Shown in pieces: positions 1 to 64,000 of a stretch of 64,000 bases of DNA. Within the stretch, counting starts at the first letter, position 1; each line of letters starts with the position of its first letter. A model generated the notes under the pieces. The model ran no database searches and was not told where the DNA came from. It saw nothing but the letters and a program-made list of their open reading frames with translations. Origin of the DNA: Lachnospiraceae bacterium (GTDB taxonomy: Bacteria; Bacillota; Clostridia; Lachnospirales; Lachnospiraceae); the NCBI GenBank assembly GCA_017460885.1, contig JAFUAB010000042.1, positions 1 through 64,000 on the forward strand, read 5' to 3'. A program made the translations under genes and the position numbers.

Positions 1-1
1 A

Positions 2-133
2 TCTGATTTAAGGATTGCAACAAAAACGAAGTATGCAATCCATTCGACATTAATAACAACATATGAAGTGAAGGACACATCATATTCTGGGAATATACAG
101 GCTATCATAACTTCAGAAGAGTTGTTTGCGTAG
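2..133 (+). CDS. C-terminal end of a probable AAA-type ATP-binding protein (5' part outside the window)
   Basis: An open frame enters from the left edge and stops at TAG 131-133, giving about 43 residues. They include the stretches TKTKYAIHSTLITTYEV and SGNIQAIITSEELFA. From memory this pattern (a basic, threonine-rich strand, a YSG turn and a final DDLF/EELF-like tail) ends many Firmicutes ATP-binding proteins with a DUF4143-type C-terminus. The homology is recognition by eye of a short tail, so the family call is tentative. A stop in frame and reasonable coding character argue that a real gene ends here. Confidence 0.5.
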   Translation, partial: SDLRIATKTKYAIHSTLITTYEVKDTSYSGNIQAIITSEELFA

Positions 134-153
134 TTGATGATTAGCCGCCGCAC

Positions 154-175
154 ACTCGTGACTTTAGTCGTGAGT
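154..175 (+). other. Short RNA-type hairpin resembling an IS200/IS605-family end
   Basis: Positions 154-162 and 167-175 pair as a 9-bp stem around a TTTA loop, but only if two G-U wobbles (158:171 and 159:170) are allowed, so it is a better RNA hairpin than a DNA palindrome. The GACTTTAGTC centre resembles the hairpins I recall at the right ends of IS200/IS605 and IS1341-type elements (omega-RNA 3' ends). No TnpA or TnpB gene is in the window, so this would be a remnant or a chance resemblance. Confidence 0.25.
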
Positions 176-227
176 TAGGAAAGGGTCATGTTGAAATGGA
201 GTCGTGATTTTGCTATCATTTAATCAT

Positions 228-327
228 ATAGTCAACGAATTTAGTAATTGCCGTATGGCGAGCCATAATGCTGGAATTTATGGCAGTTATGGCTCGCCAA
301 AGTGCAATTGATTAATTCGTTTACTAT
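228..327. repeat. 100-nt long imperfect palindrome (MITE-like or structured RNA)
   Basis: The two halves of this segment are inverted copies. The inner 13-bp arms (256-268 and 287-299, TGGCGAGCCATAA and its complement) are perfect around an 18-nt loop. After a short asymmetric interruption the pairing resumes through AATTGC and continues with a few mismatches to the outer ATAGT/ACTAT ends at 228-232 and 323-327. It lies between the end of the upstream gene and yvyF. Its size and full-length symmetry suggest a small non-autonomous mobile element or a long hairpin RNA. No target-site duplication could be confirmed. Confidence 0.6.
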
Positions 328-383
328 AACTACACACGATACGGTATCATTTACCGTTTTCTTTGTTTGGGGAGACTGACACT

Positions 384-785
384 ATGGAAGTAAAAGCATG
401 CAGAGGTTGTGGGAGACTGTTTAATTATCTTGGGTTCGGACCTGCCTTTTGCCCGGAATGCAAGGACAGTCAGGAGGCTAAGTATCAGGAAGTCAAAGAG
501 TACGTCTGGGAGCATAAGGGAGTGAATATCGCTACGGTTTCCTCCGAATGCGATGTTTCCGAGAATCAGATAAGAGAGTGGATCAGAGAGGGACGTCTGG
601 AATTTGCACCCGGCATAGCAAACAACACATGCGAGAAGTGCGGAAAAACCATTCTCGGAGGACGTTTTTGCGATGCATGCAAAAAGGCAATGGTCGATAG
701 CCTCAACTCGGTATATGGCAGCAAAGCGCCCGCAAAGGAAGATAATGATACCGATCACAATGGACCCAGAATGAGATTTATTTAG
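384..785 (+). CDS. yvyF: YvyF-type flagellar-operon protein (zinc ribbon plus helix-turn-helix)
   Basis: The 133-residue protein has an N-terminal CxxC...CxxC zinc ribbon (C-R-G-C at about residues 6-9, C-P-E-C at 24-27). A middle helix-turn-helix-like segment follows, ending in IREWIREGRLEF. A second CxxC pair (CEKCGK, CDACKK) comes next, then a charged tail. This order matches the TIGR03826/YvyF family, encoded beside flgM in Bacillus flagellar operons; its biochemical role is poorly known. ATG 384 was chosen because GGGGAG at 369-374 lies 9 nt upstream; a TTG at 363 has no such site. No other flagellar gene is visible, so if the chromosome has a flagellar cluster this copy stands alone or at its edge. 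Confidence 0.75.
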   Translation: MEVKACRGCGRLFNYLGFGPAFCPECKDSQEAKYQEVKEYVWEHKGVNIATVSSECDVSENQIREWIREGRLEFAPGIANNTCEKCGKTILGGRFCDACKKAMVDSLNSVYGSKAPAKEDNDTDHNGPRMRFI

Positions 786-917
786 GTTAACGCTGTAGTT
801 ATCGACTAATTCCGCGATTTTTGGTATAACGGCTATATTTTTTAAATTTTCTGGACCTTTTTTGATTTTTGGTTCGTCTTCATTTATACAAGTGTAGTTG
901 ACCGGACAGATTTTTTC

Positions 918-946
918 TTGCAAAACCTTTACTTTATGAGTATAAT
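918..946 (+). promoter_or_regulatory. Probable sigma-A promoter for the large surface protein
   Basis: TTGCAA (918-923) and TATAAT (941-946) are separated by exactly 17 nt. This is a near-consensus vegetative promoter about 117 nt upstream of the start codon at 1063. The leader holds no obvious riboswitch. Confidence 0.6.
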
Positions 947-1062
947 GGTCGATACACTATATGAAATCCAAATTTACATCTTAGTTATCAAACCAAACAC
1001 GGAACGCCCGAACATCGAGCCGTATTTTGTGATAACCCCCTTAGGGAAAAGGAGGAATGATT

Positions 1063-4000
1063 ATGAAGAAGGCAAGGTTTTGGGCTCTTTTAATGACCGC
1101 AGTTCTGGTCTTCTCAACACTCAGCAACGATTATATAGTGGCCAGCGCATCCGAGGGCGAGCCGGTAGTAGAGGAGGAAGAACCTGTATTTACCGAAGCT
1201 GACGGCTATTCGCTTACCATGGTCGACAGTCTGGGTTCGGATTATACAGATGCCGGTGATGAAGGAGCCGATAAAGAATCCGAAGGATCTGACGGATCCG
1301 GAGCAGACGAAGGGGGAGCAGAGGGTTCTTCTTCCGAACCGGGTACGGATAATGAATCTGAGGGCAGCGATAATTCTGATCAGACAGAGCAGGGCGTTGA
1401 ACCTGTTCAGGATAATACCGATGAGGATTCTGATAATAATGAAGATGAACAGAAGCCTCAGGAGCCTGTCGAAACCAATACGGAAGAGCTTACCGATCCC
1501 GCACAGGAGAATCCGGATGCACAGCCCGGTGCGCCTGTGGATGAGACCTTAGATCCCGATAACAAGGAGAAGGAAGTCCCCGAGGAGGAAGAAACCGAGG
1601 AAACCAAAGAGGAGACCGAAGAGGAAGCAGTCAAGACTCCGGTAGATACATCCTATACGATCAAATGGGTTGAGGTTGATGAAAACGGTGCCGTGAAGTC
1701 TGCCATCAAAACCAAAACCGGTGAAGGAAAAGCAGGCGATGAGGTTTCCGTGGAAGCCGAAGACAAGAAGTACGAGGGTTACGAGTATGCGGGTATAGAT
1801 CCGGCTGCCGGCTTAATTACACTTGCTGAAGAAAAGGATAAGAATGTCATCACGATTTCTTTTAAAAAGGTAAAAGAACCCGAACCCGAGCCGGAGAAAA
1901 AACCGGAGAACAATGATTCCGTACTTGTACATGGACAGAACGACTATAAGGTAAAATACAGTGTCGGCGGAGCTGCCAGTGAGTATGGCGGCAGTGTCCG
2001 TATGTATCCCGAAAACGGAGAAAAGGTGATCGGAACCAGATACAGAGATCTGGACGTGGAAAGCTATACAATAGAGAAGAGCAGTGCCTTTTTGGCAAAG
2101 ATCGGACAGTACACCGGGTATGACGTAGAGTGGGATTCCTATGAGTGGACCAGTTCCAAGGAGGTACATATCAACGGAAGTCTGGTCGGTAACGTCACGG
2201 TTCAGTATGTCGATGCCGACAATCGTGATGCGGTTCTGCAGACAGAGACGATCACCGGTCGCTTTAATTATCTGAACGGCAATAAGGTAACCGCATCACC
2301 CATTGATATCCCCGGATATACCTATGTAGGCAACGGCAACGAGAGCACCGGCTTCCATGCGAATGCCGAGGATAACGTAATTAAGCTTAGATATTCCAGG
2401 AGCGAAGATATCACCTATACCGTACAGTGGATCGATGTTGATACCGACGAGGTATTTAAAACCGATGTCAGACCGGGCGGCAAAAAGATCGGTGCCGTGG
2501 TTCGTGTATCCGATGATGAGAGAAAGGGCGCCGGAACCCCTGCCGGTTATGTATATCTTGAGGCTGATCCCGAGTATGCACAGCTGACTCTTGCCGAGGA
2601 TTCCGAGAAGAATGTCATCAAAATGTTCTATAAGAAGCTTACGGGCTATTCGGTACATTTTTATTACGAGGATGAAAACGGCAACTTTATTGAAGACACC
2701 TCGGAAACCGTTACCGAGGAAAAGTTCAAGAGCGGTGATAAGGTTTCTTATGAAAAGAAGGTTTCCGACAAGAAGACTGTAGATGGCATCAGCTATACCC
2801 TGGATAAGACAAAGAGCAGGCTGATCATTGAATCAGCAGGGCTTACCGCCGATGACAACAGGATTGAGGTATATTACAGCAGAGCAAATTACCGCTACAG
2901 AGTATCGGTATATTATGAAAATGCTTCGCACGACGGATTCGGTAATCCCGTTAATAAGGATTATGACGACGGCAGGCAGGGGACTGATCTTGACTATACT
3001 CCCGATCAGGAGATCGTGAAGGACAACATCACCTACAGGCTTATAGAAGAGGACAGCATAACACATATTGATGCCGGAGATATCAAGGTTAGCAACAATG
3101 CCGGCGACAATGTTATCAAGCTTTACTATAAGAGGGCAAATAACGAGGTATGGTTCTCTATCCTTTATCCCGGCGAAGGTCAGGTTGACTATCGCCCGCA
3201 GAATACGGCGAGATTTTATCCTACCAGGATACAGGGACAGGGATACTGGAAAGGTACCGCGGATTTCCTCGACGATGGAACCTGGTATGTATATAACTGG
3301 GAGAACGGCATCAATTTCAGCGATTACAATATCCAGATGTCATCCGAGGCTCAGGCCGGATTGGATGCATATCTGGCAGAAGCGTATCCCGGACAGAATG
3401 TACATGTTGTATGGTATAACTATAAGAACGACAATCATGAGTGGGGCAAGCCCTGGTATGTAAACGGATATGTAGTTGCCGACGGAGCTGAAGAGCTTGT
3501 GCTGGCTACATATGATCAGAACTTCAGCGGCGGTACCGTATATAAGGACACCGAGTTCAAAAAGGGCGCCAACTATACGATCCTCGGTTCCTCGGGAGAC
3601 AACGCATACGGGCTGACACAGCGTGAAGGATATACGTTCCTTGGCTGGTCAGAGAATAAGAATGCCGAGACGGCAGATTACCAGCCGGGTCAGACCGTGG
3701 AAATGAACAAGGCATATACCTTCTATGCGGTTTGGCAGCAGAATATAAGCGGTGAGATCACGGTGACCGCGGCTACCGGATCCAAGACCTATGATGGCAA
3801 AGCACTGACCGACAGTAATTATACTGTATCAGGTGATCTGCCCGAGGGTCTGGATGTAAGCGTTACCGTATCCGGAGACAGTACCATTACCGATGTTGGT
3901 ACAACAGCCAACAGAATAGAGTCGGTAGTTATAAAGGATTCCAAGGGCGAGGATGTAACCTCGAAGCTGACGGTCAACAAAATAGACGGAACCCTGACGG

Positions 4001-6744
4001 TGCTCCCTGCGTTGCTTACGATCAAAACCGGTTCTGCATCCAAGACCTATGATTCCAATGCACTTACCGAAGGGTCAGCCACGATCTCCGGCCTTGTAAA
4101 CGGTGAGACCGCTTCCGTGACAGCCACAGGTTCGATCACCGAGGTCGGCAGCACTGCCAATACCTACAGGATGGACTGGGGAACCGCTAAAAAAGGAAAT
4201 TACAGTATAACGGAGGATCTGGGAACCCTTACCGTTACAAAAACAAATGCTGAGATCAAGGTGACCGTAACAGGCGGTACCTACAGATATGACGGCATGA
4301 TGCATACCGCAAGTGTTGATGTAACAGGTATCCCCGCGGGCTACAGCCTGGCAGATGCATCGTCATCAACCGGACGCAGGAATGTGGGTACTTCGTATGC
4401 CGTATGTGACACGCTCCGTATCGTAAATGCCGGCGGCAAGGATGTAACCGCCGATATGAATATCACTTATGACCTGAGCAGAGCTGCGATAACTGTTACT
4501 CCCGCACCTGTGACGATAGTAACCGGCAGCGCATCCAAGGTTTATGACGGTTCTCCTCTCAGCGAAGCCTCAGCTGAGATCAGAGGTCTCGCAGCCGGTG
4601 AGACAGCATCGATCACGGCTACAGGATCCATAACCGAGGTCGGAACTGCGGTTAATACCTATAGCGTTGCCTGGAACGAGCTGGATCTTGGCAACTACAC
4701 GATCACGGAAAGACTCGGTACTCTTAAGGTTACGGAATCTTCTGCAACTGTAACCGTTGCAGTCACAGGCGGAACCCATGCCTATGATGGAAAGGCACAC
4801 GGAGCCGAAGTGCAGGTGATCGGATTACCGGCAGGTTATTCTGTAAGAACCGCAGTCTCCAATGCTTCCATAACTAATGTGGGCTATGTGGATGCGGTAT
4901 GTGATGAGCTGCAGATCGTTAACTTAAGCGGTGAGGATGTTACCTCCAGATTGAATATAGTCAACGAGTCAACCGGCAGGGTTGCTGTAACACCGGCAGT
5001 TGTTACCGTTACCACGGGTTCAGCCGAGAAGAAATATGACGGCAAGCCTCTGACAGAAAATACCGCAGAGATATCGGGACTTATCGGTTCCGAAACGGCA
5101 AAAGTTACCGCCGTCGGAACCATTACGGGAGTCGGAGTTGTGCCCAATGATTATAGTATCAGCTGGGGAACGGCAGATCCCGGAAACTACACAGTAGTAG
5201 AACAGCTCGGTACACTTACCGTTACTACCAATAACGCGGAAATAAAGCTTATTGCGGCTTCCGATACCAAGGTATATGACGGACAGCCTCTGACAGCCGA
5301 TAAGGTAAGTGCGGAAGGACTGCCTGCAGGCTTTACATTTGAAGCAAAAGCAACCGGTTCTCAGACAGATGTCGGAACCGGAGTAAATGAGATCAGCCCC
5401 GGCTATATCATTAAGGACAGCACCGGAGCGGATGTGACATCTTCCTTTACAAGCATTGAGACAGTAAGCGGTGAACTGACTGTAACCGGATTACCTGTAA
5501 CGATCACCACCGGAAGCGCTTCCAGAGTTTACGACGGCACTCCGCTCACCAGGGATGAGGCAGATATCACCGGTCTGGCAGCAGGCGAGACTGCGCAGGT
5601 AACCGCTACGGGTACCATAACCGAGGTAGGAAAGACCGAAAACACTTATACGATAGACTGGGGCACTCTGAATAAGGACAATTACGAGATAACCGAGAAG
5701 CTTGGTACGTTGGAGATCACAGAGTCCAATGAGGAGATCCTTGTAACGGTAGTCGGAGGAACCTATGTATATGACGGTAAAGCACACGGGGCTGTGGTTT
5801 ACGTAGGAAATAACGTTTCCGGAAACGGAGAAGTCTCTAATCTCGGAGCATCCGTCGGCGGACTTCCCGCAGGCTACAGCGTGAGAGAGGCTTCATCTGA
5901 TACCTCACTTACAAATGTCGGAAGTGAAGATGCGAAATGCGATAAGCTGGTTATAGTGAATGCGTCAGGCGAGGATGTTACTTCCAGACTGAATATCAGG
6001 TATGATCTGGATAATTCAGAATTGACCGTCACACCTGCACCGGTTACGGCGAAGACCGAAAGTGCTTCCAGGTATTACAACGGTAAGGAGCTTACTGCAC
6101 CGGGCAGCGTTAACGGATTGGCAGGCGATGACAATGATAAGGTTGTATTTACCATAACAGGATCCCAGACAAAAGTAGGATCAAGTATAAACACGTATAC
6201 GATCGATTGGGGTGATGCCCTGGCCGGAAACTATACTGTGATTGAAGAGCTTGGTACACTAACGGTAAAGAGGAATCCGGAGCCTTCATCTGATGAGCCC
6301 TCGACCGGGGACACTACAGGAGGAGAGCCTGTATCCGATCCCGGAGAAACTACACCGACACCGGCTTCTGATCCCACAACAGGTAATAATAATGCACCGA
6401 CACCTGTGGTTCCGACGGTTACCTCTAATCCGGAGGCACCTTCGGGAACCCCCACTCCTATAGTTGATGCGTCGGTAATAAACGGAACGCCTATAGCAGA
6501 TGAGCCGGTACCGCTTGCGAATCCCGCAGATGTGCTTGGGGCATCCAGAGGAATAGAAGCAGATGCGTCCTCCATACTCGGAGCAAGAGTAGCGGCAGCC
6601 AACGCAGGAGTACTCGGAGCGAGACGTGATGCGCAGACCTCCGATTCCAACCAGATGGCACTTTATCTGATACTGATGGGTATCGCCACAGGTGTCGGCG
6701 GTGCGTACGTCAGCAGCCGCAAGAGACATGAACATGAGGTATAA
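1063..6744 (+). CDS. Large secreted, wall-anchored repeat protein with MucBP-like, InlB B-like and YDG modules
   Basis: This 1893-residue protein begins with a signal peptide (MKKARFWALLMTAVLVFST, likely cut after ASA). Next come about 170 residues rich in Asp/Glu/Ser/Pro. Five beta-type modules of 65-80 residues follow, each ending in a xxxKxxYxR/K strand and resembling MucBP-type repeats. Then there is an InlB B-like repeat (GYTFLGWSENKN...FYAVW), ten YDG-type modules, a Pro/Thr linker, three LGA-R/S motifs, the sequence QTSDSN, one membrane segment and a basic tail SSRKRHEHEV. The end is a sortase-type sorting region with QTSD in place of LPxTG, as I recall for other Lachnospiraceae wall proteins. 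ATG 1063 was preferred to ATG 1057 because the ribosome site at 1048-1055 is 7 nt away. Its likely role is adhesion or surface coat; the ligand is unknown. It has its own promoter and terminator. Confidence 0.8.
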   Translation: MKKARFWALLMTAVLVFSTLSNDYIVASASEGEPVVEEEEPVFTEADGYSLTMVDSLGSDYTDAGDEGADKESEGSDGSGADEGGAEGSSSEPGTDNESEGSDNSDQTEQGVEPVQDNTDEDSDNNEDEQKPQEPVETNTEELTDPAQENPDAQPGAPVDETLDPDNKEKEVPEEEETEETKEETEEEAVKTPVDTSYTIKWVEVDENGAVKSAIKTKTGEGKAGDEVSVEAEDKKYEGYEYAGIDPAAGLITLAEEKDKNVITISFKKVKEPEPEPEKKPENNDSVLVHGQNDYKVKYSVGGAASEYGGSVRMYPENGEKVIGTRYRDLDVESYTIEKSSAFLAKIGQYTGYDVEWDSYEWTSSKEVHINGSLVGNVTVQYVDADNRDAVLQTETITGRFNYLNGNKVTASPIDIPGYTYVGNGNESTGFHANAEDNVIKLRYSRSEDITYTVQWIDVDTDEVFKTDVRPGGKKIGAVVRVSDDERKGAGTPAGYVYLEADPEYAQLTLAEDSEKNVIKMFYKKLTGYSVHFYYEDENGNFIEDTSETVTEEKFKSGDKVSYEKKVSDKKTVDGISYTLDKTKSRLIIESAGLTADDNRIEVYYSRANYRYRVSVYYENASHDGFGNPVNKDYDDGRQGTDLDYTPDQEIVKDNITYRLIEEDSITHIDAGDIKVSNNAGDNVIKLYYKRANNEVWFSILYPGEGQVDYRPQNTARFYPTRIQGQGYWKGTADFLDDGTWYVYNWENGINFSDYNIQMSSEAQAGLDAYLAEAYPGQNVHVVWYNYKNDNHEWGKPWYVNGYVVADGAEELVLATYDQNFSGGTVYKDTEFKKGANYTILGSSGDNAYGLTQREGYTFLGWSENKNAETADYQPGQTVEMNKAYTFYAVWQQNISGEITVTAATGSKTYDGKALTDSNYTVSGDLPEGLDVSVTVSGDSTITDVGTTANRIESVVIKDSKGEDVTSKLTVNKIDGTLTVLPALLTIKTGSASKTYDSNALTEGSATISGLVNGETASVTATGSITEVGSTANTYRMDWGTAKKGNYSITEDLGTLTVTKTNAEIKVTVTGGTYRYDGMMHTASVDVTGIPAGYSLADASSSTGRRNVGTSYAVCDTLRIVNAGGKDVTADMNITYDLSRAAITVTPAPVTIVTGSASKVYDGSPLSEASAEIRGLAAGETASITATGSITEVGTAVNTYSVAWNELDLGNYTITERLGTLKVTESSATVTVAVTGGTHAYDGKAHGAEVQVIGLPAGYSVRTAVSNASITNVGYVDAVCDELQIVNLSGEDVTSRLNIVNESTGRVAVTPAVVTVTTGSAEKKYDGKPLTENTAEISGLIGSETAKVTAVGTITGVGVVPNDYSISWGTADPGNYTVVEQLGTLTVTTNNAEIKLIAASDTKVYDGQPLTADKVSAEGLPAGFTFEAKATGSQTDVGTGVNEISPGYIIKDSTGADVTSSFTSIETVSGELTVTGLPVTITTGSASRVYDGTPLTRDEADITGLAAGETAQVTATGTITEVGKTENTYTIDWGTLNKDNYEITEKLGTLEITESNEEILVTVVGGTYVYDGKAHGAVVYVGNNVSGNGEVSNLGASVGGLPAGYSVREASSDTSLTNVGSEDAKCDKLVIVNASGEDVTSRLNIRYDLDNSELTVTPAPVTAKTESASRYYNGKELTAPGSVNGLAGDDNDKVVFTITGSQTKVGSSINTYTIDWGDALAGNYTVIEELGTLTVKRNPEPSSDEPSTGDTTGGEPVSDPGETTPTPASDPTTGNNNAPTPVVPTVTSNPEAPSGTPTPIVDASVINGTPIADEPVPLANPADVLGASRGIEADASSILGARVAAANAGVLGARRDAQTSDSNQMALYLILMGIATGVGGAYVSSRKRHEHEV
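3751..6270 (+). repeat. Ten tandem YDG-type modules in strict two-type alternation
   Basis: Ten modules of about 84 residues each carry the signature xTxxYDGxxLT or xxYDGKAHG. They alternate without a break. One type (modules 1, 3, 5, 7, 9) carries GLPAGYS and GEDVTS motifs. The other (2, 4, 6, 8, 10) carries GETAxVTATG, ITEVG and GNYxIxExLGTL motifs. Module 9 has an insertion of about 18 residues (NNVSGNGEVSNLG region). The pattern implies growth by duplication of a two-module unit of about 500 bp. Confidence 0.8.
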
Positions 6745-6762
6745 TGCATAAACGGTTTCAAT

Positions 6763-6795
6763 GAGAGGATCCCCTGAGGGTCCTCTCTTTTTTTG
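6763..6795 (+). terminator. Rho-independent terminator after the surface protein gene
   Basis: A GAGAGGA-T-CCC / GGG-T-CCTCTC stem (6763-6773 with 6778-6787) is followed by a run of seven T. It lies 18 nt after the stop codon. Confidence 0.85.
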
Positions 6796-6822
6796 ACACT
6801 CGGGGACGGAGTCACGGTGTCA
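6794..6822 (+). repeat. 29-nt GGGGACGG palindromic element, arm type TGACAC
   Basis: Arms TGACAC (6794-6799) and GTGTCA (6817-6822) flank a core containing CGGGGACGGAGTCA, followed by TTTTGAC. It is one of the dispersed family also found at 8059, 10870, 16404, 31731, 31762, 36092, 44834, 59206 and 59237. This copy directly abuts the T-run of the terminator. Confidence 0.75.
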
Positions 6823-6840
6823 TTTTGACAAACCGGTTAC

Positions 6841-6930
6841 ATTCCGATGCAGATAACCACCCCCAATGCTACTTCGATGCAGATAACTACCCTTGATTCT
6901 ACTTTGACGCAGATAACTGCCCCTCGATAC
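6841..6930. repeat. Three tandem 30-bp repeats
   Basis: Three units of exactly 30 bp (6841-6870, 6871-6900, 6901-6930) share GATGCAGATAAC or GACGCAGATAAC at the same phase, followed by C-rich stretches. Elsewhere the units differ at several positions. They sit between the element at 6794 and the promoter region of the GH43 gene at 7111. No function is evident; three units without separate spacers do not make a CRISPR array. Confidence 0.65.
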
Positions 6931-7010
6931 ACCGTTACAATACGCACAAAACAAGCGGAAAATATATGTAGTATTTTGATAGTTGCAGGTTTCGGCATCA
7001 TATGATATTC

Positions 7011-7028
7011 TTTTAGAAGATACTAAAA
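7011..7028. promoter_or_regulatory. Candidate operator upstream of the GH43 gene
   Basis: TTTTAG-N6-CTAAAA is a perfect 6-6-6 palindrome. It begins 4 nt downstream of a -10-like TATGAT (7001-7006), where a bound repressor would block transcription. The same architecture recurs at 9199-9216, and one-mismatch versions occur at 9073, 11013 and 11137. Binding by the ArsR-like regulator encoded at 8085-9002 is an inference from location. Confidence 0.55.
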
Positions 7029-7110
7029 TAATTTGGATAAATAAAAACAATATTCAATTAGCTCTTACAGCAGATAAGAGATTTATAAGAAGTATTGAGG
7101 AGAAATAAAT

Positions 7111-8061
7111 ATGGATGCAAATTTCGATTACCTGAAGCCCTGGATATTTCAGAGGGCTGATCCTTTTGTGACCCGATATGGGGATTATTATTACTTCACG
7201 GCGTCGGTTCCGGAGTATGACCGCATAGTGCTGCGCAGGTCTAAAACGTTGACCGGCCTGTCTGATTCCGAAGAGCGGATACTTTGGACATGCCATGAGA
7301 GCGGTCCCATGAGCAAGCATATCTGGGCGCCCGAGATGCACTATGTGTTCGGCAGGTATTATATTTATTTTGCCGGCGGAGAGAAAGATGACATCTGGAA
7401 GATCCGTCCTTACGTGCTGGAGTGTACGGGGCAGGATCCGTACGCAGATCCGTGGATCGAAGCAGGCCCGATGCGGTGTGCAGATGACGACGAGTTCTCG
7501 TTCAGGGCTTTTTCGCTGGATGCGACGATATTTGAGGATGTCGGAGAGTATTACTACGTCTGGGCGGAAAAGGTAGGCGTTGGCAAACAGATCAGCAACC
7601 TTTACATAGCTAAGATGGAAAGCGCCTGCAAGCTGAAGACCGTGCAGGTTCTGCTCACGACACCCGATTATGACTGGGAAAGGATCGGCTTTTGGGTTAA
7701 CGAGGGTCCCGGAGTGATCAGACGCGGTGACAACCTGTACCTGACCTATTCGGCCAGTGAGACCGGCGCGGATTACTGCGTGGGTATGCTGAGTGCAAAG
7801 AGCGGAACAGACTTGCTTGATCCTCTGAACTGGACCAAGGAGAGACACCCGGTGCTTCAGACTGATGCTTCGATAGGCCTGTACGGCCCCGGACACAATT
7901 CTTTCGTAAAGGACGAAGACGGGCGTGATATTATGGTCTATCATGCGCGTACCGAGTCCAAAATAGAAGGCGATCCGTTGTATAACCCGAATCGCCATGC
8001 ATTTTTGATGTTAGTGAACTGGGACGAGAATGATCGTCCGGTGTTCAGATATCGAAAGTGA
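7111..8061 (+). CDS. Cytoplasmic GH43 family glycosidase (probable alpha-L-arabinofuranosidase or arabinosidase)
   Basis: The 316-residue protein has no signal peptide and is close to a bare five-bladed GH43 catalytic domain. The three expected acidic residues can be placed: Asp17 in RADPFV (base), Asp137 in SLDATIF (pKa modulator) and Glu198 in NEGPGV (acid). Hallmark blade motifs such as IWAPEMHY are present. GH43 enzymes remove arabinose or xylose from plant glycans. The neighbouring endo-arabinanase and GH51 gene make arabino-oligosaccharides the likely substrate. GAGGAG at 7097-7102 supports the ATG. The stop codon TGA (8059-8061) is the end of a 29-nt palindromic element. Confidence 0.85.
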   Translation: MDANFDYLKPWIFQRADPFVTRYGDYYYFTASVPEYDRIVLRRSKTLTGLSDSEERILWTCHESGPMSKHIWAPEMHYVFGRYYIYFAGGEKDDIWKIRPYVLECTGQDPYADPWIEAGPMRCADDDEFSFRAFSLDATIFEDVGEYYYVWAEKVGVGKQISNLYIAKMESACKLKTVQVLLTTPDYDWERIGFWVNEGPGVIRRGDNLYLTYSASETGADYCVGMLSAKSGTDLLDPLNWTKERHPVLQTDASIGLYGPGHNSFVKDEDGRDIMVYHARTESKIEGDPLYNPNRHAFLMLVNWDENDRPVFRYRK

Positions 8062-8087
8062 CCTACTGACCCCGTCCCCGAGGGTCA
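8059..8087 (-). repeat. 29-nt GGGGACGG element shared by two convergent stop codons
   Basis: Read on the minus strand it starts TGACCC, contains CGGGGACGG and ends AGGTCA. Its left end (plus strand TGA 8059-8061) is the stop codon of the GH43 gene. Its right end (TCA 8085-8087) is the complement of the stop codon of the regulator gene. The element therefore fills the whole convergent junction and could act as a two-way transcript end. Confidence 0.75.
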
Positions 8088-9002
8088 TTTTGATTCGGTA
8101 TAGCTTATGCTTGCTTTGATGTCCTGCGCATAGTTTCCGAAGGTAGAGCCGAAGATCGTGAGTCCGCCTACATGCTCGGAGTCGTCCTTGACAGCGAAGC
8201 GGAAGCGGAGCTTACTGGTGTGGTCGAGACTGAATTCGTCGATCGAGACATCCGAAATCTGACGTCCGTCCAGAAAGGTTCCCGTGTTATTGATAACGAT
8301 CATCTTGAGAAGTCCGTACTGGTTCCAGTTGGGATACCACCATTCGGGAGTGAAGATTCCCCGCACATCCCCAAAGTCCCCCGGAGACGTCCACATTCCG
8401 ATCTCTCTGTCATTAAGTGAAAATGTAATATCCGATGGCCATACGGAGTTAACCCCCGGAGCCTCACTCGATAACTCGGCTGAGATCATCAGCTGGGTTA
8501 TTTTTTGCCCTGAGGGAATGAAGTTCGGTATCTCGTACTCAACGTAACCCTTTGTAAACCAGAGTATATCCGCGTTGTATCTGCCGGGATGTGAAAAATA
8601 TCTCGTATCATCCACCTCGCCTATGATCGCATCTGCTGACGACAGCCCACAGGTGGGGAATACGTTGTAGTCCGAATAGTGCCCGACCTTGATGCTGGCA
8701 TTGGTAACATTTGCGGTTTTTTCGGGAGTCTCGAAATCGATCAGTATCTTGTCCCTGTTTAAGGAGCAGAGCTTCTGATTGCCGTGACCGGCAGCCTCGT
8801 TCGATATAGTGATCAGACCTACGTTTTCCAGCTTCTTGATGTGGCTGGTCAGGGCGCCGTTGGTAATTCCGAGATTTACGGCGATCTCATTCAGATTCAT
8901 GCGTTTATTGGTAAGCAGAAGCTTGATAATGTCGATCCGTACCTCAGATCCGAGCGTTTTGAAAAGCTCGAGTCCCTCATCGGGTGAAGAAATGATAAGC
9001 AT
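8085..9002 (-). CDS. ArsR-like transcriptional regulator with large C-terminal beta-rich sensor domain
   Basis: The 305-residue protein has an N-terminal winged helix (about residues 5-90: LGSEVRIDIIKLLL, MNLNEIAVNLGITNGALTSHIKKLENVGLI) typical of the ArsR/COG4189 group. About 200 residues of predicted beta-rich sequence follow (EYEIPNF, SLNDREIGMW, GIFTPEWWYPNWNQYG). That region could be a carbohydrate-sensing fold, but I do not recognise it securely. ATG 9002 was chosen over an upstream in-frame ATG (9065) because AAAAGGGG lies 8 nt before it. The gene sits between two arabinan-enzyme genes, divergent from the endo-arabinanase. It is the natural candidate to bind the TTTAG-N6-CTAAA palindromes nearby, including one in its own upstream region at 9073. 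Confidence 0.75.
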   Translation of the reverse strand: MLIISSPDEGLELFKTLGSEVRIDIIKLLLTNKRMNLNEIAVNLGITNGALTSHIKKLENVGLITISNEAAGHGNQKLCSLNRDKILIDFETPEKTANVTNASIKVGHYSDYNVFPTCGLSSADAIIGEVDDTRYFSHPGRYNADILWFTKGYVEYEIPNFIPSGQKITQLMISAELSSEAPGVNSVWPSDITFSLNDREIGMWTSPGDFGDVRGIFTPEWWYPNWNQYGLLKMIVINNTGTFLDGRQISDVSIDEFSLDHTSKLRFRFAVKDDSEHVGGLTIFGSTFGNYAQDIKASISYTESK

Positions 9003-9072
9003 ATGTTGTACCCCTTTTTGGTGTTTTACACTACTAACTATATATCCTTTATTGTGAAGTTTCAATAAAATA

Positions 9073-9090
9073 TTTTAGATTTGTCAAAAA
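9073..9090. promoter_or_regulatory. Candidate autoregulatory operator
   Basis: TTTTAG-N6-CAAAAA differs at one base from the perfect TTTTAG-N6-CTAAAA palindrome at 7011. It lies about 70 bp upstream of the regulator start codon. The region is AT-rich, so chance similarity is possible. Confidence 0.35.
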
Positions 9091-9198
9091 TATAAAAACA
9101 TAGTCGTGAAAATTGTCTAAAACGGCGAAATATGTGGATGAGTATTGTTCTGTATATTTTGAAGGAGTATATTCAATAAAGATGACTTGTGTAAAATA

Positions 9199-9216
9199 AT
9201 TTAGAATTATCTAAAT
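9199..9216. promoter_or_regulatory. Candidate operator upstream of the endo-arabinanase gene
   Basis: ATTTAG-N6-CTAAAT is a perfect 6-6-6 palindrome starting one base after a -10-like TAAAAT (9192-9197). The ribosome site of the endo-arabinanase gene follows it. Spacing and arms match the site at 7011-7028. Confidence 0.55.
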
Positions 9217-9234
9217 AAAAAGGAGAATAATACT

Positions 9235-10869
9235 ATGAAAAAGAATAAACCGACAAGGAAAACCCGGATAATACCTGTATTGATGTCAGCAGTGCTGATG
9301 CTTTCCGCATGCGGTTCCGTACCGGCAGAGACTGCGGCAGATCAGGATGCCGAAGGAACAGTGACGGACGGTTCGGCTGAGGACGTATCACAGGAGATAA
9401 ACGAAATGACCTATGATTATACTATGAAGCTGTCCGATCTGCCAACCGGTGACGTATCCGCTCCGGGAGTTGCCGTGCATGATCCTTCAATACTTAAGGC
9501 AGACGGTAAGTATTACATATATGGATCACACATGTCGGCCGCCGTCAGTGATGATCTCAAAAGCTGGAAGATGATCGCGGACGGATATTCCAGGACTAAT
9601 TCCGTATATGGTCAGATTTACGAAGTGGCTGATGAGGCATTTGCTTATGCGGGAAGTAAGGACAGTATTATTCCGACCGATGACAAAAGCGTGCATGTGT
9701 GGGCTCCAGATGTTATCTATAACGAAAAAACCGGACAATACTGGATGTACTACTGCACCAGTTCTACGTGGAATGCCTCAAACCTGTGCATGGCGATTTC
9801 CGATTCGCCGGAAGGCCCGTTTATATGGCAGAAGGCCCTGATCTACTCCGGATTCCACAATGATGAGACCATAGCGGCTACGAATGTATTGGACTTCGTT
9901 GATGAGGACTATGTACGCAGTCATTACATGCATGGTCTTGAGTACAACTATAATGATTATCCCAATGCCATCGATCCAACCGTACTTTTTGATGCCGACG
10001 GACGTTTGTGGATGGTGTATGGATCCTGGAGCGGCGGAATCTTTTTGCTGGAACTCGATCCCGAAACCGGAGATGTGATCCATCCCGAACCCGACGAGGC
10101 CAATAACGTTGATCCTTACTTCGGCAAAAAGCTTCTGGGAGGTGGCCATATGTCGATAGAAGGACCTTATATCATGTATGATGAAGCGGACGGATATTAT
10201 TATCTGTATGTTTCGTACGGCGGTCTGGTATCCGCCGGCGGCTATCAGATGAGAGTATTCAGATCCGCAACGATTGACGGAGATTATGAGGATATGAACG
10301 GTAAGGTGCCTTATAAGGGTGACGATCATGCGAAATTCGGATTGAAGCTTTCGGGAAATTATAAGCTTCCGAGCCTGAGCGTTGCATATATGGCGACCGG
10401 ACACAATTCAGCCTTTATAGATGGGGACGGCAAATCCTATGTCGTTTACCACACCCGATTCAATGATAACGGAGAGGGTCATTCGCCGCGCGCACATCAG
10501 GTTATCGTCAATGAGGACGGATGGCCCTGTGAGCTTCCCTACCAGACATCCGGAGAAACCATTGCGGAGGAGGGGTATGCACTGGATGAGGTTACCGGAA
10601 GATATTTTGTGGTTAATCAGGGACATGCGATCAACGCCGACATCGCCAATCCGGTCATATTGTATCTCAATTCTGACGGAACGGTCAGCGGCAGGGAGTC
10701 GTCCGGGACATGGAATATGAAGGGCGGCACTCCGTATGTAAGCGTGGCCATAGACGGAATTGAATATAAGGGTGTGTTCTGCGCAATGAAGGATGAAGCC
10801 GGGATCGATGCCATGACCTTCAGTGCCGTCGGTGATAATACAACTGTCTGGGGAGTCAAATATAACTGA
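9235..10869 (+). CDS. Lipoprotein GH43 endo-alpha-1,5-L-arabinanase
   Basis: The 544-residue protein has a lipoprotein signal (basic start, hydrophobic core, LSAC with Cys26) and is expected to sit on the outer face of the membrane. The GH43 domain spans about residues 75-430. Its catalytic acids are Asp83 (VHDPSIL), Asp247 (AIDPTVLFD) and Glu309 (SIEGPYI), with the WAPDV and GHNSAF motifs typical of Abn2-type arabinanases. A C-terminal beta-rich module of about 110 residues follows, as in Abn2-like enzymes. The enzyme would cut alpha-1,5-arabinan into oligomers for the importer encoded next. Start: ATG after AAAAGGAG. A candidate operator lies just upstream. The stop codon is immediately followed by a 29-nt element. 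Confidence 0.87.
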   Translation: MKKNKPTRKTRIIPVLMSAVLMLSACGSVPAETAADQDAEGTVTDGSAEDVSQEINEMTYDYTMKLSDLPTGDVSAPGVAVHDPSILKADGKYYIYGSHMSAAVSDDLKSWKMIADGYSRTNSVYGQIYEVADEAFAYAGSKDSIIPTDDKSVHVWAPDVIYNEKTGQYWMYYCTSSTWNASNLCMAISDSPEGPFIWQKALIYSGFHNDETIAATNVLDFVDEDYVRSHYMHGLEYNYNDYPNAIDPTVLFDADGRLWMVYGSWSGGIFLLELDPETGDVIHPEPDEANNVDPYFGKKLLGGGHMSIEGPYIMYDEADGYYYLYVSYGGLVSAGGYQMRVFRSATIDGDYEDMNGKVPYKGDDHAKFGLKLSGNYKLPSLSVAYMATGHNSAFIDGDGKSYVVYHTRFNDNGEGHSPRAHQVIVNEDGWPCELPYQTSGETIAEEGYALDEVTGRYFVVNQGHAINADIANPVILYLNSDGTVSGRESSGTWNMKGGTPYVSVAIDGIEYKGVFCAMKDEAGIDAMTFSAVGDNTTVWGVKYN

Positions 10870-10898
10870 TGACACCCGGGGACGGAGTCAGAGTGTCA
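10870..10898 (+). repeat. 29-nt GGGGACGG element, arm type TGACAC
   Basis: Perfect arms TGACAC (10870-10875) and GTGTCA (10893-10898) flank a CGGGGACGGAGTCA core. It begins directly after the TGA stop of the endo-arabinanase gene (10867-10869). Confidence 0.75.
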
Positions 10899-11012
10899 TT
10901 TTACACTTCCTCCGCCACGTCTGTGCCGTGCCACATTCCCATCACGGGAGAAGGCAGGCATCCGGCAGACAGTATATTTCAAAAACTAATAACGTAATCC
11001 ACCACAAAAATA

Positions 11013-11030
11013 TTTTAGACGATAATAAAA
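11013..11030. promoter_or_regulatory. Candidate operator in the importer upstream region
   Basis: TTTTAG-N6-ATAAAA carries one mismatch to the palindrome at 7011. It is one of two such sites in the 364-nt gene-free stretch 10899-11262, which is very AT-rich and otherwise shows nothing coding. Confidence 0.35.
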
Positions 11031-11136
11031 TATAAATCGTTTTACTCTTAAAACACACAAAACAAAGACGGTATTTAGAAAAAAATACATAATTTTGACC
11101 AATGGATTTTTACTAATTTTAACAAATCATAAAACA

Positions 11137-11154
11137 TTTTAGGAAAATTTAAAA
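11137..11154. promoter_or_regulatory. Second candidate operator in the importer upstream region
   Basis: TTTTAG-N6-TTAAAA carries one mismatch to the palindrome at 7011. It lies about 110 nt upstream of the solute-binding protein start codon and could mark the promoter of the importer operon. Confidence 0.4.
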
Positions 11155-11262
11155 TAAAGTATGGACAAATCAAAACAGGGTCATTATACTGAAACCATAG
11201 TCAATACGGCAGACCGTCCGGATCCGGTCAAAACATTGTTTCATTTAAATAAGGAGGATAAC

Positions 11263-12726
11263 ATGAAAAAGAAGTTAGTCAGCTTGTTACTAACGGCAGC
11301 AATGACAACTACCCTGCTTGCAGGATGCGGTTCATCAGCAGAACCGGCAACAGATGCAGGCGCAGGCGATGCAGCATCTACAGAGGAAGCGGCAGAAGCT
11401 CCCGCTGAGGCAGCAGCAGATGAGACAGAGGCAGCAGTAGAGGAAACACCTACAGCCACTTTCGGTGATTCCACAGGTACTCACCTCGAAATGTGGACAT
11501 TCGTAGAGCTTCACGGACAGCACTACAAGGATATGGCAGAGGTTTGGAATGAGCAGCATCCCGATGAGACCATCGAGATCACCTGTACCACATATCCTTA
11601 CGGCGACATGCACACCAAGCTCCTGAGCTCGCTTGAAGCAGGTACCGGTGCACCGGACATCTGCGACGTAGAGGTCGGACAGTTCCCCAATGTGGTAGCA
11701 GGACTTGATCAGTGGCTTGTTCCCCTTGATGATTACGCAGCAGATTACATGCCCACGATGGTTCCTGCCCGCATGCAGACATATCAGGGTTCCGACGGAC
11801 ACTATTACGGAGCTCCTTATCACGTAGGCGCCACCGCAATGTACTACAACGTGGCAGCCATGTCAGAGGCAATGGGAATTTCCCAGGATGAAGTTATCGC
11901 AAAGATCGATGCAGTATCAACATGGTCAGATTATGAGGCACTTGGCAAGGAATACGTAACGGCCATAGGCGAGGACGGCAAGTATTGGACCTCCGTAGAT
12001 ACAGGCGGTACTGACTGGCTGTGGCTTGCAATGGCTGAGTACGGCGATGACTGGACAGGCGGATTCGATAATCCCGCCAACGTACAGCTTGATTCCGTTA
12101 AGAATATGCTTAGCATGCAGCAGAGCTGGCTGAAGGACGGCATCGCAGAGATCTCACCCGACGGACATGTTGACCTTGAGGCAGGCTTCCAGAACATCCT
12201 TGATCACAACATCGTATCTTTCCCCAAGGCACTCTGGTATATGAGCCGTTTCACCAACTATATGCCTGAGGAATCCGGCAACTGGTATATCGCTAAATGT
12301 CCTGTATTCGAGGCAGGTCAGAAGTGCTCCGTAGGTATCGGCGGTACAGGTACCGTTGTAACACAGCAGTCCGGGAATGCAGATCTGGCAGCAAGATTCC
12401 TTTGCTGGGCAAAGATGTCCGACGAGGGTGAGCAGCACATCTGGGACAAGCTTGGATTTGATGTCTGCAATGCGGCTCTTTGGACTAACGATTCGTTTGC
12501 ACATGACGACAACAACCAGTTCAACGCATTCTTCATCAACTATCCTTATGATGTGCTTAACGAGATCGGAATGGATAACATCGGCAAGATCTCTGTAGTA
12601 GCTATCAGCCCTACCATTAACGAGTACATCTGCACCACCACACTGAACGAGGTTCTTGAAGATCCCGATTACAGCATCGATGATGCACTTCAGGAAGCTC
12701 AGGACGCCATCGATCTGGAGCAGTGA
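11263..12726 (+). CDS. ABC sugar importer, solute-binding lipoprotein (CUT1 type)
   Basis: The 487-residue protein has a lipobox LLAGC (Cys22) followed by a low-complexity Ala/Glu/Thr linker to about residue 70. An extracellular solute-binding protein family 1 domain then begins at LEMWTFVELHGQHY. Such proteins capture oligosaccharides and deliver them to the two permeases encoded directly downstream. ATG 11263 follows AAGGAGG by 5 nt; an in-frame ATG at 11161 would place the signal peptide 34 residues inside the protein and is rejected. No ATPase gene lies in this operon, as is usual for Firmicutes CUT1 importers that share an MsmX-type ATPase. Arabino-oligosaccharides are the inferred cargo. 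Confidence 0.85.
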   Translation: MKKKLVSLLLTAAMTTTLLAGCGSSAEPATDAGAGDAASTEEAAEAPAEAAADETEAAVEETPTATFGDSTGTHLEMWTFVELHGQHYKDMAEVWNEQHPDETIEITCTTYPYGDMHTKLLSSLEAGTGAPDICDVEVGQFPNVVAGLDQWLVPLDDYAADYMPTMVPARMQTYQGSDGHYYGAPYHVGATAMYYNVAAMSEAMGISQDEVIAKIDAVSTWSDYEALGKEYVTAIGEDGKYWTSVDTGGTDWLWLAMAEYGDDWTGGFDNPANVQLDSVKNMLSMQQSWLKDGIAEISPDGHVDLEAGFQNILDHNIVSFPKALWYMSRFTNYMPEESGNWYIAKCPVFEAGQKCSVGIGGTGTVVTQQSGNADLAARFLCWAKMSDEGEQHIWDKLGFDVCNAALWTNDSFAHDDNNQFNAFFINYPYDVLNEIGMDNIGKISVVAISPTINEYICTTTLNEVLEDPDYSIDDALQEAQDAIDLEQ

Positions 12727-12780
12727 TCGACTGAAAGATTGAGATAGATATTGATACCAATCTTTATTATAATTACCTTG

Positions 12781-12815
12781 GAGGGGGATGCCGGATATCT
12801 CCGGTATCCCTCTTT
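12781..12815 (+). terminator. Hairpin between solute-binding protein and permease genes
   Basis: GAGGG-GGAT-G-CCGGA pairs with TCCGG-T-ATCCCTC (12781-12795 with 12800-12812), followed by a weak T tract. A leaky terminator or 3'-end-protecting hairpin at this point would give more binding protein than permease. That role is inferred. Confidence 0.6.
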
Positions 12816-12845
12816 CTATCCAAAACGAAAAGGAGGGCATGGGTT

Positions 12846-13739
12846 TTGAAGACTAAAAATTTCCTGTATTCACAGAAAGTCGCACCATATGTTTTTGTTC
12901 TTCCCTTTATCCTGAGCTTTGCAATCTTCTGGATCTACCCGCTCGTTACTGCTTTTACGATGAGCTTCCAAAAGATCACTCCGGCGACTACCGACTGGGT
13001 AGGGTTCAGCAATTATACCAAGCTTCTGAAGGATAAGGTGTTCCTGACTGCTGTTGCCAACAGCGCTAAGTATATGTTTTTTACTCTTGTACTGCTCATC
13101 CCTTTCCCTATGATCTTTGCCGTATTGATGGATTCGAATATCGTCAAGGCAAAGGGTGTATGGAAGGCGATACTGTATATGCCGGCTCTGACCTCGGTGG
13201 TCATCTCCGGTACCCTTTTCCGTCTGATGTTCTCGGAGTACAAGACGGGTCAGATGAATGTGATCACTCAGATGCTCGGAATGGGAACATATAAATGGCT
13301 CAAGAACGGATGGTCCGGTATGGTTGCGCTTCTTGTGCTTGCCTGCTGGAGATGGACGGGTGTAAATATGCTGTATTTCCTTTCCGGATTAAAGGCTATC
13401 GATCCGAGTCTGTATGAAGCGGCCGATATTGACGGTGCTTCACCCGTACAGAAGTTTTTCCGTGTTACACTTCCTCTGCTCAAGCCCACCACGATATATG
13501 TGCTGACTATTTCGGTATATGCCGGACTTGCGATGTTCCTCGAATCCTACATGTTATGGGCAGGAAACTCATCGCCGAATAACATCGGACTTACCATAGT
13601 AGGTTACCTGTATAAGAGAGGTATCGAAAAGAACGATATGGGTTATGCCTGCGCGGTAGGAGTTGTTCTGCTGATCGTGGCACTGATAATCAACTTTGCC
13701 CAGCTGATCATGAACGGCACATTCAAAAAGGAGGATTGA
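12846..13739 (+). CDS. ABC sugar importer permease, MalF/UgpA type
   Basis: The 297-residue protein has six predicted membrane helices and the permease coupling motif (EAADIDGASPVQKFFRVTLP) near residues 192-211. It starts with TTG at 12846: AGGAGG at 12831-12836 is 9 nt upstream and the next residues KTKNFLYSQKVAPY fit the family N-terminus. It is first of two permeases that form the membrane channel for the sugar-binding protein at 11263. It ends within the ribosome site of the next permease gene. Confidence 0.87.
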   Translation: MKTKNFLYSQKVAPYVFVLPFILSFAIFWIYPLVTAFTMSFQKITPATTDWVGFSNYTKLLKDKVFLTAVANSAKYMFFTLVLLIPFPMIFAVLMDSNIVKAKGVWKAILYMPALTSVVISGTLFRLMFSEYKTGQMNVITQMLGMGTYKWLKNGWSGMVALLVLACWRWTGVNMLYFLSGLKAIDPSLYEAADIDGASPVQKFFRVTLPLLKPTTIYVLTISVYAGLAMFLESYMLWAGNSSPNNIGLTIVGYLYKRGIEKNDMGYACAVGVVLLIVALIINFAQLIMNGTFKKED

Positions 13740-13741
13740 TC

Positions 13742-14617
13742 ATGGCTAATACAAAACAGAAAGATCTGTCACACACTCCTTCACATATTGTCAAATCCGT
13801 TCTCGGAACGGGATTGTTTGCAGCACTCTGCATACTGATCGCTTTTCCGCTGCTGGCCGGACTGCTGGCATCCTTCAGACCCGGTACCGAGCTGATCCGT
13901 AAGGGTCTGGCTATCGATCTGAATCCTTCTACGATGACGCTGTCCAACTACGCATATCTTTTCGGAGGGAACGAGGACAGCCGCAAGTATTTCATGTGGT
14001 ATAAGAACTCACTGCTGATCACTTTCTTTTCGGTGGTACTGACGCTGATCATCTGCTATTTCGTTGCATACGGACTGACGATGTACGAGTTCAGATTCAA
14101 GAATCTGCTTTTTACACTGGTCATAGCTACTATGATGGTGCCCTTTGAGATCCTGATGCTTCCCATGTACAAGGAGATCATTGCTCTGCATCTGATCGAT
14201 ACCTATGTGGGAGTTATCATCACGGGACTGTGCAGTGCTTCGACGATATTCTTCTTCCGGCAATATCTGTCGGGGCTTCCGAAGGAGCTTCTGAGCGCGG
14301 CCCGGATTGACGGAGCTAATGAGTATTATATCTCGGTCAAGATCATACTTCCGCTCGCAAAGCCCGCTTTTGCCTCAATGGGAATCCTGAGCGCTATGGG
14401 CGCGTGGAATGCTATCCTCTGGCCATTGCTTGTGTTAAAGGGAGCTCAGAAGTTTACGCTTCCGATCGGACTTAATACCCTGCTCACACCCTACGGCAAC
14501 AATTATGATGTGCTCATAGCCGGCTCCATGTTCGGTATACTGCCAATATTTGTTATATTCCTGATCTTCCAGAAGTATATCATTGACGGAATGACCGCAG
14601 GAGCAGTAAAAGGTTAA
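13742..14617 (+). CDS. ABC sugar importer permease, MalG/UgpE type
   Basis: The 291-residue protein has six predicted membrane helices and the coupling motif AARIDGANEYYISVKIILP, typical of the second CUT1 permease. ATG 13742 lies 2 nt after the upstream stop codon with AAAGGAGG 7 nt before it, so the two permeases are translationally linked. It forms a heterodimer with the preceding permease. Confidence 0.88.
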   Translation: MANTKQKDLSHTPSHIVKSVLGTGLFAALCILIAFPLLAGLLASFRPGTELIRKGLAIDLNPSTMTLSNYAYLFGGNEDSRKYFMWYKNSLLITFFSVVLTLIICYFVAYGLTMYEFRFKNLLFTLVIATMMVPFEILMLPMYKEIIALHLIDTYVGVIITGLCSASTIFFFRQYLSGLPKELLSAARIDGANEYYISVKIILPLAKPAFASMGILSAMGAWNAILWPLLVLKGAQKFTLPIGLNTLLTPYGNNYDVLIAGSMFGILPIFVIFLIFQKYIIDGMTAGAVKG

Positions 14618-14631
14618 ATGTCATTTATCTG

Positions 14632-14660
14632 TTGTTGGGAGTGGATGAATATCTTATAAT
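14632..14660 (+). promoter_or_regulatory. Probable internal promoter before the GH51 gene
   Basis: TTGTTG (14632-14637) and TATAAT (14655-14660) are separated by 17 nt. This would let the small open frames and the GH51 gene be transcribed independently of the importer. No TTTAG-N6-CTAAA palindrome is seen here. Confidence 0.45.
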
Positions 14661-14703
14661 CTTATTAGTATAGTGTTTTCATCAATATATGGAGGAAAAG
14701 AAT

Positions 14704-14864
14704 ATGACTAATAAACAGGTTCAGTTTTTGACATGGCTAATTACAACAGCAACAGACAAGTGTTCCAGTATAGAAGAGCGTTAAGCGAAGAGATTCGTAA
14801 ACATTCCGATGGACTTATTGATGAAAATCCCTGGATTATAGAGGATGAAAAATCGGATAAATAG
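14704..14864 (+). CDS. Two overlapping small open frames, possibly one frameshifted small protein
   Basis: ATG 14704 has a textbook ribosome site (GGAGG 14691-14695, 8 nt spacing) and encodes 26 residues starting MTNKQVQFLTWLITTA, ending at 14784. ATG 14733 in another frame encodes 43 residues (MANYNSNRQVFQYRRALSEE..., rich in charged residues) ending at 14864, 18 nt before the GH51 start codon. The strong ribosome site on the shorter frame and the protein-like end of the longer one would fit a small gene broken by a frameshift, or a short leader peptide. I do not recognise either product. Confidence 0.35.
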
Positions 14865-14882
14865 GTATTAAGGAGAAAAGAT

Positions 14883-16403
14883 ATGTCAAAATTAGTAATT
14901 AACAATGAAAATAAGAAAAGCACCATCAACCCCGAAATCTACGGGCATTTTTCCGAGCATCTGGGCAGATGTATCTATGAGGGACTGTATGTCGGAGAGA
15001 ATTCCGATATCCCCAATGTAAACGGAATGCGTACCGACGTGGTAGAAGCGCTGAAGGAGATGAAAATCCCTGTGCTTAGGTGGCCGGGTGGATGCTTTGC
15101 GGACGAGTATCACTGGATGGACGGCATCGGTCCCAGGGAAAAGCGCAAAAAGATGATCAACACCCACTGGGGCGGGGTCGTAGAGGATAACAGCTTCGGC
15201 ACGCATGAATTTTTTGAACTCTGTAAGCAGCTGGGCTGCAAGACCTATGTGAACATGAACGTGGGCAGCGGCACAGTCCGCGAGATGAGTGAATGGGTTG
15301 AGTATATCACCTTCAAGGGAGTATCTCCGATGGCTGACCTGCGTAAGGAAAACGGTCATGAGGAGCCCTGGACCGTGGATTATGTAGGCGTCGGAAATGA
15401 GAACTGGGGCTGCGGTGGAAATATGCGTCCGACCCACTATGCCGATGAATACCGCAGATATCAGACCTATGTACGCGGTTATGCCGGAGCAAGTCCTATT
15501 CAGAAGATATGCTGCGGTCCCAACGGGGATGATTACAACTGGACCCGCAAGGTGATGGAGACCTGCTTTGATCATACTCCGCCGCATATGCACGGGTTTA
15601 TGGACGGTCTTTCTCTCCATTACTACACCCTGCCTGAGACCGAGGATGACTGGAATTACAAAGGATCGGCTACGAAGTTCACCGAAGAGGTCTTCTATCA
15701 GACTCTCAAGCGCGGCTTCTATATGGAAGAGCTTATCAATAAGCACGGAAACATAATGAACGAGTTCGATCCCGACAAGAAGATCGGTCTGATGGTAGAC
15801 GAGTGGGGTATCTGGACCGACGTTGAGCCCGGTACCAATCCCGGATTCCTGTATCAGCAGAATACCATGCGCGACGCTCTTGTAGCCGGTATGACCCTGA
15901 ACATCTTCAACAAGCATTCGGATCGTGTGAAGATGGCTAACATCGCACAGCTGATCAACGTACTCCAATCCGTGATGCTGACCGAGGGCGAAAAGATGAT
16001 CAAGACTCCTACCTATGCTGTATTCCATATGTATCGCGATCATCAGGGCGCAGAGCTTCTTGACAGCGCGCTGCTTGAGAACAGTACCGTTGGCAGCGGC
16101 AAGAACGAACTGCCCAAGGTGTTTGAGTCCGTATCCGAGAATTCGGACGGTATCATCACGATCACCCTTACCAATAATTCACTCGAGGCAGCCGAGGACG
16201 TTGAGGTTCAGCTCACAAAGGACGGCGCAGCATACAACGTATGTGCCGCAGCCGTAGTGACCGGAAAGATGGACGCTCACAATACCTTCGAAGCTCCCGA
16301 TGTGGTCAAGGAAGAGGAATTCAAGGGCTTCGTTAAGACCGACAGCGGAGTTAAGATCACTCTTCCCGCATGCAGCGTAGTAAGCGTCAGACTTAAGAAA
16401 TAA
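14883..16403 (+). CDS. abfA: GH51 alpha-L-arabinofuranosidase, cytoplasmic
   Basis: The 506-residue protein is full length for GH51, with no signal peptide. The acid/base is Glu173 in GNENWG and the nucleophile is Glu307 in VDEWG, both in family context. RWPGG at residues 66-70 and the N-terminal [17 protein letters not shown] motif are also typical. A beta-sandwich C-terminal domain starts near residue 370. It hydrolyses terminal non-reducing alpha-L-arabinofuranosides, finishing the breakdown of imported arabino-oligosaccharides. AAGGAG lies 6 nt before the ATG. A 29-nt element directly follows the stop codon, then a terminator. Confidence 0.93.
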
Positions 16404-16432
16404 TGGATCACGGGGACGATTCTTCTGATCCA
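16404..16432 (+). repeat. 29-nt GGGGACGG element, arm type TGGATCA
   Basis: Arms TGGATCA (16404-16410) and TGATCCA (16426-16432) are perfectly complementary around CGGGGACGATTCTTC (one change in the usual GGGGACGG core). It starts with the base after the TAA stop of the GH51 gene. Confidence 0.75.
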
Positions 16433-16453
16433 TATTCACAACGTTATACAGAA

Positions 16454-16484
16454 GATTCCCGGGGCTTTCGCTCCGGGAATTTTT
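16454..16484 (+). terminator. Rho-independent terminator after the arabinan locus
   Basis: ATTCCCGG and CCGGGAAT pair around a GGCTTTCGCT loop region, followed by TTTTT. It closes the GH51 transcript. Confidence 0.8.
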
Positions 16485-16747
16485 AAACAAGTGTCAGGAA
16501 CCTCTGAAGACATTATAACATCGTAATACAGTATTTTCTATCGTAATGATCGCAATTTTGCTTGTATTCCCTGTATTATCTGTTGTATTATCAATATATG
16601 AATAGTATTTTACAGGAGCAAAAGAATTTGGTCCTGCTGTTTTTGACTCTGTGAATTGGATGTACGAATGATGGATCGATCATTACCATCCTTTGATTCA
16701 ATTGGGGAGGCGTAACCGTTCGCCGATCCGGCTTTGGGAGTTTATAG
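16485..16747. other. Gene-free leader region before the GH25 gene
   Basis: AT-rich at first, with a weak promoter-like TTGTAT-N18-TATTAT (16562-16591). Then comes a more GC-rich 60-nt leader ending in GGGAG 7 nt before the start codon. No open frame, riboswitch class or repeat was recognised. Confidence 0.3.
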
Positions 16748-19483
16748 ATGGAACGTAAGGCGATTGCCGTAATACTCAGCTTAATTTTGATAATCACGTG
16801 TGTTCCTTTTCAGGTGTTTGCAACAGAGGGCGTTGCATATAATGAGGGAGTGATCCTTGGTTATGCATCTTCCGATGATGCTGCTTTGGCTTCTTCGGAC
16901 GCTGACGCGACGATTACGACGGCGGATACCGGGGCAGGCGACACTTCCGGATCGGGACAGACAGAAAGTGCACAGACAACAACCGGGACAATTGCCGACA
17001 GCGGAAATGAACAGACAGCTTCGGCAGCGGGACAAACGGGCACGGAGGAACAGTCTGCAGTTTCCGGTGAGATCGTAACGGAGATTTCCGATTCGTCGGG
17101 CATTGCCGGCGATACCCAGGGCGACATTCAGACAGGGACCCTGGATACAGGCGTTATAAACGGCAATACATTTGTGACGGATACCTATACCGAGGATACC
17201 GGGATCATTAACGATTACACATATACAACCGGCACTTTGTCTCAGGATTATACATTGTCCGACGGCACCGGTTCCGGCAGCTCGGGCTACAGCGGACTGA
17301 TCACAGATACGGATACCGGCTATACGGACATCACGGCAGACAGTGATTGGGCCGGTCAGAACAATATGATCGTTACCGAGGACGGTTACTATGAATATAC
17401 GGATGATGAGGGTTCTGTCTGGGATTATAATCCGGATGACCCTCAGCTGCGGAGGTTTTTCAGCGGCCCCGATGTGGAGCAGATCAAATATAGCTATGAT
17501 CCCGACCGGCTATTCGGCGGATCGAACACAGATCCGTATGTATACAGGTTCAACCCCAAATACAGCTACGGATATCCTCTGTATTACAAAAACAAAAATG
17601 CTTCCGAGCTTGTGGATGTTCATTACGGTATGGATATCTCGTACTACCAGCGTAATATATCCGTCGAGAATTGGAAGAAACTCAAGGAGCTCGGTCTGGA
17701 ATTTGTCATAATCAGGGCAGGATACAGAGGTTACGGTGATTCCGGTACACTCAATCCGGATACGAGTTTTGCATATAATGTACAGGCTGCTTATAAGGCA
17801 GGCATCGCAGTGGGAGTTTATTTCTATTCTCAGGCGACTACCGTGGAGGAAGGAGCTGCCGAGGCGGTCTATTGTATGGAACTGGCGAATCCCTACAGGG
17901 AAATGATCACTCTGCCTATCATGATCGATTATGAATATGCGGATACAGCCAACGGAGTCGGGGGTCGTCTTAAGAAAGCCGGACTTACCAAAGCAGAGCA
18001 CACGGCTGTTGTCAATGCTTTCTGCTCTACGGTTCGCAGAGGTGGGTTCCTGGCCGGTATTTATGCCAACAAGAGCATGATCCAGAGTGATATGATCCTT
18101 AAGGATATAGCTCCGGAGAATTATATTTGGATGGCCAATTTCGTCGGCTCCGGAAGCGACGGACTCTGTACCACCAATTACAGCGGCAGGCTCAACGCAT
18201 GGCAGTATACAAGCAACTTTACCGGTTGGGGTCCCTCGGGATTAAAGCTTTTGGGTACCGATAAGCTGGATATGGATTTCTGGTACGGTGATTTTCCCGC
18301 GGCTTCGACTTCTTCCGATGATAACGGCGGATCTGCCGGGATCATTGAAACCGACGACGAGACCGAGGCCTGGGGCGATATTATAAAAGAAGGAAATGAA
18401 GAGATCCTTAAGTATTTCCTCGACAGAGACATGGGTCCTTCGGACATTCCCGAAGGTATGTGGGTGTTTGGCGTGGAAAAGGAAATGGATTTCACGGGCA
18501 AAGAGCTGACCCAGCCGGGGCTAAAGGTTTTCTATGATAACGAGCAGCTTACGTCGGGCAGGCAATACACCGTAAAGTATTCCGACAACACAAAAGCCGG
18601 AACTGCAAAATTTGTGGTAACGGGCAGGACTAAGCCATATTCATCGAGCAGGGTTCAGGGAAAATTTACTATCAATGAACTTGATCTGAGCGAGGGAACC
18701 ATAGCGCCCGATATCAGCTTCAGCTACAGAGGACGCGTCCGCAAGGGAACTACTGCCGTCTTGTACCCCGTGAACGGGAAATACGTGGCATTGAAAGAGG
18801 GCAGGGATTTTACCTTTGAGTATCCGCATACCGACAGAAACGCAGCGGATTATGACAATCATGCTTTCGTCGGCGACAAGGATTACGATACCGTTTACAC
18901 CGTTAACATTATCGGAAAAGGGAATTTCGCGGGCTCTGCGTCATTCAGGGAGGTAATACTTGCCAGAAATACCGATAAGGTAGCGGTCAGCAAGCTTAAG
19001 GTTGCGTCGATAGCAACACAGAATCTGAGTTATAACGAGGATGGCAGGATCGTTCCGGCCAGCCCCGGGCTGCTGGTCAGGGACGGCAGGGAGGTATTGG
19101 ATGAGACAGAAGCCGGATCGGATGAAGACGGCTATTCTGTTTATCACATTAACAACGATACGCTGGGCACCGGATCGGTCCTTATCACCGGTACGGGCAA
19201 ATACTACGGCACGAGACAGGTGAATTACAGGATTGCAAAAAGATCGTTATCGAGGGTCTCGATCTACAATCTTCTGGAGCTGCTTCCGTTTACGGGAGAA
19301 GCGGTTGAACAGGAGGATTACGCTCTGACCTTTGATGACGGAACCGAGGACCTGATCGAGGGCCGCGATTACACAGTCTCCTATACGAATAATGTCAAGG
19401 CCGGCAAAAATAAGGCATCGATCATCTTTACCGGCAAGGGGCTTTATTCGGGAGTAATCAAGAAGAAGTTCAGTATAGAGTGA
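16748..19483 (+). CDS. Secreted GH25 muramidase with low-complexity N-terminus and C-terminal beta modules
   Basis: The 911-residue protein begins with a signal peptide (about residues 1-26, ending VFA). A Thr/Gly/Asp-rich low-complexity region of roughly 180 residues follows, then a linker. The GH25 domain spans about residues 290-515, with catalytic Asp296 in GMDISYYQ and Asp394-Tyr-Glu396 in MIDYEYAD, the standard GH25 pair. The C-terminal part holds four beta modules of MBG-like character (FTGKELTQPGLKVFYDN, FTGEAVEQEDYALTFDDG), each introduced by a tYtGkx-like strand. GH25 enzymes cleave the MurNAc-GlcNAc bond of peptidoglycan. Wall remodelling or lysis of competitors are both possible. 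There is no sorting signal. Confidence 0.82.
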   Translation: MERKAIAVILSLILIITCVPFQVFATEGVAYNEGVILGYASSDDAALASSDADATITTADTGAGDTSGSGQTESAQTTTGTIADSGNEQTASAAGQTGTEEQSAVSGEIVTEISDSSGIAGDTQGDIQTGTLDTGVINGNTFVTDTYTEDTGIINDYTYTTGTLSQDYTLSDGTGSGSSGYSGLITDTDTGYTDITADSDWAGQNNMIVTEDGYYEYTDDEGSVWDYNPDDPQLRRFFSGPDVEQIKYSYDPDRLFGGSNTDPYVYRFNPKYSYGYPLYYKNKNASELVDVHYGMDISYYQRNISVENWKKLKELGLEFVIIRAGYRGYGDSGTLNPDTSFAYNVQAAYKAGIAVGVYFYSQATTVEEGAAEAVYCMELANPYREMITLPIMIDYEYADTANGVGGRLKKAGLTKAEHTAVVNAFCSTVRRGGFLAGIYANKSMIQSDMILKDIAPENYIWMANFVGSGSDGLCTTNYSGRLNAWQYTSNFTGWGPSGLKLLGTDKLDMDFWYGDFPAASTSSDDNGGSAGIIETDDETEAWGDIIKEGNEEILKYFLDRDMGPSDIPEGMWVFGVEKEMDFTGKELTQPGLKVFYDNEQLTSGRQYTVKYSDNTKAGTAKFVVTGRTKPYSSSRVQGKFTINELDLSEGTIAPDISFSYRGRVRKGTTAVLYPVNGKYVALKEGRDFTFEYPHTDRNAADYDNHAFVGDKDYDTVYTVNIIGKGNFAGSASFREVILARNTDKVAVSKLKVASIATQNLSYNEDGRIVPASPGLLVRDGREVLDETEAGSDEDGYSVYHINNDTLGTGSVLITGTGKYYGTRQVNYRIAKRSLSRVSIYNLLELLPFTGEAVEQEDYALTFDDGTEDLIEGRDYTVSYTNNVKAGKNKASIIFTGKGLYSGVIKKKFSIE

Positions 19484-19604
19484 TTCTTGCCGTACTTCTG
19501 AACGTGCAAGGTATCCCGTGACAGGGATTGATGGTTTAAAAGGATTTAACCATGGTAAACGAACCGGAATTTCCGGCAGTTTACGCACACGCAAGGAGGC
19601 GTTT

Positions 19605-20756
19605 ATGAATACGGGGATTATTCAGACAGGTCTGATCCCGGGGTATTCGGGATCAAAAAACATCAATTTGGGCTATCCCGTCAGGTCGGATAACGACGGC
19701 GGGGCAGCATCTATGCGCAGACGAGAGTCCGAAGAGCGGCAGCAGGCCAAAGCTTACTCGGGTAACCGTACTGTCGCCCAGTCTCAAAGCTACGGACAGA
19801 GTCTTGCCGCAAGCCGTACCAGGGCCAAGGAAGTAGCTTTGGAAAAGAAAAAGGTCCAGTATAACTACAAAGCAATATCGAGCCAGATCCTGCGCAGCAA
19901 GACATCTACGCAGGCGGGTACCGTTGTGTCCAAAGCCAAGCGTGAAGTTCAGCGCCTGAAACGGCTGATGAACAGCAATAATAACTATGATGAGGATGAA
20001 CTCAGGGCAGCCATTGACCATGCCAGGTCCATGGAACGCGTGGCCAAAAAGAAGGTGGCACATCTCCGACAGGAGGAGGCGGTAGAGAGAGCCGGTAATT
20101 CCGCAGCAGCAGCTATGGAAGAAATAGAGGAGAAGCGGAAGAAAGAGGGTGATCTCCCGGATGTTACTTCGGAAGAAACTGACGAACTGCAGGGCTCAGA
20201 TGAGGTATCGGCGAAAATGCAGGATGTCTTTTCAGGAGAAAACGAGGCCCGCATGCAGGAGCAGATGGCTGCAATGCAGGAGCAAATGCGGGCGGAAACA
20301 GAAGCCCGGACAGAGGCCATGCGTGAGCAGATGACCGCCGAAATGCAGGCATATACAGAGGAAATGACCGAAGAGCTTATGGATGAGATGTCCGGTTCCA
20401 TGAGTGATATGCTTGAGGAAATGGGACTGGATGAGCTGGCGGACTCTCTGCTTGCTCCCGATCCGAATATTAGTGAGGAGGATTTAAAGAAGCTCAAACT
20501 CAAGCACCGCACCGATGAAATGAAGGAAATGACCAAGGCCGATGCGGACTATCTGAAGGTGATATTTGATAAATACGAGAAGAACAAAAATGCGGGGATA
20601 AGCACAGGCTGCTCCGGAACCGGAGGCTCATCGACATTCTTTGGAGGAAGCGGAGGAGCGTCGGGCGGTGGATTTGCCGCGGTCACCGCAGGATTCGCCT
20701 CAATGGGACTGCCGATGGCATCCGCACCGGCTGTCAGCGTGGATGTGAGTGTGTAG
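19605..20756 (+). CDS. Coiled-coil protein of unknown function
   Basis: A 383-residue protein that I do not recognise beyond a feeling of conservation in Lachnospiraceae. Residues 1-80 are polar with SYGQSLAASRTRAK. Residues 80-190 form predicted basic coiled coil (AKREVQRLKRLM, ARSMERVAKKKVAHLRQEE). Residues 215-300 are Met/Glu/Gln-rich heptad-like sequence with repeated EQMxAxMxE. The end is Gly/Ser-rich then hydrophobic, without a clear membrane anchor or signal peptide. ATG 19605 was chosen because AAGGAGG lies 5 nt upstream; an in-frame ATG at 19518 lacks one. A strong inverted repeat follows the gene. Confidence 0.6.
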   Translation: MNTGIIQTGLIPGYSGSKNINLGYPVRSDNDGGAASMRRRESEERQQAKAYSGNRTVAQSQSYGQSLAASRTRAKEVALEKKKVQYNYKAISSQILRSKTSTQAGTVVSKAKREVQRLKRLMNSNNNYDEDELRAAIDHARSMERVAKKKVAHLRQEEAVERAGNSAAAAMEEIEEKRKKEGDLPDVTSEETDELQGSDEVSAKMQDVFSGENEARMQEQMAAMQEQMRAETEARTEAMREQMTAEMQAYTEEMTEELMDEMSGSMSDMLEEMGLDELADSLLAPDPNISEEDLKKLKLKHRTDEMKEMTKADADYLKVIFDKYEKNKNAGISTGCSGTGGSSTFFGGSGGASGGGFAAVTAGFASMGLPMASAPAVSVDVSV

Positions 20757-20773
20757 GGAGATGTTTATATATA

Positions 20774-20802
20774 GTGAACATCAAAAATATTTTGACGTTC
20801 AC
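20774..20802. promoter_or_regulatory. 29-bp inverted repeat before the first AAA-ATPase-like gene
   Basis: GTGAAC-A-TCAAAA, a 3-nt centre, then TTTTGA-C-GTTCAC: 12 of 13 arm positions pair. It lies 18 nt after the coiled-coil gene and 31 nt before the next start codon. It could be an operator or a transcript-end hairpin; the lack of a T-run after the second arm favours an operator. Confidence 0.5.
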
Positions 20803-20832
20803 ATAACTGATGCGATATCGGAGGGTATTTGA

Positions 20833-22413
20833 ATGGGAATATATCTGAATCCAAGAAATGAGAATTTCAGAAGCTTTCTAAATGCACCGATCTATGTTGA
20901 TAAGACTATGATGCTTGAAGTGCTGAACAGGTTTATCGACAGGGATAATAAGTATATCTGCATATCCCGTCCCAGACGTTTTGGAAAGACTATAGCAGGG
21001 GAGATGATCTCTGCTTACTATTCAAAGGGCTGTGATTCGCACAGTCTGTTTGATGATCTTAAAATATCGCAAACTCCCGGCTATGAAGAGAAACTGAATA
21101 AGTATAATGTCATCAAGATAGATTTGAACAGCGAATATCAGAATACGATAAACAAAGCGCAACTGGTCAGGAGACTGACAGATAAGATACGTTCGGAAAT
21201 GACTGCAGCATATCCGGGGATCGTTTTTACGGAAGAGGATTCGCTGGCGGATTGTATACTGAACGTATATTCATCCACGGGTGAAACCTTCATAATCCTT
21301 ATTGATGAATATGATGTGCTTGTCCGGGAACAGGTTTCTCAGCAGCTCTATGATGAATTCCTGGGCTTCCTGAATGGCTTGTTTAAGAGCGCCACCTTGA
21401 GACCTGCGATTTCGCTGGCATACCTTACGGGGATCCTCCCGATTGTTCGGGACAAGATCCAGTCGAAACTCAATAACTTCAGAGAATATACCATTCTCGA
21501 CGCTAAGGAACTGACGGAGTATGTTGGATTTCTCCCGGAGGAAGTAGAGAGCCTTTGCCGGGAATGGGATATGGATTACTCGGAATGTCGTCGCTGGTAT
21601 GACGGCTATTCACTGAATGGATATGAGATATATAATCCGGAATCCGTTGTCATGAGCATGCAGGATAAGAAATATTCCAATTACTGGGGAAAAACCTCAT
21701 CCTATCAGGTGATCAGCGAAAGACTTGAAGCGAACTTTGACGGGATGAAGGATGCAGTTATCCGGATGCTCTCCGGAGAAAGTGTGCCGGTCAATGTAAC
21801 CAGATATTTAAACACAATGGATTCCTTTGGAAATCGTAACGATGCATTTACCTATCTGATCCATGTCGGCTATCTTGCTTATGATATAGAAGACGAAACC
21901 TGCCGGATCCCCAACCGCGAGATCAGACAGGAATGGGATAATGCAATGGAGACACAGCCTGGCTATGAGATGACTCACAAGATCATTGAGGCATCCAGAG
22001 AACTGCTCACATCGACTATCAATGGAGATGAGGAAGCTGTCGCCCGTGCGCTTGATGCAAGTCATATCCATGTGACCAGTAATAGAAGCTACAATAACGA
22101 GGATGCACTCCATAGTGCTATTTACCTGGCTTATATCTATGCCATTAATAAGTACACAGTTATAAAGGAGATGACCACGGGAAAGGGATTTGCCGATGTG
22201 GTATTTATCCCATTTGTTCCGGATATACCCGCTATGATCATCGAACTTAAGCATGACAAATGCGCAGAGAGCGCGCTCGACCAGATAAAAGAGAAGAAAT
22301 ACTATGATTCACTTGCTGATTACAGGGGCGGGCTTCTTTTTGTCGGAGTGAGCTACAAGGAGAAGGACAAGACCCATGAGTGCCGGATCGAGAGATTTGA
22401 AAAGGGCGAGTAA
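20833..22413 (+). CDS. AAA-ATPase-like / PDDEXK-nuclease-like protein (PF09820-PF08011 architecture)
   Basis: The 526-residue protein has an N-terminal ATPase domain opening with YVDKTMMLEVLNRF. Its P-loop-like SRPRRFGKT is near residues 48-56 and its Walker B FIILIDEYDVL near 153-163. A C-terminal PDDEXK_9-like domain follows, with FADVVFIP and MIIELKHDK near residues 455-480. This is the standard order for the family, which is greatly expanded in gut Firmicutes and Bacteroidetes. Its role is not established; nucleic-acid or defence functions have been suggested. It converges on a relative encoded at 22580-24358. Confidence 0.8.
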   Translation: MGIYLNPRNENFRSFLNAPIYVDKTMMLEVLNRFIDRDNKYICISRPRRFGKTIAGEMISAYYSKGCDSHSLFDDLKISQTPGYEEKLNKYNVIKIDLNSEYQNTINKAQLVRRLTDKIRSEMTAAYPGIVFTEEDSLADCILNVYSSTGETFIILIDEYDVLVREQVSQQLYDEFLGFLNGLFKSATLRPAISLAYLTGILPIVRDKIQSKLNNFREYTILDAKELTEYVGFLPEEVESLCREWDMDYSECRRWYDGYSLNGYEIYNPESVVMSMQDKKYSNYWGKTSSYQVISERLEANFDGMKDAVIRMLSGESVPVNVTRYLNTMDSFGNRNDAFTYLIHVGYLAYDIEDETCRIPNREIRQEWDNAMETQPGYEMTHKIIEASRELLTSTINGDEEAVARALDASHIHVTSNRSYNNEDALHSAIYLAYIYAINKYTVIKEMTTGKGFADVVFIPFVPDIPAMIIELKHDKCAESALDQIKEKKYYDSLADYRGGLLFVGVSYKEKDKTHECRIERFEKGE

Positions 22414-22493
22414 CGGAGCAGGGCTGAAGCAGATGCCTCAAAAAGCGAAATAGAGTTGCAAACCGGGTTTTTCGTTTATCCGGACCTCATGCG

Positions 22494-22679
22494 GATGTCA
22501 TCGGATATCTGTCAGACAAGCGCAAAAAACATAATGATGCGATACAGACCGGCCTGCGTGAAGCCATAGAATCCGGAGTTCAGGTTGGACGTCCCGAGGT
22601 AGAGCTTCCGGGGTCATACAACCCCGCGATACAGCTTTTCTTACAGAAGCACACTCCGAAGGATATGACTCCGGCGTAG
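22494..22679 (+). pseudogene. Fragment of a serine recombinase C-terminal region
   Basis: A stretch without a start codon reads SDKRKKHNDAIQTGLREAIE, then GVQVGRPEVELPGSYNPAIQ, and stops at 22677-22679. The pattern of a basic helix, xxGVxxGRPxxxLP and an aromatic residue is the hallmark of the region following the resolvase domain in serine recombinases (known from Clostridia resolvase/IS607-like proteins). The rest of the gene is missing. The fragment overlaps, on the opposite strand, the last 33 codons of the gene at 22580-24358. That tail may therefore be antisense to mobile-element debris. Confidence 0.5.
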
Positions 22680-24358
22680 CCTTCTTCCAGAATTCCGTCC
22701 TCGTAGCGTTTATCACGGATCCGGTCAAAGGCTTCCTGCAGGCCGTCATCCATTTCGTTGAATTTCTTACGTACCTTTATCTCAAAGATATATGCGGGAT
22801 CCTTTCTTCCTTCCGGATAAAGGATTATATCCGGCCGGCCGTCTCCGGCTTCACGGTTGGATCTCGCGGCATAATCCGGCATTCCGAGCAGCAGAGACAG
22901 CATATACCCGTGGTAGAAGCTTTCGCTGCTGTCGAATGTGCTGATAGACTTTTTAAAGAGTTTCTGCATTATATCTGCGATAGAGTCGGCATCCTTATTT
23001 CTGATCGCATTGTACAGTGCTGTGCGATCTGTGGATTTAACTATTTTGTCAAACCATTCACTGATCTGATTATCGTAGATACATGCTACCTCCTGATTGG
23101 GGATACACATAGTCACATAGATATCTCTTCCTGCCTGTCTCTCCGAAACCTTCTTCATATATCCGGTGAAGAACAGGAAATTCCACAGATTATCCTCCGA
23201 ATCATGGATATCCCCGTAGGTGATGTCTTCGTGGATCCTTTTCTCTATTGTACCGCCGGCTATAAGGTCTTCCAGTTCTCTTTTGACATCTTCATCCGCA
23301 TTGAATACGAGCTCTTTGATTATGGAGTTGGATGAAGTGTTGGCCCAATAGGGCTTGTTAAGTCTATCCGGGGCCCCCATATGTTCATTGATATATTGTA
23401 TAACACTCCAGGGATTATAAACCTCCGTTTCGCCAAAAAGGTATCCGTCATACCAATCCTTAACCGCCTCTGTGTTGCATGACAGATCATAGTGTTCGAG
23501 TATTGCCTCGGTCTCACTTTGTACAAAACCGAAATACTCGCCATAATCCCTGCTGAGTATTGAATTTACCTGAAGATTATTAAGCCCCGTAAATATGCTC
23601 TCTTTGCTTATCCTCAAACATCCTGTGACAACAGCCCTCTCCAGTGCGTCATTTGTTTTGAGCGCTGATTCAAAGAGTGACCGTATGAATCCGACCATCT
23701 CATCATAGAAGCCCGTAAAATATGCGTTTTCCAAGGGTACATCATATTCGTCGATGAGGATGATGACGTTTTTGCCATGGTGCTGCTTCAGACAGTCAGA
23801 CAGTGTTTTAAGAGCAGTAGAGAACAGAGTTACCTCTTTTTTGAACAGTAGATCCCGTTCGTTCTCCGATGTGGCTTTTTGATCATTCTCGTACCATATT
23901 GATCTGGCATTATGGAGCCTCTTAAAGTTGCTTCTGTCTTCACTGCTTACCCTGTCAGAATCCATAACGTACCTATGTCTGCCAAATTCTCCGACGATCT
24001 CTTCCCTCAGTTTCATAAAGGCACTGTAAAAATCAGGCTGCTTCGCCGATTTCAACGACAGCTTGATCACCGGATACTGCCCGAGCATGGGCATGATATC
24101 TTCACACTGCTCTATCTTCATTCCTGAGAAGTATCGTCTGTTATCAACCACATTTCCGTCCCGGTCATACTCCAGTTCGAAGAATGTGCGGATCATGGAC
24201 AGCGCCAGGGTCTTGCCGAACCGTCTGGGGCGTGTAAAAAGAGTGGTCTTGCCGCCCTTGTCGACCAGATCCCGGATCAGCAGCGTCTTATCGACATAAT
24301 ACATATTCAGGTCCGTGAACTCTTTGTAATTTTCATATCCAATACCAAGCTTCTTCAT
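22580..24358 (-). CDS. AAA-ATPase-like / PDDEXK-nuclease-like protein, second copy
   Basis: The 592-residue protein opens with MKKLGIGYENYKEFTDLNMY, then a YVDKTLLIRDL motif, P-loop-like TRPRRFGKTLAL and Walker B VIILIDEYDVPLE. A C-terminal GRPDIILYP...YIFEIKV nuclease-like motif follows. It has the same order as the protein at 20833 but is clearly divergent. ATG 24358 was preferred to the upstream ATG at 24427 because GAGGAA lies 7-8 nt before it and MKKLGIGYENY is the usual family start. The last residues (CKKSCIAGLYDPGSSTSGRP) are encoded opposite a recombinase remnant and may not be ancestral. Confidence 0.8.
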   Translation of the reverse strand: MKKLGIGYENYKEFTDLNMYYVDKTLLIRDLVDKGGKTTLFTRPRRFGKTLALSMIRTFFELEYDRDGNVVDNRRYFSGMKIEQCEDIMPMLGQYPVIKLSLKSAKQPDFYSAFMKLREEIVGEFGRHRYVMDSDRVSSEDRSNFKRLHNARSIWYENDQKATSENERDLLFKKEVTLFSTALKTLSDCLKQHHGKNVIILIDEYDVPLENAYFTGFYDEMVGFIRSLFESALKTNDALERAVVTGCLRISKESIFTGLNNLQVNSILSRDYGEYFGFVQSETEAILEHYDLSCNTEAVKDWYDGYLFGETEVYNPWSVIQYINEHMGAPDRLNKPYWANTSSNSIIKELVFNADEDVKRELEDLIAGGTIEKRIHEDITYGDIHDSEDNLWNFLFFTGYMKKVSERQAGRDIYVTMCIPNQEVACIYDNQISEWFDKIVKSTDRTALYNAIRNKDADSIADIMQKLFKKSISTFDSSESFYHGYMLSLLLGMPDYAARSNREAGDGRPDIILYPEGRKDPAYIFEIKVRKKFNEMDDGLQEAFDRIRDKRYEDGILEEGYAGVISFGVCFCKKSCIAGLYDPGSSTSGRPT

Positions 24359-24599
24359 TGAAAACTTCCTCTTTTGAGTCGACTTAGGATCTGTTACTGA
24401 ATCAAAAGTCAATTCCGAACGACTCATTACGGTTTGTAAAACATGAATTGCTGCGGATAATGCAGTTTTCCTTTTGCTTCAGATTTTATCAAACCGTCAA
24501 TTATTAAACAATCCTCATTATTGCTTTTTTCCTTAAAACGCACGATAATGTATGATATTAGGATCAAAGGGTATAAGAGCCGGATATGAGGCAGAATTG

Positions 24600-26441
24600 A
24601 TGAAAATAGTATCTGCAATAAGCATTGTGAGCGGAACGGCTGTCGGCAGGATCAGATATATCGGAAAAACTGATTTTGATACGGGTGACAGACAGATAGC
24701 CGATACCGTTGCCGAGGCCGGCAGGTTTGAAGAAGCCGGACAGAGGGTCATATCCGATATCCGCAGGATGAGGGAAAGGGCCGAAGACGCCGGAGAGAAA
24801 GAGACAGCCGATATCCTTGAGGCACATGAACTTCTGATCTCGGACAGGGGCTTGACAGATGCAGTTCTGGATGAGATCGCGGCAGGTCATTGCGCTGAGT
24901 TTTCGGTAGAACAGGCTTTTACGTTCAAAGCGGATATGCTTCGCGCGACCGGTGATGAATATCTGGCTACGCGGGCTGATGACCTGAACGATCTGAAGAA
25001 TTCCCTGCTGGCAGCCCTGACCGGAGCTGAGGAAAACGCTGTTCTGTGCGGTCCTGAAAAGAACGTCCCGGAGGGATACGGCGGTAAAATCACGGAGAAT
25101 GATGAGGCTGCATTGTCTTTTACATTCGATCCGGAAAAATATATCATCGCAGCGGTCGATCTGCTTCCGTCCCAGCTGCTTGGGCTTGACCGATCGAGGC
25201 TTGCCGGGATAGCATTAAAAGAAGGAAGTCCCGTCAGCCACACCGCTATTATAGCCAGAAGCCTGGGTATACCTATGGTGATCGGGTGTGCCGAAGTGAG
25301 CGGAGACTGGGATGGGCATATTGCGATAATCCGCTCCGGATTCCCGGAAGATGCCGGCATCGGTGAAAATGCTGATCACGGAATGTCTTCCCATGAAATC
25401 CCGGTACACGCCGCTGACAGCGGCCGGGCATTCATTATCATCGACCCCGATGAGAATCTTCTGTCGGAAACAGCTAAAGCATTGGAAGAAACGGGATCCG
25501 GAAGGATGTCGGAAAGAGCCCGCAGGATACAGGATCTGCGAACGATTCTTGGAGGTATTGAAGTCAGAGACAACCCTAACCCTAACCCTAACCCGGATCA
25601 GTCCCCCTTTTTATATGATAAAGACAGGATCAGGATATACACCAATATCGCGCTCCCGGACGAGGCTGCGGATGCGGTCGAAGCCCGTGCGGACGGTATA
25701 GGTCTTTTTCGAACCGAATTTCTGTATATAGGGCGTGATTCCGCCCCCTCAGAGGAGGAGCAGTTTAACGCATACAGACATGTTCTCGAAAAGCTGGCTC
25801 CGCGTCCGGTGATCATCCGTACCTTTGATCTCGGCGCAGATAAGATCGCGGGGTTTTTAAATGGGCCGGCAACACCGGTCAATGCTGCGTTCGGTAAAGA
25901 TAATGGTGACACAGACGGTGTACATACCGTGAAATACGCAGATTCCGGTATTAACCGTGGATTACGGGGTATAAATCTGGCTCTCAGACATAAGGATCTG
26001 TTTAAGACGCAGCTACGGGCACTGATCCGTGCCTCTAAGTACGGTGATCTCGGGATAATGTTTCCGATGATAGCCACTGTCGGTGAACTGCGTGAATGTA
26101 AAAGGCTGCTTACGGAGTGCTGCCGGGACATTTCGTTTCGCGTCGGTACGATGATTGAAACTCCGGCGGCAGCGCTTTGCGCGGAGGAGCTGGCTGCCGA
26201 ATGTGATTTCTTTTCTATAGGGACCAATGATCTGATGCAGTATACCTATGCCGGGGACAGATTGAATTCCGGGAATGTATATGCGGAGCCGGATCTGTGC
26301 GCTCTTTTTAAACTGATCGGAATGGCGGCTGAGGCTGCGCATAAAGCGGGGATCCCGGTGGGAGTATGCGGAGAGCTGGCGGCGTCTCCGGAGTATAGCG
26401 TTGTTTTTGCGAAACTCGGGATCGATTATCTGAGCGTCTGA
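24600..26441 (+). CDS. ptsI: PTS enzyme I (phosphoenolpyruvate-protein phosphotransferase)
   Basis: The 613-residue protein has an N-terminal HPr-binding helical region. A phosphohistidine domain follows with His214 in GSPVSHTAIIAR. The PEP-binding barrel has GLFRTEFLY, TNDLMQYTY and the catalytic Cys in VGVCGELA. It transfers phosphate from PEP to HPr at the head of the sugar phosphotransferase system. It is about 40 residues longer than typical enzyme I: extra sequence between the domains includes NPNPNPNPD, encoded by a telomere-like microsatellite. ATG 24600 has GAGG 8 nt upstream and gives the family-like start MKIVSAISIVSGTAVGRI; the earlier ATG at 24552 has no ribosome site. No HPr or enzyme II gene is nearby. 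Confidence 0.88.
   Translation: MKIVSAISIVSGTAVGRIRYIGKTDFDTGDRQIADTVAEAGRFEEAGQRVISDIRRMRERAEDAGEKETADILEAHELLISDRGLTDAVLDEIAAGHCAEFSVEQAFTFKADMLRATGDEYLATRADDLNDLKNSLLAALTGAEENAVLCGPEKNVPEGYGGKITENDEAALSFTFDPEKYIIAAVDLLPSQLLGLDRSRLAGIALKEGSPVSHTAIIARSLGIPMVIGCAEVSGDWDGHIAIIRSGFPEDAGIGENADHGMSSHEIPVHAADSGRAFIIIDPDENLLSETAKALEETGSGRMSERARRIQDLRTILGGIEVRDNPNPNPNPDQSPFLYDKDRIRIYTNIALPDEAADAVEARADGIGLFRTEFLYIGRDSAPSEEEQFNAYRHVLEKLAPRPVIIRTFDLGADKIAGFLNGPATPVNAAFGKDNGDTDGVHTVKYADSGINRGLRGINLALRHKDLFKTQLRALIRASKYGDLGIMFPMIATVGELRECKRLLTECCRDISFRVGTMIETPAAALCAEELAAECDFFSIGTNDLMQYTYAGDRLNSGNVYAEPDLCALFKLIGMAAEAAHKAGIPVGVCGELAASPEYSVVFAKLGIDYLSV
25572..25594 (+). repeat. Telomere-like AACCCT microsatellite inside ptsI
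   Basis: Three AACCCT hexamers plus AACCC run without interruption, in frame, encoding alternating Asn-Pro (residues about 325-332). The complement is the TTAGGG repeat of vertebrate telomeres. It lies in the interdomain linker, where length changes would be tolerated if they keep the frame. Confidence 0.85.
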
Positions 26442-26540
26442 GCCGGCATGAAATTATATAAAGTGATGCAATTTACTTGGATCAGTGGGTTTATATAACT
26501 CGCTGCAGAGAAGAGTCCCCTGTTTTTTGAAAGGATACAG

Positions 26541-29500
26541 ATGTTCCAAAAAGATTTTATTATACAGAGTCCCCATCATATTGGGAAAACCATAGCGGAT
26601 ATAAAGAAAACCCTGATGTCAGTGCCGCATAAGGACGCGCTTCTTACCATATACGAGAGTGGATTTCCTGCAGTTTCGGTTAAAGGAATGATCGAGTCCC
26701 TTAAAGCGATCCTGGGTAACGAAGTCATGATCGCGGGACTGGCGGTTTATGCAGTGGCGGATATTCCGCAGGGAATAGGTCTCAGACTGAATCTGCTGCT
26801 GACCGAAAATGCGGATCTTGAGGTGGTTTCGATTCCCTGCTATCCCGGGGATGAGGCAAAGGCATCGGAGGTGCTCAGGGGCAGACTCGCAGCCCATCCT
26901 AATGCAAAGGCTGTCCAGCTCCTTGTATGCAATATGGGGTTGAATGTAACTTCCTTTCTGGAAGAGACCATGAGAGACCACTCTGACCTGGAGGTATTTG
27001 GAACGCTTGTTTACAGTTCTTCGCCGGAATCGCTTGCGATACACAGATACACAGGGTTCAGGCTTATCAACAATCCCGGTTTTGGTGTCGGATCGTATTA
27101 TTGCGCCATCGGAGACAGGATCATTGACGATGGCTTTGTGGCAGTGATCTATTCGGGGGAGGATCTGCGTGTACAGGGCAGATATTCACTGGGCTGGAAT
27201 CCGGTCGGCAGAGCCATGCCGGTTACCATAGGGCCGAGGGCAGGATTTGGAGAGACTACTCTGACCGAGATCGACGGTCTGCCTGCGGTCGAGATATTTA
27301 AGGAGTATCTCGGAGTTCCGGCGGATAAGTATCTGATCAGCAATATCTGTGAGTTCCCTCTGATCATTGAACGGGAAGGGATCAATTTCTGCCTGATCCC
27401 GTTTGATTACGGGGATAACGGAGAGATATACTTAAGCAATACAGTGCGCCCCGGCGAAACTGTCAGATTTTCATATGCATCCCACGACAGTGTACTGAGC
27501 GCGACCAAGGATTCCTGTGAGGCAACCGCACGGTTCGGACCGCAGGCTTTATATATGGTTCTCTGCGGCAACCGCATCAATTTCCTCAAGGAGGAAGCCA
27601 GGCTCGAATGGGACAGCTTCAAGAAGATATGCCCGGATCTGGCGCTCATTCATGGTGGAAGTGAGATATACTATCACAACGGCAGGGGCGGTGTGTTAAA
27701 CAGTGCTCATCTTGTCATTGCCATGAGGGAGGGAGACGTTCCGGTTTCGTCCGAAAGCGACGCTCCGGTTGATATAGAATGCCTGCATCATCATGACATA
27801 ATCCCGTTATCGGAGAGAATGGCGGTATTCTTAAGCAAGATGACGGATCAGCTTGTCGGCGCAGCCAGGGAAGCAAGGGCAGCCAGCGAGGCCAAGTCTT
27901 CCTTCCTGTCAAATATGTCGCATGAGATCAGAACTCCCATCAATGCCATCATGGGTATGGATGAGATGATCCTACGTGAGAGCAGTGAGACCGGTATCAT
28001 AGAATACGCCGAGGACATACGTTCAGCCGGCAGTTCGTTGCTTGGCATAATCAATGATATTCTGGATTTCTCCAAGATAGAAGCGGGCAAGATGGATATC
28101 ATACCCGTGGAATACGAGTTTGCCTCCGTGATAAACGATCTCTATACCATGATCCACAAGCGGGCCGGGGATAAAGGGCTGACGCTGCATGCCGAGGTCG
28201 ATCCCACGATCCCCACGATCCTTTACGGCGACGAGATCCGGATCAAGCAGGTCATTACCAATATATTGACCAACGCCGTCAAATATACCGAGAAGGGAAG
28301 CATAACCCTGACCTTTAAACGTATGGAGTGTCCCGGGGACGATACGTGCCGGGATGGCTACGGAGACAGGCATGGCAAGGCCTGCTTTGCCAATCCGGTC
28401 AGGATCGCGGTTTCGGTCAGGGATACCGGCATCGGGATCAGGGAGGAGGATCAGAAGCGGCTTTTTGGCGCGTTTGAGCGTGTGGACGAAAAAAGAAACC
28501 GTTCGATCGAAGGCACCGGACTCGGACTCAATATCACAAGACAGCTGCTGAACCTTATGGACAGTGAACTCAAGCTTGAGAGTGTATACGGTGAGGGCTC
28601 GACCTTTTCGTTCGAGATCGTTCAGGGTATTTCCAGGGATGAGCCCATAGGAGATATGACGGAACGATTCCGCAGACAGAACTCGAATGTTAAGAAATAC
28701 CATGAGTCCTTTACTGCTCCGGACGCAAAGATACTGTTGGTTGATGATACTAAACTGAATCTGGATGTGGTCATAAACCTGCTCAAGAAGACCCGTATAC
28801 GGATCGATGCGGTCGAAAGCGGAGCGGAGGCTGTTCAGATGGTGCGTGAGAACGCATATGATGTGATCTTTCTGGATCACAGGATGCCTCAGATGGATGG
28901 GATCGAATGTCTGCAGATCATGAAGACGATGGATGATAACAGATGTCCGGATGCACCCGTTATATCTCTGACTGCCAATGCCGTATCCGGTGCCAGGGAG
29001 GAATACCTGCAGGCCGGGTTTGCGGACTATCTGACCAAGCCCATAGATCCGGCTAAGCTCGAGGAAATGCTGATACGATATCTTCCGCCCGAAAAGGTTG
29101 TAAAGGCCGCTCCCGGGGAAGACAGCAAGGATGCACCCCGAAAGGCACCGCAAGTCATCAGGGGCAGCCGGATCGCACTGATAGATGATGAGAAGATGAT
29201 ACATATGGTAGCCGGAGAGATACTTGGCAGGAACTACAGGTTCGAATCGTATTTTTCCGGGCAGGAGGCGATGGAGCATCTGACGGAGGATCCCGTCGAT
29301 CTTATCCTTCTGGATGTAAAGATGCCTAAGCAGAACGGCTTTGAGGTATTCGAGCTGCTTAAGCGGGATGAGCGGACTTCGTCCATACCTGTAATTTTCC
29401 TGACAGGTGAGGACAGCCGCGAAACGGAGATAAGGGGCTTCAACGTGGGAGCCTGGGATTTTGTGCGCAAGCCCTTTGTTCCGGAGGTTTTGCTCAAGCG

Positions 29501-30881
29501 TGTGGAGCATACGATAGAGCTTTCGCATCTGCAGAAGGAGCTTGAGCATGAGGTTGCGGTACAGACACTCAGGGCGGATCACCTGTCATACGAGGTGATG
29601 ATGGCTCTTTCACAGGCGGTAGATGCCAAGGATCACTATACCCAGGGTCATTCCCGCAGGGTAGCGGGGTATTCGGTTGCTCTTGCGGCAAGGATGGGCA
29701 TGAGTGAGGATGCGCAGGCAGACATCTATGCAATGGGTCTGCTGCATGATGTTGGCAAGATCGGGGTTCACGAGGAGATCATCAACAAGAACGGTAAGCT
29801 GACCGATGAAGAATTTGCCCAGATTAAGACGCATACCGTCAAAGGATATGATATATTAAAGATCATAACGGAGATGCCCGGTCTGGCTACGGGAGCGAGA
29901 TGGCATCACGAGAAATACAATGGTACGGGTTATCCGGACGGTATAGCCGGTGAGGAGATACCGCTGGAGGCGCGTATCATCTGTGTGGCAGATTCATATG
30001 ATGCAATGACATCCAAGAGATCCTACAGCAATGTCCGTGAACAGACGGCAGTTCGCGCGGAGATAGAGAGATGCGCGGGCACGCAGTTCGATCCGGGTAT
30101 CGCTAAGGTGATGCTGGAGATGATCGACGAGGATAAGGATTACAAAATGAACGAGCTGGGCTATGCGGAGAGCCGCGTCAGCGCATTTGCGGAAAAGCTC
30201 GTTGCCAGGAACTCCGGTAAGATCAGACATATGCAATCGTCCCTGACGGCAGATGCCGGAAATACGGCAGTCCCGGATATGTCGGATGAAGCAGATGAGC
30301 CCGAGGTATCGATCCCCGACTGGCTGACTTCGGCAGAAGGCATAGATGTCGATACCGGTATCGCAAACTGCGGCTCGGCAGGAGGCTTTATGTCAGTGCT
30401 TCAGACCTTTGCATCCACTGTTAGGGAAAAGGCAGACGAGATACAGAGGTATTATGATGAGGAGGACTGGAAAGATTATACGGTCAAGGTTCATGCTCTT
30501 AAGTCATCCGCACGTATAATCGGGGCAAAGCAGCTTTCGGAGCAGGCGGCGGCACTCGAGGCAGCAGGCGATGCGCTGGATACTGACAGGATACGCAGTG
30601 ATACCCCCGGATTGCTTGAGCTTTTCAGATCCTATATCGATATTCTGGCTCCGATGAATGACAATGACCGGGATCTTCCTCCGGCATCGGATACACAGAT
30701 AGCGGATGCTTACGCGGCTGTTTCGGAGTTCGCGGCAAATATGGATTACGACCTCACGCTTATGGTACTTGATTCCATGAAGGAATATTCACTGCCGGAT
30801 GAAGACAGTGAAAGGTTTAGACGTATACGCACGGCTCTGTCGCAGCTTGACTGGGAGAGCATACGTAAAGAAGTAACATGA
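26541..30881 (+). CDS. FIST-histidine kinase-REC-REC-HD-GYP-HPt hybrid signalling protein
   Basis: The 1446-residue protein has no membrane segment. Residues 1-410 look like FIST_N/FIST_C sensor domains (VKGMIESLKAILGNEVMIAG, GLNVTSFLEE, ALYMVLCGNR). A HisKA helix has His461 in SNMSHEIRTP, followed by a HATPase_c domain (DTGIGIREEDQKRLF, GTGLGLNI). Two receiver domains have Asp779 (FLDHRMP) and Asp925 (LLDVKMP). A complete HD-GYP domain includes His1069-Asp1070 in LLHDVGKIG, and HHEKYNGTGYP near 1125. An HPt domain has His1318 in VHALKSSAR. FIST domains are thought to sense small molecules such as amino acids; HD-GYP domains hydrolyse cyclic di-GMP. The protein could run a whole phosphorelay and set c-di-GMP levels alone. 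The response regulator gene follows 81 nt downstream. Confidence 0.85.
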   Translation: MFQKDFIIQSPHHIGKTIADIKKTLMSVPHKDALLTIYESGFPAVSVKGMIESLKAILGNEVMIAGLAVYAVADIPQGIGLRLNLLLTENADLEVVSIPCYPGDEAKASEVLRGRLAAHPNAKAVQLLVCNMGLNVTSFLEETMRDHSDLEVFGTLVYSSSPESLAIHRYTGFRLINNPGFGVGSYYCAIGDRIIDDGFVAVIYSGEDLRVQGRYSLGWNPVGRAMPVTIGPRAGFGETTLTEIDGLPAVEIFKEYLGVPADKYLISNICEFPLIIEREGINFCLIPFDYGDNGEIYLSNTVRPGETVRFSYASHDSVLSATKDSCEATARFGPQALYMVLCGNRINFLKEEARLEWDSFKKICPDLALIHGGSEIYYHNGRGGVLNSAHLVIAMREGDVPVSSESDAPVDIECLHHHDIIPLSERMAVFLSKMTDQLVGAAREARAASEAKSSFLSNMSHEIRTPINAIMGMDEMILRESSETGIIEYAEDIRSAGSSLLGIINDILDFSKIEAGKMDIIPVEYEFASVINDLYTMIHKRAGDKGLTLHAEVDPTIPTILYGDEIRIKQVITNILTNAVKYTEKGSITLTFKRMECPGDDTCRDGYGDRHGKACFANPVRIAVSVRDTGIGIREEDQKRLFGAFERVDEKRNRSIEGTGLGLNITRQLLNLMDSELKLESVYGEGSTFSFEIVQGISRDEPIGDMTERFRRQNSNVKKYHESFTAPDAKILLVDDTKLNLDVVINLLKKTRIRIDAVESGAEAVQMVRENAYDVIFLDHRMPQMDGIECLQIMKTMDDNRCPDAPVISLTANAVSGAREEYLQAGFADYLTKPIDPAKLEEMLIRYLPPEKVVKAAPGEDSKDAPRKAPQVIRGSRIALIDDEKMIHMVAGEILGRNYRFESYFSGQEAMEHLTEDPVDLILLDVKMPKQNGFEVFELLKRDERTSSIPVIFLTGEDSRETEIRGFNVGAWDFVRKPFVPEVLLKRVEHTIELSHLQKELEHEVAVQTLRADHLSYEVMMALSQAVDAKDHYTQGHSRRVAGYSVALAARMGMSEDAQADIYAMGLLHDVGKIGVHEEIINKNGKLTDEEFAQIKTHTVKGYDILKIITEMPGLATGARWHHEKYNGTGYPDGIAGEEIPLEARIICVADSYDAMTSKRSYSNVREQTAVRAEIERCAGTQFDPGIAKVMLEMIDEDKDYKMNELGYAESRVSAFAEKLVARNSGKIRHMQSSLTADAGNTAVPDMSDEADEPEVSIPDWLTSAEGIDVDTGIANCGSAGGFMSVLQTFASTVREKADEIQRYYDEEDWKDYTVKVHALKSSARIIGAKQLSEQAAALEAAGDALDTDRIRSDTPGLLELFRSYIDILAPMNDNDRDLPPASDTQIADAYAAVSEFAANMDYDLTLMVLDSMKEYSLPDEDSERFRRIRTALSQLDWESIRKEVT

Positions 30882-30962
30882 TATCCTGCGTCTGTGCCGT
30901 GGTATTAAGGATATATTTTGGAAATGCCGGATCGATCCGCATTTTCCCGGAAAGGATTTTTT

Positions 30963-31730
30963 ATGAACAGAAAGATACTCATAATCTCGAGTGAGGAGAC
31001 GTTTTCGGTCAGAGGCCTTGAAATGAAGCTTAAGGGACTTGGTGTGGATACTTCCTTTTCCACCCCGAAGCTTCGCGATGCGGAGGCCAAATGCGCGGAT
31101 ACCACGCTGATCATATTGTATACCGATGAGAGTATAGGCGATTCCGCGGACACACTGGTATATCTCAAGGATCATTGCATCGCCCACGAGGAGAAGGTGA
31201 TCGTCATCGGTGCGAAGGACGAGATGACCGTAATAGAGCAATATATTCCGGAGAAGTGCATCCTCAGGTTTTATGAGAGACCTTTGGATATGACCGGACT
31301 TCTCGATGACGTGGAAGAGTATCTTGCCGAAGCATCCGAATATGAGCGCAAAAAGTGTGTGCTGATCGTAGATGATGATGTTTCGTATATGAGTATGATT
31401 CATGACTGGCTGGGAGACAAATACCGGGTATCCATGTGCGCTTCCGGAATGCAGGCGATCACGTGGCTGGCCAGAAACCATGCGGATCTGATACTGCTGG
31501 ACTATGAGATGCCGGTTACCAGCGGAGCCCAGGTACTTGAGATGATACGCTCGGAGGCGGAGACATCCATGATCCCGGTCATGTTCCTGACGGGTAAGAG
31601 CGACCGTGCCAGCATACTGAAGGTCCTGGACTTAAAACCCGCGGACTATCTGCTCAAGACCATAGACAAAGCAGGTCTGCGTGAAAAGGTCGATAATTTC
31701 TTCTTAACACAGAAAGGACAGACAAACTAG
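30963..31730 (+). CDS. Response regulator with degenerate plus canonical receiver domains
   Basis: The 255-residue protein has two receiver-like halves. The N-terminal half (residues 3-120) lacks a clear acidic pocket (TLIILYTDES where LLDxxMP is expected). The C-terminal half is canonical: LIVDDD near 138-143, phospho-acceptor Asp180 in LILLDYEMP, and LTGKSD/YLLK for the conserved Thr and Lys. There is no output domain, so it acts by protein contact or as a phosphate sink. ATG 30963 has GGAAAGGA 6 nt upstream. It follows the large hybrid kinase and is presumably phosphorylated by it through its HPt domain. Its stop codon is followed directly by two 29-nt elements. Confidence 0.8.
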   Translation: MNRKILIISSEETFSVRGLEMKLKGLGVDTSFSTPKLRDAEAKCADTTLIILYTDESIGDSADTLVYLKDHCIAHEEKVIVIGAKDEMTVIEQYIPEKCILRFYERPLDMTGLLDDVEEYLAEASEYERKKCVLIVDDDVSYMSMIHDWLGDKYRVSMCASGMQAITWLARNHADLILLDYEMPVTSGAQVLEMIRSEAETSMIPVMFLTGKSDRASILKVLDLKPADYLLKTIDKAGLREKVDNFFLTQKGQTN

Positions 31731-31789
31731 TGGATCACGGGGACGGTTCTTTTGATCCGATTGGATCACAGGGACGGTTCTGCTGATCC
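31731..31789 (+). repeat. Tandem pair of 29-nt GGGGACGG elements, arm type TGGATCA
   Basis: Copy one begins TGGATCA at 31731, directly after the TAG stop, and copy two at 31762, giving a 31-nt period. Each has a GATCC-containing right arm (31753-31758 and 31784-31789). The second core reads AGGGACGG. The pair occupies the space where the ribosome site of the next gene would be expected. Confidence 0.75.
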
Positions 31790-31796
31790 GTTTCCC

Positions 31797-32387
31797 ATGA
31801 GTTATATGTACGATTATGAACTGGTCCGCTCCAGGCGGAGGACAATTTCGATAGAGATCGATAAAGAGGGGCGCATCAAAGTACGCGCCCCTTATAATGT
31901 GAGCAGCCTTGCCGTTAAACGCTTTGTGGACGAGAAGTCCGAATGGATCGAGCGTAATGTGCTTAAAATGAAGGACAGGATGGCCAAACTCGGGGAAGAG
32001 GATGCAGATATTGCGGAAACCTCTACCGATGAGCTCCTCGAGTCGCTGGCAGAGGACGCCAGACGTGTCATTCCCCACAGAGTTGCGTATTATGCTAAAA
32101 TAGTCGGAGTTGACTACGGGAGGATCACGATCCGTCATCAGCGTACCAGATGGGGCAGCTGTTCTTTCAAAGGTAATCTAAACTTCAACTGTTATCTGAT
32201 GAGGGCACCGGAGGAGATCCTGGACTATGTTATAGTACATGAATTATGCCATCGCCTGGAGATGAATCACTCCGAGCGTTTCTGGAAAGAGGTGGCCCGT
32301 GTCATGCCCGATTACAAGGAGAGACGTAAGTGGCTCAGGGTTCACGGAGATGAACTGATGAAAAGGAGGTTTGATTATGGACAGTAA
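31797..32387 (+). CDS. YgjP-type (DUF45, SprT-like) zinc metallopeptidase
   Basis: The 196-residue protein has the zinc-binding motif HELCHRLEMNHSERFW near residues 145-160. The preceding RHQRTRWGSCSFKGNLNFN segment is diagnostic for YgjP/DUF45 proteins. Physiological substrates are unknown. The first family-like start is ATG 31797, MSYMYDYELVRSRRR. No ribosome site precedes it, because two palindromic elements end 7 nt upstream. An upstream in-frame ATG (31752) would translate through the elements, adding 15 residues including DHRDGSADP. The gene overlaps the next by 11 nt. Confidence 0.8.
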   Translation: MSYMYDYELVRSRRRTISIEIDKEGRIKVRAPYNVSSLAVKRFVDEKSEWIERNVLKMKDRMAKLGEEDADIAETSTDELLESLAEDARRVIPHRVAYYAKIVGVDYGRITIRHQRTRWGSCSFKGNLNFNCYLMRAPEEILDYVIVHELCHRLEMNHSERFWKEVARVMPDYKERRKWLRVHGDELMKRRFDYGQ

Positions 32388-33390
32388 AGAGATTTACCAG
32401 GATTCATCCGGAAAGGGAAAGAAGATCGGAAGGATCATTTCCTTTATCCTGATCACCGTGATCGCACTCATGGTCGTCGGAAGCTGTTTCTACAGCATCA
32501 ATGAACAGACCAACGGAGTGGTAACGCAGTTCGGACGTGTAATGACCGTCAACACCGCGGGATTCTACTTCAAGGCACCGTGGCAGTCGGTCAAAAAGGT
32601 GGATGTGACGACACACGGAACCAGTATCGGATATACCATCGAAAATGATACGCAGAAGGGTTCTTATCCCGTGGATGAGGAAAACGCGATCATGATCACA
32701 TCTGATTTTAACCTTCTGAATATCGACTTTTATATTGAATACAGGGTTTCCGATCCGGTCGCCTATCTGTATAATGCGGAGGATCCGGAGGGGATACTTA
32801 AAAACATCGCAATGGCCAACATAAGAAATGTTGTTTCCAATTATACCGTTGACGAGGCCATGACAACGGGCAAAAGTCAGATCCAGTCGGATATCAAAAG
32901 GGATATCATCGATTCACTGGATCGCAACAACATTGGGCTTTCACTGGTGAATATCACTATCCAGGATTCGAGGCCGCCGGTAGAGTCGGTAGTGTCAGCC
33001 TTTAAGGCAGTGGAAACGGCTAAGCAGGGGGCAGATACGGCCATGAACCAGGCACTTCAGTACAAGAACCAGCAGATCCCCTCGGCAGAGGCCGATGCCG
33101 ATGCGATAGTTCAGAAGGCCAACGCGTACAAGGAATCAAGGATCGCCGAGGCCGAAGGACAGGTTGCCCGATTCAACGATATGTATGAAGAATACAAAAA
33201 ATATCCTCTGGTAACCAAAAAGCGTCTGTTCTATGAGAAGATGGAGGAGATACTTCCTGGAATGAAGGTTGTCATCACTGATGGAGATACGCAGACCATG
33301 ATGCCGCTGGAGAGCTTTACGGCTCCTTCCGATACGACATCCGGCATGGGTATTACCGAGACATTAACGGATGAGGAATCTGCAGAGTGA
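32377..33390 (+). CDS. hflK: HflK-like SPFH/band 7 membrane protein
   Basis: The 337-residue protein has one N-terminal transmembrane helix (residues 16-38). A band 7 domain (VVTQFGRVMTVNTAGFYFKAPW, DFNLLNIDFYIEYRV) and a charged helical stretch with repeated Ala/Glu follow. HflK and HflC form an oligomeric complex around the FtsH protease in the membrane and modulate it. ATG 32377 has AAAGGAGG 7 nt upstream; the TTG at 32371 is too close. The ATG overlaps the end of the metallopeptidase gene. The second SPFH gene follows after 84 nt. No ftsH gene is in the window. Confidence 0.82.
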   Translation: MDSKEIYQDSSGKGKKIGRIISFILITVIALMVVGSCFYSINEQTNGVVTQFGRVMTVNTAGFYFKAPWQSVKKVDVTTHGTSIGYTIENDTQKGSYPVDEENAIMITSDFNLLNIDFYIEYRVSDPVAYLYNAEDPEGILKNIAMANIRNVVSNYTVDEAMTTGKSQIQSDIKRDIIDSLDRNNIGLSLVNITIQDSRPPVESVVSAFKAVETAKQGADTAMNQALQYKNQQIPSAEADADAIVQKANAYKESRIAEAEGQVARFNDMYEEYKKYPLVTKKRLFYEKMEEILPGMKVVITDGDTQTMMPLESFTAPSDTTSGMGITETLTDEESAE

Positions 33391-33474
33391 TCGCGGCACT
33401 GTCCCGAGCTGAAACGGAGCAAAACAGCGTTTGACCCTGACATCATAGTATCGATCCCATAGAAGGAGAAAACC

Positions 33475-34404
33475 ATGAAAGGAATAAAGAGAACAATAAT
33501 CATAGCGATAGTTGCCATAGCTGCACTGATAGTGATAATGGGCTCGGCCTATACGGTCAGACCCAATCAGGCAGTCATCATCACCAGATTCGGGAAGGTT
33601 GCAAGGGTAACCACAGCCACGGGGCTGCATCTTCATGCCCCGTTCATAGATAATGAGACCTACGTTTATACCGGCGATTACCTGTATGATATCCCGACAT
33701 CGGATGTCATCACATCCGACAAAAAATCAATGATCGCGGACGATTATCTGATCTGGTCGGTAAACGATCCGGTCAAGTATTATCAGACGCTGGGAGCAGT
33801 CCGCGGCAGAGCTGAGGAGCGTATAGAGGCGGCTGTTTTTAACGCAACCAAAAATATAATTTCCTCAATGACCCAGGATGCGATAATCGCTGCCAGAGGC
33901 AGTACGCTGACCAACATGATCACAGAGGAATCCAATTCCGATATCTCCCAGTACGGAGTAGTGATCACCATTGCGGAGATCAAGGCGCTGGACCTGCCTG
34001 ATGACAACAAGGAAGCCGTATACGAGCGTATGATCTCCGAGAGAAACAATATTGCCGCAGGCTATACAGCACAGGGTCAGTCGGATGCGAGAAAGATCCG
34101 CAATGATACTGATCGTCAGGTTTCGGTCATCAAGGCGAATGCCGAAAAGGAAGCTGCCAAGCTGGAGGCCGAAGGTGAGGCCGAGTACATGAGGATACTT
34201 TCGGCAGCATACAATGATGCAAACAAGGCCGATTTTTACAATTACCTGAGAAGTCTGGATGCGCTGGATTCCATGACCGGCGGCAGCAAGACGCTGATCC
34301 TGGATAAGGAGTCGGAGCTTGCAAGGATCCTTTACGGAACGTCCGACAACGGAGCAAACGGTGCCGGCAATGCTGTCGTCACACCGGCCGATAACGGGCA
34401 GTGA
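33475..34404 (+). CDS. hflC: HflC-like SPFH/band 7 membrane protein
   Basis: The 309-residue protein has one N-terminal transmembrane helix (residues 7-24), then TVRPNQAVIITRFGKVARVTTATGLHLHAPF and an extended band 7 domain. An Ala/Glu-rich helix (DARKIRNDTDRQVSVIKANA) and a low-complexity tail follow. The pairing and order with the preceding gene match hflK-hflC. It has its own ribosome site (GAAGGAG). Two palindromic tandem repeats lie between its stop codon and malQ. Confidence 0.85.
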   Translation: MKGIKRTIIIAIVAIAALIVIMGSAYTVRPNQAVIITRFGKVARVTTATGLHLHAPFIDNETYVYTGDYLYDIPTSDVITSDKKSMIADDYLIWSVNDPVKYYQTLGAVRGRAEERIEAAVFNATKNIISSMTQDAIIAARGSTLTNMITEESNSDISQYGVVITIAEIKALDLPDDNKEAVYERMISERNNIAAGYTAQGQSDARKIRNDTDRQVSVIKANAEKEAAKLEAEGEAEYMRILSAAYNDANKADFYNYLRSLDALDSMTGGSKTLILDKESELARILYGTSDNGANGAGNAVVTPADNGQ

Positions 34405-34444
34405 TCCCCCGCGGTATACAAAAATCGAAATAAATGATAAAATC

Positions 34445-34579
34445 GGGCGTGGAAATACATCCATGTATTTCCGGACACGCCCGGTCCCATCCATGGTACC
34501 TGTGGGCGTGGAAATACATCCATGTATTTCCGGACACGCCCGGTCCCATCCATGGTACCTGTGGGCGTGGAAATACATC
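34445..34579. repeat. 59-bp tandem repeat (two copies plus 17 nt), each a strong palindrome
   Basis: Identical 59-bp units occupy 34445-34503 and 34504-34562, with the first 17 nt of a third copy to 34579. Within each unit GGGCGTG-GAAATACAT and ATGTATTTC-CGGA-CACGCCC form a 16-bp stem with a 4-nt bulge and a 2-nt centre. The remainder holds an imperfect GGTCCCAT/CCATGGTACC palindrome. The array ends 4 nt before the malQ ribosome site. Perfect identity suggests recent duplication. Confidence 0.9.
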
Positions 34580-34594
34580 AATAAGGAGTTAATC

Positions 34595-36091
34595 ATGAGA
34601 GAAAGCGGTATTTTATTTCCTATATTTTCAATCCCATCCAAATTCGGTATAGGATGCTTTTCCAAAGAGGCTTATGAGTTTGTGGATTTTCTGTATGGTG
34701 CGGCAGTGGGTTATTGGCAGATCCTGCCTGTGGGACCCACCGGTTACGGCAATTCTCCTTACCAGCCGTTTTCCGCTTTTGCGGGCAATCCCTATTTCAT
34801 ATCTCCCGAAGACCTGATCGAGGAGGGATTGTTGACGTGGGATGAGTGCAATGAGTATGACTTCGGCTCCGATGAGCAAAGGGTTGACTACGGTGCAATG
34901 TATGAGAATCGCGATAAGCTCCTGAAGAAGGCCTTTGAGCGGTTCACGGAGAAGGCCTCCGATGAGGATAAAAAGGCATACAAAGCCTTTCTCAGGAAGG
35001 AAGAGGACTGGCTTGTTGACTATGCACTTTTTACCGCGATAAAGGCCTCACGGGGCGGCGCGAGCTGGCTCACATGGGAGGACGGACTGAAAAAGAGAAC
35101 CCCGGATGCTCTTAAGAAGATATCGGGGGAGCTTAAGGACGATATAGAGTTTGTATATTTCAAGCAGTATGAATTTGACAAACAGTGGCACAAGCTTCGT
35201 AAATATGCAAACGAGAAGAATGTCAAGATCATAGGAGATCTGCCTTTTTACGTATCGCTTGACAGTGCAGACTGCTGGTCGCATCCCGAGGTTTTCCGGA
35301 TGGATAAAAACCTGGATCCCAAGGTCGTGGCCGGGTGTGCGCCCGATGCCTTTTCCAGAACGGGACAGCTTTGGGGCAATCCGATATATGACTGGGATGC
35401 CCAGAAGAAGGCCGGATATGACTGGTGGGTACGTCGCATCCGCCGGAATTATGAGTTTTACGACGTGATCAGGATCGATCATTTCCATGGATTCTGTGAG
35501 TATTATGCGGTACCCTACGGCGATGAGACCGCCGAGAACGGCAAGCTGCACAAGGGACCGGGCATGGATCTTTTCAACGCGCTTAAGAAGGAGATCGGCG
35601 AGCTGAGGATCATTGCTGAGGATCTGGGGAACAATACACCGGAGAACGAGGCACTGCTTAAGGATTCCGGATTCCCGGGAATGAAGGTGCTGCAGTACGG
35701 CTTCACCAGCTGGGACAGCTATTACGTAAATCACAGACATATCAATAACTGTGTGGTATATACCGGTACCCATGACAATACCCCTACCAGGGCATGGGTA
35801 GAAGAGATAAATGAGGGAGAGAGGGATTTCTGCCGCAGATATATCAATTCACTGAACAGCGATTACGGTCAGCTGGTGTGGGATATCATCAGGGAAGCGT
35901 ACAGATCCGTGGCCGATCTGTGCATAATCCCGCTGCAGGATTATCTCTGCCTCGGACGTGAGGCGAGACTCAATACACCGGGAACCTCCGAGGGCAACTG
36001 GGAGTGGAGGCTTCGTCCCAATTTCCTGTCAGAGGATCTGAAGAGGAGCATCAGGGGACTCACCGAGCTGTATTCCCGTGTTCCCCGGTAA
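34595..36091 (+). CDS. malQ: 4-alpha-glucanotransferase (amylomaltase)
   Basis: The 498-residue protein is full length for GH77. Signature regions are GILFPIFSIPSKFGIG, GPTGYGNSPYQ, IGDLPFYVSLDSAD, the nucleophile Asp in RIDHFHGF, the acid Glu in IAEDLG and GTHDNTPTR. It transfers maltosyl and longer units between alpha-1,4-glucans in the cytoplasm during starch, glycogen or maltose metabolism. AAGGAG at 34583-34588 is 6 nt before ATG 34595. In-frame starts further upstream would translate the 59-bp palindromic repeats and are rejected. The gene stands alone among unrelated neighbours. Its TAA is followed directly by a 29-nt element. Confidence 0.93.
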   Translation: MRESGILFPIFSIPSKFGIGCFSKEAYEFVDFLYGAAVGYWQILPVGPTGYGNSPYQPFSAFAGNPYFISPEDLIEEGLLTWDECNEYDFGSDEQRVDYGAMYENRDKLLKKAFERFTEKASDEDKKAYKAFLRKEEDWLVDYALFTAIKASRGGASWLTWEDGLKKRTPDALKKISGELKDDIEFVYFKQYEFDKQWHKLRKYANEKNVKIIGDLPFYVSLDSADCWSHPEVFRMDKNLDPKVVAGCAPDAFSRTGQLWGNPIYDWDAQKKAGYDWWVRRIRRNYEFYDVIRIDHFHGFCEYYAVPYGDETAENGKLHKGPGMDLFNALKKEIGELRIIAEDLGNNTPENEALLKDSGFPGMKVLQYGFTSWDSYYVNHRHINNCVVYTGTHDNTPTRAWVEEINEGERDFCRRYINSLNSDYGQLVWDIIREAYRSVADLCIIPLQDYLCLGREARLNTPGTSEGNWEWRLRPNFLSEDLKRSIRGLTELYSRVPR

Positions 36092-36120
36092 TGACACCCG
36101 GGGACGGAGTCAGGGGTTCA
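36092..36120 (+). repeat. 29-nt GGGGACGG element after malQ
   Basis: Left arm TGACAC (36092-36097), CGGGGACGGAGTCA core and right arm GGTTCA (imperfect), followed by TTTTG. It begins with the base after the malQ stop codon. Confidence 0.7.
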
Positions 36121-36150
36121 TTTTGCATCGTCATATGATTCAACGAAAGA

Positions 36151-37920
36151 ATGGACAAGGTATCGTTTTCAAAAAAAATAGGATACATATTTGATAAGCG
36201 TCAGAAACGCCAGCTGGTAGGGCTCGGTGTGATGATCTTCATCGGAGGTATGCTTGAAACGCTGGGCGTCAGCGCGATCATACCCGTGGTCAATGCACTC
36301 CTGAGTCCCGACAAGATTGCTGCCTATATCGACAAAACGCCTGCGCTCAAAAGGATATTTACCGCGCTGAATATCGATCCGAACGGAGGCCGAGGTATCG
36401 CCGTTCCGCTGATCGCCGCACTGATAATCATCTATATCACCAAGAATATTTATCTTTTGTATCTGATCAAAAAACAGAATGTATTTATCGCGACGGCACG
36501 CAATGACATGATCTCCCGTGTGATGAGGGAGTTTCTGAACCGCCCGTATGAGGATTATCTGGGTGCGGATATTCCGACTACGTTTCGTATCACGGACTCT
36601 GATATTCCCAAGCTGTTCACAATGATGATCGCGCTGCTGAACCTTTCTACGGAGGTTGTGGTTTCCCTGCTCATCATCGTTGTACTGTTCCTGCAGGATT
36701 ATAAACTTACGTTGTTTATCATGGCAGTGTTCCTGATCATGACTCTGATCGTCACCAGGCTGCTGAAGCCCAGGCTTAACCGTATCGGCGCGGAAAGCCA
36801 GTCGGTTTCCTCGCGTATTGCCAAGTGGCGCATCGAGTCCATTTACGGACTCAAGGATGTTAAGGTTCTCGGGCGTGAGGATTTCTTTATACGCAATTAT
36901 TACGAATCCGGCAAGGTGGGTGCTGACCTGTCGTGTAAATACGCGGTGCTGAATTCAACTCCCAGACTGCTGATAGAAACAGTGTTCATAGTGGCGGTGC
37001 TTAGCTATGTTGGTGTATACGTCGTGGTCGGCGGAGATATGGATGCGATGATGACTACCCTTACCACATTCGCAGTGGCAGCGATGAGGGTATTGCCGAG
37101 TGTTAACCGTATCAATACATATATGACCGAGATAGCATACAACCAGCCGAGCCTGGATTTTGTCTACGAGAACCTGCAGGAGAGCATGAAACTGGATGCC
37201 GAGATGCGCAAGTTCAGGACTTCGGAACGCACCGAGCCAATAACTCTCAACGACAGGATCGAACTCGACCATATCGCTTTTCATTATCCGAACAGCGACC
37301 AGATGATCTTTACCGATGCGCATATGACAGTACCCAAGGGTAAATCGGTTGGTATAATGGGAACCTCCGGCGCGGGCAAATCCACCATTGTGGATATCCT
37401 GCTCGGACTTCTTCACGCCCAGCAGGGTACGATCACCTGCGACGGTGTGAATATCTTTGACAATTACGAATCGTGGCTGGCCCAGATAGGTTATATTCCC
37501 CAGAGCATATATCTGGTAGATGAAAGCATCCGTGACAATATAGCTTTCGGGATCGACGCCGACAGGATAGATGAGGAACGTATCTGGGAGGTACTCAGAG
37601 AGGCCCAGCTTGATGAGTTCATAAAGTCTCTTCCCGAGGGCCTTGATACGTTCATAGGAGACCGCGGGGTCAGACTTTCAGGCGGACAGCGTCAGCGTAT
37701 CGGTATTGCGAGAGCTCTTTATCATAATCCGGAGATCCTTGTGTTTGATGAGGCTACCAGTGCATTGGACAATGAGACCGAGGCTGCGCTTATGGAGGCG
37801 ATCAACTCCTTCCATGGCAAAAAGACAATGATCATCATCGCCCATCGTCTCAACACGATCGAAAAATGTGATATCATTTATCGTGTTGAAAACGGTCGTA
37901 TGGTGGAAACGAGGTTGTGA
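36151..37920 (+). CDS. ABC exporter, fused permease-ATPase (PglK/MsbA-like)
   Basis: The 589-residue half-transporter has six predicted helices in residues 20-320. The nucleotide-binding domain carries Walker A GTSGAGKST, signature LSGGQRQRIG, Walker B ILVFDEATSALD and a switch His in IIAHRLNTIEK. The transmembrane part opens with FDKRQKRQLVGLGVMIFIGGMLETLGVS, like PglK-type lipid-linked oligosaccharide flippases and related glycan exporters. The ribosome site is weak (GAAAG). The next gene begins 3 nt after the stop, so the two form an operon. The substrate cannot be read from sequence. Confidence 0.82.
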   Translation: MDKVSFSKKIGYIFDKRQKRQLVGLGVMIFIGGMLETLGVSAIIPVVNALLSPDKIAAYIDKTPALKRIFTALNIDPNGGRGIAVPLIAALIIIYITKNIYLLYLIKKQNVFIATARNDMISRVMREFLNRPYEDYLGADIPTTFRITDSDIPKLFTMMIALLNLSTEVVVSLLIIVVLFLQDYKLTLFIMAVFLIMTLIVTRLLKPRLNRIGAESQSVSSRIAKWRIESIYGLKDVKVLGREDFFIRNYYESGKVGADLSCKYAVLNSTPRLLIETVFIVAVLSYVGVYVVVGGDMDAMMTTLTTFAVAAMRVLPSVNRINTYMTEIAYNQPSLDFVYENLQESMKLDAEMRKFRTSERTEPITLNDRIELDHIAFHYPNSDQMIFTDAHMTVPKGKSVGIMGTSGAGKSTIVDILLGLLHAQQGTITCDGVNIFDNYESWLAQIGYIPQSIYLVDESIRDNIAFGIDADRIDEERIWEVLREAQLDEFIKSLPEGLDTFIGDRGVRLSGGQRQRIGIARALYHNPEILVFDEATSALDNETEAALMEAINSFHGKKTMIIIAHRLNTIEKCDIIYRVENGRMVETRL

Positions 37921-37923
37921 CGG

Positions 37924-39084
37924 ATGTCGGGGAATATGCTTGATTATCTTCAGGAATTCGGAGATATCCCTTTTTCACAAAGACATTTCTGTACCGCGGA
38001 TGCCATCCTTCTGAGTCAGCTTGTTTATTGTAAATTTGACGGGCTTATAATGGGCGATGATCCCGTATATATGAAGGATCTTTTGAACGATCCGGAGCTG
38101 GACGGGCTCTTTTCCGATCCCAAATACGAACGTGATAACAAAAATCTCTTTGCCAGGATGACGATGGGACGAAGGTTCTGCGATCTTCGGCTTTCGGAAT
38201 ATGTCAATATCGTGGATAAGGAGACGGAAACCCAGTTTTCGGCGATAACATTTACATTGCCGGAAGATGTATGCTTTGTTGCTTTCCGGGGAACCGACGA
38301 AAGTCTGGTGGGCTGGAAAGAGGATATCAATCTTTCGTTTATGGATGAGGTTCCGGGACAGAATTATTCCGTGATGTATCTTGAGGAGGCAGCATCCCGG
38401 ATAAAGGGGGACTTCTATGTCGGAGGTCATTCCAAGGGTGGTCACCTGGCGATATATTCTTCCATGCATTCGCCCGAACAGCTGCAGAACAGGCTCATCA
38501 ATATCTACTGTCTGGACGGCCCCGGCTTTATGGAAAAAATGGTTGACCGCGAGGGCTATGGGAGGATCAGGGACAGGATCGTCAAGCTGATACCGCAGTC
38601 CTCTCTTATCGGACTGCTGCAGGAAAAGGATAACAACTACAGCGTGGTCAGGAGCAGTACGTGGGGTCTTCACCAGCACAACATGTACACCTGGCAGATC
38701 GTAAACGGAGAGCCGGAACCGGATATACTGAGAGACGGATCCAGATTTGCCGCGAATACGATCAACAGCTGGATGCTTCAGCTGGATAAGGAGCATCGCG
38801 AGAGATCAGCAGATGTGATCTATCAGGTGCTTAACAGCTGTGAAGTCGATAACCGGGTTGATTTCATGTCCAATTTCACCGGCAATATGGGGCAGGTGCT
38901 GACAGCGTTCAGGGAGCTGGATCCCGAGATGGCGGAGCTTTTGAGGGGTCTGATGAATTCTCTGATGGGTGACGCCAAACAGAATCTCAGAACGGAAGTG
39001 GAAACCGAGGTTGTGGCACCGGTGCAGGACTGGATAGACAGCCACTTCCCCGACTGGATAGATAAACTAAAAGGAAAGAAGTAA
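37924..39084 (+). CDS. Mbeg1-like / DUF2974 alpha/beta-hydrolase protein
   Basis: The 386-residue protein contains FVAFRGTDESLVGWKEDIN, GGHSKGGHLAIYSS with a putative nucleophile Ser170, and YCLDGPGF. This set identifies the lipase-3-like Mbeg1/DUF2974 family, common in Firmicutes with unproven substrates. There is no signal peptide; the N-terminus (MLDYLQEFGDIPFSQ, NxxDAILLSQLVY) is family-typical. It lies between an ABC exporter and a thioesterase gene with 3- and 2-nt gaps, so the three are one operon, which would fit a role near lipids. Confidence 0.8.
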   Translation: MSGNMLDYLQEFGDIPFSQRHFCTADAILLSQLVYCKFDGLIMGDDPVYMKDLLNDPELDGLFSDPKYERDNKNLFARMTMGRRFCDLRLSEYVNIVDKETETQFSAITFTLPEDVCFVAFRGTDESLVGWKEDINLSFMDEVPGQNYSVMYLEEAASRIKGDFYVGGHSKGGHLAIYSSMHSPEQLQNRLINIYCLDGPGFMEKMVDREGYGRIRDRIVKLIPQSSLIGLLQEKDNNYSVVRSSTWGLHQHNMYTWQIVNGEPEPDILRDGSRFAANTINSWMLQLDKEHRERSADVIYQVLNSCEVDNRVDFMSNFTGNMGQVLTAFRELDPEMAELLRGLMNSLMGDAKQNLRTEVETEVVAPVQDWIDSHFPDWIDKLKGKK

Positions 39085-39086
39085 AA

Positions 39087-39809
39087 ATGTACACAATAGA
39101 AAGAACCGTGGCCTTCAGCGAGACGGGCCCCGACAACCGTATCAAGATCACCAATCTGCTGGATTACTACCAGGATGTCTGCACGTTTCAATCCGAGGAT
39201 CTGGGTATCGGAACAAGGTACCTCAGAGAACGCGGGATCGGATGGGTTGCAAGTTCCTGGCAGGTAATAGTGAACCGCTACCCCGAACTTGATGAAAAGA
39301 TCCGAGTGGGTACCGCACCTTATGAATTTAAAGCTGCGATGGGAATGCGTAATTTCCGTATGGAGACCATGGACGGTGAGGTATTGTCCGTAGCCAATTC
39401 CATATGGTCAATGATCAATATCGAGTCCAAGATGCTGATCCGTGCCCCGAAGGAACTGATGGAAACATATACACTCGAGGAAAAGCTTGACATGGATTAT
39501 GCTCCGCGCAAGATCACCGATCCGACAGAGCTTACCGCTCTTCCTCCGGTGACAGTGCAGTACCATCATCTGGATTCGAACGGACACGTAAACAATGCCC
39601 AGTATGTTGCTATCGCCGAGGATCTGTTTCCCGAGATACGTAGAGCCCGGCAGATCCGTGTGGAGTACAGATCAAGCGCCCGGCCGGGCGATCTGATCAT
39701 GCCTTACATAGCTCACGATGAAGCTGCAGGTACCTGTACGATAGTACTTGCCGATACCGGCAGCAAACCCTATGTTCTGATAGAATGTGTCACCGGAACG
39801 GTTCTGTAA
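39087..39809 (+). CDS. Acyl-ACP thioesterase
   Basis: The 240-residue protein is a double hot-dog thioesterase. Features include LLDYYQDVCTFQSEDLGIG and GIGWVASSWQVIVNRYP in the first half, and YHHLDSNGHVNNAQYV with the conserved His-Asn-Asn in the second. It matches the bacterial FatA/FatB-like family (PF01643), which releases fatty acids from acyl carrier protein. It starts 2 nt after the preceding gene within its ribosome site context (AAAGGAAAGAAG). No signal peptide. Confidence 0.87.
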   Translation: MYTIERTVAFSETGPDNRIKITNLLDYYQDVCTFQSEDLGIGTRYLRERGIGWVASSWQVIVNRYPELDEKIRVGTAPYEFKAAMGMRNFRMETMDGEVLSVANSIWSMINIESKMLIRAPKELMETYTLEEKLDMDYAPRKITDPTELTALPPVTVQYHHLDSNGHVNNAQYVAIAEDLFPEIRRARQIRVEYRSSARPGDLIMPYIAHDEAAGTCTIVLADTGSKPYVLIECVTGTVL

Positions 39810-39824
39810 ACGCGAGGATTGACA

Positions 39825-40688
39825 GTGAATTTATTACCGGGAAAATCATACAGTTTAACAGTAGTCAAAAAAGTAGATTTCGGCATTTATCTGGCACAGA
39901 CAAAGGATGCGGAGGCTTCGGAGCGTGTACTCCTGCCCGCAAAACAGGTGCCCGGGGGAACCCGGACCGGAGACATACTTGAGGTCTTTCTTTATCTCGA
40001 TTCGGGGGATCGTCTCATTGCCACTACACGCACCCCGTATATCCGTCTCGGAGAGGTGGCGCGGCTTCGTGTTTCCCAGATCAACAAAACGGGAGCCTTT
40101 CTCGACTGGGGGCTCGAAAAAGATCTGTTTATGCCATATGCCGAGCAGACCTATACGATACATGAGGGAGATGAGGTCCTGGCTGCGATGTATACCGACA
40201 AGAGCGGCAGACTCTGCGCAACCATGAATGTTTATCCCTGTCTGAAGACCGGCAGTCCGTATATCATCGGAGACGAGGTACAGGGCAGGGCGTATGAAGA
40301 CAGTGAGAGATTCGGTATATTTGTAGCCGTTGACGATATTTATCAGGGACTTGTGCCCAGACGTGAATGCTACGGAGATATCAGCCTCGGCCAGGATATC
40401 AAAGCCAGAGTCATTCAGGTTCGTGAGGACGGCAAGCTTGATCTGAGCGTGCGCCGCAAAGCTTATGAACAGATCGGCGATGATGCGGATAAGATACTTG
40501 AGATCATCAGAAGCTATGACGGCGCGATGCCCTTTACGGATAAAGCGTCGCCTGAGGTTATCAAGCTCCATACCGGCATGAGCAAGAACGAATTTAAACG
40601 AGCTGTCGGACATCTTCTCAAGGAAAGACTGATCGTGAAGACCGAAACCGCACTGATCCTTGCCGAAAGACATATGCAGACCGATTAA
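39825..40688 (+). CDS. cvfB: CvfB-like S1-domain RNA-binding protein
   Basis: The 287-residue protein starts MNLLPGKSYSLTVVKKVDFG. It has successive S1-like modules (VARLRVSQINKTGAFLDWG; EVQGRAYEDSERFGIFVAVDD) and a C-terminal winged-helix-like domain (TGMSKNEFKRAVGHLLKERLI). This is the order of Staphylococcus CvfB and Bacillus YitL. The family binds RNA and influences virulence gene expression in staphylococci; its molecular role is unclear. GTG 39825 was chosen: GAGG at 39814-39817 is 7 nt upstream, whereas the TTG at 39819 is adjacent to it. Confidence 0.83.
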   Translation: MNLLPGKSYSLTVVKKVDFGIYLAQTKDAEASERVLLPAKQVPGGTRTGDILEVFLYLDSGDRLIATTRTPYIRLGEVARLRVSQINKTGAFLDWGLEKDLFMPYAEQTYTIHEGDEVLAAMYTDKSGRLCATMNVYPCLKTGSPYIIGDEVQGRAYEDSERFGIFVAVDDIYQGLVPRRECYGDISLGQDIKARVIQVREDGKLDLSVRRKAYEQIGDDADKILEIIRSYDGAMPFTDKASPEVIKLHTGMSKNEFKRAVGHLLKERLIVKTETALILAERHMQTD

Positions 40689-40727
40689 TCAGCGTTTCCA
40701 CAAAACGTAAATACCGTCGCTGTTTTG

Positions 40728-40756
40728 TTGAAAATGCAACAATCTTTTGTTATAAT
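40728..40756 (+). promoter_or_regulatory. Consensus promoter with overlapping palindromes before the PucR-type gene
   Basis: TTGAAA (40728-40733), 17 nt, then TGT-TATAAT (40748-40756) make a very good extended -10 promoter. The -35 overlaps TTGTTG-N6-CAACAA (40725-40742), and TTGCA-N6-TGCAA lies downstream near 40772-40787. Both palindromes could be autoregulatory operator sites. Confidence 0.65.
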
Positions 40757-40807
40757 GTGTACATTATTGGGGTTGCATTTTTGTGCAAAATTTAGAAGGG
40801 GGTATTT

Positions 40808-41896
40808 ATGGTTTCCGGTCAGATACTTCAGAATACGATCGACGGACTAAAGGCTATCGCCCGCGTAGATTTTTGCGTAATGGATACCGAGGGCAATACT
40901 TTGTCCACTACCTTGGACAGTCTGGAGAAATGCAAAAAGGCGGCGAACGAATTCGCCTCCAGCTATGCGGATTCCCAGGAAATACAGGGATTTCAGTATT
41001 TTAAGGTTTTCGACGAGTCTACACTTGAATACATACTGATAGCCGCAGGAGACGGCGAGGATGTTTATCTTGCCGGTAAAATGGCCGCTTTTCAGCTGCA
41101 GAGCCTGCTGACGGCATATAAGGAAAGATTCGATAAGGATAATTTTATCAAGAATCTGCTCCTGGATAACCTGCTGCTTGTGGATATATACAGCCGATCC
41201 AAAAAGCTTCATATCCGTACCGACGCCAGGCGGGTTGTTATAATTGTGGAAACGATCGCTGACAAGGACAGCAATACGCTGGAGCTTCTCAGGATGCATA
41301 TGGGTGCCAGCAGTCTTGATTTTGTGACTGCGGTGGATGAGCACAATGTAATTGTTGTCAAGGATGTATCCGAGTGCGACAGCGATAAGGATATCGACCG
41401 GATCACCAAAAATATGGTTGAATACCTCAAATCCGAGGGACAGAAGAATGTCCGTATCGCCTATGGCACGACGGTCGGCGAGATCAAGGAGGTCAGCCGT
41501 TCCTATAAGGAAGCCAAGATGGCTATGGACGTCGGCAAGATATTCTTTGATGAGCGCAATGTGATTGCGTATTCCGAGCTGGGGATAGGACGTCTGATCT
41601 ATCAGCTTCCGATACCTCTTTGCAAAATGTTCATCAAGGAGATTTTTGACGGTCAGAGTCCGGATGACCTGGATGAGGAGACGATCACCACCATCAACAA
41701 GTTTTTTGAAAACAGCCTGAATGTGTCGGAGACCTCCAGACAGCTTTTTATACACAGAAATACACTTGTTTACAGGCTGGATAAGCTTCAGAAATCCACT
41801 AATCTTGACATCAGGGTGTTCGAGGACGCGATCACCTTCAAGATAGCATTGATGGTGGTAAAATATATGAACTATATGGAGAAGTTTGAGTTCTAA
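40808..41896 (+). CDS. PucR/CdaR-family transcriptional regulator
   Basis: The 362-residue protein has an N-terminal sensor-like region beginning MVSGQILQNTIDGLKAIARV, reminiscent of diacid-recognition domains. A middle GGDEF-like fold follows (RIAYGTTVGEIKEVSRSYKEAKMAM). The C-terminal PucR HTH (NVSETSRQLFIHRNTLVYRLDKLQKSTNLDIR) is diagnostic. Such proteins usually activate metabolic operons in response to small organic acids or nucleobases. Here the downstream neighbours are cell division genes, so the target is unclear. AAGGGGG precedes the ATG, and a strong promoter lies about 50 nt upstream. Confidence 0.82.
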   Translation: MVSGQILQNTIDGLKAIARVDFCVMDTEGNTLSTTLDSLEKCKKAANEFASSYADSQEIQGFQYFKVFDESTLEYILIAAGDGEDVYLAGKMAAFQLQSLLTAYKERFDKDNFIKNLLLDNLLLVDIYSRSKKLHIRTDARRVVIIVETIADKDSNTLELLRMHMGASSLDFVTAVDEHNVIVVKDVSECDSDKDIDRITKNMVEYLKSEGQKNVRIAYGTTVGEIKEVSRSYKEAKMAMDVGKIFFDERNVIAYSELGIGRLIYQLPIPLCKMFIKEIFDGQSPDDLDEETITTINKFFENSLNVSETSRQLFIHRNTLVYRLDKLQKSTNLDIRVFEDAITFKIALMVVKYMNYMEKFEF

Positions 41897-41949
41897 GGGA
41901 AGGCAATGCCGATTGATCAGGCATTTCCCTGTAAAAAGAGGATTTAGTT

Positions 41950-42702
41950 GTGGCAGAGATTAAGAGACGTAAAGTCGCCAAACCATCCCCCTACATTATT
42001 GAGATCAATAATGTGACCAAGATTTACCGCGACAGCTCAAATGCAGCCGCGGGAGGGCAGCACGCACTTCACAATGTCAGCATTAAGATAGAACCCGGAG
42101 AATTTGTTTTTATCGTAGGTGAAAGCGGTTCCGGCAAATCGACGATGATAAAGCTTCTGATGCGGGAACTGACGGCTACAGAAGGCACCATCAATGTCAT
42201 GGGTTATGATCTGGGCCATATCAGACACCGCAAGATCCCGAAGTTCAGACGTAATATCGGTATCGTTTTTCAGAATTTCAGGCTGCTGCCCGACAGAAAC
42301 GTGTATGAGAACGTGGCCTTTGCACAGCGCATAATACAGAAATCCAACAAAGATATCCGCAGAAACGTTCCGGCCGTGCTCGCGAGAGTCGGGCTTGCAG
42401 GTAAGTATAAAGCAAAGATCAAGCATCTTTCCGGTGGCGAACAGCAGAGAGTTGCCATTGCCAGGGCGCTTGTCAACAAGCCGTCGATCCTTCTTTGCGA
42501 CGAGCCCACCGGTAATCTTGATCCCAAGACCACATGGGAGATCATGAAGCTGCTTGAGACCATCAATGAGCAGGGAACTACAGTGATCGTTGTCACACAC
42601 AACGCCGATATAGTAAACTCTATGCAGAAGAGAGTTATTACACTTGATAAGGGCGTTGTGGTCAGCGACGAAGAGAAAGGAGGGTATATCGATGAAGATT
42701 AG
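41950..42702 (+). CDS. ftsE: Cell division ATP-binding protein FtsE
   Basis: The 250-residue ABC ATPase carries Walker A GESGSGKST, FtsE-typical VFQNFRLLPDRNVYENVAFA, signature LSGGEQQRVAIARAL, Walker B ILLCDEPTGNLDP and switch His in VVTHNADIV. It starts at GTG 41950 and has about 20 extra residues (VAEIKRRKVAKPSPY) before the usual FtsE start. With FtsX it forms the membrane complex that activates peptidoglycan hydrolases at the division site. The ftsX ATG lies 11 nt before the ftsE stop. Confidence 0.93.
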   Translation: MAEIKRRKVAKPSPYIIEINNVTKIYRDSSNAAAGGQHALHNVSIKIEPGEFVFIVGESGSGKSTMIKLLMRELTATEGTINVMGYDLGHIRHRKIPKFRRNIGIVFQNFRLLPDRNVYENVAFAQRIIQKSNKDIRRNVPAVLARVGLAGKYKAKIKHLSGGEQQRVAIARALVNKPSILLCDEPTGNLDPKTTWEIMKLLETINEQGTTVIVVTHNADIVNSMQKRVITLDKGVVVSDEEKGGYIDED

Positions 42703-43588
42703 TTCATTCTTCTATACGCTCCATCAGGGATTCAAAAACATATTCAGAAACAAGCTGTTTACACTTGCTTCTCTTGCAACCATCGGAGCGTGCCTGTTCC
42801 TTTTCGGCATCATGTATTCCATACTGGCCAACTTCCAGTATATTATCAAGAATGCCGAGAACGGAGTCAGTGTTACCGTATTTTTTGATGAGGGTCTCGA
42901 TCAGGCATCGATAGACAGTATAGGTGATCTGATCAAAAACAGTCCCGAGGTGGATCATGTGGTATATGTTTCCGCCGAGGAAGCGTGGGCCAGCTTCAAA
43001 GAGGATTATCTCGGAGAGTACGCAGACGGGTTTACCGAGAATCCACTGGCTGACTCCGAGCATTATGAGATCTATCTCAGCGATGTTTCCAAACAGCAGC
43101 AGCTGGTAGATATGCTTACCGGACTTACAGGAGTGCGCAGGGTAAATCAGAGTGAGCTGACCGCGACTACACTGACCGGTATCAACAGGCTGGTGGCTTA
43201 CATTTCCATTGGAATTATAGTGATACTGCTGGCAGTATCGGTCTTCCTGATCAGCAATACCATTACGATTGGTATCTCTGTCAGACGCGAGGAGATCGAG
43301 ATCATGAAATATATCGGAGCGACGGACTATTTTGTCAGGGCCCCCTTTGTTGTGGAGGGTATGCTGATCGGTATCATCGGTACGATCATTCCGCTGCTGC
43401 TGATCTATTTCCTCTATGATGTAGTTATCAGGTTCATCCAGGAAAGATTTTCGGTGCTTTCACAGCTCCTCACTTTCCTGTCGGTAAATGAGATTTTCCG
43501 CATACTTGTGCCGGTATCGTTTCTGATCGGTCTCGGTATCGGTTTTGTAGGAAGTATCGTAACGGTGCGCAAGCATCTCAGAGTTTGA
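42692..43588 (+). CDS. ftsX: Cell division protein FtsX
   Basis: The 298-residue membrane protein has four predicted helices (one near residues 20-45, three after residue 165). A large extracellular loop carries VSVTVFFDEGLDQASIDSIGDLI, and ISVRREEIEIMKYIGATDYFVRAPF is the conserved coupling segment. ATG 42692 has AAAGGAGGG upstream and overlaps ftsE by 11 nt. The extracellular loop is expected to contact the coiled coil of the PcsB-like hydrolase encoded immediately downstream. Confidence 0.92.
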   Translation: MKISSFFYTLHQGFKNIFRNKLFTLASLATIGACLFLFGIMYSILANFQYIIKNAENGVSVTVFFDEGLDQASIDSIGDLIKNSPEVDHVVYVSAEEAWASFKEDYLGEYADGFTENPLADSEHYEIYLSDVSKQQQLVDMLTGLTGVRRVNQSELTATTLTGINRLVAYISIGIIVILLAVSVFLISNTITIGISVRREEIEIMKYIGATDYFVRAPFVVEGMLIGIIGTIIPLLLIYFLYDVVIRFIQERFSVLSQLLTFLSVNEIFRILVPVSFLIGLGIGFVGSIVTVRKHLRV

Positions 43589-43589
43589 T

Positions 43590-44831
43590 ATGTCGTTCAG
43601 GTATGGATCATTTGCCCGGATAAGTAAGCTCCGGGCAATTTCATATATTCTGGTTCTCACACTGGCACTGCCGGTGTTCTTCGGTTTACCCCTTCCAGCG
43701 TATGCCACGCCCACCAATGCCAGCATACAGGCCAAGCAAAGTGAGGTGGCAAAGGATAAGGAGCAGGTCAACAGTCTCAAAAACGGTCTTTCCGATGTAA
43801 AGAAGATAAAGCAGCAGCTGGAGTCTCAGAAAAGTGATCTGAATGCTTATATTGCGCAATTGGATGCCCAGCTTACCGATATGGCCGAAAAGATCGCCGA
43901 ACTGAATGAGCTTATTACAACCAAGGAGGCTGAAATAGTGCAGGCTACCGACGATCTTGCCGAAGCCGAGCGTATCCAGAAGGAGCAGTATGAGGCGATG
44001 AAAAAACGCATCAAGTTCATGTACGAATCCGGTGATTCGATGTACATGGATATGCTCGTTGGAGACGGCAGCTTTTCCGATAAGATCAGTAAAGCAGATT
44101 ATATAGAGATGTTATCTGCATATGACCGCCGCAAGCTGGATGAATATGTGGAAACCACCGAATACGTTGCCGCCTGTAAGGCTGCGCTCGAATCCGAGAA
44201 GGAAGTGCTTGATGCAGCCAAAGAGACGGTTGAAGAAGAACAGAAAAATGTAAATGAACTGATGGATGCGAAGACGGAGCAGGTAAATTCCGTATCCGCC
44301 GAGATCGCAGATAAGGAAGCCCAGATCAAGGAATACGAGAACAGTATAGCCGAGCAGAATGCCGCCATCGCAGCTCTGGAAAAGGCCATAGCGGCCGAGA
44401 TCGCGGCGTTGGAGGAAGCAAACAGGCGTCAGTATAACGGAGGAGTTTTTGCCTGGCCGTGTCCGTCTTATACCAGGATTTCGGATGATTATGGCAATCG
44501 TGTGCATCCCATACTCGGGGTTGAGAAATTCCACAACGGGATCGATCTGGCAGCGCCATACGGATCATCGATACTGGCAGCTTATGACGGCGATGTTGTT
44601 GCGGCCGATTATTCATCCTCCATGGGAAATTATGTGATGATAAGTCACGGCAGCGGCATCTATACTATCTATATGCACGCCTCCAGTCTGAAGGTTTCCA
44701 AGGGACAGAGCGTAAGCAAAGGACAGGTAATAGCCGCAGTGGGTTCCACCGGACGTTCAACCGGTAATCACCTGCATTTCTCGGTCCGCAAGGACGGTAA
44801 CTACGTCAGTCCGTGGGGCTACCTGAAGTAA
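43590..44831 (+). CDS. PcsB/EnvC-like coiled-coil M23 peptidoglycan hydrolase
   Basis: The 413-residue protein begins with a signal peptide (about residues 1-39, ending AYA). A long antiparallel coiled coil spans residues 45-275 (KEQVNSLKNGLSDVKKIKQQ, EKIAELNELITTKEAEIV). The C-terminal M23 domain has HNGIDLAAPYG, YMHASS and NHLHFSV, which supply the zinc ligands. FtsX-regulated hydrolases have exactly this order: the coiled coil binds FtsX and opens the enzyme for cutting septal wall. It starts 1 nt after the ftsX stop codon. Confidence 0.88.
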   Translation: MSFRYGSFARISKLRAISYILVLTLALPVFFGLPLPAYATPTNASIQAKQSEVAKDKEQVNSLKNGLSDVKKIKQQLESQKSDLNAYIAQLDAQLTDMAEKIAELNELITTKEAEIVQATDDLAEAERIQKEQYEAMKKRIKFMYESGDSMYMDMLVGDGSFSDKISKADYIEMLSAYDRRKLDEYVETTEYVAACKAALESEKEVLDAAKETVEEEQKNVNELMDAKTEQVNSVSAEIADKEAQIKEYENSIAEQNAAIAALEKAIAAEIAALEEANRRQYNGGVFAWPCPSYTRISDDYGNRVHPILGVEKFHNGIDLAAPYGSSILAAYDGDVVAADYSSSMGNYVMISHGSGIYTIYMHASSLKVSKGQSVSKGQVIAAVGSTGRSTGNHLHFSVRKDGNYVSPWGYLK

Positions 44832-44833
44832 AA

Positions 44834-44862
44834 TGACACTCGGGGACGGAGTCAGTGGTTCA
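44834..44862 (+). repeat. 29-nt GGGGACGG element, arm type TGACAC
   Basis: TGACAC (44834-44839), CGGGGACGGAGTCAG core, right arm GGTTCA, then TTTTGACC. It starts 2 nt after the stop codon of the M23 hydrolase gene. Confidence 0.7.
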
Positions 44863-44895
44863 TTTTGACCCAACATGCCGGACGAAGGGATTACA

Positions 44896-46125
44896 ATGGA
44901 AGAAAACAGAACAAAGCACAGATTCGGCGCCGGCTTTATTGCCGGCCTTTGCATCGGTCTTACCGTTGCAGTAATAGTGGGCGCAATCTTTTCAATGAGA
45001 CTCAGGGACTATAATGATCCTACAGGGGCGCTTGATGCGGCTGCCGCGCAGAAGCTGTCGCTCATATCGAGTATCATCGATAAGAACTTCTACAATTATA
45101 CGGAAGATGAGCTTACGGTTGAGGACAAGCGTGACGGCATGTATCGCGGCCTTATGGATTCGCTGGGTGACAGATACGCTGATTACTTTACAGCGGAGGA
45201 ACTGCGGGAACTGATGATCGATAACGAAGGGGTATATTTCGGAATAGGAGCATATATCTCTTTTGATGAAGAGCTCAATTATCCTTATCTGACCGGTATT
45301 ATGGAGGGAACTCCGGCTGAAAAAGCGGGACTGCGCTCCGGGGATGTTCTGGTGGAGATAGACGGAACATCGGCCTACGGAATGACATCATCGGATGCGG
45401 CGAGCATTGTCAGGGGAGACGAGGGCACGGTCGTTCACCTCACGATCTACCGTGACGGAGAAGATGATTATCTCGGATTTGACGTTACCAGAGGCAAGGT
45501 TGCATCCACAACCGTAGTCAGCGAAATGAAGGAGGATGACATTGCCTATATCCGTATCGTGGAATTTGATCTGACTACGGTTGAACAGTTTACCAAAGCA
45601 TATACCGAGGTCAGAAACAGCGGTGCCAAAGCCCTGATCCTGGATCTGAGGGGTAATACCGGAGGACTGGTGTACAGTGTTGAGGAGATCGGCAGACAGA
45701 TCCTTCCGGAGGGAGTGATATATTATAAGGAAAACAGCTCCGGCGAGCGGGAAGAGCACTACTGTGACGGCTCCCATGAGATCGATATCCCGCTGATAGT
45801 CCTGATCAACGGAATGTCTGCCAGCGCTTCGGAGATCCTCAGCGGTGCGATACGGGATTATGGCATCGGTACCCTGCTGGGTACAAAAACATACGGAAAA
45901 GGTATCGTACAGAACACGATCAAACTGTCAGACGGTTCGGCAGTCAAAATGACAACGGGAGCTTATTTTTTACCAAAAGGTATCAATATACAGGGTACGG
46001 GAATCGAACCCGACATAGAGGTGGAATTTGATCCGGACGCATATTATGATGAGGGATTCGATAATCAGCTGGATGCCGCGATCAAAGAAATTAAGAAGAT
46101 GATAGGGCAGCAGGGTAATGAATAA
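44896..46125 (+). CDS. Carboxy-terminal processing protease (S41, CtpA-like)
   Basis: The 409-residue protein has an N-terminal transmembrane helix (residues 12-36). A PDZ domain follows (GIMEGTPAEKAGLRSGDVLVEIDG). The S41 protease domain has nucleophile Ser310 in MSASASEIL and general base Lys335 in KTYGKGIVQ, 25 residues apart as in known CtpA proteases. It is anchored with its protease outside the membrane and cleaves protein C-termini; in related bacteria it processes wall enzymes. ATG 44896 has a GAAGGG site; an in-frame ATG at 44875 is less likely. Its position after the FtsEX-hydrolase genes suggests a linked role. Confidence 0.88.
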   Translation: MEENRTKHRFGAGFIAGLCIGLTVAVIVGAIFSMRLRDYNDPTGALDAAAAQKLSLISSIIDKNFYNYTEDELTVEDKRDGMYRGLMDSLGDRYADYFTAEELRELMIDNEGVYFGIGAYISFDEELNYPYLTGIMEGTPAEKAGLRSGDVLVEIDGTSAYGMTSSDAASIVRGDEGTVVHLTIYRDGEDDYLGFDVTRGKVASTTVVSEMKEDDIAYIRIVEFDLTTVEQFTKAYTEVRNSGAKALILDLRGNTGGLVYSVEEIGRQILPEGVIYYKENSSGEREEHYCDGSHEIDIPLIVLINGMSASASEILSGAIRDYGIGTLLGTKTYGKGIVQNTIKLSDGSAVKMTTGAYFLPKGINIQGTGIEPDIEVEFDPDAYYDEGFDNQLDAAIKEIKKMIGQQGNE

Positions 46126-46225
46126 AAGAGTGGTGATGATTGAAAAAACCTCGGATTAGTTGTATCATATACTTTGTGTCTTTTTAAGTAAGTTCTTGAT
46201 GTTTTATTAAGAGAGGAGAATTATC

Positions 46226-47569
46226 ATGTCAGACAACAAAAATGGGTCCGGCGGCTGGCGTACCAACAAATGGGTCCGCGCGGCTATTCCGGCACTGCTT
46301 TTGCACTGTAGCATCGGTACCGTGTACTGCTGGTCGCTTTTCAGTCAGGAGATCGCAGACTACATCGGATACAGCAAGGGTGCTACCGAATGGGCATTCA
46401 GCTTCGCGATCTTTTTCCTGGGTATGTCCGCCGCTTTCCTCGGCAATGTCGTGGAGAAGGACATACATAAATCATCCCTGATCGCTTCGATCTGCTTCGC
46501 GGCAGGTATGATCCTGACCGGCGTGTTCATTATGTACGGCGGTTCTCATCAGCACAGCCCCGTTGCACTGATCGGAATCTACCTGAGTTACGGCTTCATT
46601 ATGGGCGTTGGTCTGGGTACCGGATACCTGTCACCCGTCAAGACGCTCATGCTCTGGTTCCAGGACCGTAAGGGCCTCGCAACCGGACTTGCCGTTGCAG
46701 GCTTCGGTGCAGCCAAGGCCATAGCCAGCCCGATCATGACATCCATGCTGTCGGGACTCGGAGAAGGCGGAATCTGGAAGATGTTCATCATCCTCGGATG
46801 CGTATACTTCGTAATGATGTTCGTAGGTCACCTGCTCCTGGCCAAGCCTGCTGACTGGCATGAGCCTCAGGGTAAGGGTGAAAAGCCCGGCATCATGGCT
46901 ACACTCAAGACACGTCCGATCACCAACTACATCGGAATCTGGCTGATGTTCTACATCAATATCACCTGCGGCCTGGCTCTGATCTCTCAGGAAAAAATGA
47001 TATTTAAGTGCCTTGGCTTTGCAGCCGCTGCCGGAATCCTGTCGACCATCTCCGCCATATTCAATGCCGGCGGACGTCTCGGATTCTCCGCATGGGCAGA
47101 TACCATGAAGGACAGGAACACGATCTACAAGCTGATCTTCATCCTGTCGATCGCATTTACCGGACTCGTAATGCTTACTCAGGGCATCAAGACCGGATCG
47201 GGCAATATGGCACTGGCCATTCTCGTGCTCGCGCTGGTATATGTCGTTAACGCAGGATACGGCGGAGGCTTCTCCAACGTGCCGACGCTGCTTTCCGACC
47301 ACTACGGAATGGGCAGTATAAGCGCCATCCACGGCATCACCCTTTCGGCATGGGCCTTTGCAGGCCTTACCGGCAACCAGGTTGCCTCGCTGATCGTTCG
47401 CAGGACCGGTGTAGAGGAGACCATCACCTACATGGAAAAGGGCGCCTCGCATACCGCCACCGTTAACCCCACGGGTTATCAGAACGTGCTGATCTTTACG
47501 ATCATCCTGTACGTCATTGCGCTGTGCGCCTGCCTGTTCCTGGTAAAGCCTACGACTGACAAGAAATAA
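46226..47569 (+). CDS. OFA-family major facilitator transporter
   Basis: The 447-residue protein has twelve predicted helices. It carries the OFA (oxalate/formate antiporter) signature regions HCSIGTVYCWSLF, GVGLGTGYLSPVKTLMLWF and FQDRKGLATGLAVAGFGAAK, plus a second-half GGGFSNVPTLLSDHYG. Family members exchange small carboxylates or act as monocarboxylate carriers; the actual substrate cannot be assigned. GAGAGGAG precedes the ATG. The gene is monocistronic with a strong terminator. Its codons (many TAC, TTC, AAG, CTG) look biased as in highly expressed genes. Confidence 0.85.
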   Translation: MSDNKNGSGGWRTNKWVRAAIPALLLHCSIGTVYCWSLFSQEIADYIGYSKGATEWAFSFAIFFLGMSAAFLGNVVEKDIHKSSLIASICFAAGMILTGVFIMYGGSHQHSPVALIGIYLSYGFIMGVGLGTGYLSPVKTLMLWFQDRKGLATGLAVAGFGAAKAIASPIMTSMLSGLGEGGIWKMFIILGCVYFVMMFVGHLLLAKPADWHEPQGKGEKPGIMATLKTRPITNYIGIWLMFYINITCGLALISQEKMIFKCLGFAAAAGILSTISAIFNAGGRLGFSAWADTMKDRNTIYKLIFILSIAFTGLVMLTQGIKTGSGNMALAILVLALVYVVNAGYGGGFSNVPTLLSDHYGMGSISAIHGITLSAWAFAGLTGNQVASLIVRRTGVEETITYMEKGASHTATVNPTGYQNVLIFTIILYVIALCACLFLVKPTTDKK

Positions 47570-47582
47570 GAGACTTTTTTTG

Positions 47583-47630
47583 GAACCATTCCCCTGGCTT
47601 ATGTCTGGCAGGGGGGTGGTTCTTTCTATT
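47583..47630 (+). terminator. Rho-independent terminator after the OFA transporter gene
   Basis: GAACCA-TT-CCCCTG pairs with CAGGGG-GG-TGGTTC (ends 47583 and 47622), followed by a TTTCTATT tail. Confidence 0.75.
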
Positions 47631-47655
47631 CAAAAAAGCATTGGGGGAAAGAAAT

Positions 47656-49929
47656 ATGAAATTTGAAAATGGCTGCTGGATATTTGATGAAGGATATACA
47701 TGCTTCCCGGCGACGCAGGTATATTTTGTAAAAAAGGAGAACAATGCGCTGCTGCTCACGGTGCCGACGACGCATATCACCGGTAAAGGCGATACTCTCG
47801 GAGGTGTGAATCTTACTGTCCGTATATCTTCTCCCGCGGAGGGGATCATGAGACTGCAGACCTGGCATCATACCGGAGCAAGGAAAAAGCTTCCGGAGTT
47901 TGAGCTTGAGCTCTCCGATGAGCTTCCTCTGGATGTGGATGAGAATGAAAAAATGCTCACGATCACCAGCGGAAATATCCGGCTTGAGGTGGATAAGTAT
48001 CCCTTTACGCTCAGATATTACAAATCAAAAGACGGTTCCCGCAATACGGAATGGAAGCCGATCACATCTTCGAAGGGCCGTGATCTGGCCTGTATCAAGA
48101 AGGATTACAAGGGCATGGCCTATGACAGGGCAGGGGATACCGCCGATACTTATATGAGAGAAAATCTGTCGATCACTGTTGATGAGCATATTTACGGCTG
48201 CGGAGAGAGATTTACAGCCTTTGTCAAGAACGGACAGACCGTCAGGATAGAGCATAAGGATGGCGGAACCTCTACCGACCAGGCATACAAGAACATCCCC
48301 TTTTACATTTCCGACAAGGGCTACGGAGTGTTTGTGAACCACCCGGAACCATTTGATTTCGAGATCGGCTCGGACAGCGTCGTTAAGTGTGAATTTGCCG
48401 TTGAGGGCGGCTACCTTGACTACTATGTGATCGCCGGTGAGGGTATGAAGGATGTGCTGGTACGCTACACCGACCTGACCGGTAAGCCCTCACTGCCGGC
48501 ACCGTGGACCTACGGGCTGTGGCTTTCCACATCCTTTACGACCAATTATGACGAAAATACCGTCATGAGTATGATCGACGGAATGCTTGACAGGGGTATC
48601 CCGCTTCGGACATTCCATTTCGACTGCTGCTGGATGCGGGATTATCACTGGACGGATTTTACCTGGGATGAAAAGATATTCCCCGATCCCGCCGGCATGC
48701 TCAGACGTATCAAGGAGAAGGGTATAAACATCTGCGTATGGATCAACCCGTATATTGCGCAGGGCAACGATATTTTTGATGAAGGCGTGCAAAAGGGTTA
48801 TTTCGTACGCCGTACAAACGGAGATGTGTGGCAGTGGGATATGTGGCAGCCGGGAATGGCGCTCGTTGACTTTACGAATCCCGAGGCGGTAAGCTGGTAT
48901 CAGGGCTTTCTTGGAGAGCTGCTTGATATGGGCGTGGATGCCATCAAGACGGATTTCGGCGAGAGGATACCTGTTGATGATGTCGTGTATTACGACGGGT
49001 CCGATCCGAAACGCATGCACAATTATTACACATACCTGTACAATAAAACGGTATTTGATATCATGGAGAGCAGGCTCGGCAAAGGTAAGGGTATGCTTTT
49101 CGCCAGATCGGCCACCGCAGGCGGACAGAAGTTCCCCGTTCATTGGGGAGGAGACTGCTGGTCGGATTACGAGTCCATGGAGGAAAGCATCCGCGGAGGA
49201 CTTTCGCTTCAGATGTCAGGCTTCGGATATTGGGCGCATGACATAGGAGGCTTTGAACAGACATCCACCCCTGATGTATATAAAAGATGGGTGGGCTTCG
49301 GCCTGCTGTCCTCGCACTCGAGGCTGCACGGATCATCCTCCTACAGAGTGCCGTGGCTCTATGATGAGGAGGCCGTGGATGTGGTAAGATTTTTCACACG
49401 GCTGAAGGCAAAGCTGATGCCTTATATCTATAAGACCGCCGTCGAGACCAGCCATACCGGAATACCGACCATGAGAGCCATGATACTGGAGTTTACAGGG
49501 GATCGGAATGTTCCGTATATTGACAAGCAGTTTATGCTGGGAGATTCGCTGCTGGTGGCACCGATCTTTAATGACGAATCCAGAGCGGAGTTCTACCTGC
49601 CTGAGGGCACCTGGACCGAGTTTTTCACGGAAAAGAAATACGAGGGCGGCAGATGGTATAAGGAGACGAGAGGATATTGTGATATACCGCTCTTTGTTCG
49701 CCCGGGTTCCGTCATAGCCATAGGTGCACGTGACGACAGACCGGATTACGATTATGCCGACGGAACTGAATTGCGCGTATACGGACTTGAAGAGGGAGAG
49801 ACCGCCTCGACTGTTGTTTACGACATGAATAACGAGATTGCACTTACGGCAACATTTACAAAGCGCGGCGGTGAGGTTACCGGTGATGTCAGGACGGATA
49901 GGAAGTATACCATCCGGTATGTGGATTAG
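47656..49929 (+). CDS. GH31 alpha-xylosidase (YicI-like)
   Basis: The 757-residue protein has the GH31 barrel nucleophile Asp433 in KTDFGERIP and acid/base Asp500 in GGDCWSDYESM; these match YicI alpha-xylosidase spacing. The extended KTDFGERIP form rather than WxDMNE is the alpha-xylosidase signature. N-terminal beta domain (YGCGERFTAFVKNGQ) and C-terminal beta domains complete it. No signal peptide, so it acts in the cytoplasm, releasing xylose from xyloglucan-type oligosaccharides. ATG 47656 has GGGGGAAAG upstream; TTG 47641 is less likely. The SDR gene follows after 20 nt. Confidence 0.9.
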   Translation: MKFENGCWIFDEGYTCFPATQVYFVKKENNALLLTVPTTHITGKGDTLGGVNLTVRISSPAEGIMRLQTWHHTGARKKLPEFELELSDELPLDVDENEKMLTITSGNIRLEVDKYPFTLRYYKSKDGSRNTEWKPITSSKGRDLACIKKDYKGMAYDRAGDTADTYMRENLSITVDEHIYGCGERFTAFVKNGQTVRIEHKDGGTSTDQAYKNIPFYISDKGYGVFVNHPEPFDFEIGSDSVVKCEFAVEGGYLDYYVIAGEGMKDVLVRYTDLTGKPSLPAPWTYGLWLSTSFTTNYDENTVMSMIDGMLDRGIPLRTFHFDCCWMRDYHWTDFTWDEKIFPDPAGMLRRIKEKGINICVWINPYIAQGNDIFDEGVQKGYFVRRTNGDVWQWDMWQPGMALVDFTNPEAVSWYQGFLGELLDMGVDAIKTDFGERIPVDDVVYYDGSDPKRMHNYYTYLYNKTVFDIMESRLGKGKGMLFARSATAGGQKFPVHWGGDCWSDYESMEESIRGGLSLQMSGFGYWAHDIGGFEQTSTPDVYKRWVGFGLLSSHSRLHGSSSYRVPWLYDEEAVDVVRFFTRLKAKLMPYIYKTAVETSHTGIPTMRAMILEFTGDRNVPYIDKQFMLGDSLLVAPIFNDESRAEFYLPEGTWTEFFTEKKYEGGRWYKETRGYCDIPLFVRPGSVIAIGARDDRPDYDYADGTELRVYGLEEGETASTVVYDMNNEIALTATFTKRGGEVTGDVRTDRKYTIRYVD

Positions 49930-49949
49930 AATTACAGGAGGAAAATTTA

Positions 49950-50726
49950 ATGACAAACAATTATTTTGATCTGACGGGAAACGTAGCTATCGTAACAGGT
50001 GCATCCAGCGGACTTGGTGTGCAGATGGCCAGGGCTCTGGCCAATCAGGGTGCAACGATCGTGTGTATGGCCAGAAGACAGAATCTGATAGATGAGGTAG
50101 CTGCGGAGATACATGATACATACGGCGTGGAGGCAGTCGGGATCAGGTGCGATATTACCGATACGGAAAGCGTGGAGTCCGCGATCGATCAGGTTATAGA
50201 GAAATACGGACGTATCGATATCCTTATCAATAATGCCGGAACAGGCGCTGTTGCACCCGCCGAGGACATTACGGATGAGCAGTTTGAGAATGAGTTCAAT
50301 ATAGACCTTTTCGGCAGCTTCAAGGTTACAAGGGCAGCAGCCAAAAAGGCTATGATCCCCGCGAAATACGGACGCGTGATCAATATTGCATCGATGTACG
50401 GACTGGTAGGAAATAAGGTGGCACCGGCTTCTCCCTATCATGCCGCCAAGGGAGGGGTTGTAAATCTTACAAGGGCTCTTGCGGCAGAGTGGGGCAGATA
50501 TGGGATCACCGTAAACGCCATTTGCCCCGGCTATTTCTATACTCCTCTGACAAAGGAGACACTGGACAGTGAGTTTTTCCAGGCAAATGCCAGGACTATG
50601 ATCCCGATGGAAAGATACGGCAATGAAGGCGAACTGGATACCACGGCAATATTCCTGGCCTCGCCGCGGACCACATACGTAACCGGCAGCATTATTCCCG
50701 TTGATGGGGGATATACCGCAATGTAA
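49950..50726 (+). CDS. Short-chain dehydrogenase/reductase
   Basis: The 258-residue classical SDR has the cofactor-binding TGASSGLG (residues 17-24), NNAG, active-site Ser in NIASMYG, and Tyr-Lys in YHAAKGG. The tail VTGSIIPVDGGYTAM is typical. Closest in character to sugar-acid or polyol dehydrogenases such as gluconate 5-dehydrogenase; the substrate is not certain. It is co-transcribed with the alpha-xylosidase gene (20-nt gap with AGGAGG). Confidence 0.85.
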   Translation: MTNNYFDLTGNVAIVTGASSGLGVQMARALANQGATIVCMARRQNLIDEVAAEIHDTYGVEAVGIRCDITDTESVESAIDQVIEKYGRIDILINNAGTGAVAPAEDITDEQFENEFNIDLFGSFKVTRAAAKKAMIPAKYGRVINIASMYGLVGNKVAPASPYHAAKGGVVNLTRALAAEWGRYGITVNAICPGYFYTPLTKETLDSEFFQANARTMIPMERYGNEGELDTTAIFLASPRTTYVTGSIIPVDGGYTAM

Positions 50727-50827
50727 AAGCCCGGCAATGATCCCTTCTCCGGGATGCTCCGTCGGAGCGTCTCGGAGGATGGATCCGGACGGAGGGACTG
50801 CAGAGAAACGCTGATTAAAGTCTTTCC

Positions 50828-51733
50828 CTAACTCTCGTTTTCTTCGGGGTGCATCGCATCCGAGGTGTCCATTTTGGACTGTGCCACGAGCTTGCGCGGA
50901 GACATGCTGTATTCTTTTTTGAATGCGCGGTAAAAGCTGGAATAGTCGTCGAAACCGTAGGTATTATAGACCTGTGAAATAGGTTCCCCTCCCATGATCG
51001 CATCATGGCAGAGCTGGAGCCTTTTTTTTGCGATGTACTGATGGATGGAAATCCCTATGTTATCTTTAAACACATGGGAAATGTAATATTTGCTCAGGAA
51101 AAAGTGATCGGCGATGTTGTCAAGTGAGAGATTTCCGTCGATATTGTGCTCGATATAATCACAGATATTCTGGTAGAGTGCGTCTTTTGTAACCTTGTGG
51201 GGTGAAAACTGCTCGCTGGCCAGACGGTTGATGGTCAGGATCAGATCCGCTACGCTGATCTGAAGCTGGGTGTTGCGTCCGAACCGGTTGCCCTTTTCCT
51301 CTTCGATTATAAAGAAAAGCTTGGAAAGAACGGAATTAAAGGTGATCCTGTCGGTATGGATGACATGACGGTTCTCGGTAACGGCCTCGTCTATAACATA
51401 GCTGTAGTCATGACTGATCCCCAGCAACCTGTTGAACATCGAGGTGCTGACCCAGAGGTCGAACCTTCTGTACGGAATATCAAAATCCTTGACAAAAATG
51501 CCATGAGAGGTCTTGGGAGGCACGATCAGGATGTCTCCGTAAGATAGCATGTAATGCTCTTTTTTGACCTGTGCCTCCGCATGACCCTCTATGAAGAAAT
51601 AAAACTCGTAGTAGGGATGGGAATGAAGTCCCGTCCTTTTGTTCTGGCCGGTGTCCTGATAATAGTACAGCTCAAAATCACCGGCTCCCATATATTGTCT
51701 GTCGTCATAGTTGGATGTAAGCTTTTCGCGCAT
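50828..51733 (-). CDS. AraC-family transcriptional regulator
   Basis: The 301-residue protein has an N-terminal cupin sensor (GLHSHPYYEFYFFIEGHAEAQ, LSYGDILIVPPKTSHG). The C-terminal pair of HTH motifs (LSLDNIADHFFLSKYYISHVF; PISQVYNTYGFDDYSSFYRAFKKEYSMSPRK) is diagnostic for AraC/XylS. It is probably a sugar-responsive activator of the surrounding glycan genes. It follows the SDR gene on the minus strand after 22 nt, so the two are likely co-transcribed and diverge from the importer operon at 52848. Confidence 0.88.
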   Translation of the reverse strand: MREKLTSNYDDRQYMGAGDFELYYYQDTGQNKRTGLHSHPYYEFYFFIEGHAEAQVKKEHYMLSYGDILIVPPKTSHGIFVKDFDIPYRRFDLWVSTSMFNRLLGISHDYSYVIDEAVTENRHVIHTDRITFNSVLSKLFFIIEEEKGNRFGRNTQLQISVADLILTINRLASEQFSPHKVTKDALYQNICDYIEHNIDGNLSLDNIADHFFLSKYYISHVFKDNIGISIHQYIAKKRLQLCHDAIMGGEPISQVYNTYGFDDYSSFYRAFKKEYSMSPRKLVAQSKMDTSDAMHPEENES

Positions 51734-51755
51734 ATCCTATATGATCCTCATGAAA

Positions 51756-52622
51756 TCAGTCTTTGACGATTATGTCCTCGTTTTCCTTCTCTGCTGCGAA
51801 TTTTGACTCATCCAGATTGCTGGGATCCTGTCCGATGTAGGCCGAGATTCCGCCGTCGATATAGATGACCTGACCATTGATGAAGTCGGAGGCAGGTGAA
51901 GCAAGGAATACCGCAAGACCCATCAGATCCTCTGTGTGTCCCCAACGCTGTGCGGGAGTCTTGGAACGGATGAATCTGTCGAAGGGATTCATGGATCCGT
52001 CCTCGCCTCTGGCTCTAAGGGGAGCTGTCTGGGGAGTGGCTATATAGCCGGGACCGATGGCGTTGCACTGTATATTGTACTGACCGTATTCTGAACAGAT
52101 ATTTCTGGTGAGCATCTTGAGTCCGCCCTTTGCGGCAGCATATGCGGATACGGTCTCGCGTCCGAATTCGCTCATCATTGAACAGGCGTTGATGATCTTG
52201 CCGCTCTTCTGCTCCATCATATGAGGCAGGACCGCCTTGGAGCATATGAAAGGACCCGTAAGGTCGATATCGATAACAAGCTGCCAATCCTTGAGTTCCA
52301 TCTCTACCATTGGAATACGCTTGATGATTCCTGCATTGTTTACCAGGATGTCGATGGGACCGACGTTCTTTTCCACATCTTTAACGAACTGCTGCACCTG
52401 ATCTTCCCTGGTAACATCACAAAGAGCACCATATGCGTCGATACCGGCTTTTTTGTACTCTTCCATGCCACGCTCATAGTGCTCGGGATTTACATCATTA
52501 AATACTACCTTTGCACCGGCCTCTGCGTAAGCCTTTGCATAAGCAAATCCAAGTCCGTAGGAAGCACCGGTCACCCATGCGACCTTACCGTCGAGTCTGA
52601 AGCTGTCTAAGATTCCTGACAT
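51756..52622 (-). CDS. SDR oxidoreductase, gluconate 5-dehydrogenase-like
   Basis: The 288-residue SDR has TGASYGLG, NNAG, catalytic Tyr-Lys in YAAAKGG and the FINGQVIYIDGG end. About 30 extra charged residues follow it (GQDPSNLDESKFAAEKENED). The N-terminus MSGILDSFRLDGKVAWVTG is that of Firmicutes proteins called gluconate 5-dehydrogenase or KduD-like, acting on sugar acids. ATG 52622 has GGAGG 7 nt upstream; an in-frame ATG at 52646 is without one. It shares a divergent intergenic region with the importer operon. Confidence 0.85.
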   Translation of the reverse strand: MSGILDSFRLDGKVAWVTGASYGLGFAYAKAYAEAGAKVVFNDVNPEHYERGMEEYKKAGIDAYGALCDVTREDQVQQFVKDVEKNVGPIDILVNNAGIIKRIPMVEMELKDWQLVIDIDLTGPFICSKAVLPHMMEQKSGKIINACSMMSEFGRETVSAYAAAKGGLKMLTRNICSEYGQYNIQCNAIGPGYIATPQTAPLRARGEDGSMNPFDRFIRSKTPAQRWGHTEDLMGLAVFLASPASDFINGQVIYIDGGISAYIGQDPSNLDESKFAAEKENEDIIVKD

Positions 52623-52756
52623 AATTTTTCCTCCGTTTTTGTTCAAATTGAATAGTTTGAATTAACAACTATGACACATAATAATCATATTTAACTAAAA
52701 AGAGCAAAGAAAAATGCAAGTTTAAGCAAATTTTGCAATGTAGGAAACAACTTTAT

Positions 52757-52799
52757 CACTATAATAAATCGCGTAACGGCTTTATAATCCGTTATAGTG
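52757..52799. promoter_or_regulatory. Nested inverted repeats in the divergent regulatory region
   Basis: CACTATAA (52757-52764) is complementary to TTATAGTG (52792-52799). Inside, TAACGG (52774-52779) is complementary to CCGTTA (52789-52794), which shares bases with the outer right arm, so the two pairings compete. TATAAT hexamers occur at 52760 and 52783. The site precedes the importer operon and is a candidate for regulator binding or a folded leader. Confidence 0.4.
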
Positions 52800-52847
52800 G
52801 TACAGATTTCAAGGGAAGTCTGGTTAATTTTTAGGAGGGTAAAAATA

Positions 52848-54551
52848 ATGAAAAAGAAATTGCTTGCAATCCTTCTGTCATCTGCAATGGTAGTATCTCT
52901 TGCAGCCTGCGGATCCAGTTCCGATTCAGGATCATCCGATACTTCCGCTTCAAGTGGCAGCAGCGATTCAACAACCACAACATCAACAGAAACAGCAGAC
53001 ACTATAGCTGAGTCCGGTTCTTCCGACGCTGCAGCCGAGACTGCATCAGCCGGCAGCTACGAGCTTACCGATCTTTATATTACTGTAGACGGTACTCTTA
53101 CAGCTAACGTGGACAGCGGTCAGGACGCTTTCATCGAGCAGTGGGAAGCAGCTGTTTCCGAGAAACTCGGTCATCCGATCAAGCTTCACATCAATCAGCC
53201 CGAGCATTCCGGATACAAGGATAACGTATCCCAGCTCCTTACCACGGGTCAGCCCGGAGACGGACAGTATCCCGACGCACTCATCATGAGCGCAACCATG
53301 TTTAAGCAGTATCAGAACACCGGAATCCTTTGGAACATGGCAGATGCGTATGATAACGCAGAGTTCCAGTCCAGGATCACCCTTCCTTCGATCAATGAGA
53401 ACATGAAGACGGCATCCGGTGAGCTTTACGGATTCGCGCCTACTTACGGCAACGGCTGCGTTACCTATATCAAGCAGTCATGGCTGGATGCGGCAGGCAA
53501 GACCGTAGACGACATCAAGACCTTTGATGACTATTATGCACTTCTTCAGGCCTTCACTCAGGGCGGACAGACCGGCGTTATCGCTGCCGGCTTCGGTAAG
53601 CTTGACGAGGCTCCTTACATCAACTACATGCCTGAATTCTGGCAGGGCGCTTATCCGGCAATCTATCAGAACAACGGAACCTGGGTAGACGGTTTCCAGG
53701 AGCAGGCTACGATCGATGCACTGACCAGGCTTGCCAAGGGCTATGCTGACGGTGTCATCGATAAGGATACTGAGGAAGCTTCCACCAAGACCGCAAGAGA
53801 GAAATGGTTCTCCAATGACCAGACCACTTCAGAAGGCGTATTCACCTACTGGGCAGGTACGTGGCTTCGTACCCTGACCGATAACCTTGACAAGAACGAG
53901 GTTGACACAGAACTCGGCGACGACAGGCTCGTACAGCTTCCTCCGATCAAGGAGATCAAGGACACCTGGGGCGGATACCTCAACCGTGAGGCTCCCGTTT
54001 GGGTAATCACCGATGACCTTGACGGCGACAACGCTCGTGAACAGGCAATCTTTGACGCACTGCTTGAGACCATGCTTGACGGCGATACCGTTCAGACCCT
54101 TTGGACCTATGGCGCAGAGGACGTTCACTGGTCAACCAAAGCTGAGACATTCACGACCAACCCTGATGATCCCGAGAAGAAGAAGGATTATGAGTACGCT
54201 GACGGTGAGTTCCATCTTAAGCAGGCTCCCAACGATCCTAACTCCGTATGGAAGAAGAATCACCTGGATCCCGTGCTTGTCATCGCTCCTCTTACAAATG
54301 GTTTCGTTGATGACGATCCCCTTATCGAAGAGGGCAACAAGTTCTTCACCGAGAACTGTGTAGATGCTCCTCAGTCACCCTCCAACGAGATGCTGACAGA
54401 GGTAGAGGCTGACCTTGTAGTAGACAAGACTACTCTTATGAACGAAGTAGTAGCCGGCAAGAAGACTGCAGAGGATGCCATAGCTGAGTATCAGGAGAAG
54501 TGGGGAGACACAGTTTCCGCTATCCTTGAGGAACTCAATTCAGCTGAGTAA
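52848..54551 (+). CDS. ABC importer solute-binding lipoprotein (LplA type)
   Basis: The 567-residue protein has lipobox SLAAC (Cys21), then about 50 residues of Ser/Thr/Asp linker. A large binding domain follows, beginning ELTDLYITVDGTL, with MLDGDTVQTLWTYGAEDVHW near residue 410-430. Its size and motifs fit the LplA-type proteins that work with LplB/YtcP permeases to import plant oligosaccharides, often pectic. ATG 52848 follows AGGAGGG; an in-frame ATG at 52797 would bury the signal peptide. The hairpin downstream may favour high expression. Confidence 0.87.
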   Translation: MKKKLLAILLSSAMVVSLAACGSSSDSGSSDTSASSGSSDSTTTTSTETADTIAESGSSDAAAETASAGSYELTDLYITVDGTLTANVDSGQDAFIEQWEAAVSEKLGHPIKLHINQPEHSGYKDNVSQLLTTGQPGDGQYPDALIMSATMFKQYQNTGILWNMADAYDNAEFQSRITLPSINENMKTASGELYGFAPTYGNGCVTYIKQSWLDAAGKTVDDIKTFDDYYALLQAFTQGGQTGVIAAGFGKLDEAPYINYMPEFWQGAYPAIYQNNGTWVDGFQEQATIDALTRLAKGYADGVIDKDTEEASTKTAREKWFSNDQTTSEGVFTYWAGTWLRTLTDNLDKNEVDTELGDDRLVQLPPIKEIKDTWGGYLNREAPVWVITDDLDGDNAREQAIFDALLETMLDGDTVQTLWTYGAEDVHWSTKAETFTTNPDDPEKKKDYEYADGEFHLKQAPNDPNSVWKKNHLDPVLVIAPLTNGFVDDDPLIEEGNKFFTENCVDAPQSPSNEMLTEVEADLVVDKTTLMNEVVAGKKTAEDAIAEYQEKWGDTVSAILEELNSAE

Positions 54552-54578
54552 TATTTGATAATAATAAAACCAGTAAAT

Positions 54579-54608
54579 GTATGGGCGCCCGATTAAGGGT
54601 GCCCATAC
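54579..54608 (+). other. Stable hairpin between binding-protein and permease genes
   Basis: GTATGGGC-G-CCC and GGG-T-GCCCATAC pair around GATTAA, giving a stem of about 12 pairs. No T-run follows, so it more likely protects the upstream mRNA end than terminates. The same arrangement is seen after the binding-protein gene at 11263. Confidence 0.65.
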
Positions 54609-54633
54609 AAGCACTAAAAACGGGGTATGACTT

Positions 54634-55584
54634 ATGGCAAAAAAGCAAACTCAAACTTCAACGGGGCGGGAAATAAATAAAAAACCTCTGAAATTACGTA
54701 TATGGAACAACAGGGGCTTTTATCTGATGTTTATCCCTGTTCTTATCTATGTTTTGATCGTGTATTACTGGCCTATGCTCGGTATACGCTATTCGTTTTA
54801 TGATTACACGCTTAAGAAAATTGAATTTGTCGGCATGAAACATTTCCAGAAGATGTTTTCCGAGAAGGACTTCTGGAAAGCCTTTACCAATACACTGGTG
54901 CTGTCGATCACCAAGCTGCTGATCACTACGGCGGCATCCGTTATAGTATCGGTGTTCATTAACGAGATGGCCAATCTGTTCGCAAAGAAGGTGCTGCAGA
55001 CCGTTATCTATCTGCCTCACTTTATGTCATGGACAGTTACGGCAGCCATCTTTACCCTGTTCCTTTCCACTTCTTCCACCGGTTTCGTTAACGAGACATT
55101 AAAGAACTGGGGATGGATCAAGGAAAGTATAGACTTCATGCACGAAACGCATCTGTGGCGGCCTGTTTACTATATTGTAAACATCTGGAAGGAGACCGGA
55201 TGGGGAACCGTAATATTCCTTGCGACGCTGTCCGGGATCAATCCCGAGCTGTATGAGGCTGCGGATATTGACGGTGCCACACGCATGCAGAAGATCTGGT
55301 ATGTAACGGTTCCCGAGCTTGCCAATACGATCATCATCGTTCTGATCCTTAACCTTGCTAAGGTTCTGAACCTGTTCGAGTCGGTTTTCGTTATGTACAA
55401 CAACCGTGTATTTGAAGTATCCGATGTTATTTCAACTTACATCTACCGTAAGACCTTTATGACGGCCATCCCCAATTACGGTTATACAACAGCGGTCGGT
55501 CTGTTTAAGTCACTCGTAGGCTGCTTCCTCGTTATCGTATGTAACTGGGCTAGCAAGAAAGTACGCGGACGCGGAATACTGTGA
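54634..55584 (+). CDS. ABC importer permease, LplB type
   Basis: The 316-residue protein has six predicted helices, the LplB-style opening NRGFYLMFIPVLIYVLIVYYW and MLGIRYSFYDY, and the coupling motif YEAADIDGATRMQKIWYVTVP. It forms the channel with the next permease. The start codon follows ACGGGGTATGACTT, a modest ribosome site. Such systems use a shared ATPase encoded elsewhere. Confidence 0.87.
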   Translation: MAKKQTQTSTGREINKKPLKLRIWNNRGFYLMFIPVLIYVLIVYYWPMLGIRYSFYDYTLKKIEFVGMKHFQKMFSEKDFWKAFTNTLVLSITKLLITTAASVIVSVFINEMANLFAKKVLQTVIYLPHFMSWTVTAAIFTLFLSTSSTGFVNETLKNWGWIKESIDFMHETHLWRPVYYIVNIWKETGWGTVIFLATLSGINPELYEAADIDGATRMQKIWYVTVPELANTIIIVLILNLAKVLNLFESVFVMYNNRVFEVSDVISTYIYRKTFMTAIPNYGYTTAVGLFKSLVGCFLVIVCNWASKKVRGRGIL

Positions 55585-55595
55585 GGTGATGTGAT

Positions 55596-56462
55596 ATGGC
55601 TAAGAGTAAAGATTTCGGTACAGGAAGAAAGAAAAAGACCGGCGTTTTTGACGTCGTAAACTACATAGTATTTATTCTGATCGGCTTGATAATCCTTATA
55701 CCGATCTGGAAGGTTTTGTCAGACTCCTTCAATGCGGTAGGCGTTTACAAGTTCCAGCTTTTCCCGAATAAATTTACGCTGGATGGCTATAAGGTGATCA
55801 TGACGACCTCCAAATTGTACAGACCGTTTGTCAACTCGGTTATTACGACGATCCTGGGTACGCTGCTCGGACTGGTAATGTCCACTCTCGGCGGCTACGT
55901 ACTGGCTCAGGAGGATCTTCCCGGCAGAACCATCATCGCATATTTCCTTCTTTTCACGATGATCTTCTCCGGAGGAATGATCCCCGAATACCTGGTCATG
56001 AAGAAGCTCCATCTGGTAAACTCCATGTGGATCCTGGTTGTCAAGCACGGCATGAACGTATATAACCTGGTACTGATGCGTAACTTCTTCGAGGGAATCC
56101 CCGGATCGCTGTTTGAGGCAGCCAAGATCGATGGATGTTCTCCGATGGGTATCTTCTTTAAGATCGTGCTTCCGCTGTCAAAGGCAGCCCTTGCTTCCAT
56201 CGGTCTGATGTTCGCTGTTACTGTCTGGAATGATTATTCAACGGTACAGATCTACATCACAAACCGTGATCAGGTCAACTTCCAGTATATCCTGAGGGTT
56301 ATGGTCATGGACGGAGATACGCCGGTAACACAATACAGTGTGTCGCAGACGACATTGTACTATGCGGCGATCATCTGTGCGATACTTCCTTTCATGGCTC
56401 TGTATCCGTTCCTTCAGAAGTATTTTGTAACGGGTGTAAATGTGGGAGCTGTCAAAGAGTAA
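55596..56462 (+). CDS. ABC importer permease, YtcP/LplC type
   Basis: The 288-residue protein has six predicted helices, YTCP-like SDSFNAVGVYKFQLFPNKFT and SGGMIPEYLVMKKLHLVNS, and the coupling motif FEAAKIDGCSPMGIFFKIVLP. It starts 11 nt after the LplB-type gene and is followed by a strong terminator that ends the importer operon. Confidence 0.88.
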   Translation: MAKSKDFGTGRKKKTGVFDVVNYIVFILIGLIILIPIWKVLSDSFNAVGVYKFQLFPNKFTLDGYKVIMTTSKLYRPFVNSVITTILGTLLGLVMSTLGGYVLAQEDLPGRTIIAYFLLFTMIFSGGMIPEYLVMKKLHLVNSMWILVVKHGMNVYNLVLMRNFFEGIPGSLFEAAKIDGCSPMGIFFKIVLPLSKAALASIGLMFAVTVWNDYSTVQIYITNRDQVNFQYILRVMVMDGDTPVTQYSVSQTTLYYAAIICAILPFMALYPFLQKYFVTGVNVGAVKE

Positions 56463-56473
56463 AAAAGAAATTC

Positions 56474-56502
56474 AGCCCCGCGCCAGGCGCGGGGCTTTTT
56501 TG
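56474..56502 (+). terminator. Strong rho-independent terminator after the importer operon
   Basis: GCCCCGCGCC and GGCGCGGGGC are perfectly complementary with one base between, followed by TTTTTT. The next gene starts only 14 nt later, so the T-run lies just before its ribosome site. Confidence 0.9.
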
Positions 56503-56516
56503 TAACAGGAGATTCT

Positions 56517-57278
56517 ATGAGAGTGATATTTTGGGCGGGAGATTCGACGAATACCTGCAACAAGGCAAATAAATATCCGCAGACCGGGATCGCCCAGGCT
56601 TTTGACAGATATACGGCTTTTGATGTGGTGGTCTACGATCATGCGATCAACGGGAGAAGTACCAGGAGCTTTATAGATCAGGGCAGACTGGCATTTATAT
56701 ATGACGAGATCAAAGAAGGTGATTTCCTTTTCATCCAGTTTGGACACAATGATGAAAAAGAAACCGATCTGGCCAGGTACACTGATCCGGATACGGATTT
56801 TATAGAGAACCTCGGTAAGTTTGTAAATGTTGCCAGAAATAAGGGAGCCATCCCACTGTTCATCACACCGCTTGAACGCAGGGAATTCAAGGATGATCAT
56901 GTGACCCTTGAGGATTCACAGCACACTCCCTATGTACAAGCGTATCATAAGGCGGCTGAGAGGTTCGGAGTACCGGTTGCGGATCTGTTTAAGGCAAGCC
57001 GGGAATTTCTGGAGAAGACAGGTGATGAGCCGTCCAAAAGGTATTATATGCATGTTAAGCCGGGAGAGGCGTTCTGGCTGCCGGAGGGATTGTCTACCGA
57101 CAATACGCACCTTAAATACGAGGGTGCGATGAAGTTCGGAGAGTTGATCGCACGGGAATTGATCAAACTCGGAGCTCCTTTTTCCACGCTGGTGGATGAG
57201 GCTGTACTTCGTGATCTGGATTCCGTGTACGATTCGAATCTTCTGGAAGACGGACTCAGAGAAGAATATAAGCAGTGA
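56517..57278 (+). CDS. CE12-like rhamnogalacturonan acetylesterase (SGNH hydrolase)
   Basis: The 253-residue protein has the SGNH blocks: nucleophile Ser10 in WAGDSTNT, Gly in NGRSTRSF, Asn in FGHNDEK, and the Asp-x-x-His pair in TDNTHLK. This is the order of rhamnogalacturonan acetylesterases, which remove acetyl groups from pectin. No signal peptide, so it would act on imported oligosaccharides. ACAGGAG lies 6 nt upstream. The stop codon overlaps the next start (TGATG). Confidence 0.87.
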   Translation: MRVIFWAGDSTNTCNKANKYPQTGIAQAFDRYTAFDVVVYDHAINGRSTRSFIDQGRLAFIYDEIKEGDFLFIQFGHNDEKETDLARYTDPDTDFIENLGKFVNVARNKGAIPLFITPLERREFKDDHVTLEDSQHTPYVQAYHKAAERFGVPVADLFKASREFLEKTGDEPSKRYYMHVKPGEAFWLPEGLSTDNTHLKYEGAMKFGELIARELIKLGAPFSTLVDEAVLRDLDSVYDSNLLEDGLREEYKQ

Positions 57279-59230
57279 TGAACGATATGAATTTTCAAAA
57301 CCCTATATTATTTGCCGATTATTCGGACCCTGATGTTACCAGGGTCGGGGACATGTTCTTTATGACGGCATCCAGCTTTAACTATACTCCGGGGCTGCCG
57401 ATCCTCAGATCCCGGGATCTGGTGAACTGGACACTGACCGGATATGCGGTCAGGGAGCTTGGTCAGACATTTGATTATCCCAGACATTCCGAAGGAATAT
57501 GGGCGCCCGCCATCAGATACTACAATGATACCTTTTACATTTATTACGGTATGCCCGACGAAGGGTTGTATGTGGTGAGAGGGCGTTTTCAGACAACCGA
57601 GGGCTTTCGAAATCATTGTGTCGATCCCGTGCAAGGTGACGGATCTGAAGACCGTGGATATGAGTTCGATCATGGATGCGACCTGCACATTCCGGGATTC
57701 ATACCGATTATATGGGACAGACCGGTATGCGTGCTGGAGGGAAGGGGACTTATAGATCCCTGCCCGTTTATAGACGAAGACGGCAGGTTCTGGCTCGTGC
57801 ATGCATATGCAAAAAGCAGGATCGGTTTCAAGAGCATACTCGGAATGGTTGAGCTTGACGCTCAGGGGATAAAGGCGATATCTCCAGATCACATCATCTT
57901 TAACGGTAATCTGGTTTCATTGCCTTCTGACGGAAACCCGGATTCCGGAGAAAGAGGTCCCGGACTACAGGCTTCATCGGATGCCGGCAGGGCAGGAGAT
58001 GAGAGAGCTTTTAACGGTATGATACACCGGGAGGACTATGTACACAGATTTGCGGGTTCGAAGGCAAAGGAGCCCGACGATAACAATGCACCTGCGATCA
58101 CGATAGAAGGCCCGAAGGTTTATAAGCGCGACGGATATATTTATATACTTGCTCCCGCGGGCGGTGTCCGTTACGGCTGGCAGCTCGCGCTAAGGTCAAA
58201 GAATATCCATGGTCCCTATGAATGCAGAGTTGTGATGAGACAGGGCTCGAGCATAGTCAACGGCCCTCATCAGGGAGGTCTGGTATCCTATAACCGAAGT
58301 GACTGGTTCATACATTTCCAGGATCTTGGTCCGTATGGCAGGGTCTGCCATCTGCAGCCGGTGGTCTGGAATGACAGCTGGCCGGTGATCGGAGAGCCTG
58401 CCGGTAAAGGCACATGGGGAGAGCCTGTATCGGGCGGGTCAGTCGCAGAGATATCTCAGAATCGGTTCTCAACATATCATGACTATCAATGGCTGGGCAA
58501 TTATTCCGAAGAATATTTTGCCGTTTTTAACCCGGACGAAAATGTCGTTTCCGAAGATATGTCATATCTTTTCGGCGGCAACAGTCCATATCTGGGAAAT
58601 CATGGTAAATACAGACTGAAGCTCCAGGCTCTCAACAGTCAGGGAGCGGATCCGGTGCTTTGGAAATGTCCGAACGTGCTGACGCGAAAGCCTGACCGCA
58701 GGGAGTTTGAAGTGACTGTAGCATTTAAAGTAAATAAGCTCCAGACCGGTGATCGTATCGGTATCACGTTTATGGGAGGAGAGTACGCCTTTCTGGAGTG
58801 TGCAAAGAGGAAGGACGGCGGCCTGGATATCCGTTACGGCACCAGTGAAAGCATAACCGGGACCAAAGATAAAAAGGAAAACCTGAGAGTGATCGAAACG
58901 TCCGGAGCCGAAGAGACGGAGTTTATTGTTTCGATGGTCTGTCGCGAAGCCGGAAACGGAGAGAGTGCAAAGGAGTTCACTTCGGTGGAGGATTGCCATC
59001 CCGTGGCGAGCTTTAAATACATGACCGGTAAGGCTTTACCTGATGATGTGACAGTCGGGACCGGAGATGCTGCGTTCAGGGATATCGGGGAAGAGTTTAA
59101 ACCCTCCGATCATACCTGGGTCGGAGCCAGAGTGGGCGTATATGCGGTTTCTAAGGGAGTACGCGGCGGGTATGCCGTGATCGACGCCTATGAGTGGGAC
59201 GATTTTGGGTCAAAAGAACCATCCCCGTGA
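57278..59230 (+). CDS. GH43 beta-xylosidase/arabinosidase with C-terminal beta-sandwich domain
   Basis: The 650-residue protein has no signal peptide. GH43 acids are Asp17 (YSDPDV), Asp160 (LIDPCPF) and Glu277 (TIEGPKV). A C-terminal domain from about residue 420 resembles the concanavalin-A-like module of GH43 xylosidases. About 50 extra polar residues (near 215-270, including DGNPDSGERG and HRFAGSKAKEPDD) interrupt the catalytic domain before the acid Glu. ATG 57278 overlaps the upstream TGA by one base. The last residues SKEPSP and the stop codon are encoded by a 29-nt palindromic element, so the original end has been replaced. Confidence 0.85.
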   Translation: MNDMNFQNPILFADYSDPDVTRVGDMFFMTASSFNYTPGLPILRSRDLVNWTLTGYAVRELGQTFDYPRHSEGIWAPAIRYYNDTFYIYYGMPDEGLYVVRGRFQTTEGFRNHCVDPVQGDGSEDRGYEFDHGCDLHIPGFIPIIWDRPVCVLEGRGLIDPCPFIDEDGRFWLVHAYAKSRIGFKSILGMVELDAQGIKAISPDHIIFNGNLVSLPSDGNPDSGERGPGLQASSDAGRAGDERAFNGMIHREDYVHRFAGSKAKEPDDNNAPAITIEGPKVYKRDGYIYILAPAGGVRYGWQLALRSKNIHGPYECRVVMRQGSSIVNGPHQGGLVSYNRSDWFIHFQDLGPYGRVCHLQPVVWNDSWPVIGEPAGKGTWGEPVSGGSVAEISQNRFSTYHDYQWLGNYSEEYFAVFNPDENVVSEDMSYLFGGNSPYLGNHGKYRLKLQALNSQGADPVLWKCPNVLTRKPDRREFEVTVAFKVNKLQTGDRIGITFMGGEYAFLECAKRKDGGLDIRYGTSESITGTKDKKENLRVIETSGAEETEFIVSMVCREAGNGESAKEFTSVEDCHPVASFKYMTGKALPDDVTVGTGDAAFRDIGEEFKPSDHTWVGARVGVYAVSKGVRGGYAVIDAYEWDDFGSKEPSP

Positions 59231-59265
59231 TCCAAATGGATCAAAAGAACCGTCCCCGTGATCCA
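59206..59265 (-). repeat. Tandem pair of 29-nt GGGGACGG elements, reverse orientation
   Basis: Two copies, 59206-59234 (right arm TGATCCA at 59228-59234) and 59237-59265 (arms TGGATCA at 59237 and TGATCCA at 59259), repeat with a 31-nt period. The cores on the minus strand read GGGGATGG and GGGGACGG. The first supplies the last codons and stop of the upstream GH43 gene. The second ends 10 nt before the next start codon. Confidence 0.8.
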
Positions 59266-59275
59266 ACCAAAGAAG

Positions 59276-61213
59276 ATGAATTCAAGTGATATATTATACA
59301 AAGCCATAAAAGCCGGCGATCTCGAGACCGTACGCAGCCGGCTTGTCAGGGATCCTGCCATGATCCGCGGAGAGCATCTTTTCGCGGCCGCAGAAGCCGG
59401 CCGATCTGATGTGGTGCGTTATCTGGTCGAGTATTCCAGGATCAGTCTGGATGAGAGGGATGAAAACGGACGCGATGTACTTCATTATGCCGCTGTATCC
59501 GATGATACCGGACTTTGGGATTATCTGATCGGAAAATGCGGAATGGACCCTTTTCGCGGTGACCGTGAACTGATCACTCCGTGGGAGGTGGCCGTATCGT
59601 CCGGCAGCAACAGTATCTGCCGTTATATGACAGAACACTTTGGAAATATAGACGATTACTACAAAAATCCGATACGGACAGGCATGTTCCCGGATCCGTC
59701 CGTGGTCAGAGTCGGTGAAGACTATTATATGGTCAACTCGACCTTTATATTTTTTCCCTGTATACCGGTGTCACATTCCAGGGATCTGATCAATTGGGAG
59801 ATAATCGGCTATGCCATCACCAATCCCGAATGGGCGCACCTCGATGAGCTGGAAGGCGGCAGGGGATACTGGGCGCCTGATATTTCGTATCATGACGGCA
59901 GGTATTATATTACCGCAACGATGAGATTCAATGATGATACGGGTTCATTGGGCATTACGCCATACAGGCGGCAGATAGTGGTCTTCTCCGACAGACCGGA
60001 GGGACCTTATTCCGAACCGGTGTATATAGAGGAAGACGGCATAGATCCAAGCATTTTTAATGATGACGATGGCAGACGCTATATGCTGTTAAACCGCGGC
60101 GCCAGGATACTGGAGCTGGATGAGACCGGTACCAGACAGATCTCCGAGGCGAAGCTGCTGTATTACGGAGACAGAAAACGCGCTCCGGAGGGACCGCATT
60201 TATACAAAAAGGACGGTTATTATTATCTGATCCTTGCCGAGGGAGGAACCGGCCCCGGACACATGGTGACGGTTCAGAGATCAAAAACGCTTTTCGGCGA
60301 TTATGAGCCGAGTCCGTATAATCCGATAATGAGACAGAGCGATCCCACGGCCGCCATTCAGAGATGCGGACACGGCGATCTGGTGGATACTCCCGACGGG
60401 CGCTGGTATATGGTTTATCTCTGCGGACGTATGCTGGACGGTAAATACAGTATGCTTGGACGGGAGACGGCACTGGATCCGGTAACCTGGACTGCTGACG
60501 GCTGGCCGATCGTCAACGACCTCAGGGGGCCGTCGGTACTGCAAAGAAAGCCGTTTCCCCAAATGGATCACAGGGACGGTTCCGCCCGTCCGGCCGACAC
60601 TGATCCTAAGCCCGGGGGACTTCCCGCAGGCTTTATGACTCCGAGACCTCACGCTCCGGGTACGATCGTGGCTAAGGTTCATAGAGACGGGGTATATGAG
60701 TTTACTCTTTGCCCATCCGCTTCTCCCATGTCCTCCACGGCCTGCAGGAGTATAGTGCTGAGGAGGCAGATCGCATTTAAATGCAGAGTATCGGTTGTCG
60801 TCACTGTTCCCGAGTTTTTTGCGGAGGGCATGGAATTCGGACTGACGGGATACTATGATGAAAACACCTATTGTGTCTTCGGGTTGACGAAAAGGAACGG
60901 CCGGATCGTCCTGCGTGTCGGTGAACATATAGGAGATGAGGATACGGAATATATTGCGGATGTGACAGAAATAACGGAGCTTCTTACCGCAGGTGAGGCG
61001 TTTCCTCTTGAGATGCGTGCAGACGGCTTAAAAAGAGATTTTTACTGTGGAGAAAGACTCATACATACATTACCGGACGTTTATTATCTCTGCGATGAAG
61101 GAATAAAAAAGGGCAAACGGTTCACGGGGGCGATGGCAGGTATCTATGCTGTCTGCAGCACCCGGGACGACAACACCCCTCCGGTCAGATTTACGGAATT
61201 CGGGTATGCCTGA
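59276..61213 (+). CDS. Ankyrin-repeat/GH43 fusion glycosidase
   Basis: The 645-residue protein starts with about 125 residues of ankyrin-type helices (SSDILYKAIKAGDLETVRSR, EHLFAAAEAGRSDVVRYLVE, DVLHYAAVSDDTGLWDYLIG, TPWEVAVSSGSNSICRYMTE). A GH43 domain follows with Asp140 (MFPDPSVVR), Asp257 (GIDPSIFND) and Glu305 (APEGPHLY), then a C-terminal beta-sandwich from about residue 455. There is no signal peptide. Ankyrin repeats bind proteins and are rare on glycosidases; the domain may tether the enzyme to a partner. A degenerate 29-nt element is read through in the interdomain linker. ATG 59276 is the first start past the upstream element pair; its ribosome site is weak. The substrate is likely xylo- or arabino-oligosaccharide. 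Confidence 0.83.
   Translation: MNSSDILYKAIKAGDLETVRSRLVRDPAMIRGEHLFAAAEAGRSDVVRYLVEYSRISLDERDENGRDVLHYAAVSDDTGLWDYLIGKCGMDPFRGDRELITPWEVAVSSGSNSICRYMTEHFGNIDDYYKNPIRTGMFPDPSVVRVGEDYYMVNSTFIFFPCIPVSHSRDLINWEIIGYAITNPEWAHLDELEGGRGYWAPDISYHDGRYYITATMRFNDDTGSLGITPYRRQIVVFSDRPEGPYSEPVYIEEDGIDPSIFNDDDGRRYMLLNRGARILELDETGTRQISEAKLLYYGDRKRAPEGPHLYKKDGYYYLILAEGGTGPGHMVTVQRSKTLFGDYEPSPYNPIMRQSDPTAAIQRCGHGDLVDTPDGRWYMVYLCGRMLDGKYSMLGRETALDPVTWTADGWPIVNDLRGPSVLQRKPFPQMDHRDGSARPADTDPKPGGLPAGFMTPRPHAPGTIVAKVHRDGVYEFTLCPSASPMSSTACRSIVLRRQIAFKCRVSVVVTVPEFFAEGMEFGLTGYYDENTYCVFGLTKRNGRIVLRVGEHIGDEDTEYIADVTEITELLTAGEAFPLEMRADGLKRDFYCGERLIHTLPDVYYLCDEGIKKGKRFTGAMAGIYAVCSTRDDNTPPVRFTEFGYA
60564..60592 (+). repeat. 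Partial 29-nt element within the ankyrin-GH43 coding sequence
   Basis: TGGATCACAGGGACGGTTC at 60564-60582 matches the left arm and core of the copy at 31762. The right arm is changed (CGCCCGTCCGG). It is read in frame as MDHRDGSARP, near residues 430-439, between the catalytic and C-terminal domains. Confidence 0.65.
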
Positions 61214-61254
61214 GGTGTATAAAGTACAGATTGTAGATCATATGAGGAAGTATC

Positions 61255-63036
61255 ATGAAAATGAAGCACAGGGCGGAGCCCGAGATATTTGAGGAGAGCT
61301 ACCGCCTGCATAAAGGGAATTCCCTGATGACCCTTGTGGGATTTTACAAGGGTTATTACCATAATTTCCTGCTGTCGGTATTCTTTTATATCATCAAGCA
61401 CAGTCCGGTTTGGGTGCTTCCCATCGCCACAGCCAATATAATCAACTATGTGACCGACCGTGATCCCGGGGCGGCAAAGCTGATCCTGATCAATTCGGGC
61501 GTTCTGGTATTTCTGCTTTTGCTCAATATCCCGATGAATTACCTGCATATGCATTTCAGGGCATCGGCGGTCAGGGATGTGGAAGCGGGACTACGCAGCA
61601 TGCTTGTACAAAAGATCCAGACAATGTCCATTCTTTCCGAAAAGGACATTCAATCGGGCCGGCTTCAGTCGAAGATCATTCGCGACGTTGAAGCTGTGGA
61701 AACATTATCGGATCAGATCTTTACAAGCTTTATGAATATCATCATTAATGTGGCCGTGGCGCTTGCCGTAACGATAACCAGGAGCAGGGTTGTTTTTATA
61801 TTTTTCCTGATGATGGCTCCGTTGGCGGGGGCGCTGGTATATGGTTTCAAGAGACCGATACGGCTTCATAACCAGCGATTCCGTAAAGAGGTTGAAGCGA
61901 CCAGTGCCCGTGTTTCCGAGATGGTGGAACTGGTACCGGTCACCAGGGCACACGCTCTTGAGGAAGAAGAGATCGCACGAATGAATGAACGCGTGACTCA
62001 GATCGCCGAAGAGGGATATCAGCTTGATATCATACAGACCAACTTCGGTGCCGTCAGCTGGGCATGCTTCCAGATCTTTCAGGTGATCTGTCTGGCATTC
62101 ACGGCGTTCCTGGCATTACGAAGCGTGATCAAAACAGGAGATGTGGTTCTCTATCAGAGCTATTTTACGACGATCGTCGGACAGGTGTCCGGTATGCTGA
62201 ATCTTCTGCCTACGATCTCAAAAGGACTTGAATCGGTTAGAAGCATCGGAGAGGTGCTGGAGGTCGAGGATATCGAGGACAATTACGGCAAACCCTCGAT
62301 CGATGAGCTCAGGGGAGAATACCGGTTTGAGCATGTATCTTATACCTATCCAAAAACAGACAAGGTAGTGATCGAGGACCTGAATCTGGAAGTAAAGCAG
62401 GGACAGACAGTGGCTTTTGTCGGGGAGTCCGGTGCCGGCAAAACAACAATAATGAATATGCTTATCGGGTTTATGATGCCAACAGGTGGTCGGCTTTTTG
62501 TAGACGGCAGACCGATGAATGAGATAAACTTAAGGAGTTACCGGAGATTTCTGGCGGTAGTCCCGCAGTCGACGGCACTCTTTTCCGGGTCTATCAGAGA
62601 CAATATACTGTACGGAACAAGTGATATCTCCGAAGAAGTCCTGCAGGAGGTAGTAGCGGAATCCGGACTTAAATCCGTGATCGAAAAGCTGCCCGACGGT
62701 CTTGAAAGTTCTGTGGGCGAGCACGGAGACAAGCTGAGCGGCGGGCAGAAGCAGCGTATATCCATAGCCAGGGCTTTGATCCGGGATCCCCGGGTGATCA
62801 TATTGGATGAAGCCACATCCGCTCTGGATGCGATCTCCGAGAGAGAGGTTTCAGGGGCACTGGACAATATGTCCGAGTCCAGAACGACATTCATAGTGGC
62901 GCATAAGCTGGCAACAATACGCAAGGCGGATCTGATAGTAGTAATGCAGGACGGACGTGTAGTGGAGCAGGGAACCTATGACGAGCTTATGGCTCTAAAG
63001 GGATACTTTTACGAATTGGAAGAAAATATAGTGTAG
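61255..63036 (+). CDS. ABC exporter, fused permease-ATPase
   Basis: The 593-residue half-transporter has six predicted helices in residues 30-320. Its nucleotide-binding domain carries Walker A GESGAGKTT, signature LSGGQKQRISIARAL, Walker B VIILDEATSALD and switch His in VAHKLATIRK. It resembles MsbA/multidrug-type exporters. It lies between glycosidase and esterase genes, 41 nt after the ankyrin-GH43 gene with GAGG upstream. Several Lachnospiraceae glycan loci carry such exporters, but their cargo is unknown. A homodimer is expected since no partner half-transporter is adjacent. Confidence 0.85.
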   Translation: MKMKHRAEPEIFEESYRLHKGNSLMTLVGFYKGYYHNFLLSVFFYIIKHSPVWVLPIATANIINYVTDRDPGAAKLILINSGVLVFLLLLNIPMNYLHMHFRASAVRDVEAGLRSMLVQKIQTMSILSEKDIQSGRLQSKIIRDVEAVETLSDQIFTSFMNIIINVAVALAVTITRSRVVFIFFLMMAPLAGALVYGFKRPIRLHNQRFRKEVEATSARVSEMVELVPVTRAHALEEEEIARMNERVTQIAEEGYQLDIIQTNFGAVSWACFQIFQVICLAFTAFLALRSVIKTGDVVLYQSYFTTIVGQVSGMLNLLPTISKGLESVRSIGEVLEVEDIEDNYGKPSIDELRGEYRFEHVSYTYPKTDKVVIEDLNLEVKQGQTVAFVGESGAGKTTIMNMLIGFMMPTGGRLFVDGRPMNEINLRSYRRFLAVVPQSTALFSGSIRDNILYGTSDISEEVLQEVVAESGLKSVIEKLPDGLESSVGEHGDKLSGGQKQRISIARALIRDPRVIILDEATSALDAISEREVSGALDNMSESRTTFIVAHKLATIRKADLIVVMQDGRVVEQGTYDELMALKGYFYELEENIV

Positions 63037-63078
63037 CAGTAATACTTTCCGTTGTCACTATCGGCGAGGCGCAGGAAA

Positions 63079-64000
63079 ATGTTATTCAAAAAACACGAAA
63101 CAAAAAAGTATTATGAATCTCTGAACGGTATGCTGGACAGGTTTGGCAGATATGCCGTCAGGGACCGGTTCACGGGGAATACGGTCGAAGAACTGAAGGC
63201 GTGGCAGGAACGTGAGAGGAAGTCCCTGACAGGGATAACGGGACTGGATAAGCTGCTTGAAGGCGGATCCGGATCCGATGATTATCATGATATCTGGATA
63301 GAAACCTCCCGTGTAAGCATCTCTGACGGTATTATCAGGATAAGGGCTGTTTTCAGGGTTGACGAATATACGTATATGCCGATGATAGTACTGGAACCGG
63401 GGTCTGAAAGCAAAGGAACCTGTCTGTGCCCTGCCGGCCATCAGGGAGGCGGTAAGGAATCCGTTGCGGGAGTCAGGGACATAAGGTCTATCAGTGATAA
63501 GATAGACTTCTTTAACTATGATTACGGACTCAAACTTGCTAAAATGGGATATACGGCAATATGTCCCGATCAGCGTGGTTTCGGAGAGAGACGTGAGTCC
63601 GCCGATCAGGGCGACAGCGACGAGAAGCTCTTAGGCTGCAGCTGCCGGAATATCGCCAATATGGCGATACCGATGGGACTTTCCGTAATAGGATTGTGTA
63701 CGTTTGACTACATTCGTCTGATCGACTATCTGGAGAAAAGCGGCAGATACGATGTAAGCGGTCTTAGATGCGTGGGCTTCTCCGGAGGGGGAATGCAGGC
63801 ACTTTATCTGGCTGCGCTCGATCCGAGAGTGAGTAAAGTTTTCATCAGCGGTTATATGTACGGCGTCAGGGATTCCCTGATGATCCTTAACAATAACTGC
63901 AGCTGCAATTATATCCCGGGACTGTGGGAGCATCTGGATATGGGAGATATAGCGATGCTCATCGCTCCCAGACCGCTGTTGATCCAGTCCTGCAGTGAGG
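63079..64000 (+). CDS. Alpha/beta-hydrolase, acetyl-xylan-esterase-like (3' end outside window)
   Basis: The frame opens at ATG 63079 after GCAGGAAA and runs to the window edge (307 codons seen). It shows CPAGHQGGGKES (oxyanion region), CPDQRGFGERRE, the nucleophile elbow GFSGGG with Ser235, and IAPRPLLIQSCSE. This last usually carries the catalytic Asp region shortly before the missing His. The pattern fits the AXE1/abhydrolase_7-type esterases that deacetylate xylan or pectic oligosaccharides. No signal peptide. Its place at the end of the glycan locus supports deacetylation as a role; cephalosporin-deacetylase-like or other esterase activity is possible. Confidence 0.75.
   Translation, partial: MLFKKHETKKYYESLNGMLDRFGRYAVRDRFTGNTVEELKAWQERERKSLTGITGLDKLLEGGSGSDDYHDIWIETSRVSISDGIIRIRAVFRVDEYTYMPMIVLEPGSESKGTCLCPAGHQGGGKESVAGVRDIRSISDKIDFFNYDYGLKLAKMGYTAICPDQRGFGERRESADQGDSDEKLLGCSCRNIANMAIPMGLSVIGLCTFDYIRLIDYLEKSGRYDVSGLRCVGFSGGGMQALYLAALDPRVSKVFISGYMYGVRDSLMILNNNCSCNYIPGLWEHLDMGDIAMLIAPRPLLIQSCSE

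What the first reader, a model, noticed from the sequence alone, without database searches (positions are those of the whole stretch)
6794..59265. Dispersed 29-nt palindromic element with fixed GGGGACGG core and co-varying arms, placed on stop codons
Ten copies were found (6794, 8059, 10870, 16404, 31731, 31762, 36092, 44834, 59206, 59237), plus a degenerate one at 60564. All are 29 nt. The core is nearly invariant, but the arms change together: TGACAC/GTGTCA, TGACCC/(A/G)GGTCA, TGGATCA/TGATCCA. Compensatory change means the hairpin itself is selected or is the unit of mobility. Seven insertions begin within 0-2 nt of a stop codon or supply it. This resembles REP elements spread by RAYT-type Y1 transposases, but no such gene is in the window. 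The elements could end or protect transcripts.
Basis: partly seen in the sequence, partly recalled or inferred. Interest (0 to 1): 0.75.

Follow-up and report, generated by a model that had tools for sequence, protein, structure and literature searches.

The report
Orphan REP-like hairpins with fixed loop
Short hairpin-forming repeats scattered through a bacterial genome look like hitch-hiking mobile DNA whose moving enzyme is found in related bacteria but was not found in this one; they share one fixed loop while the stem differs between species, and many sit exactly at the ends of genes.

Summary
The repeats are real. A 16-base core-plus-arm pattern has 62 matches in the 3.6 Mb genome and none for the reversed pattern. 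They look like REP/REPIN-type non-autonomous elements in a Lachnospiraceae genome, in three classes (A: GGGGACGGAGTCA loop; B and C: GGGGACGGTTCT loop). No RAYT gene was found here or in six congeners. Some related genomes that carry the elements have RAYTs. Head-in GGGGAC pairs bracket 15 of 37 RAYT loci examined, against 0 of 30 IS200 control loci. At 16 of the 37, stems of at least 6 bp surround the loop, with 14-16 different sequences (permuted mean 1.7), so the hairpin is conserved across species. Within this genome arms match between classes but often not within class A. The unit is about 33 nt, because a TTTT tail belongs to it. Of 63 non-genic copies, 22 lie within 3 nt of a stop codon or supply it (2.4% expected). 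Two sites are empty in the relatives examined. A terminator role is not supported. The nearest published kind is the 'TIRYT'/subclass 2.1 RAYT with GGGGWSAS inverted repeats, for which the 2018 paper reported no REP-like sequences. I rate it a new variant of a known kind.

The parts
6794..6826 (+). class A element (29 nt + TTTT), placed right after the T-run of a terminator-like hairpin
8059..8087 (-). class A element between convergent ORFs; its two ends supply the TGA stop of both
10870..10902 (+). class A element immediately after a TGA stop
16404..16432 (+). class B element (core GGGGACGA) immediately after a TAA stop; core variant, so outside the 69-copy count
31731..31759 (+). class B element immediately after a TAG stop; first of a direct pair with 31-nt period
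31762..31790 (+). class B element (core AGGGACGG), second of the direct pair
36092..36124 (+). class A element immediately after a TAA stop; arms TGACAC/GGTTCA do not fully match; absent at the orthologous site of 4 relatives examined
44834..44866 (+). class A element 2 nt after a TAA stop; absent at the orthologous site of 6 relatives examined
59206..59234 (-). class B element (core GGGGATGG) supplying the stop of the upstream ORF; core variant, so outside the 69-copy count
59237..59265 (-). class B element, second of the direct pair
60564..60592 (+). degenerate class B element inside an ORF

Best explanation
These are non-autonomous REP/REPIN-type elements. Each is a ~33-nt single-strand hairpin: a 6-7 bp stem whose sequence is free to change, a nearly invariant GGGGAC(G)G loop, and a TTTT tail. 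They were moved in trans by HUH/Y1 transposases of the RAYT type, acting on head-in inverted pairs (REPINs) or on single units. At least two RAYT lineages seeded this genome, one for class A and one for classes B and C. Neither gene is found now, so the population is orphaned. Shown: repeat family, RAYT-hairpin association in relatives, differing stems around one loop across species, no detectable RAYT in the genome as held, empty sites in the relatives examined, head-in dimers, placement at stops. Inferred: that the RAYT recognises the loop, that it moved these copies, that two lineages were involved, and that the gene was lost rather than missed by assembly.
For: Genome-wide repeat: 62 vs 0 reversed. 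RAYTs in relatives: PF01797 in 6 of 6 tested; NF047646 above cut-off for one of four tested, the other three at 50-76.5 bits against a cut-off of 80; only PDB match 4er8 TnpArep, E 1.3e-4; HUH and Tyr invariant in 10 of 10 aligned. A RAYT match in 6 of the 16 Firmicutes genomes of the class-A scan. Head-in GGGGAC pair within 300 nt in 15 of 37 RAYT loci vs 0 of 30 IS200 loci; the reversed motif gives 2 of 37 and 0 of 30. Stems of at least 6 bp at 16 of 37 RAYT loci, 16 sequences (14 after merging those contained in another), vs permuted mean 1.7, maximum 6 in 1000. Bases after GGGGAC follow RAYT clade: GGGG or GGAG at 11 of 11 core-bearing loci with at least 53% identity to the G010 RAYT (two of the 11 are one locus), at 1 of 21 others, where 9 are GGTTCT and 3 one base away. 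Head-in dimers 35, tail-in 1, over three genomes; 15 of 18 dimers in one RAYT-bearing genome have a core spacing of exactly 49. Class-A cores 61 in G000, 14 and 16 in two congeners, 2 in another, 0 in three. Orthologous sites empty in 6 of 6 and 4 of 4 examined.
Against: No RAYT here, so the mover is inferred from relatives. The genomes of this genus are draft assemblies (82-99% complete), and a repeat-flanked gene is easily lost in assembly. Several RAYTs of the closest clade have only 2-5 perfect pairs at their own flank (L201, L202, L203/L213, L204, L210, L214), and two (L211, L212) have no GGGGAC within 450 nt. Only 15 of 37 RAYT loci have the head-in pair. Class-A arms often mismatch. Ten of the 16 class-A genomes have no RAYT match. 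No transposition or binding was observed.
Confidence: 0.85

Rival explanations
1. RNA elements (terminators or 3'-end stabilisers) selected at gene ends; the repeats serve the host rather than spreading themselves.
For: 22 of 63 non-genic copies lie within 3 nt of a stop, expected 2.4%; TTT follows 36 of 60 copies; the hairpin end nearest a gene's stop is more often the element's 5' end (18 vs 5).
Against: Single hairpins are weak (mean -8.7 kcal/mol) and far below the -17.4 terminator-like hairpin beside the 6794 copy; AAA rather than TTT follows 12 of 60 copies. Three of seven genus genomes have no class-A core. Tandem and head-in arrays are common. Orthologous genes examined lack the element.
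Confidence: 0.1
2. The elements are still mobile in this species, moved by a RAYT missing from this assembly or on another replicon.
For: Copies are lineage-specific relative to congeners and many are identical or nearly so; draft assembly in 55 contigs.
Against: No RAYT found in any of 7 congeneric genomes held, while 87 of 392 genomes of the order have a match.
Confidence: 0.25
3. Ends of an IS200/IS605 element (classical MITE) rather than RAYT-associated elements.
For: One IS200 TnpA fragment is in the genome, at the end of contig C39.
Against: No core within one mismatch in the 1.7 kb held around it; 0 of 30 IS200 loci of relatives have a head-in pair.
Confidence: 0.03

Closest known systems
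TIRYT / TIRtrons with GGGGWSAS terminal inverted repeats (Di Nocera et al. 2013, PMC3733652) and RAYT subclass 2.1 (Quentin et al. 2018, PMC6006769)
   Same: RAYT-like HUH/Y1 proteins, at least one with a C-terminal helix-turn-helix; flanking inverted repeats with a GGGGAC-type motif; some TIRs self-complementary, some dispersed as dimers
   Different: Most here are GGGGACGG, not GGGGWSAS (some repeats at three loci are GGGGACAG). Both papers treat the flanks as TIRs, and the 2018 paper found no REP-like sequence for subclass 2.1. Here many flanks are hairpins with a fixed loop and differing stems, dispersed in dozens of copies, in genomes with and without a detected transposase
GTAG-tagged REPs and REPINs (Nunvar 2010, PMC2817692; Bertels and Rainey 2011, PMC3116915; passages seen)
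   Same: Short palindromes bracketing RAYTs; head-in dimers of fixed spacing; intergenic; singles beside doublets
   Different: The conserved tag is in the apical loop rather than at the foot of the hairpin; no GTAG
CGTC-tagged REPs (Di Nocera et al. 2013)
   Same: The complement of the core holds CGTC; the family has no dedicated transposase in its hosts
   Different: CGTC is internal, not terminal; no CCA tail; 6-7 bp stems instead of 8-9 bp; a flanking transposase is found in relatives

Membership tests
RAYT-associated REP/REPIN (works like) | short palindrome in dozens of copies, mainly intergenic | tested here: met
   62 matches vs 0 reversed; 63 of 69 copies non-genic while 17% of positions in the same stretches are
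RAYT-associated REP/REPIN (works like) | palindromes flank a RAYT gene | tested here: met
   in relatives only: 15 of 37 RAYT loci vs 0 of 30 controls; no RAYT found in this genus
RAYT-associated REP/REPIN (works like) | inverted dimers of preferred orientation and spacing | tested here: met
   head-in 35, tail-in 1 over three genomes; spacing 49 in 15 of 18 dimers of G146; in this genome 8 head-in pairs of variable spacing
GTAG REP super-family | GTAG/GTGG at the foot of the hairpin | tested here: not met
   sequence shows TGA or TG at the foot
CGTC REP super-family | unpaired terminal CGTC, 8-9 bp stem, CCA tail | tested here: not met
   core is internal, stem 6-7 bp, tail TTTT; definition from PMC3733652
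TIRYT / subclass 2.1 | flanking inverted repeat with GGGGWSAS | tested here: inconclusive
   GGGGACAG at L220, and at some repeats of L223 and L224; GGGGACGG at most others
TIRYT / subclass 2.1 | C-terminal helix-turn-helix domain | tested here: inconclusive
   over or at a Pfam cut-off for 1 of 6 RAYTs (L207), only below cut-off for L201, L205 and L228, none listed for L222 and L233
TIRYT / subclass 2.1 | position in the published tree | not tested
   reference sequences were not fetched
intrinsic terminator | stable G+C-rich hairpin followed by a U run | tested here: inconclusive
   TTT follows 36 of 60 copies, AAA 12 of 60; weak hairpin

The most novel reading that the evidence does not exclude
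A third REP super-family beside GTAG and CGTC: the recognition tag GGGGAC sits in the apical loop and is constant, while the stem is free to drift by compensatory change, so that lineages have their own stems. The RAYT would then read a loop sequence on any stem, and stem identity could be a private address that separates co-resident element populations. Orphan populations persist after loss of the enzyme.
Probability: 0.45. Interest if true: 0.6.

Novelty: new variant of a known kind. Interest (0 to 1): 0.48.

Why it matters
It turns 'TIRs' next to a large RAYT subclass into testable hairpin substrates, extends REPIN-like biology to Lachnospiraceae, and offers natural experiments: congeners with 0, 2, 14-16 or about 60 orphan class-A cores, and relatives with the enzyme. 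The fixed-loop, free-stem design makes a sharp prediction for single-strand DNA recognition by HUH transposases.

Tried and rejected
Rfam at gathering threshold: nothing in the window. CGTC-REP membership looked attractive because the core's complement holds CGTC; rejected on stem, tail and tag position. The IS200 fragment on C39 as the source: rejected. Precise target-site definition from empty sites: relatives are about 72-83% identical and the intergenic DNA does not align, so no target duplication could be read; at 36092 two further congeners with a match (G002, G003) were not examined. The motif text search in papers listed 30 of 763 papers, none of those on REPs; searches for RAYT, REPIN, TIRYT and for RAYT or REP with Firmicutes, Clostridia or Lachnospiraceae terms listed no paper describing these hairpins; this covers titles and abstract starts listed from an open-licence library. 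A paper of 2017 on RAYT groups (recalled) is not held, so overlap with it is unchecked.

Limits of the counts. The 69-copy list needs at least 20 of 29 matches to one of three reference strings and a near-exact core, so core variants such as 16404 and 59206 are outside it (added by hand only); six copies on duplicate contig C34 were dropped; genes were called by a simple codon-score script. Copies were sought only in the window and in stretches around matches of the class-wide pattern; one search shows GGGGACGGTTCT cores elsewhere in the genome (33 in all) that were not fetched, so classes B and C are under-counted. Of 37 RAYT loci, L203 and L213 are the same locus reached twice, and L206 and L223 are short matches. 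'Left/right' of RAYT genes was geometric, not by gene strand. The 30 control loci were taken as IS200 from their PF01797 scores without individual checks. In one search the G000 list mixes all classes and looser cores, the other two genomes exact class-A cores. The 61 class-A cores include those on C34; the reversed-pattern control there was 0 in 25 of 27 genomes, 2 in G001 and 1 in G003. The -3 cases (the element's own TGA is the stop) are partly automatic when an element lands in an ORF; without them 13 of 63 copies remain at 0 to +3 of a stop. An earlier count gave 16 of 18 for spacing 49 and '12+ codons'; the right figures are 15 of 18 and 8-12 codons.
Full report
OBSERVATION. The core alone is only weakly enriched in the window (8 vs 2.4 expected), but core plus left arm (TGNNNCNCGGGGACGG) has 62 matches in the 3.6 Mb genome and 0 for the reversed pattern. 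Contig C34 is 100% identical to the window contig over the 11.9 kb tested, so its copies were dropped, leaving 69 of 75 copies under the criteria. Three classes exist: A, TGACAC(T/C)CGGGGACGGAGTCAnnGTGTCA; B, TGGATCACGGGGACGGTTCTTTTGATCCA; C, TGTGTCACGGGGACGGTTCTGCCGACACA. In class A the four bases after the repeat are mostly T (29, 30, 27 and 33 of 43), after which the flank is near random, so the unit is about 33 nt; on the 5' side only the last bases before the element are biased, to A (28 of 43 at -1, 22 of 43 at -2).

ORGANISM. 

ARMS. Between classes the arms match. Inside class A they often do not: of 46 copies, TGACAC goes with GTGTCA in 18 and with GGTTCA in 9, and TGACCC goes with GTGTCA in 7.

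POSITION. 63 of 69 copies are non-genic although 17% of positions in the same stretches are; 22 of the 63 lie within -3 to +3 nt of a stop, against 2.4% of non-genic positions (702 of 29,031; binomial p about 6e-20). There are 23 stop contacts, because the 8059 copy touches two. In 10 contacts (9 copies) the element's own terminal TGA is the stop; 13 copies remain without those. The element's 5' end faces the stop in 18 contacts, its 3' end in 5. At two sites examined in congeners (72-83% identity) the element is absent: 6 of 6 at 44834, 4 of 4 at 36092; at 36092 those orthologues read on for 8-12 codons beyond the point where this ORF stops. Proximity to stops can therefore arise by insertion ending an ORF as well as by insertion after it.

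THE ENZYME. The genome has one Y1 match, a 56-residue fragment at the end of contig C39; it scores as IS200, not RAYT (65.2 bits, cut-off 55), and has no core within one mismatch in its 1.7 kb locus. None of the six other genomes of the genus has a PF01797 match at E 1e-4, and a RAYT protein finds nothing better than E 0.03 in all seven. In G010, a genome of the same family, a RAYT is bracketed by GGGGACGGGGT palindromes. A scan for the class A pattern over genome contigs gave 69 stretches; 60 are from 16 genomes titled Lachnospiraceae, Butyrivibrio or uncultured Firmicutes, and the other 9 are single hits in other phyla, probably chance. Of those 16 genomes, 6 have a RAYT match at E 0.001, five of them at 59-69% identity and one at 35%; 10 have none. 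In 392 genomes of the order, 87 have a match at E 1e-8.

ASSOCIATION. Of 37 RAYT loci (two are the same locus) 15 have a + core on the left and a - core on the right within 300 nt; of 30 IS200 loci none does, though one has a core on the left and one on the right; the reversed motif CAGGGG gives 2 of 37 and 0 of 30. Of the 37 loci, 32 have a GGGGAC within 450 nt and 16 have a perfect stem of at least 6 bp around it, with 16 stem sequences, 14 after merging those contained in another; pairing left and right flanks from different genomes gives a mean of 1.7 loci (maximum 6 in 1000 permutations). An earlier version on nearest elements gave mean stem 4.67 vs 2.96 +- 0.20, and 22 of 46 elements with at least 5 bp vs a mean of 4.9. 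The bases after GGGGAC track the enzyme: GGGG or GGAG, as in class A, at 11 of 11 core-bearing loci of at least 53% identity to the G010 RAYT (two are one locus) and at 1 of the 21 others; of those 21, 9 are GGTTCT, as in classes B and C, and 3 are one base away; one such locus (L205) carries TGTGTCA stems like class C. The enzymes keep HUH and the tyrosine in 10 of 10 aligned. The G010 RAYT matches TnpArep 4er8 (E 1.3e-4) and NF047646 over cut-off; three others tested fall below that cut-off. One of six has a C-terminal HTH at or over a Pfam cut-off. Results against this reading: several RAYTs of the closest clade have only 2-5 perfect pairs, L211 and L212 have no core nearby, and 22 of 37 loci lack the head-in pair.

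DIMERS. Neighbouring copies are head-in or direct, almost never tail-in: G000 8 head-in, 13 direct, 0 tail-in; G146 18, 4, 0; G154 9, 6, 1. In G146, which has a RAYT, 15 of 18 head-in dimers have a core spacing of exactly 49; the 10 of these that lie in fetched loci mostly share an AT-rich linker beginning TTTT. The TTTT tail of single copies in G000 would then be the remnant of such a linker, which fits the proposal for REPINs that singlets are remnants of doublets (PMC3116915, passages read). Direct pairs have spacings near the unit length (30-35 in 10 of 13 in G000, 33 in 6 of 6 in G154), so single units may also amplify.

COPY NUMBER. Class A cores (GGGGACGGRGTYA): 61 in G000, 14 and 16 in two congeners, 2 in another, 0 in three. 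The 12 relatives searched that have a RAYT of the close clade have 7-119. Of the seven non-congeneric genomes searched without a RAYT match, five have 15-32 and two have 1 and 3. Apparent orphan populations are thus common among the genomes searched.

MECHANISM. Best reading: RAYT-driven non-autonomous elements, now orphaned. A transcription-end role is possible as a side effect, but the single hairpin is weak (mean -8.7 kcal/mol against -6.1, sd 2.4, for shuffles; the terminator-like hairpin beside the 6794 copy gives -17.4).

KNOWN KINDS. Di Nocera 2013 (PMC3733652; abstract, passages and two sections read) describes TIRYTs with GGGGWSAS inverted repeats, some self-complementary and dispersed, and says CGTC REPs lack a transposase. 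Quentin 2018 (PMC6006769; [quoted passage not shown] The present data indicate that such flanks, at many RAYT loci of this order, are hairpins with a fixed loop and differing stems; that these RAYTs belong to subclass 2.1 was not tested. I found no paper describing this in the searches listed, which cover an open-licence library only.

Noticed in passing
window 34445-34562: Exact tandem pair of a 59-nt hairpin-bearing unit; this and adjoining sequence (query 124-280) recurs at 15 other listed places of the genome at 77-90% identity, a second, unrelated dispersed repeat upstream of the gene homology that begins at about 34592.
   Followed up: partly
window 227-328: Inverted repeat with 42-nt arms, 83% complementary, 18-nt spacer.
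   Followed up: no
G000 contig C34 (L237): 100% identical inverted duplicate of window 34300-46200 on another contig, probably assembly redundancy; in keeping with the 6.64% contamination estimate.
   Followed up: yes
L204 and other loci of G146 (RUG11236): REPIN-like dimers with fixed 49-nt core spacing and a mostly shared AT-rich palindromic linker.
   Followed up: partly
L223, L224: RAYT flanks whose loop itself can pair (GGGGAC-A-GTCCC); in L224 this gives a 31-nt palindrome.
   Followed up: no
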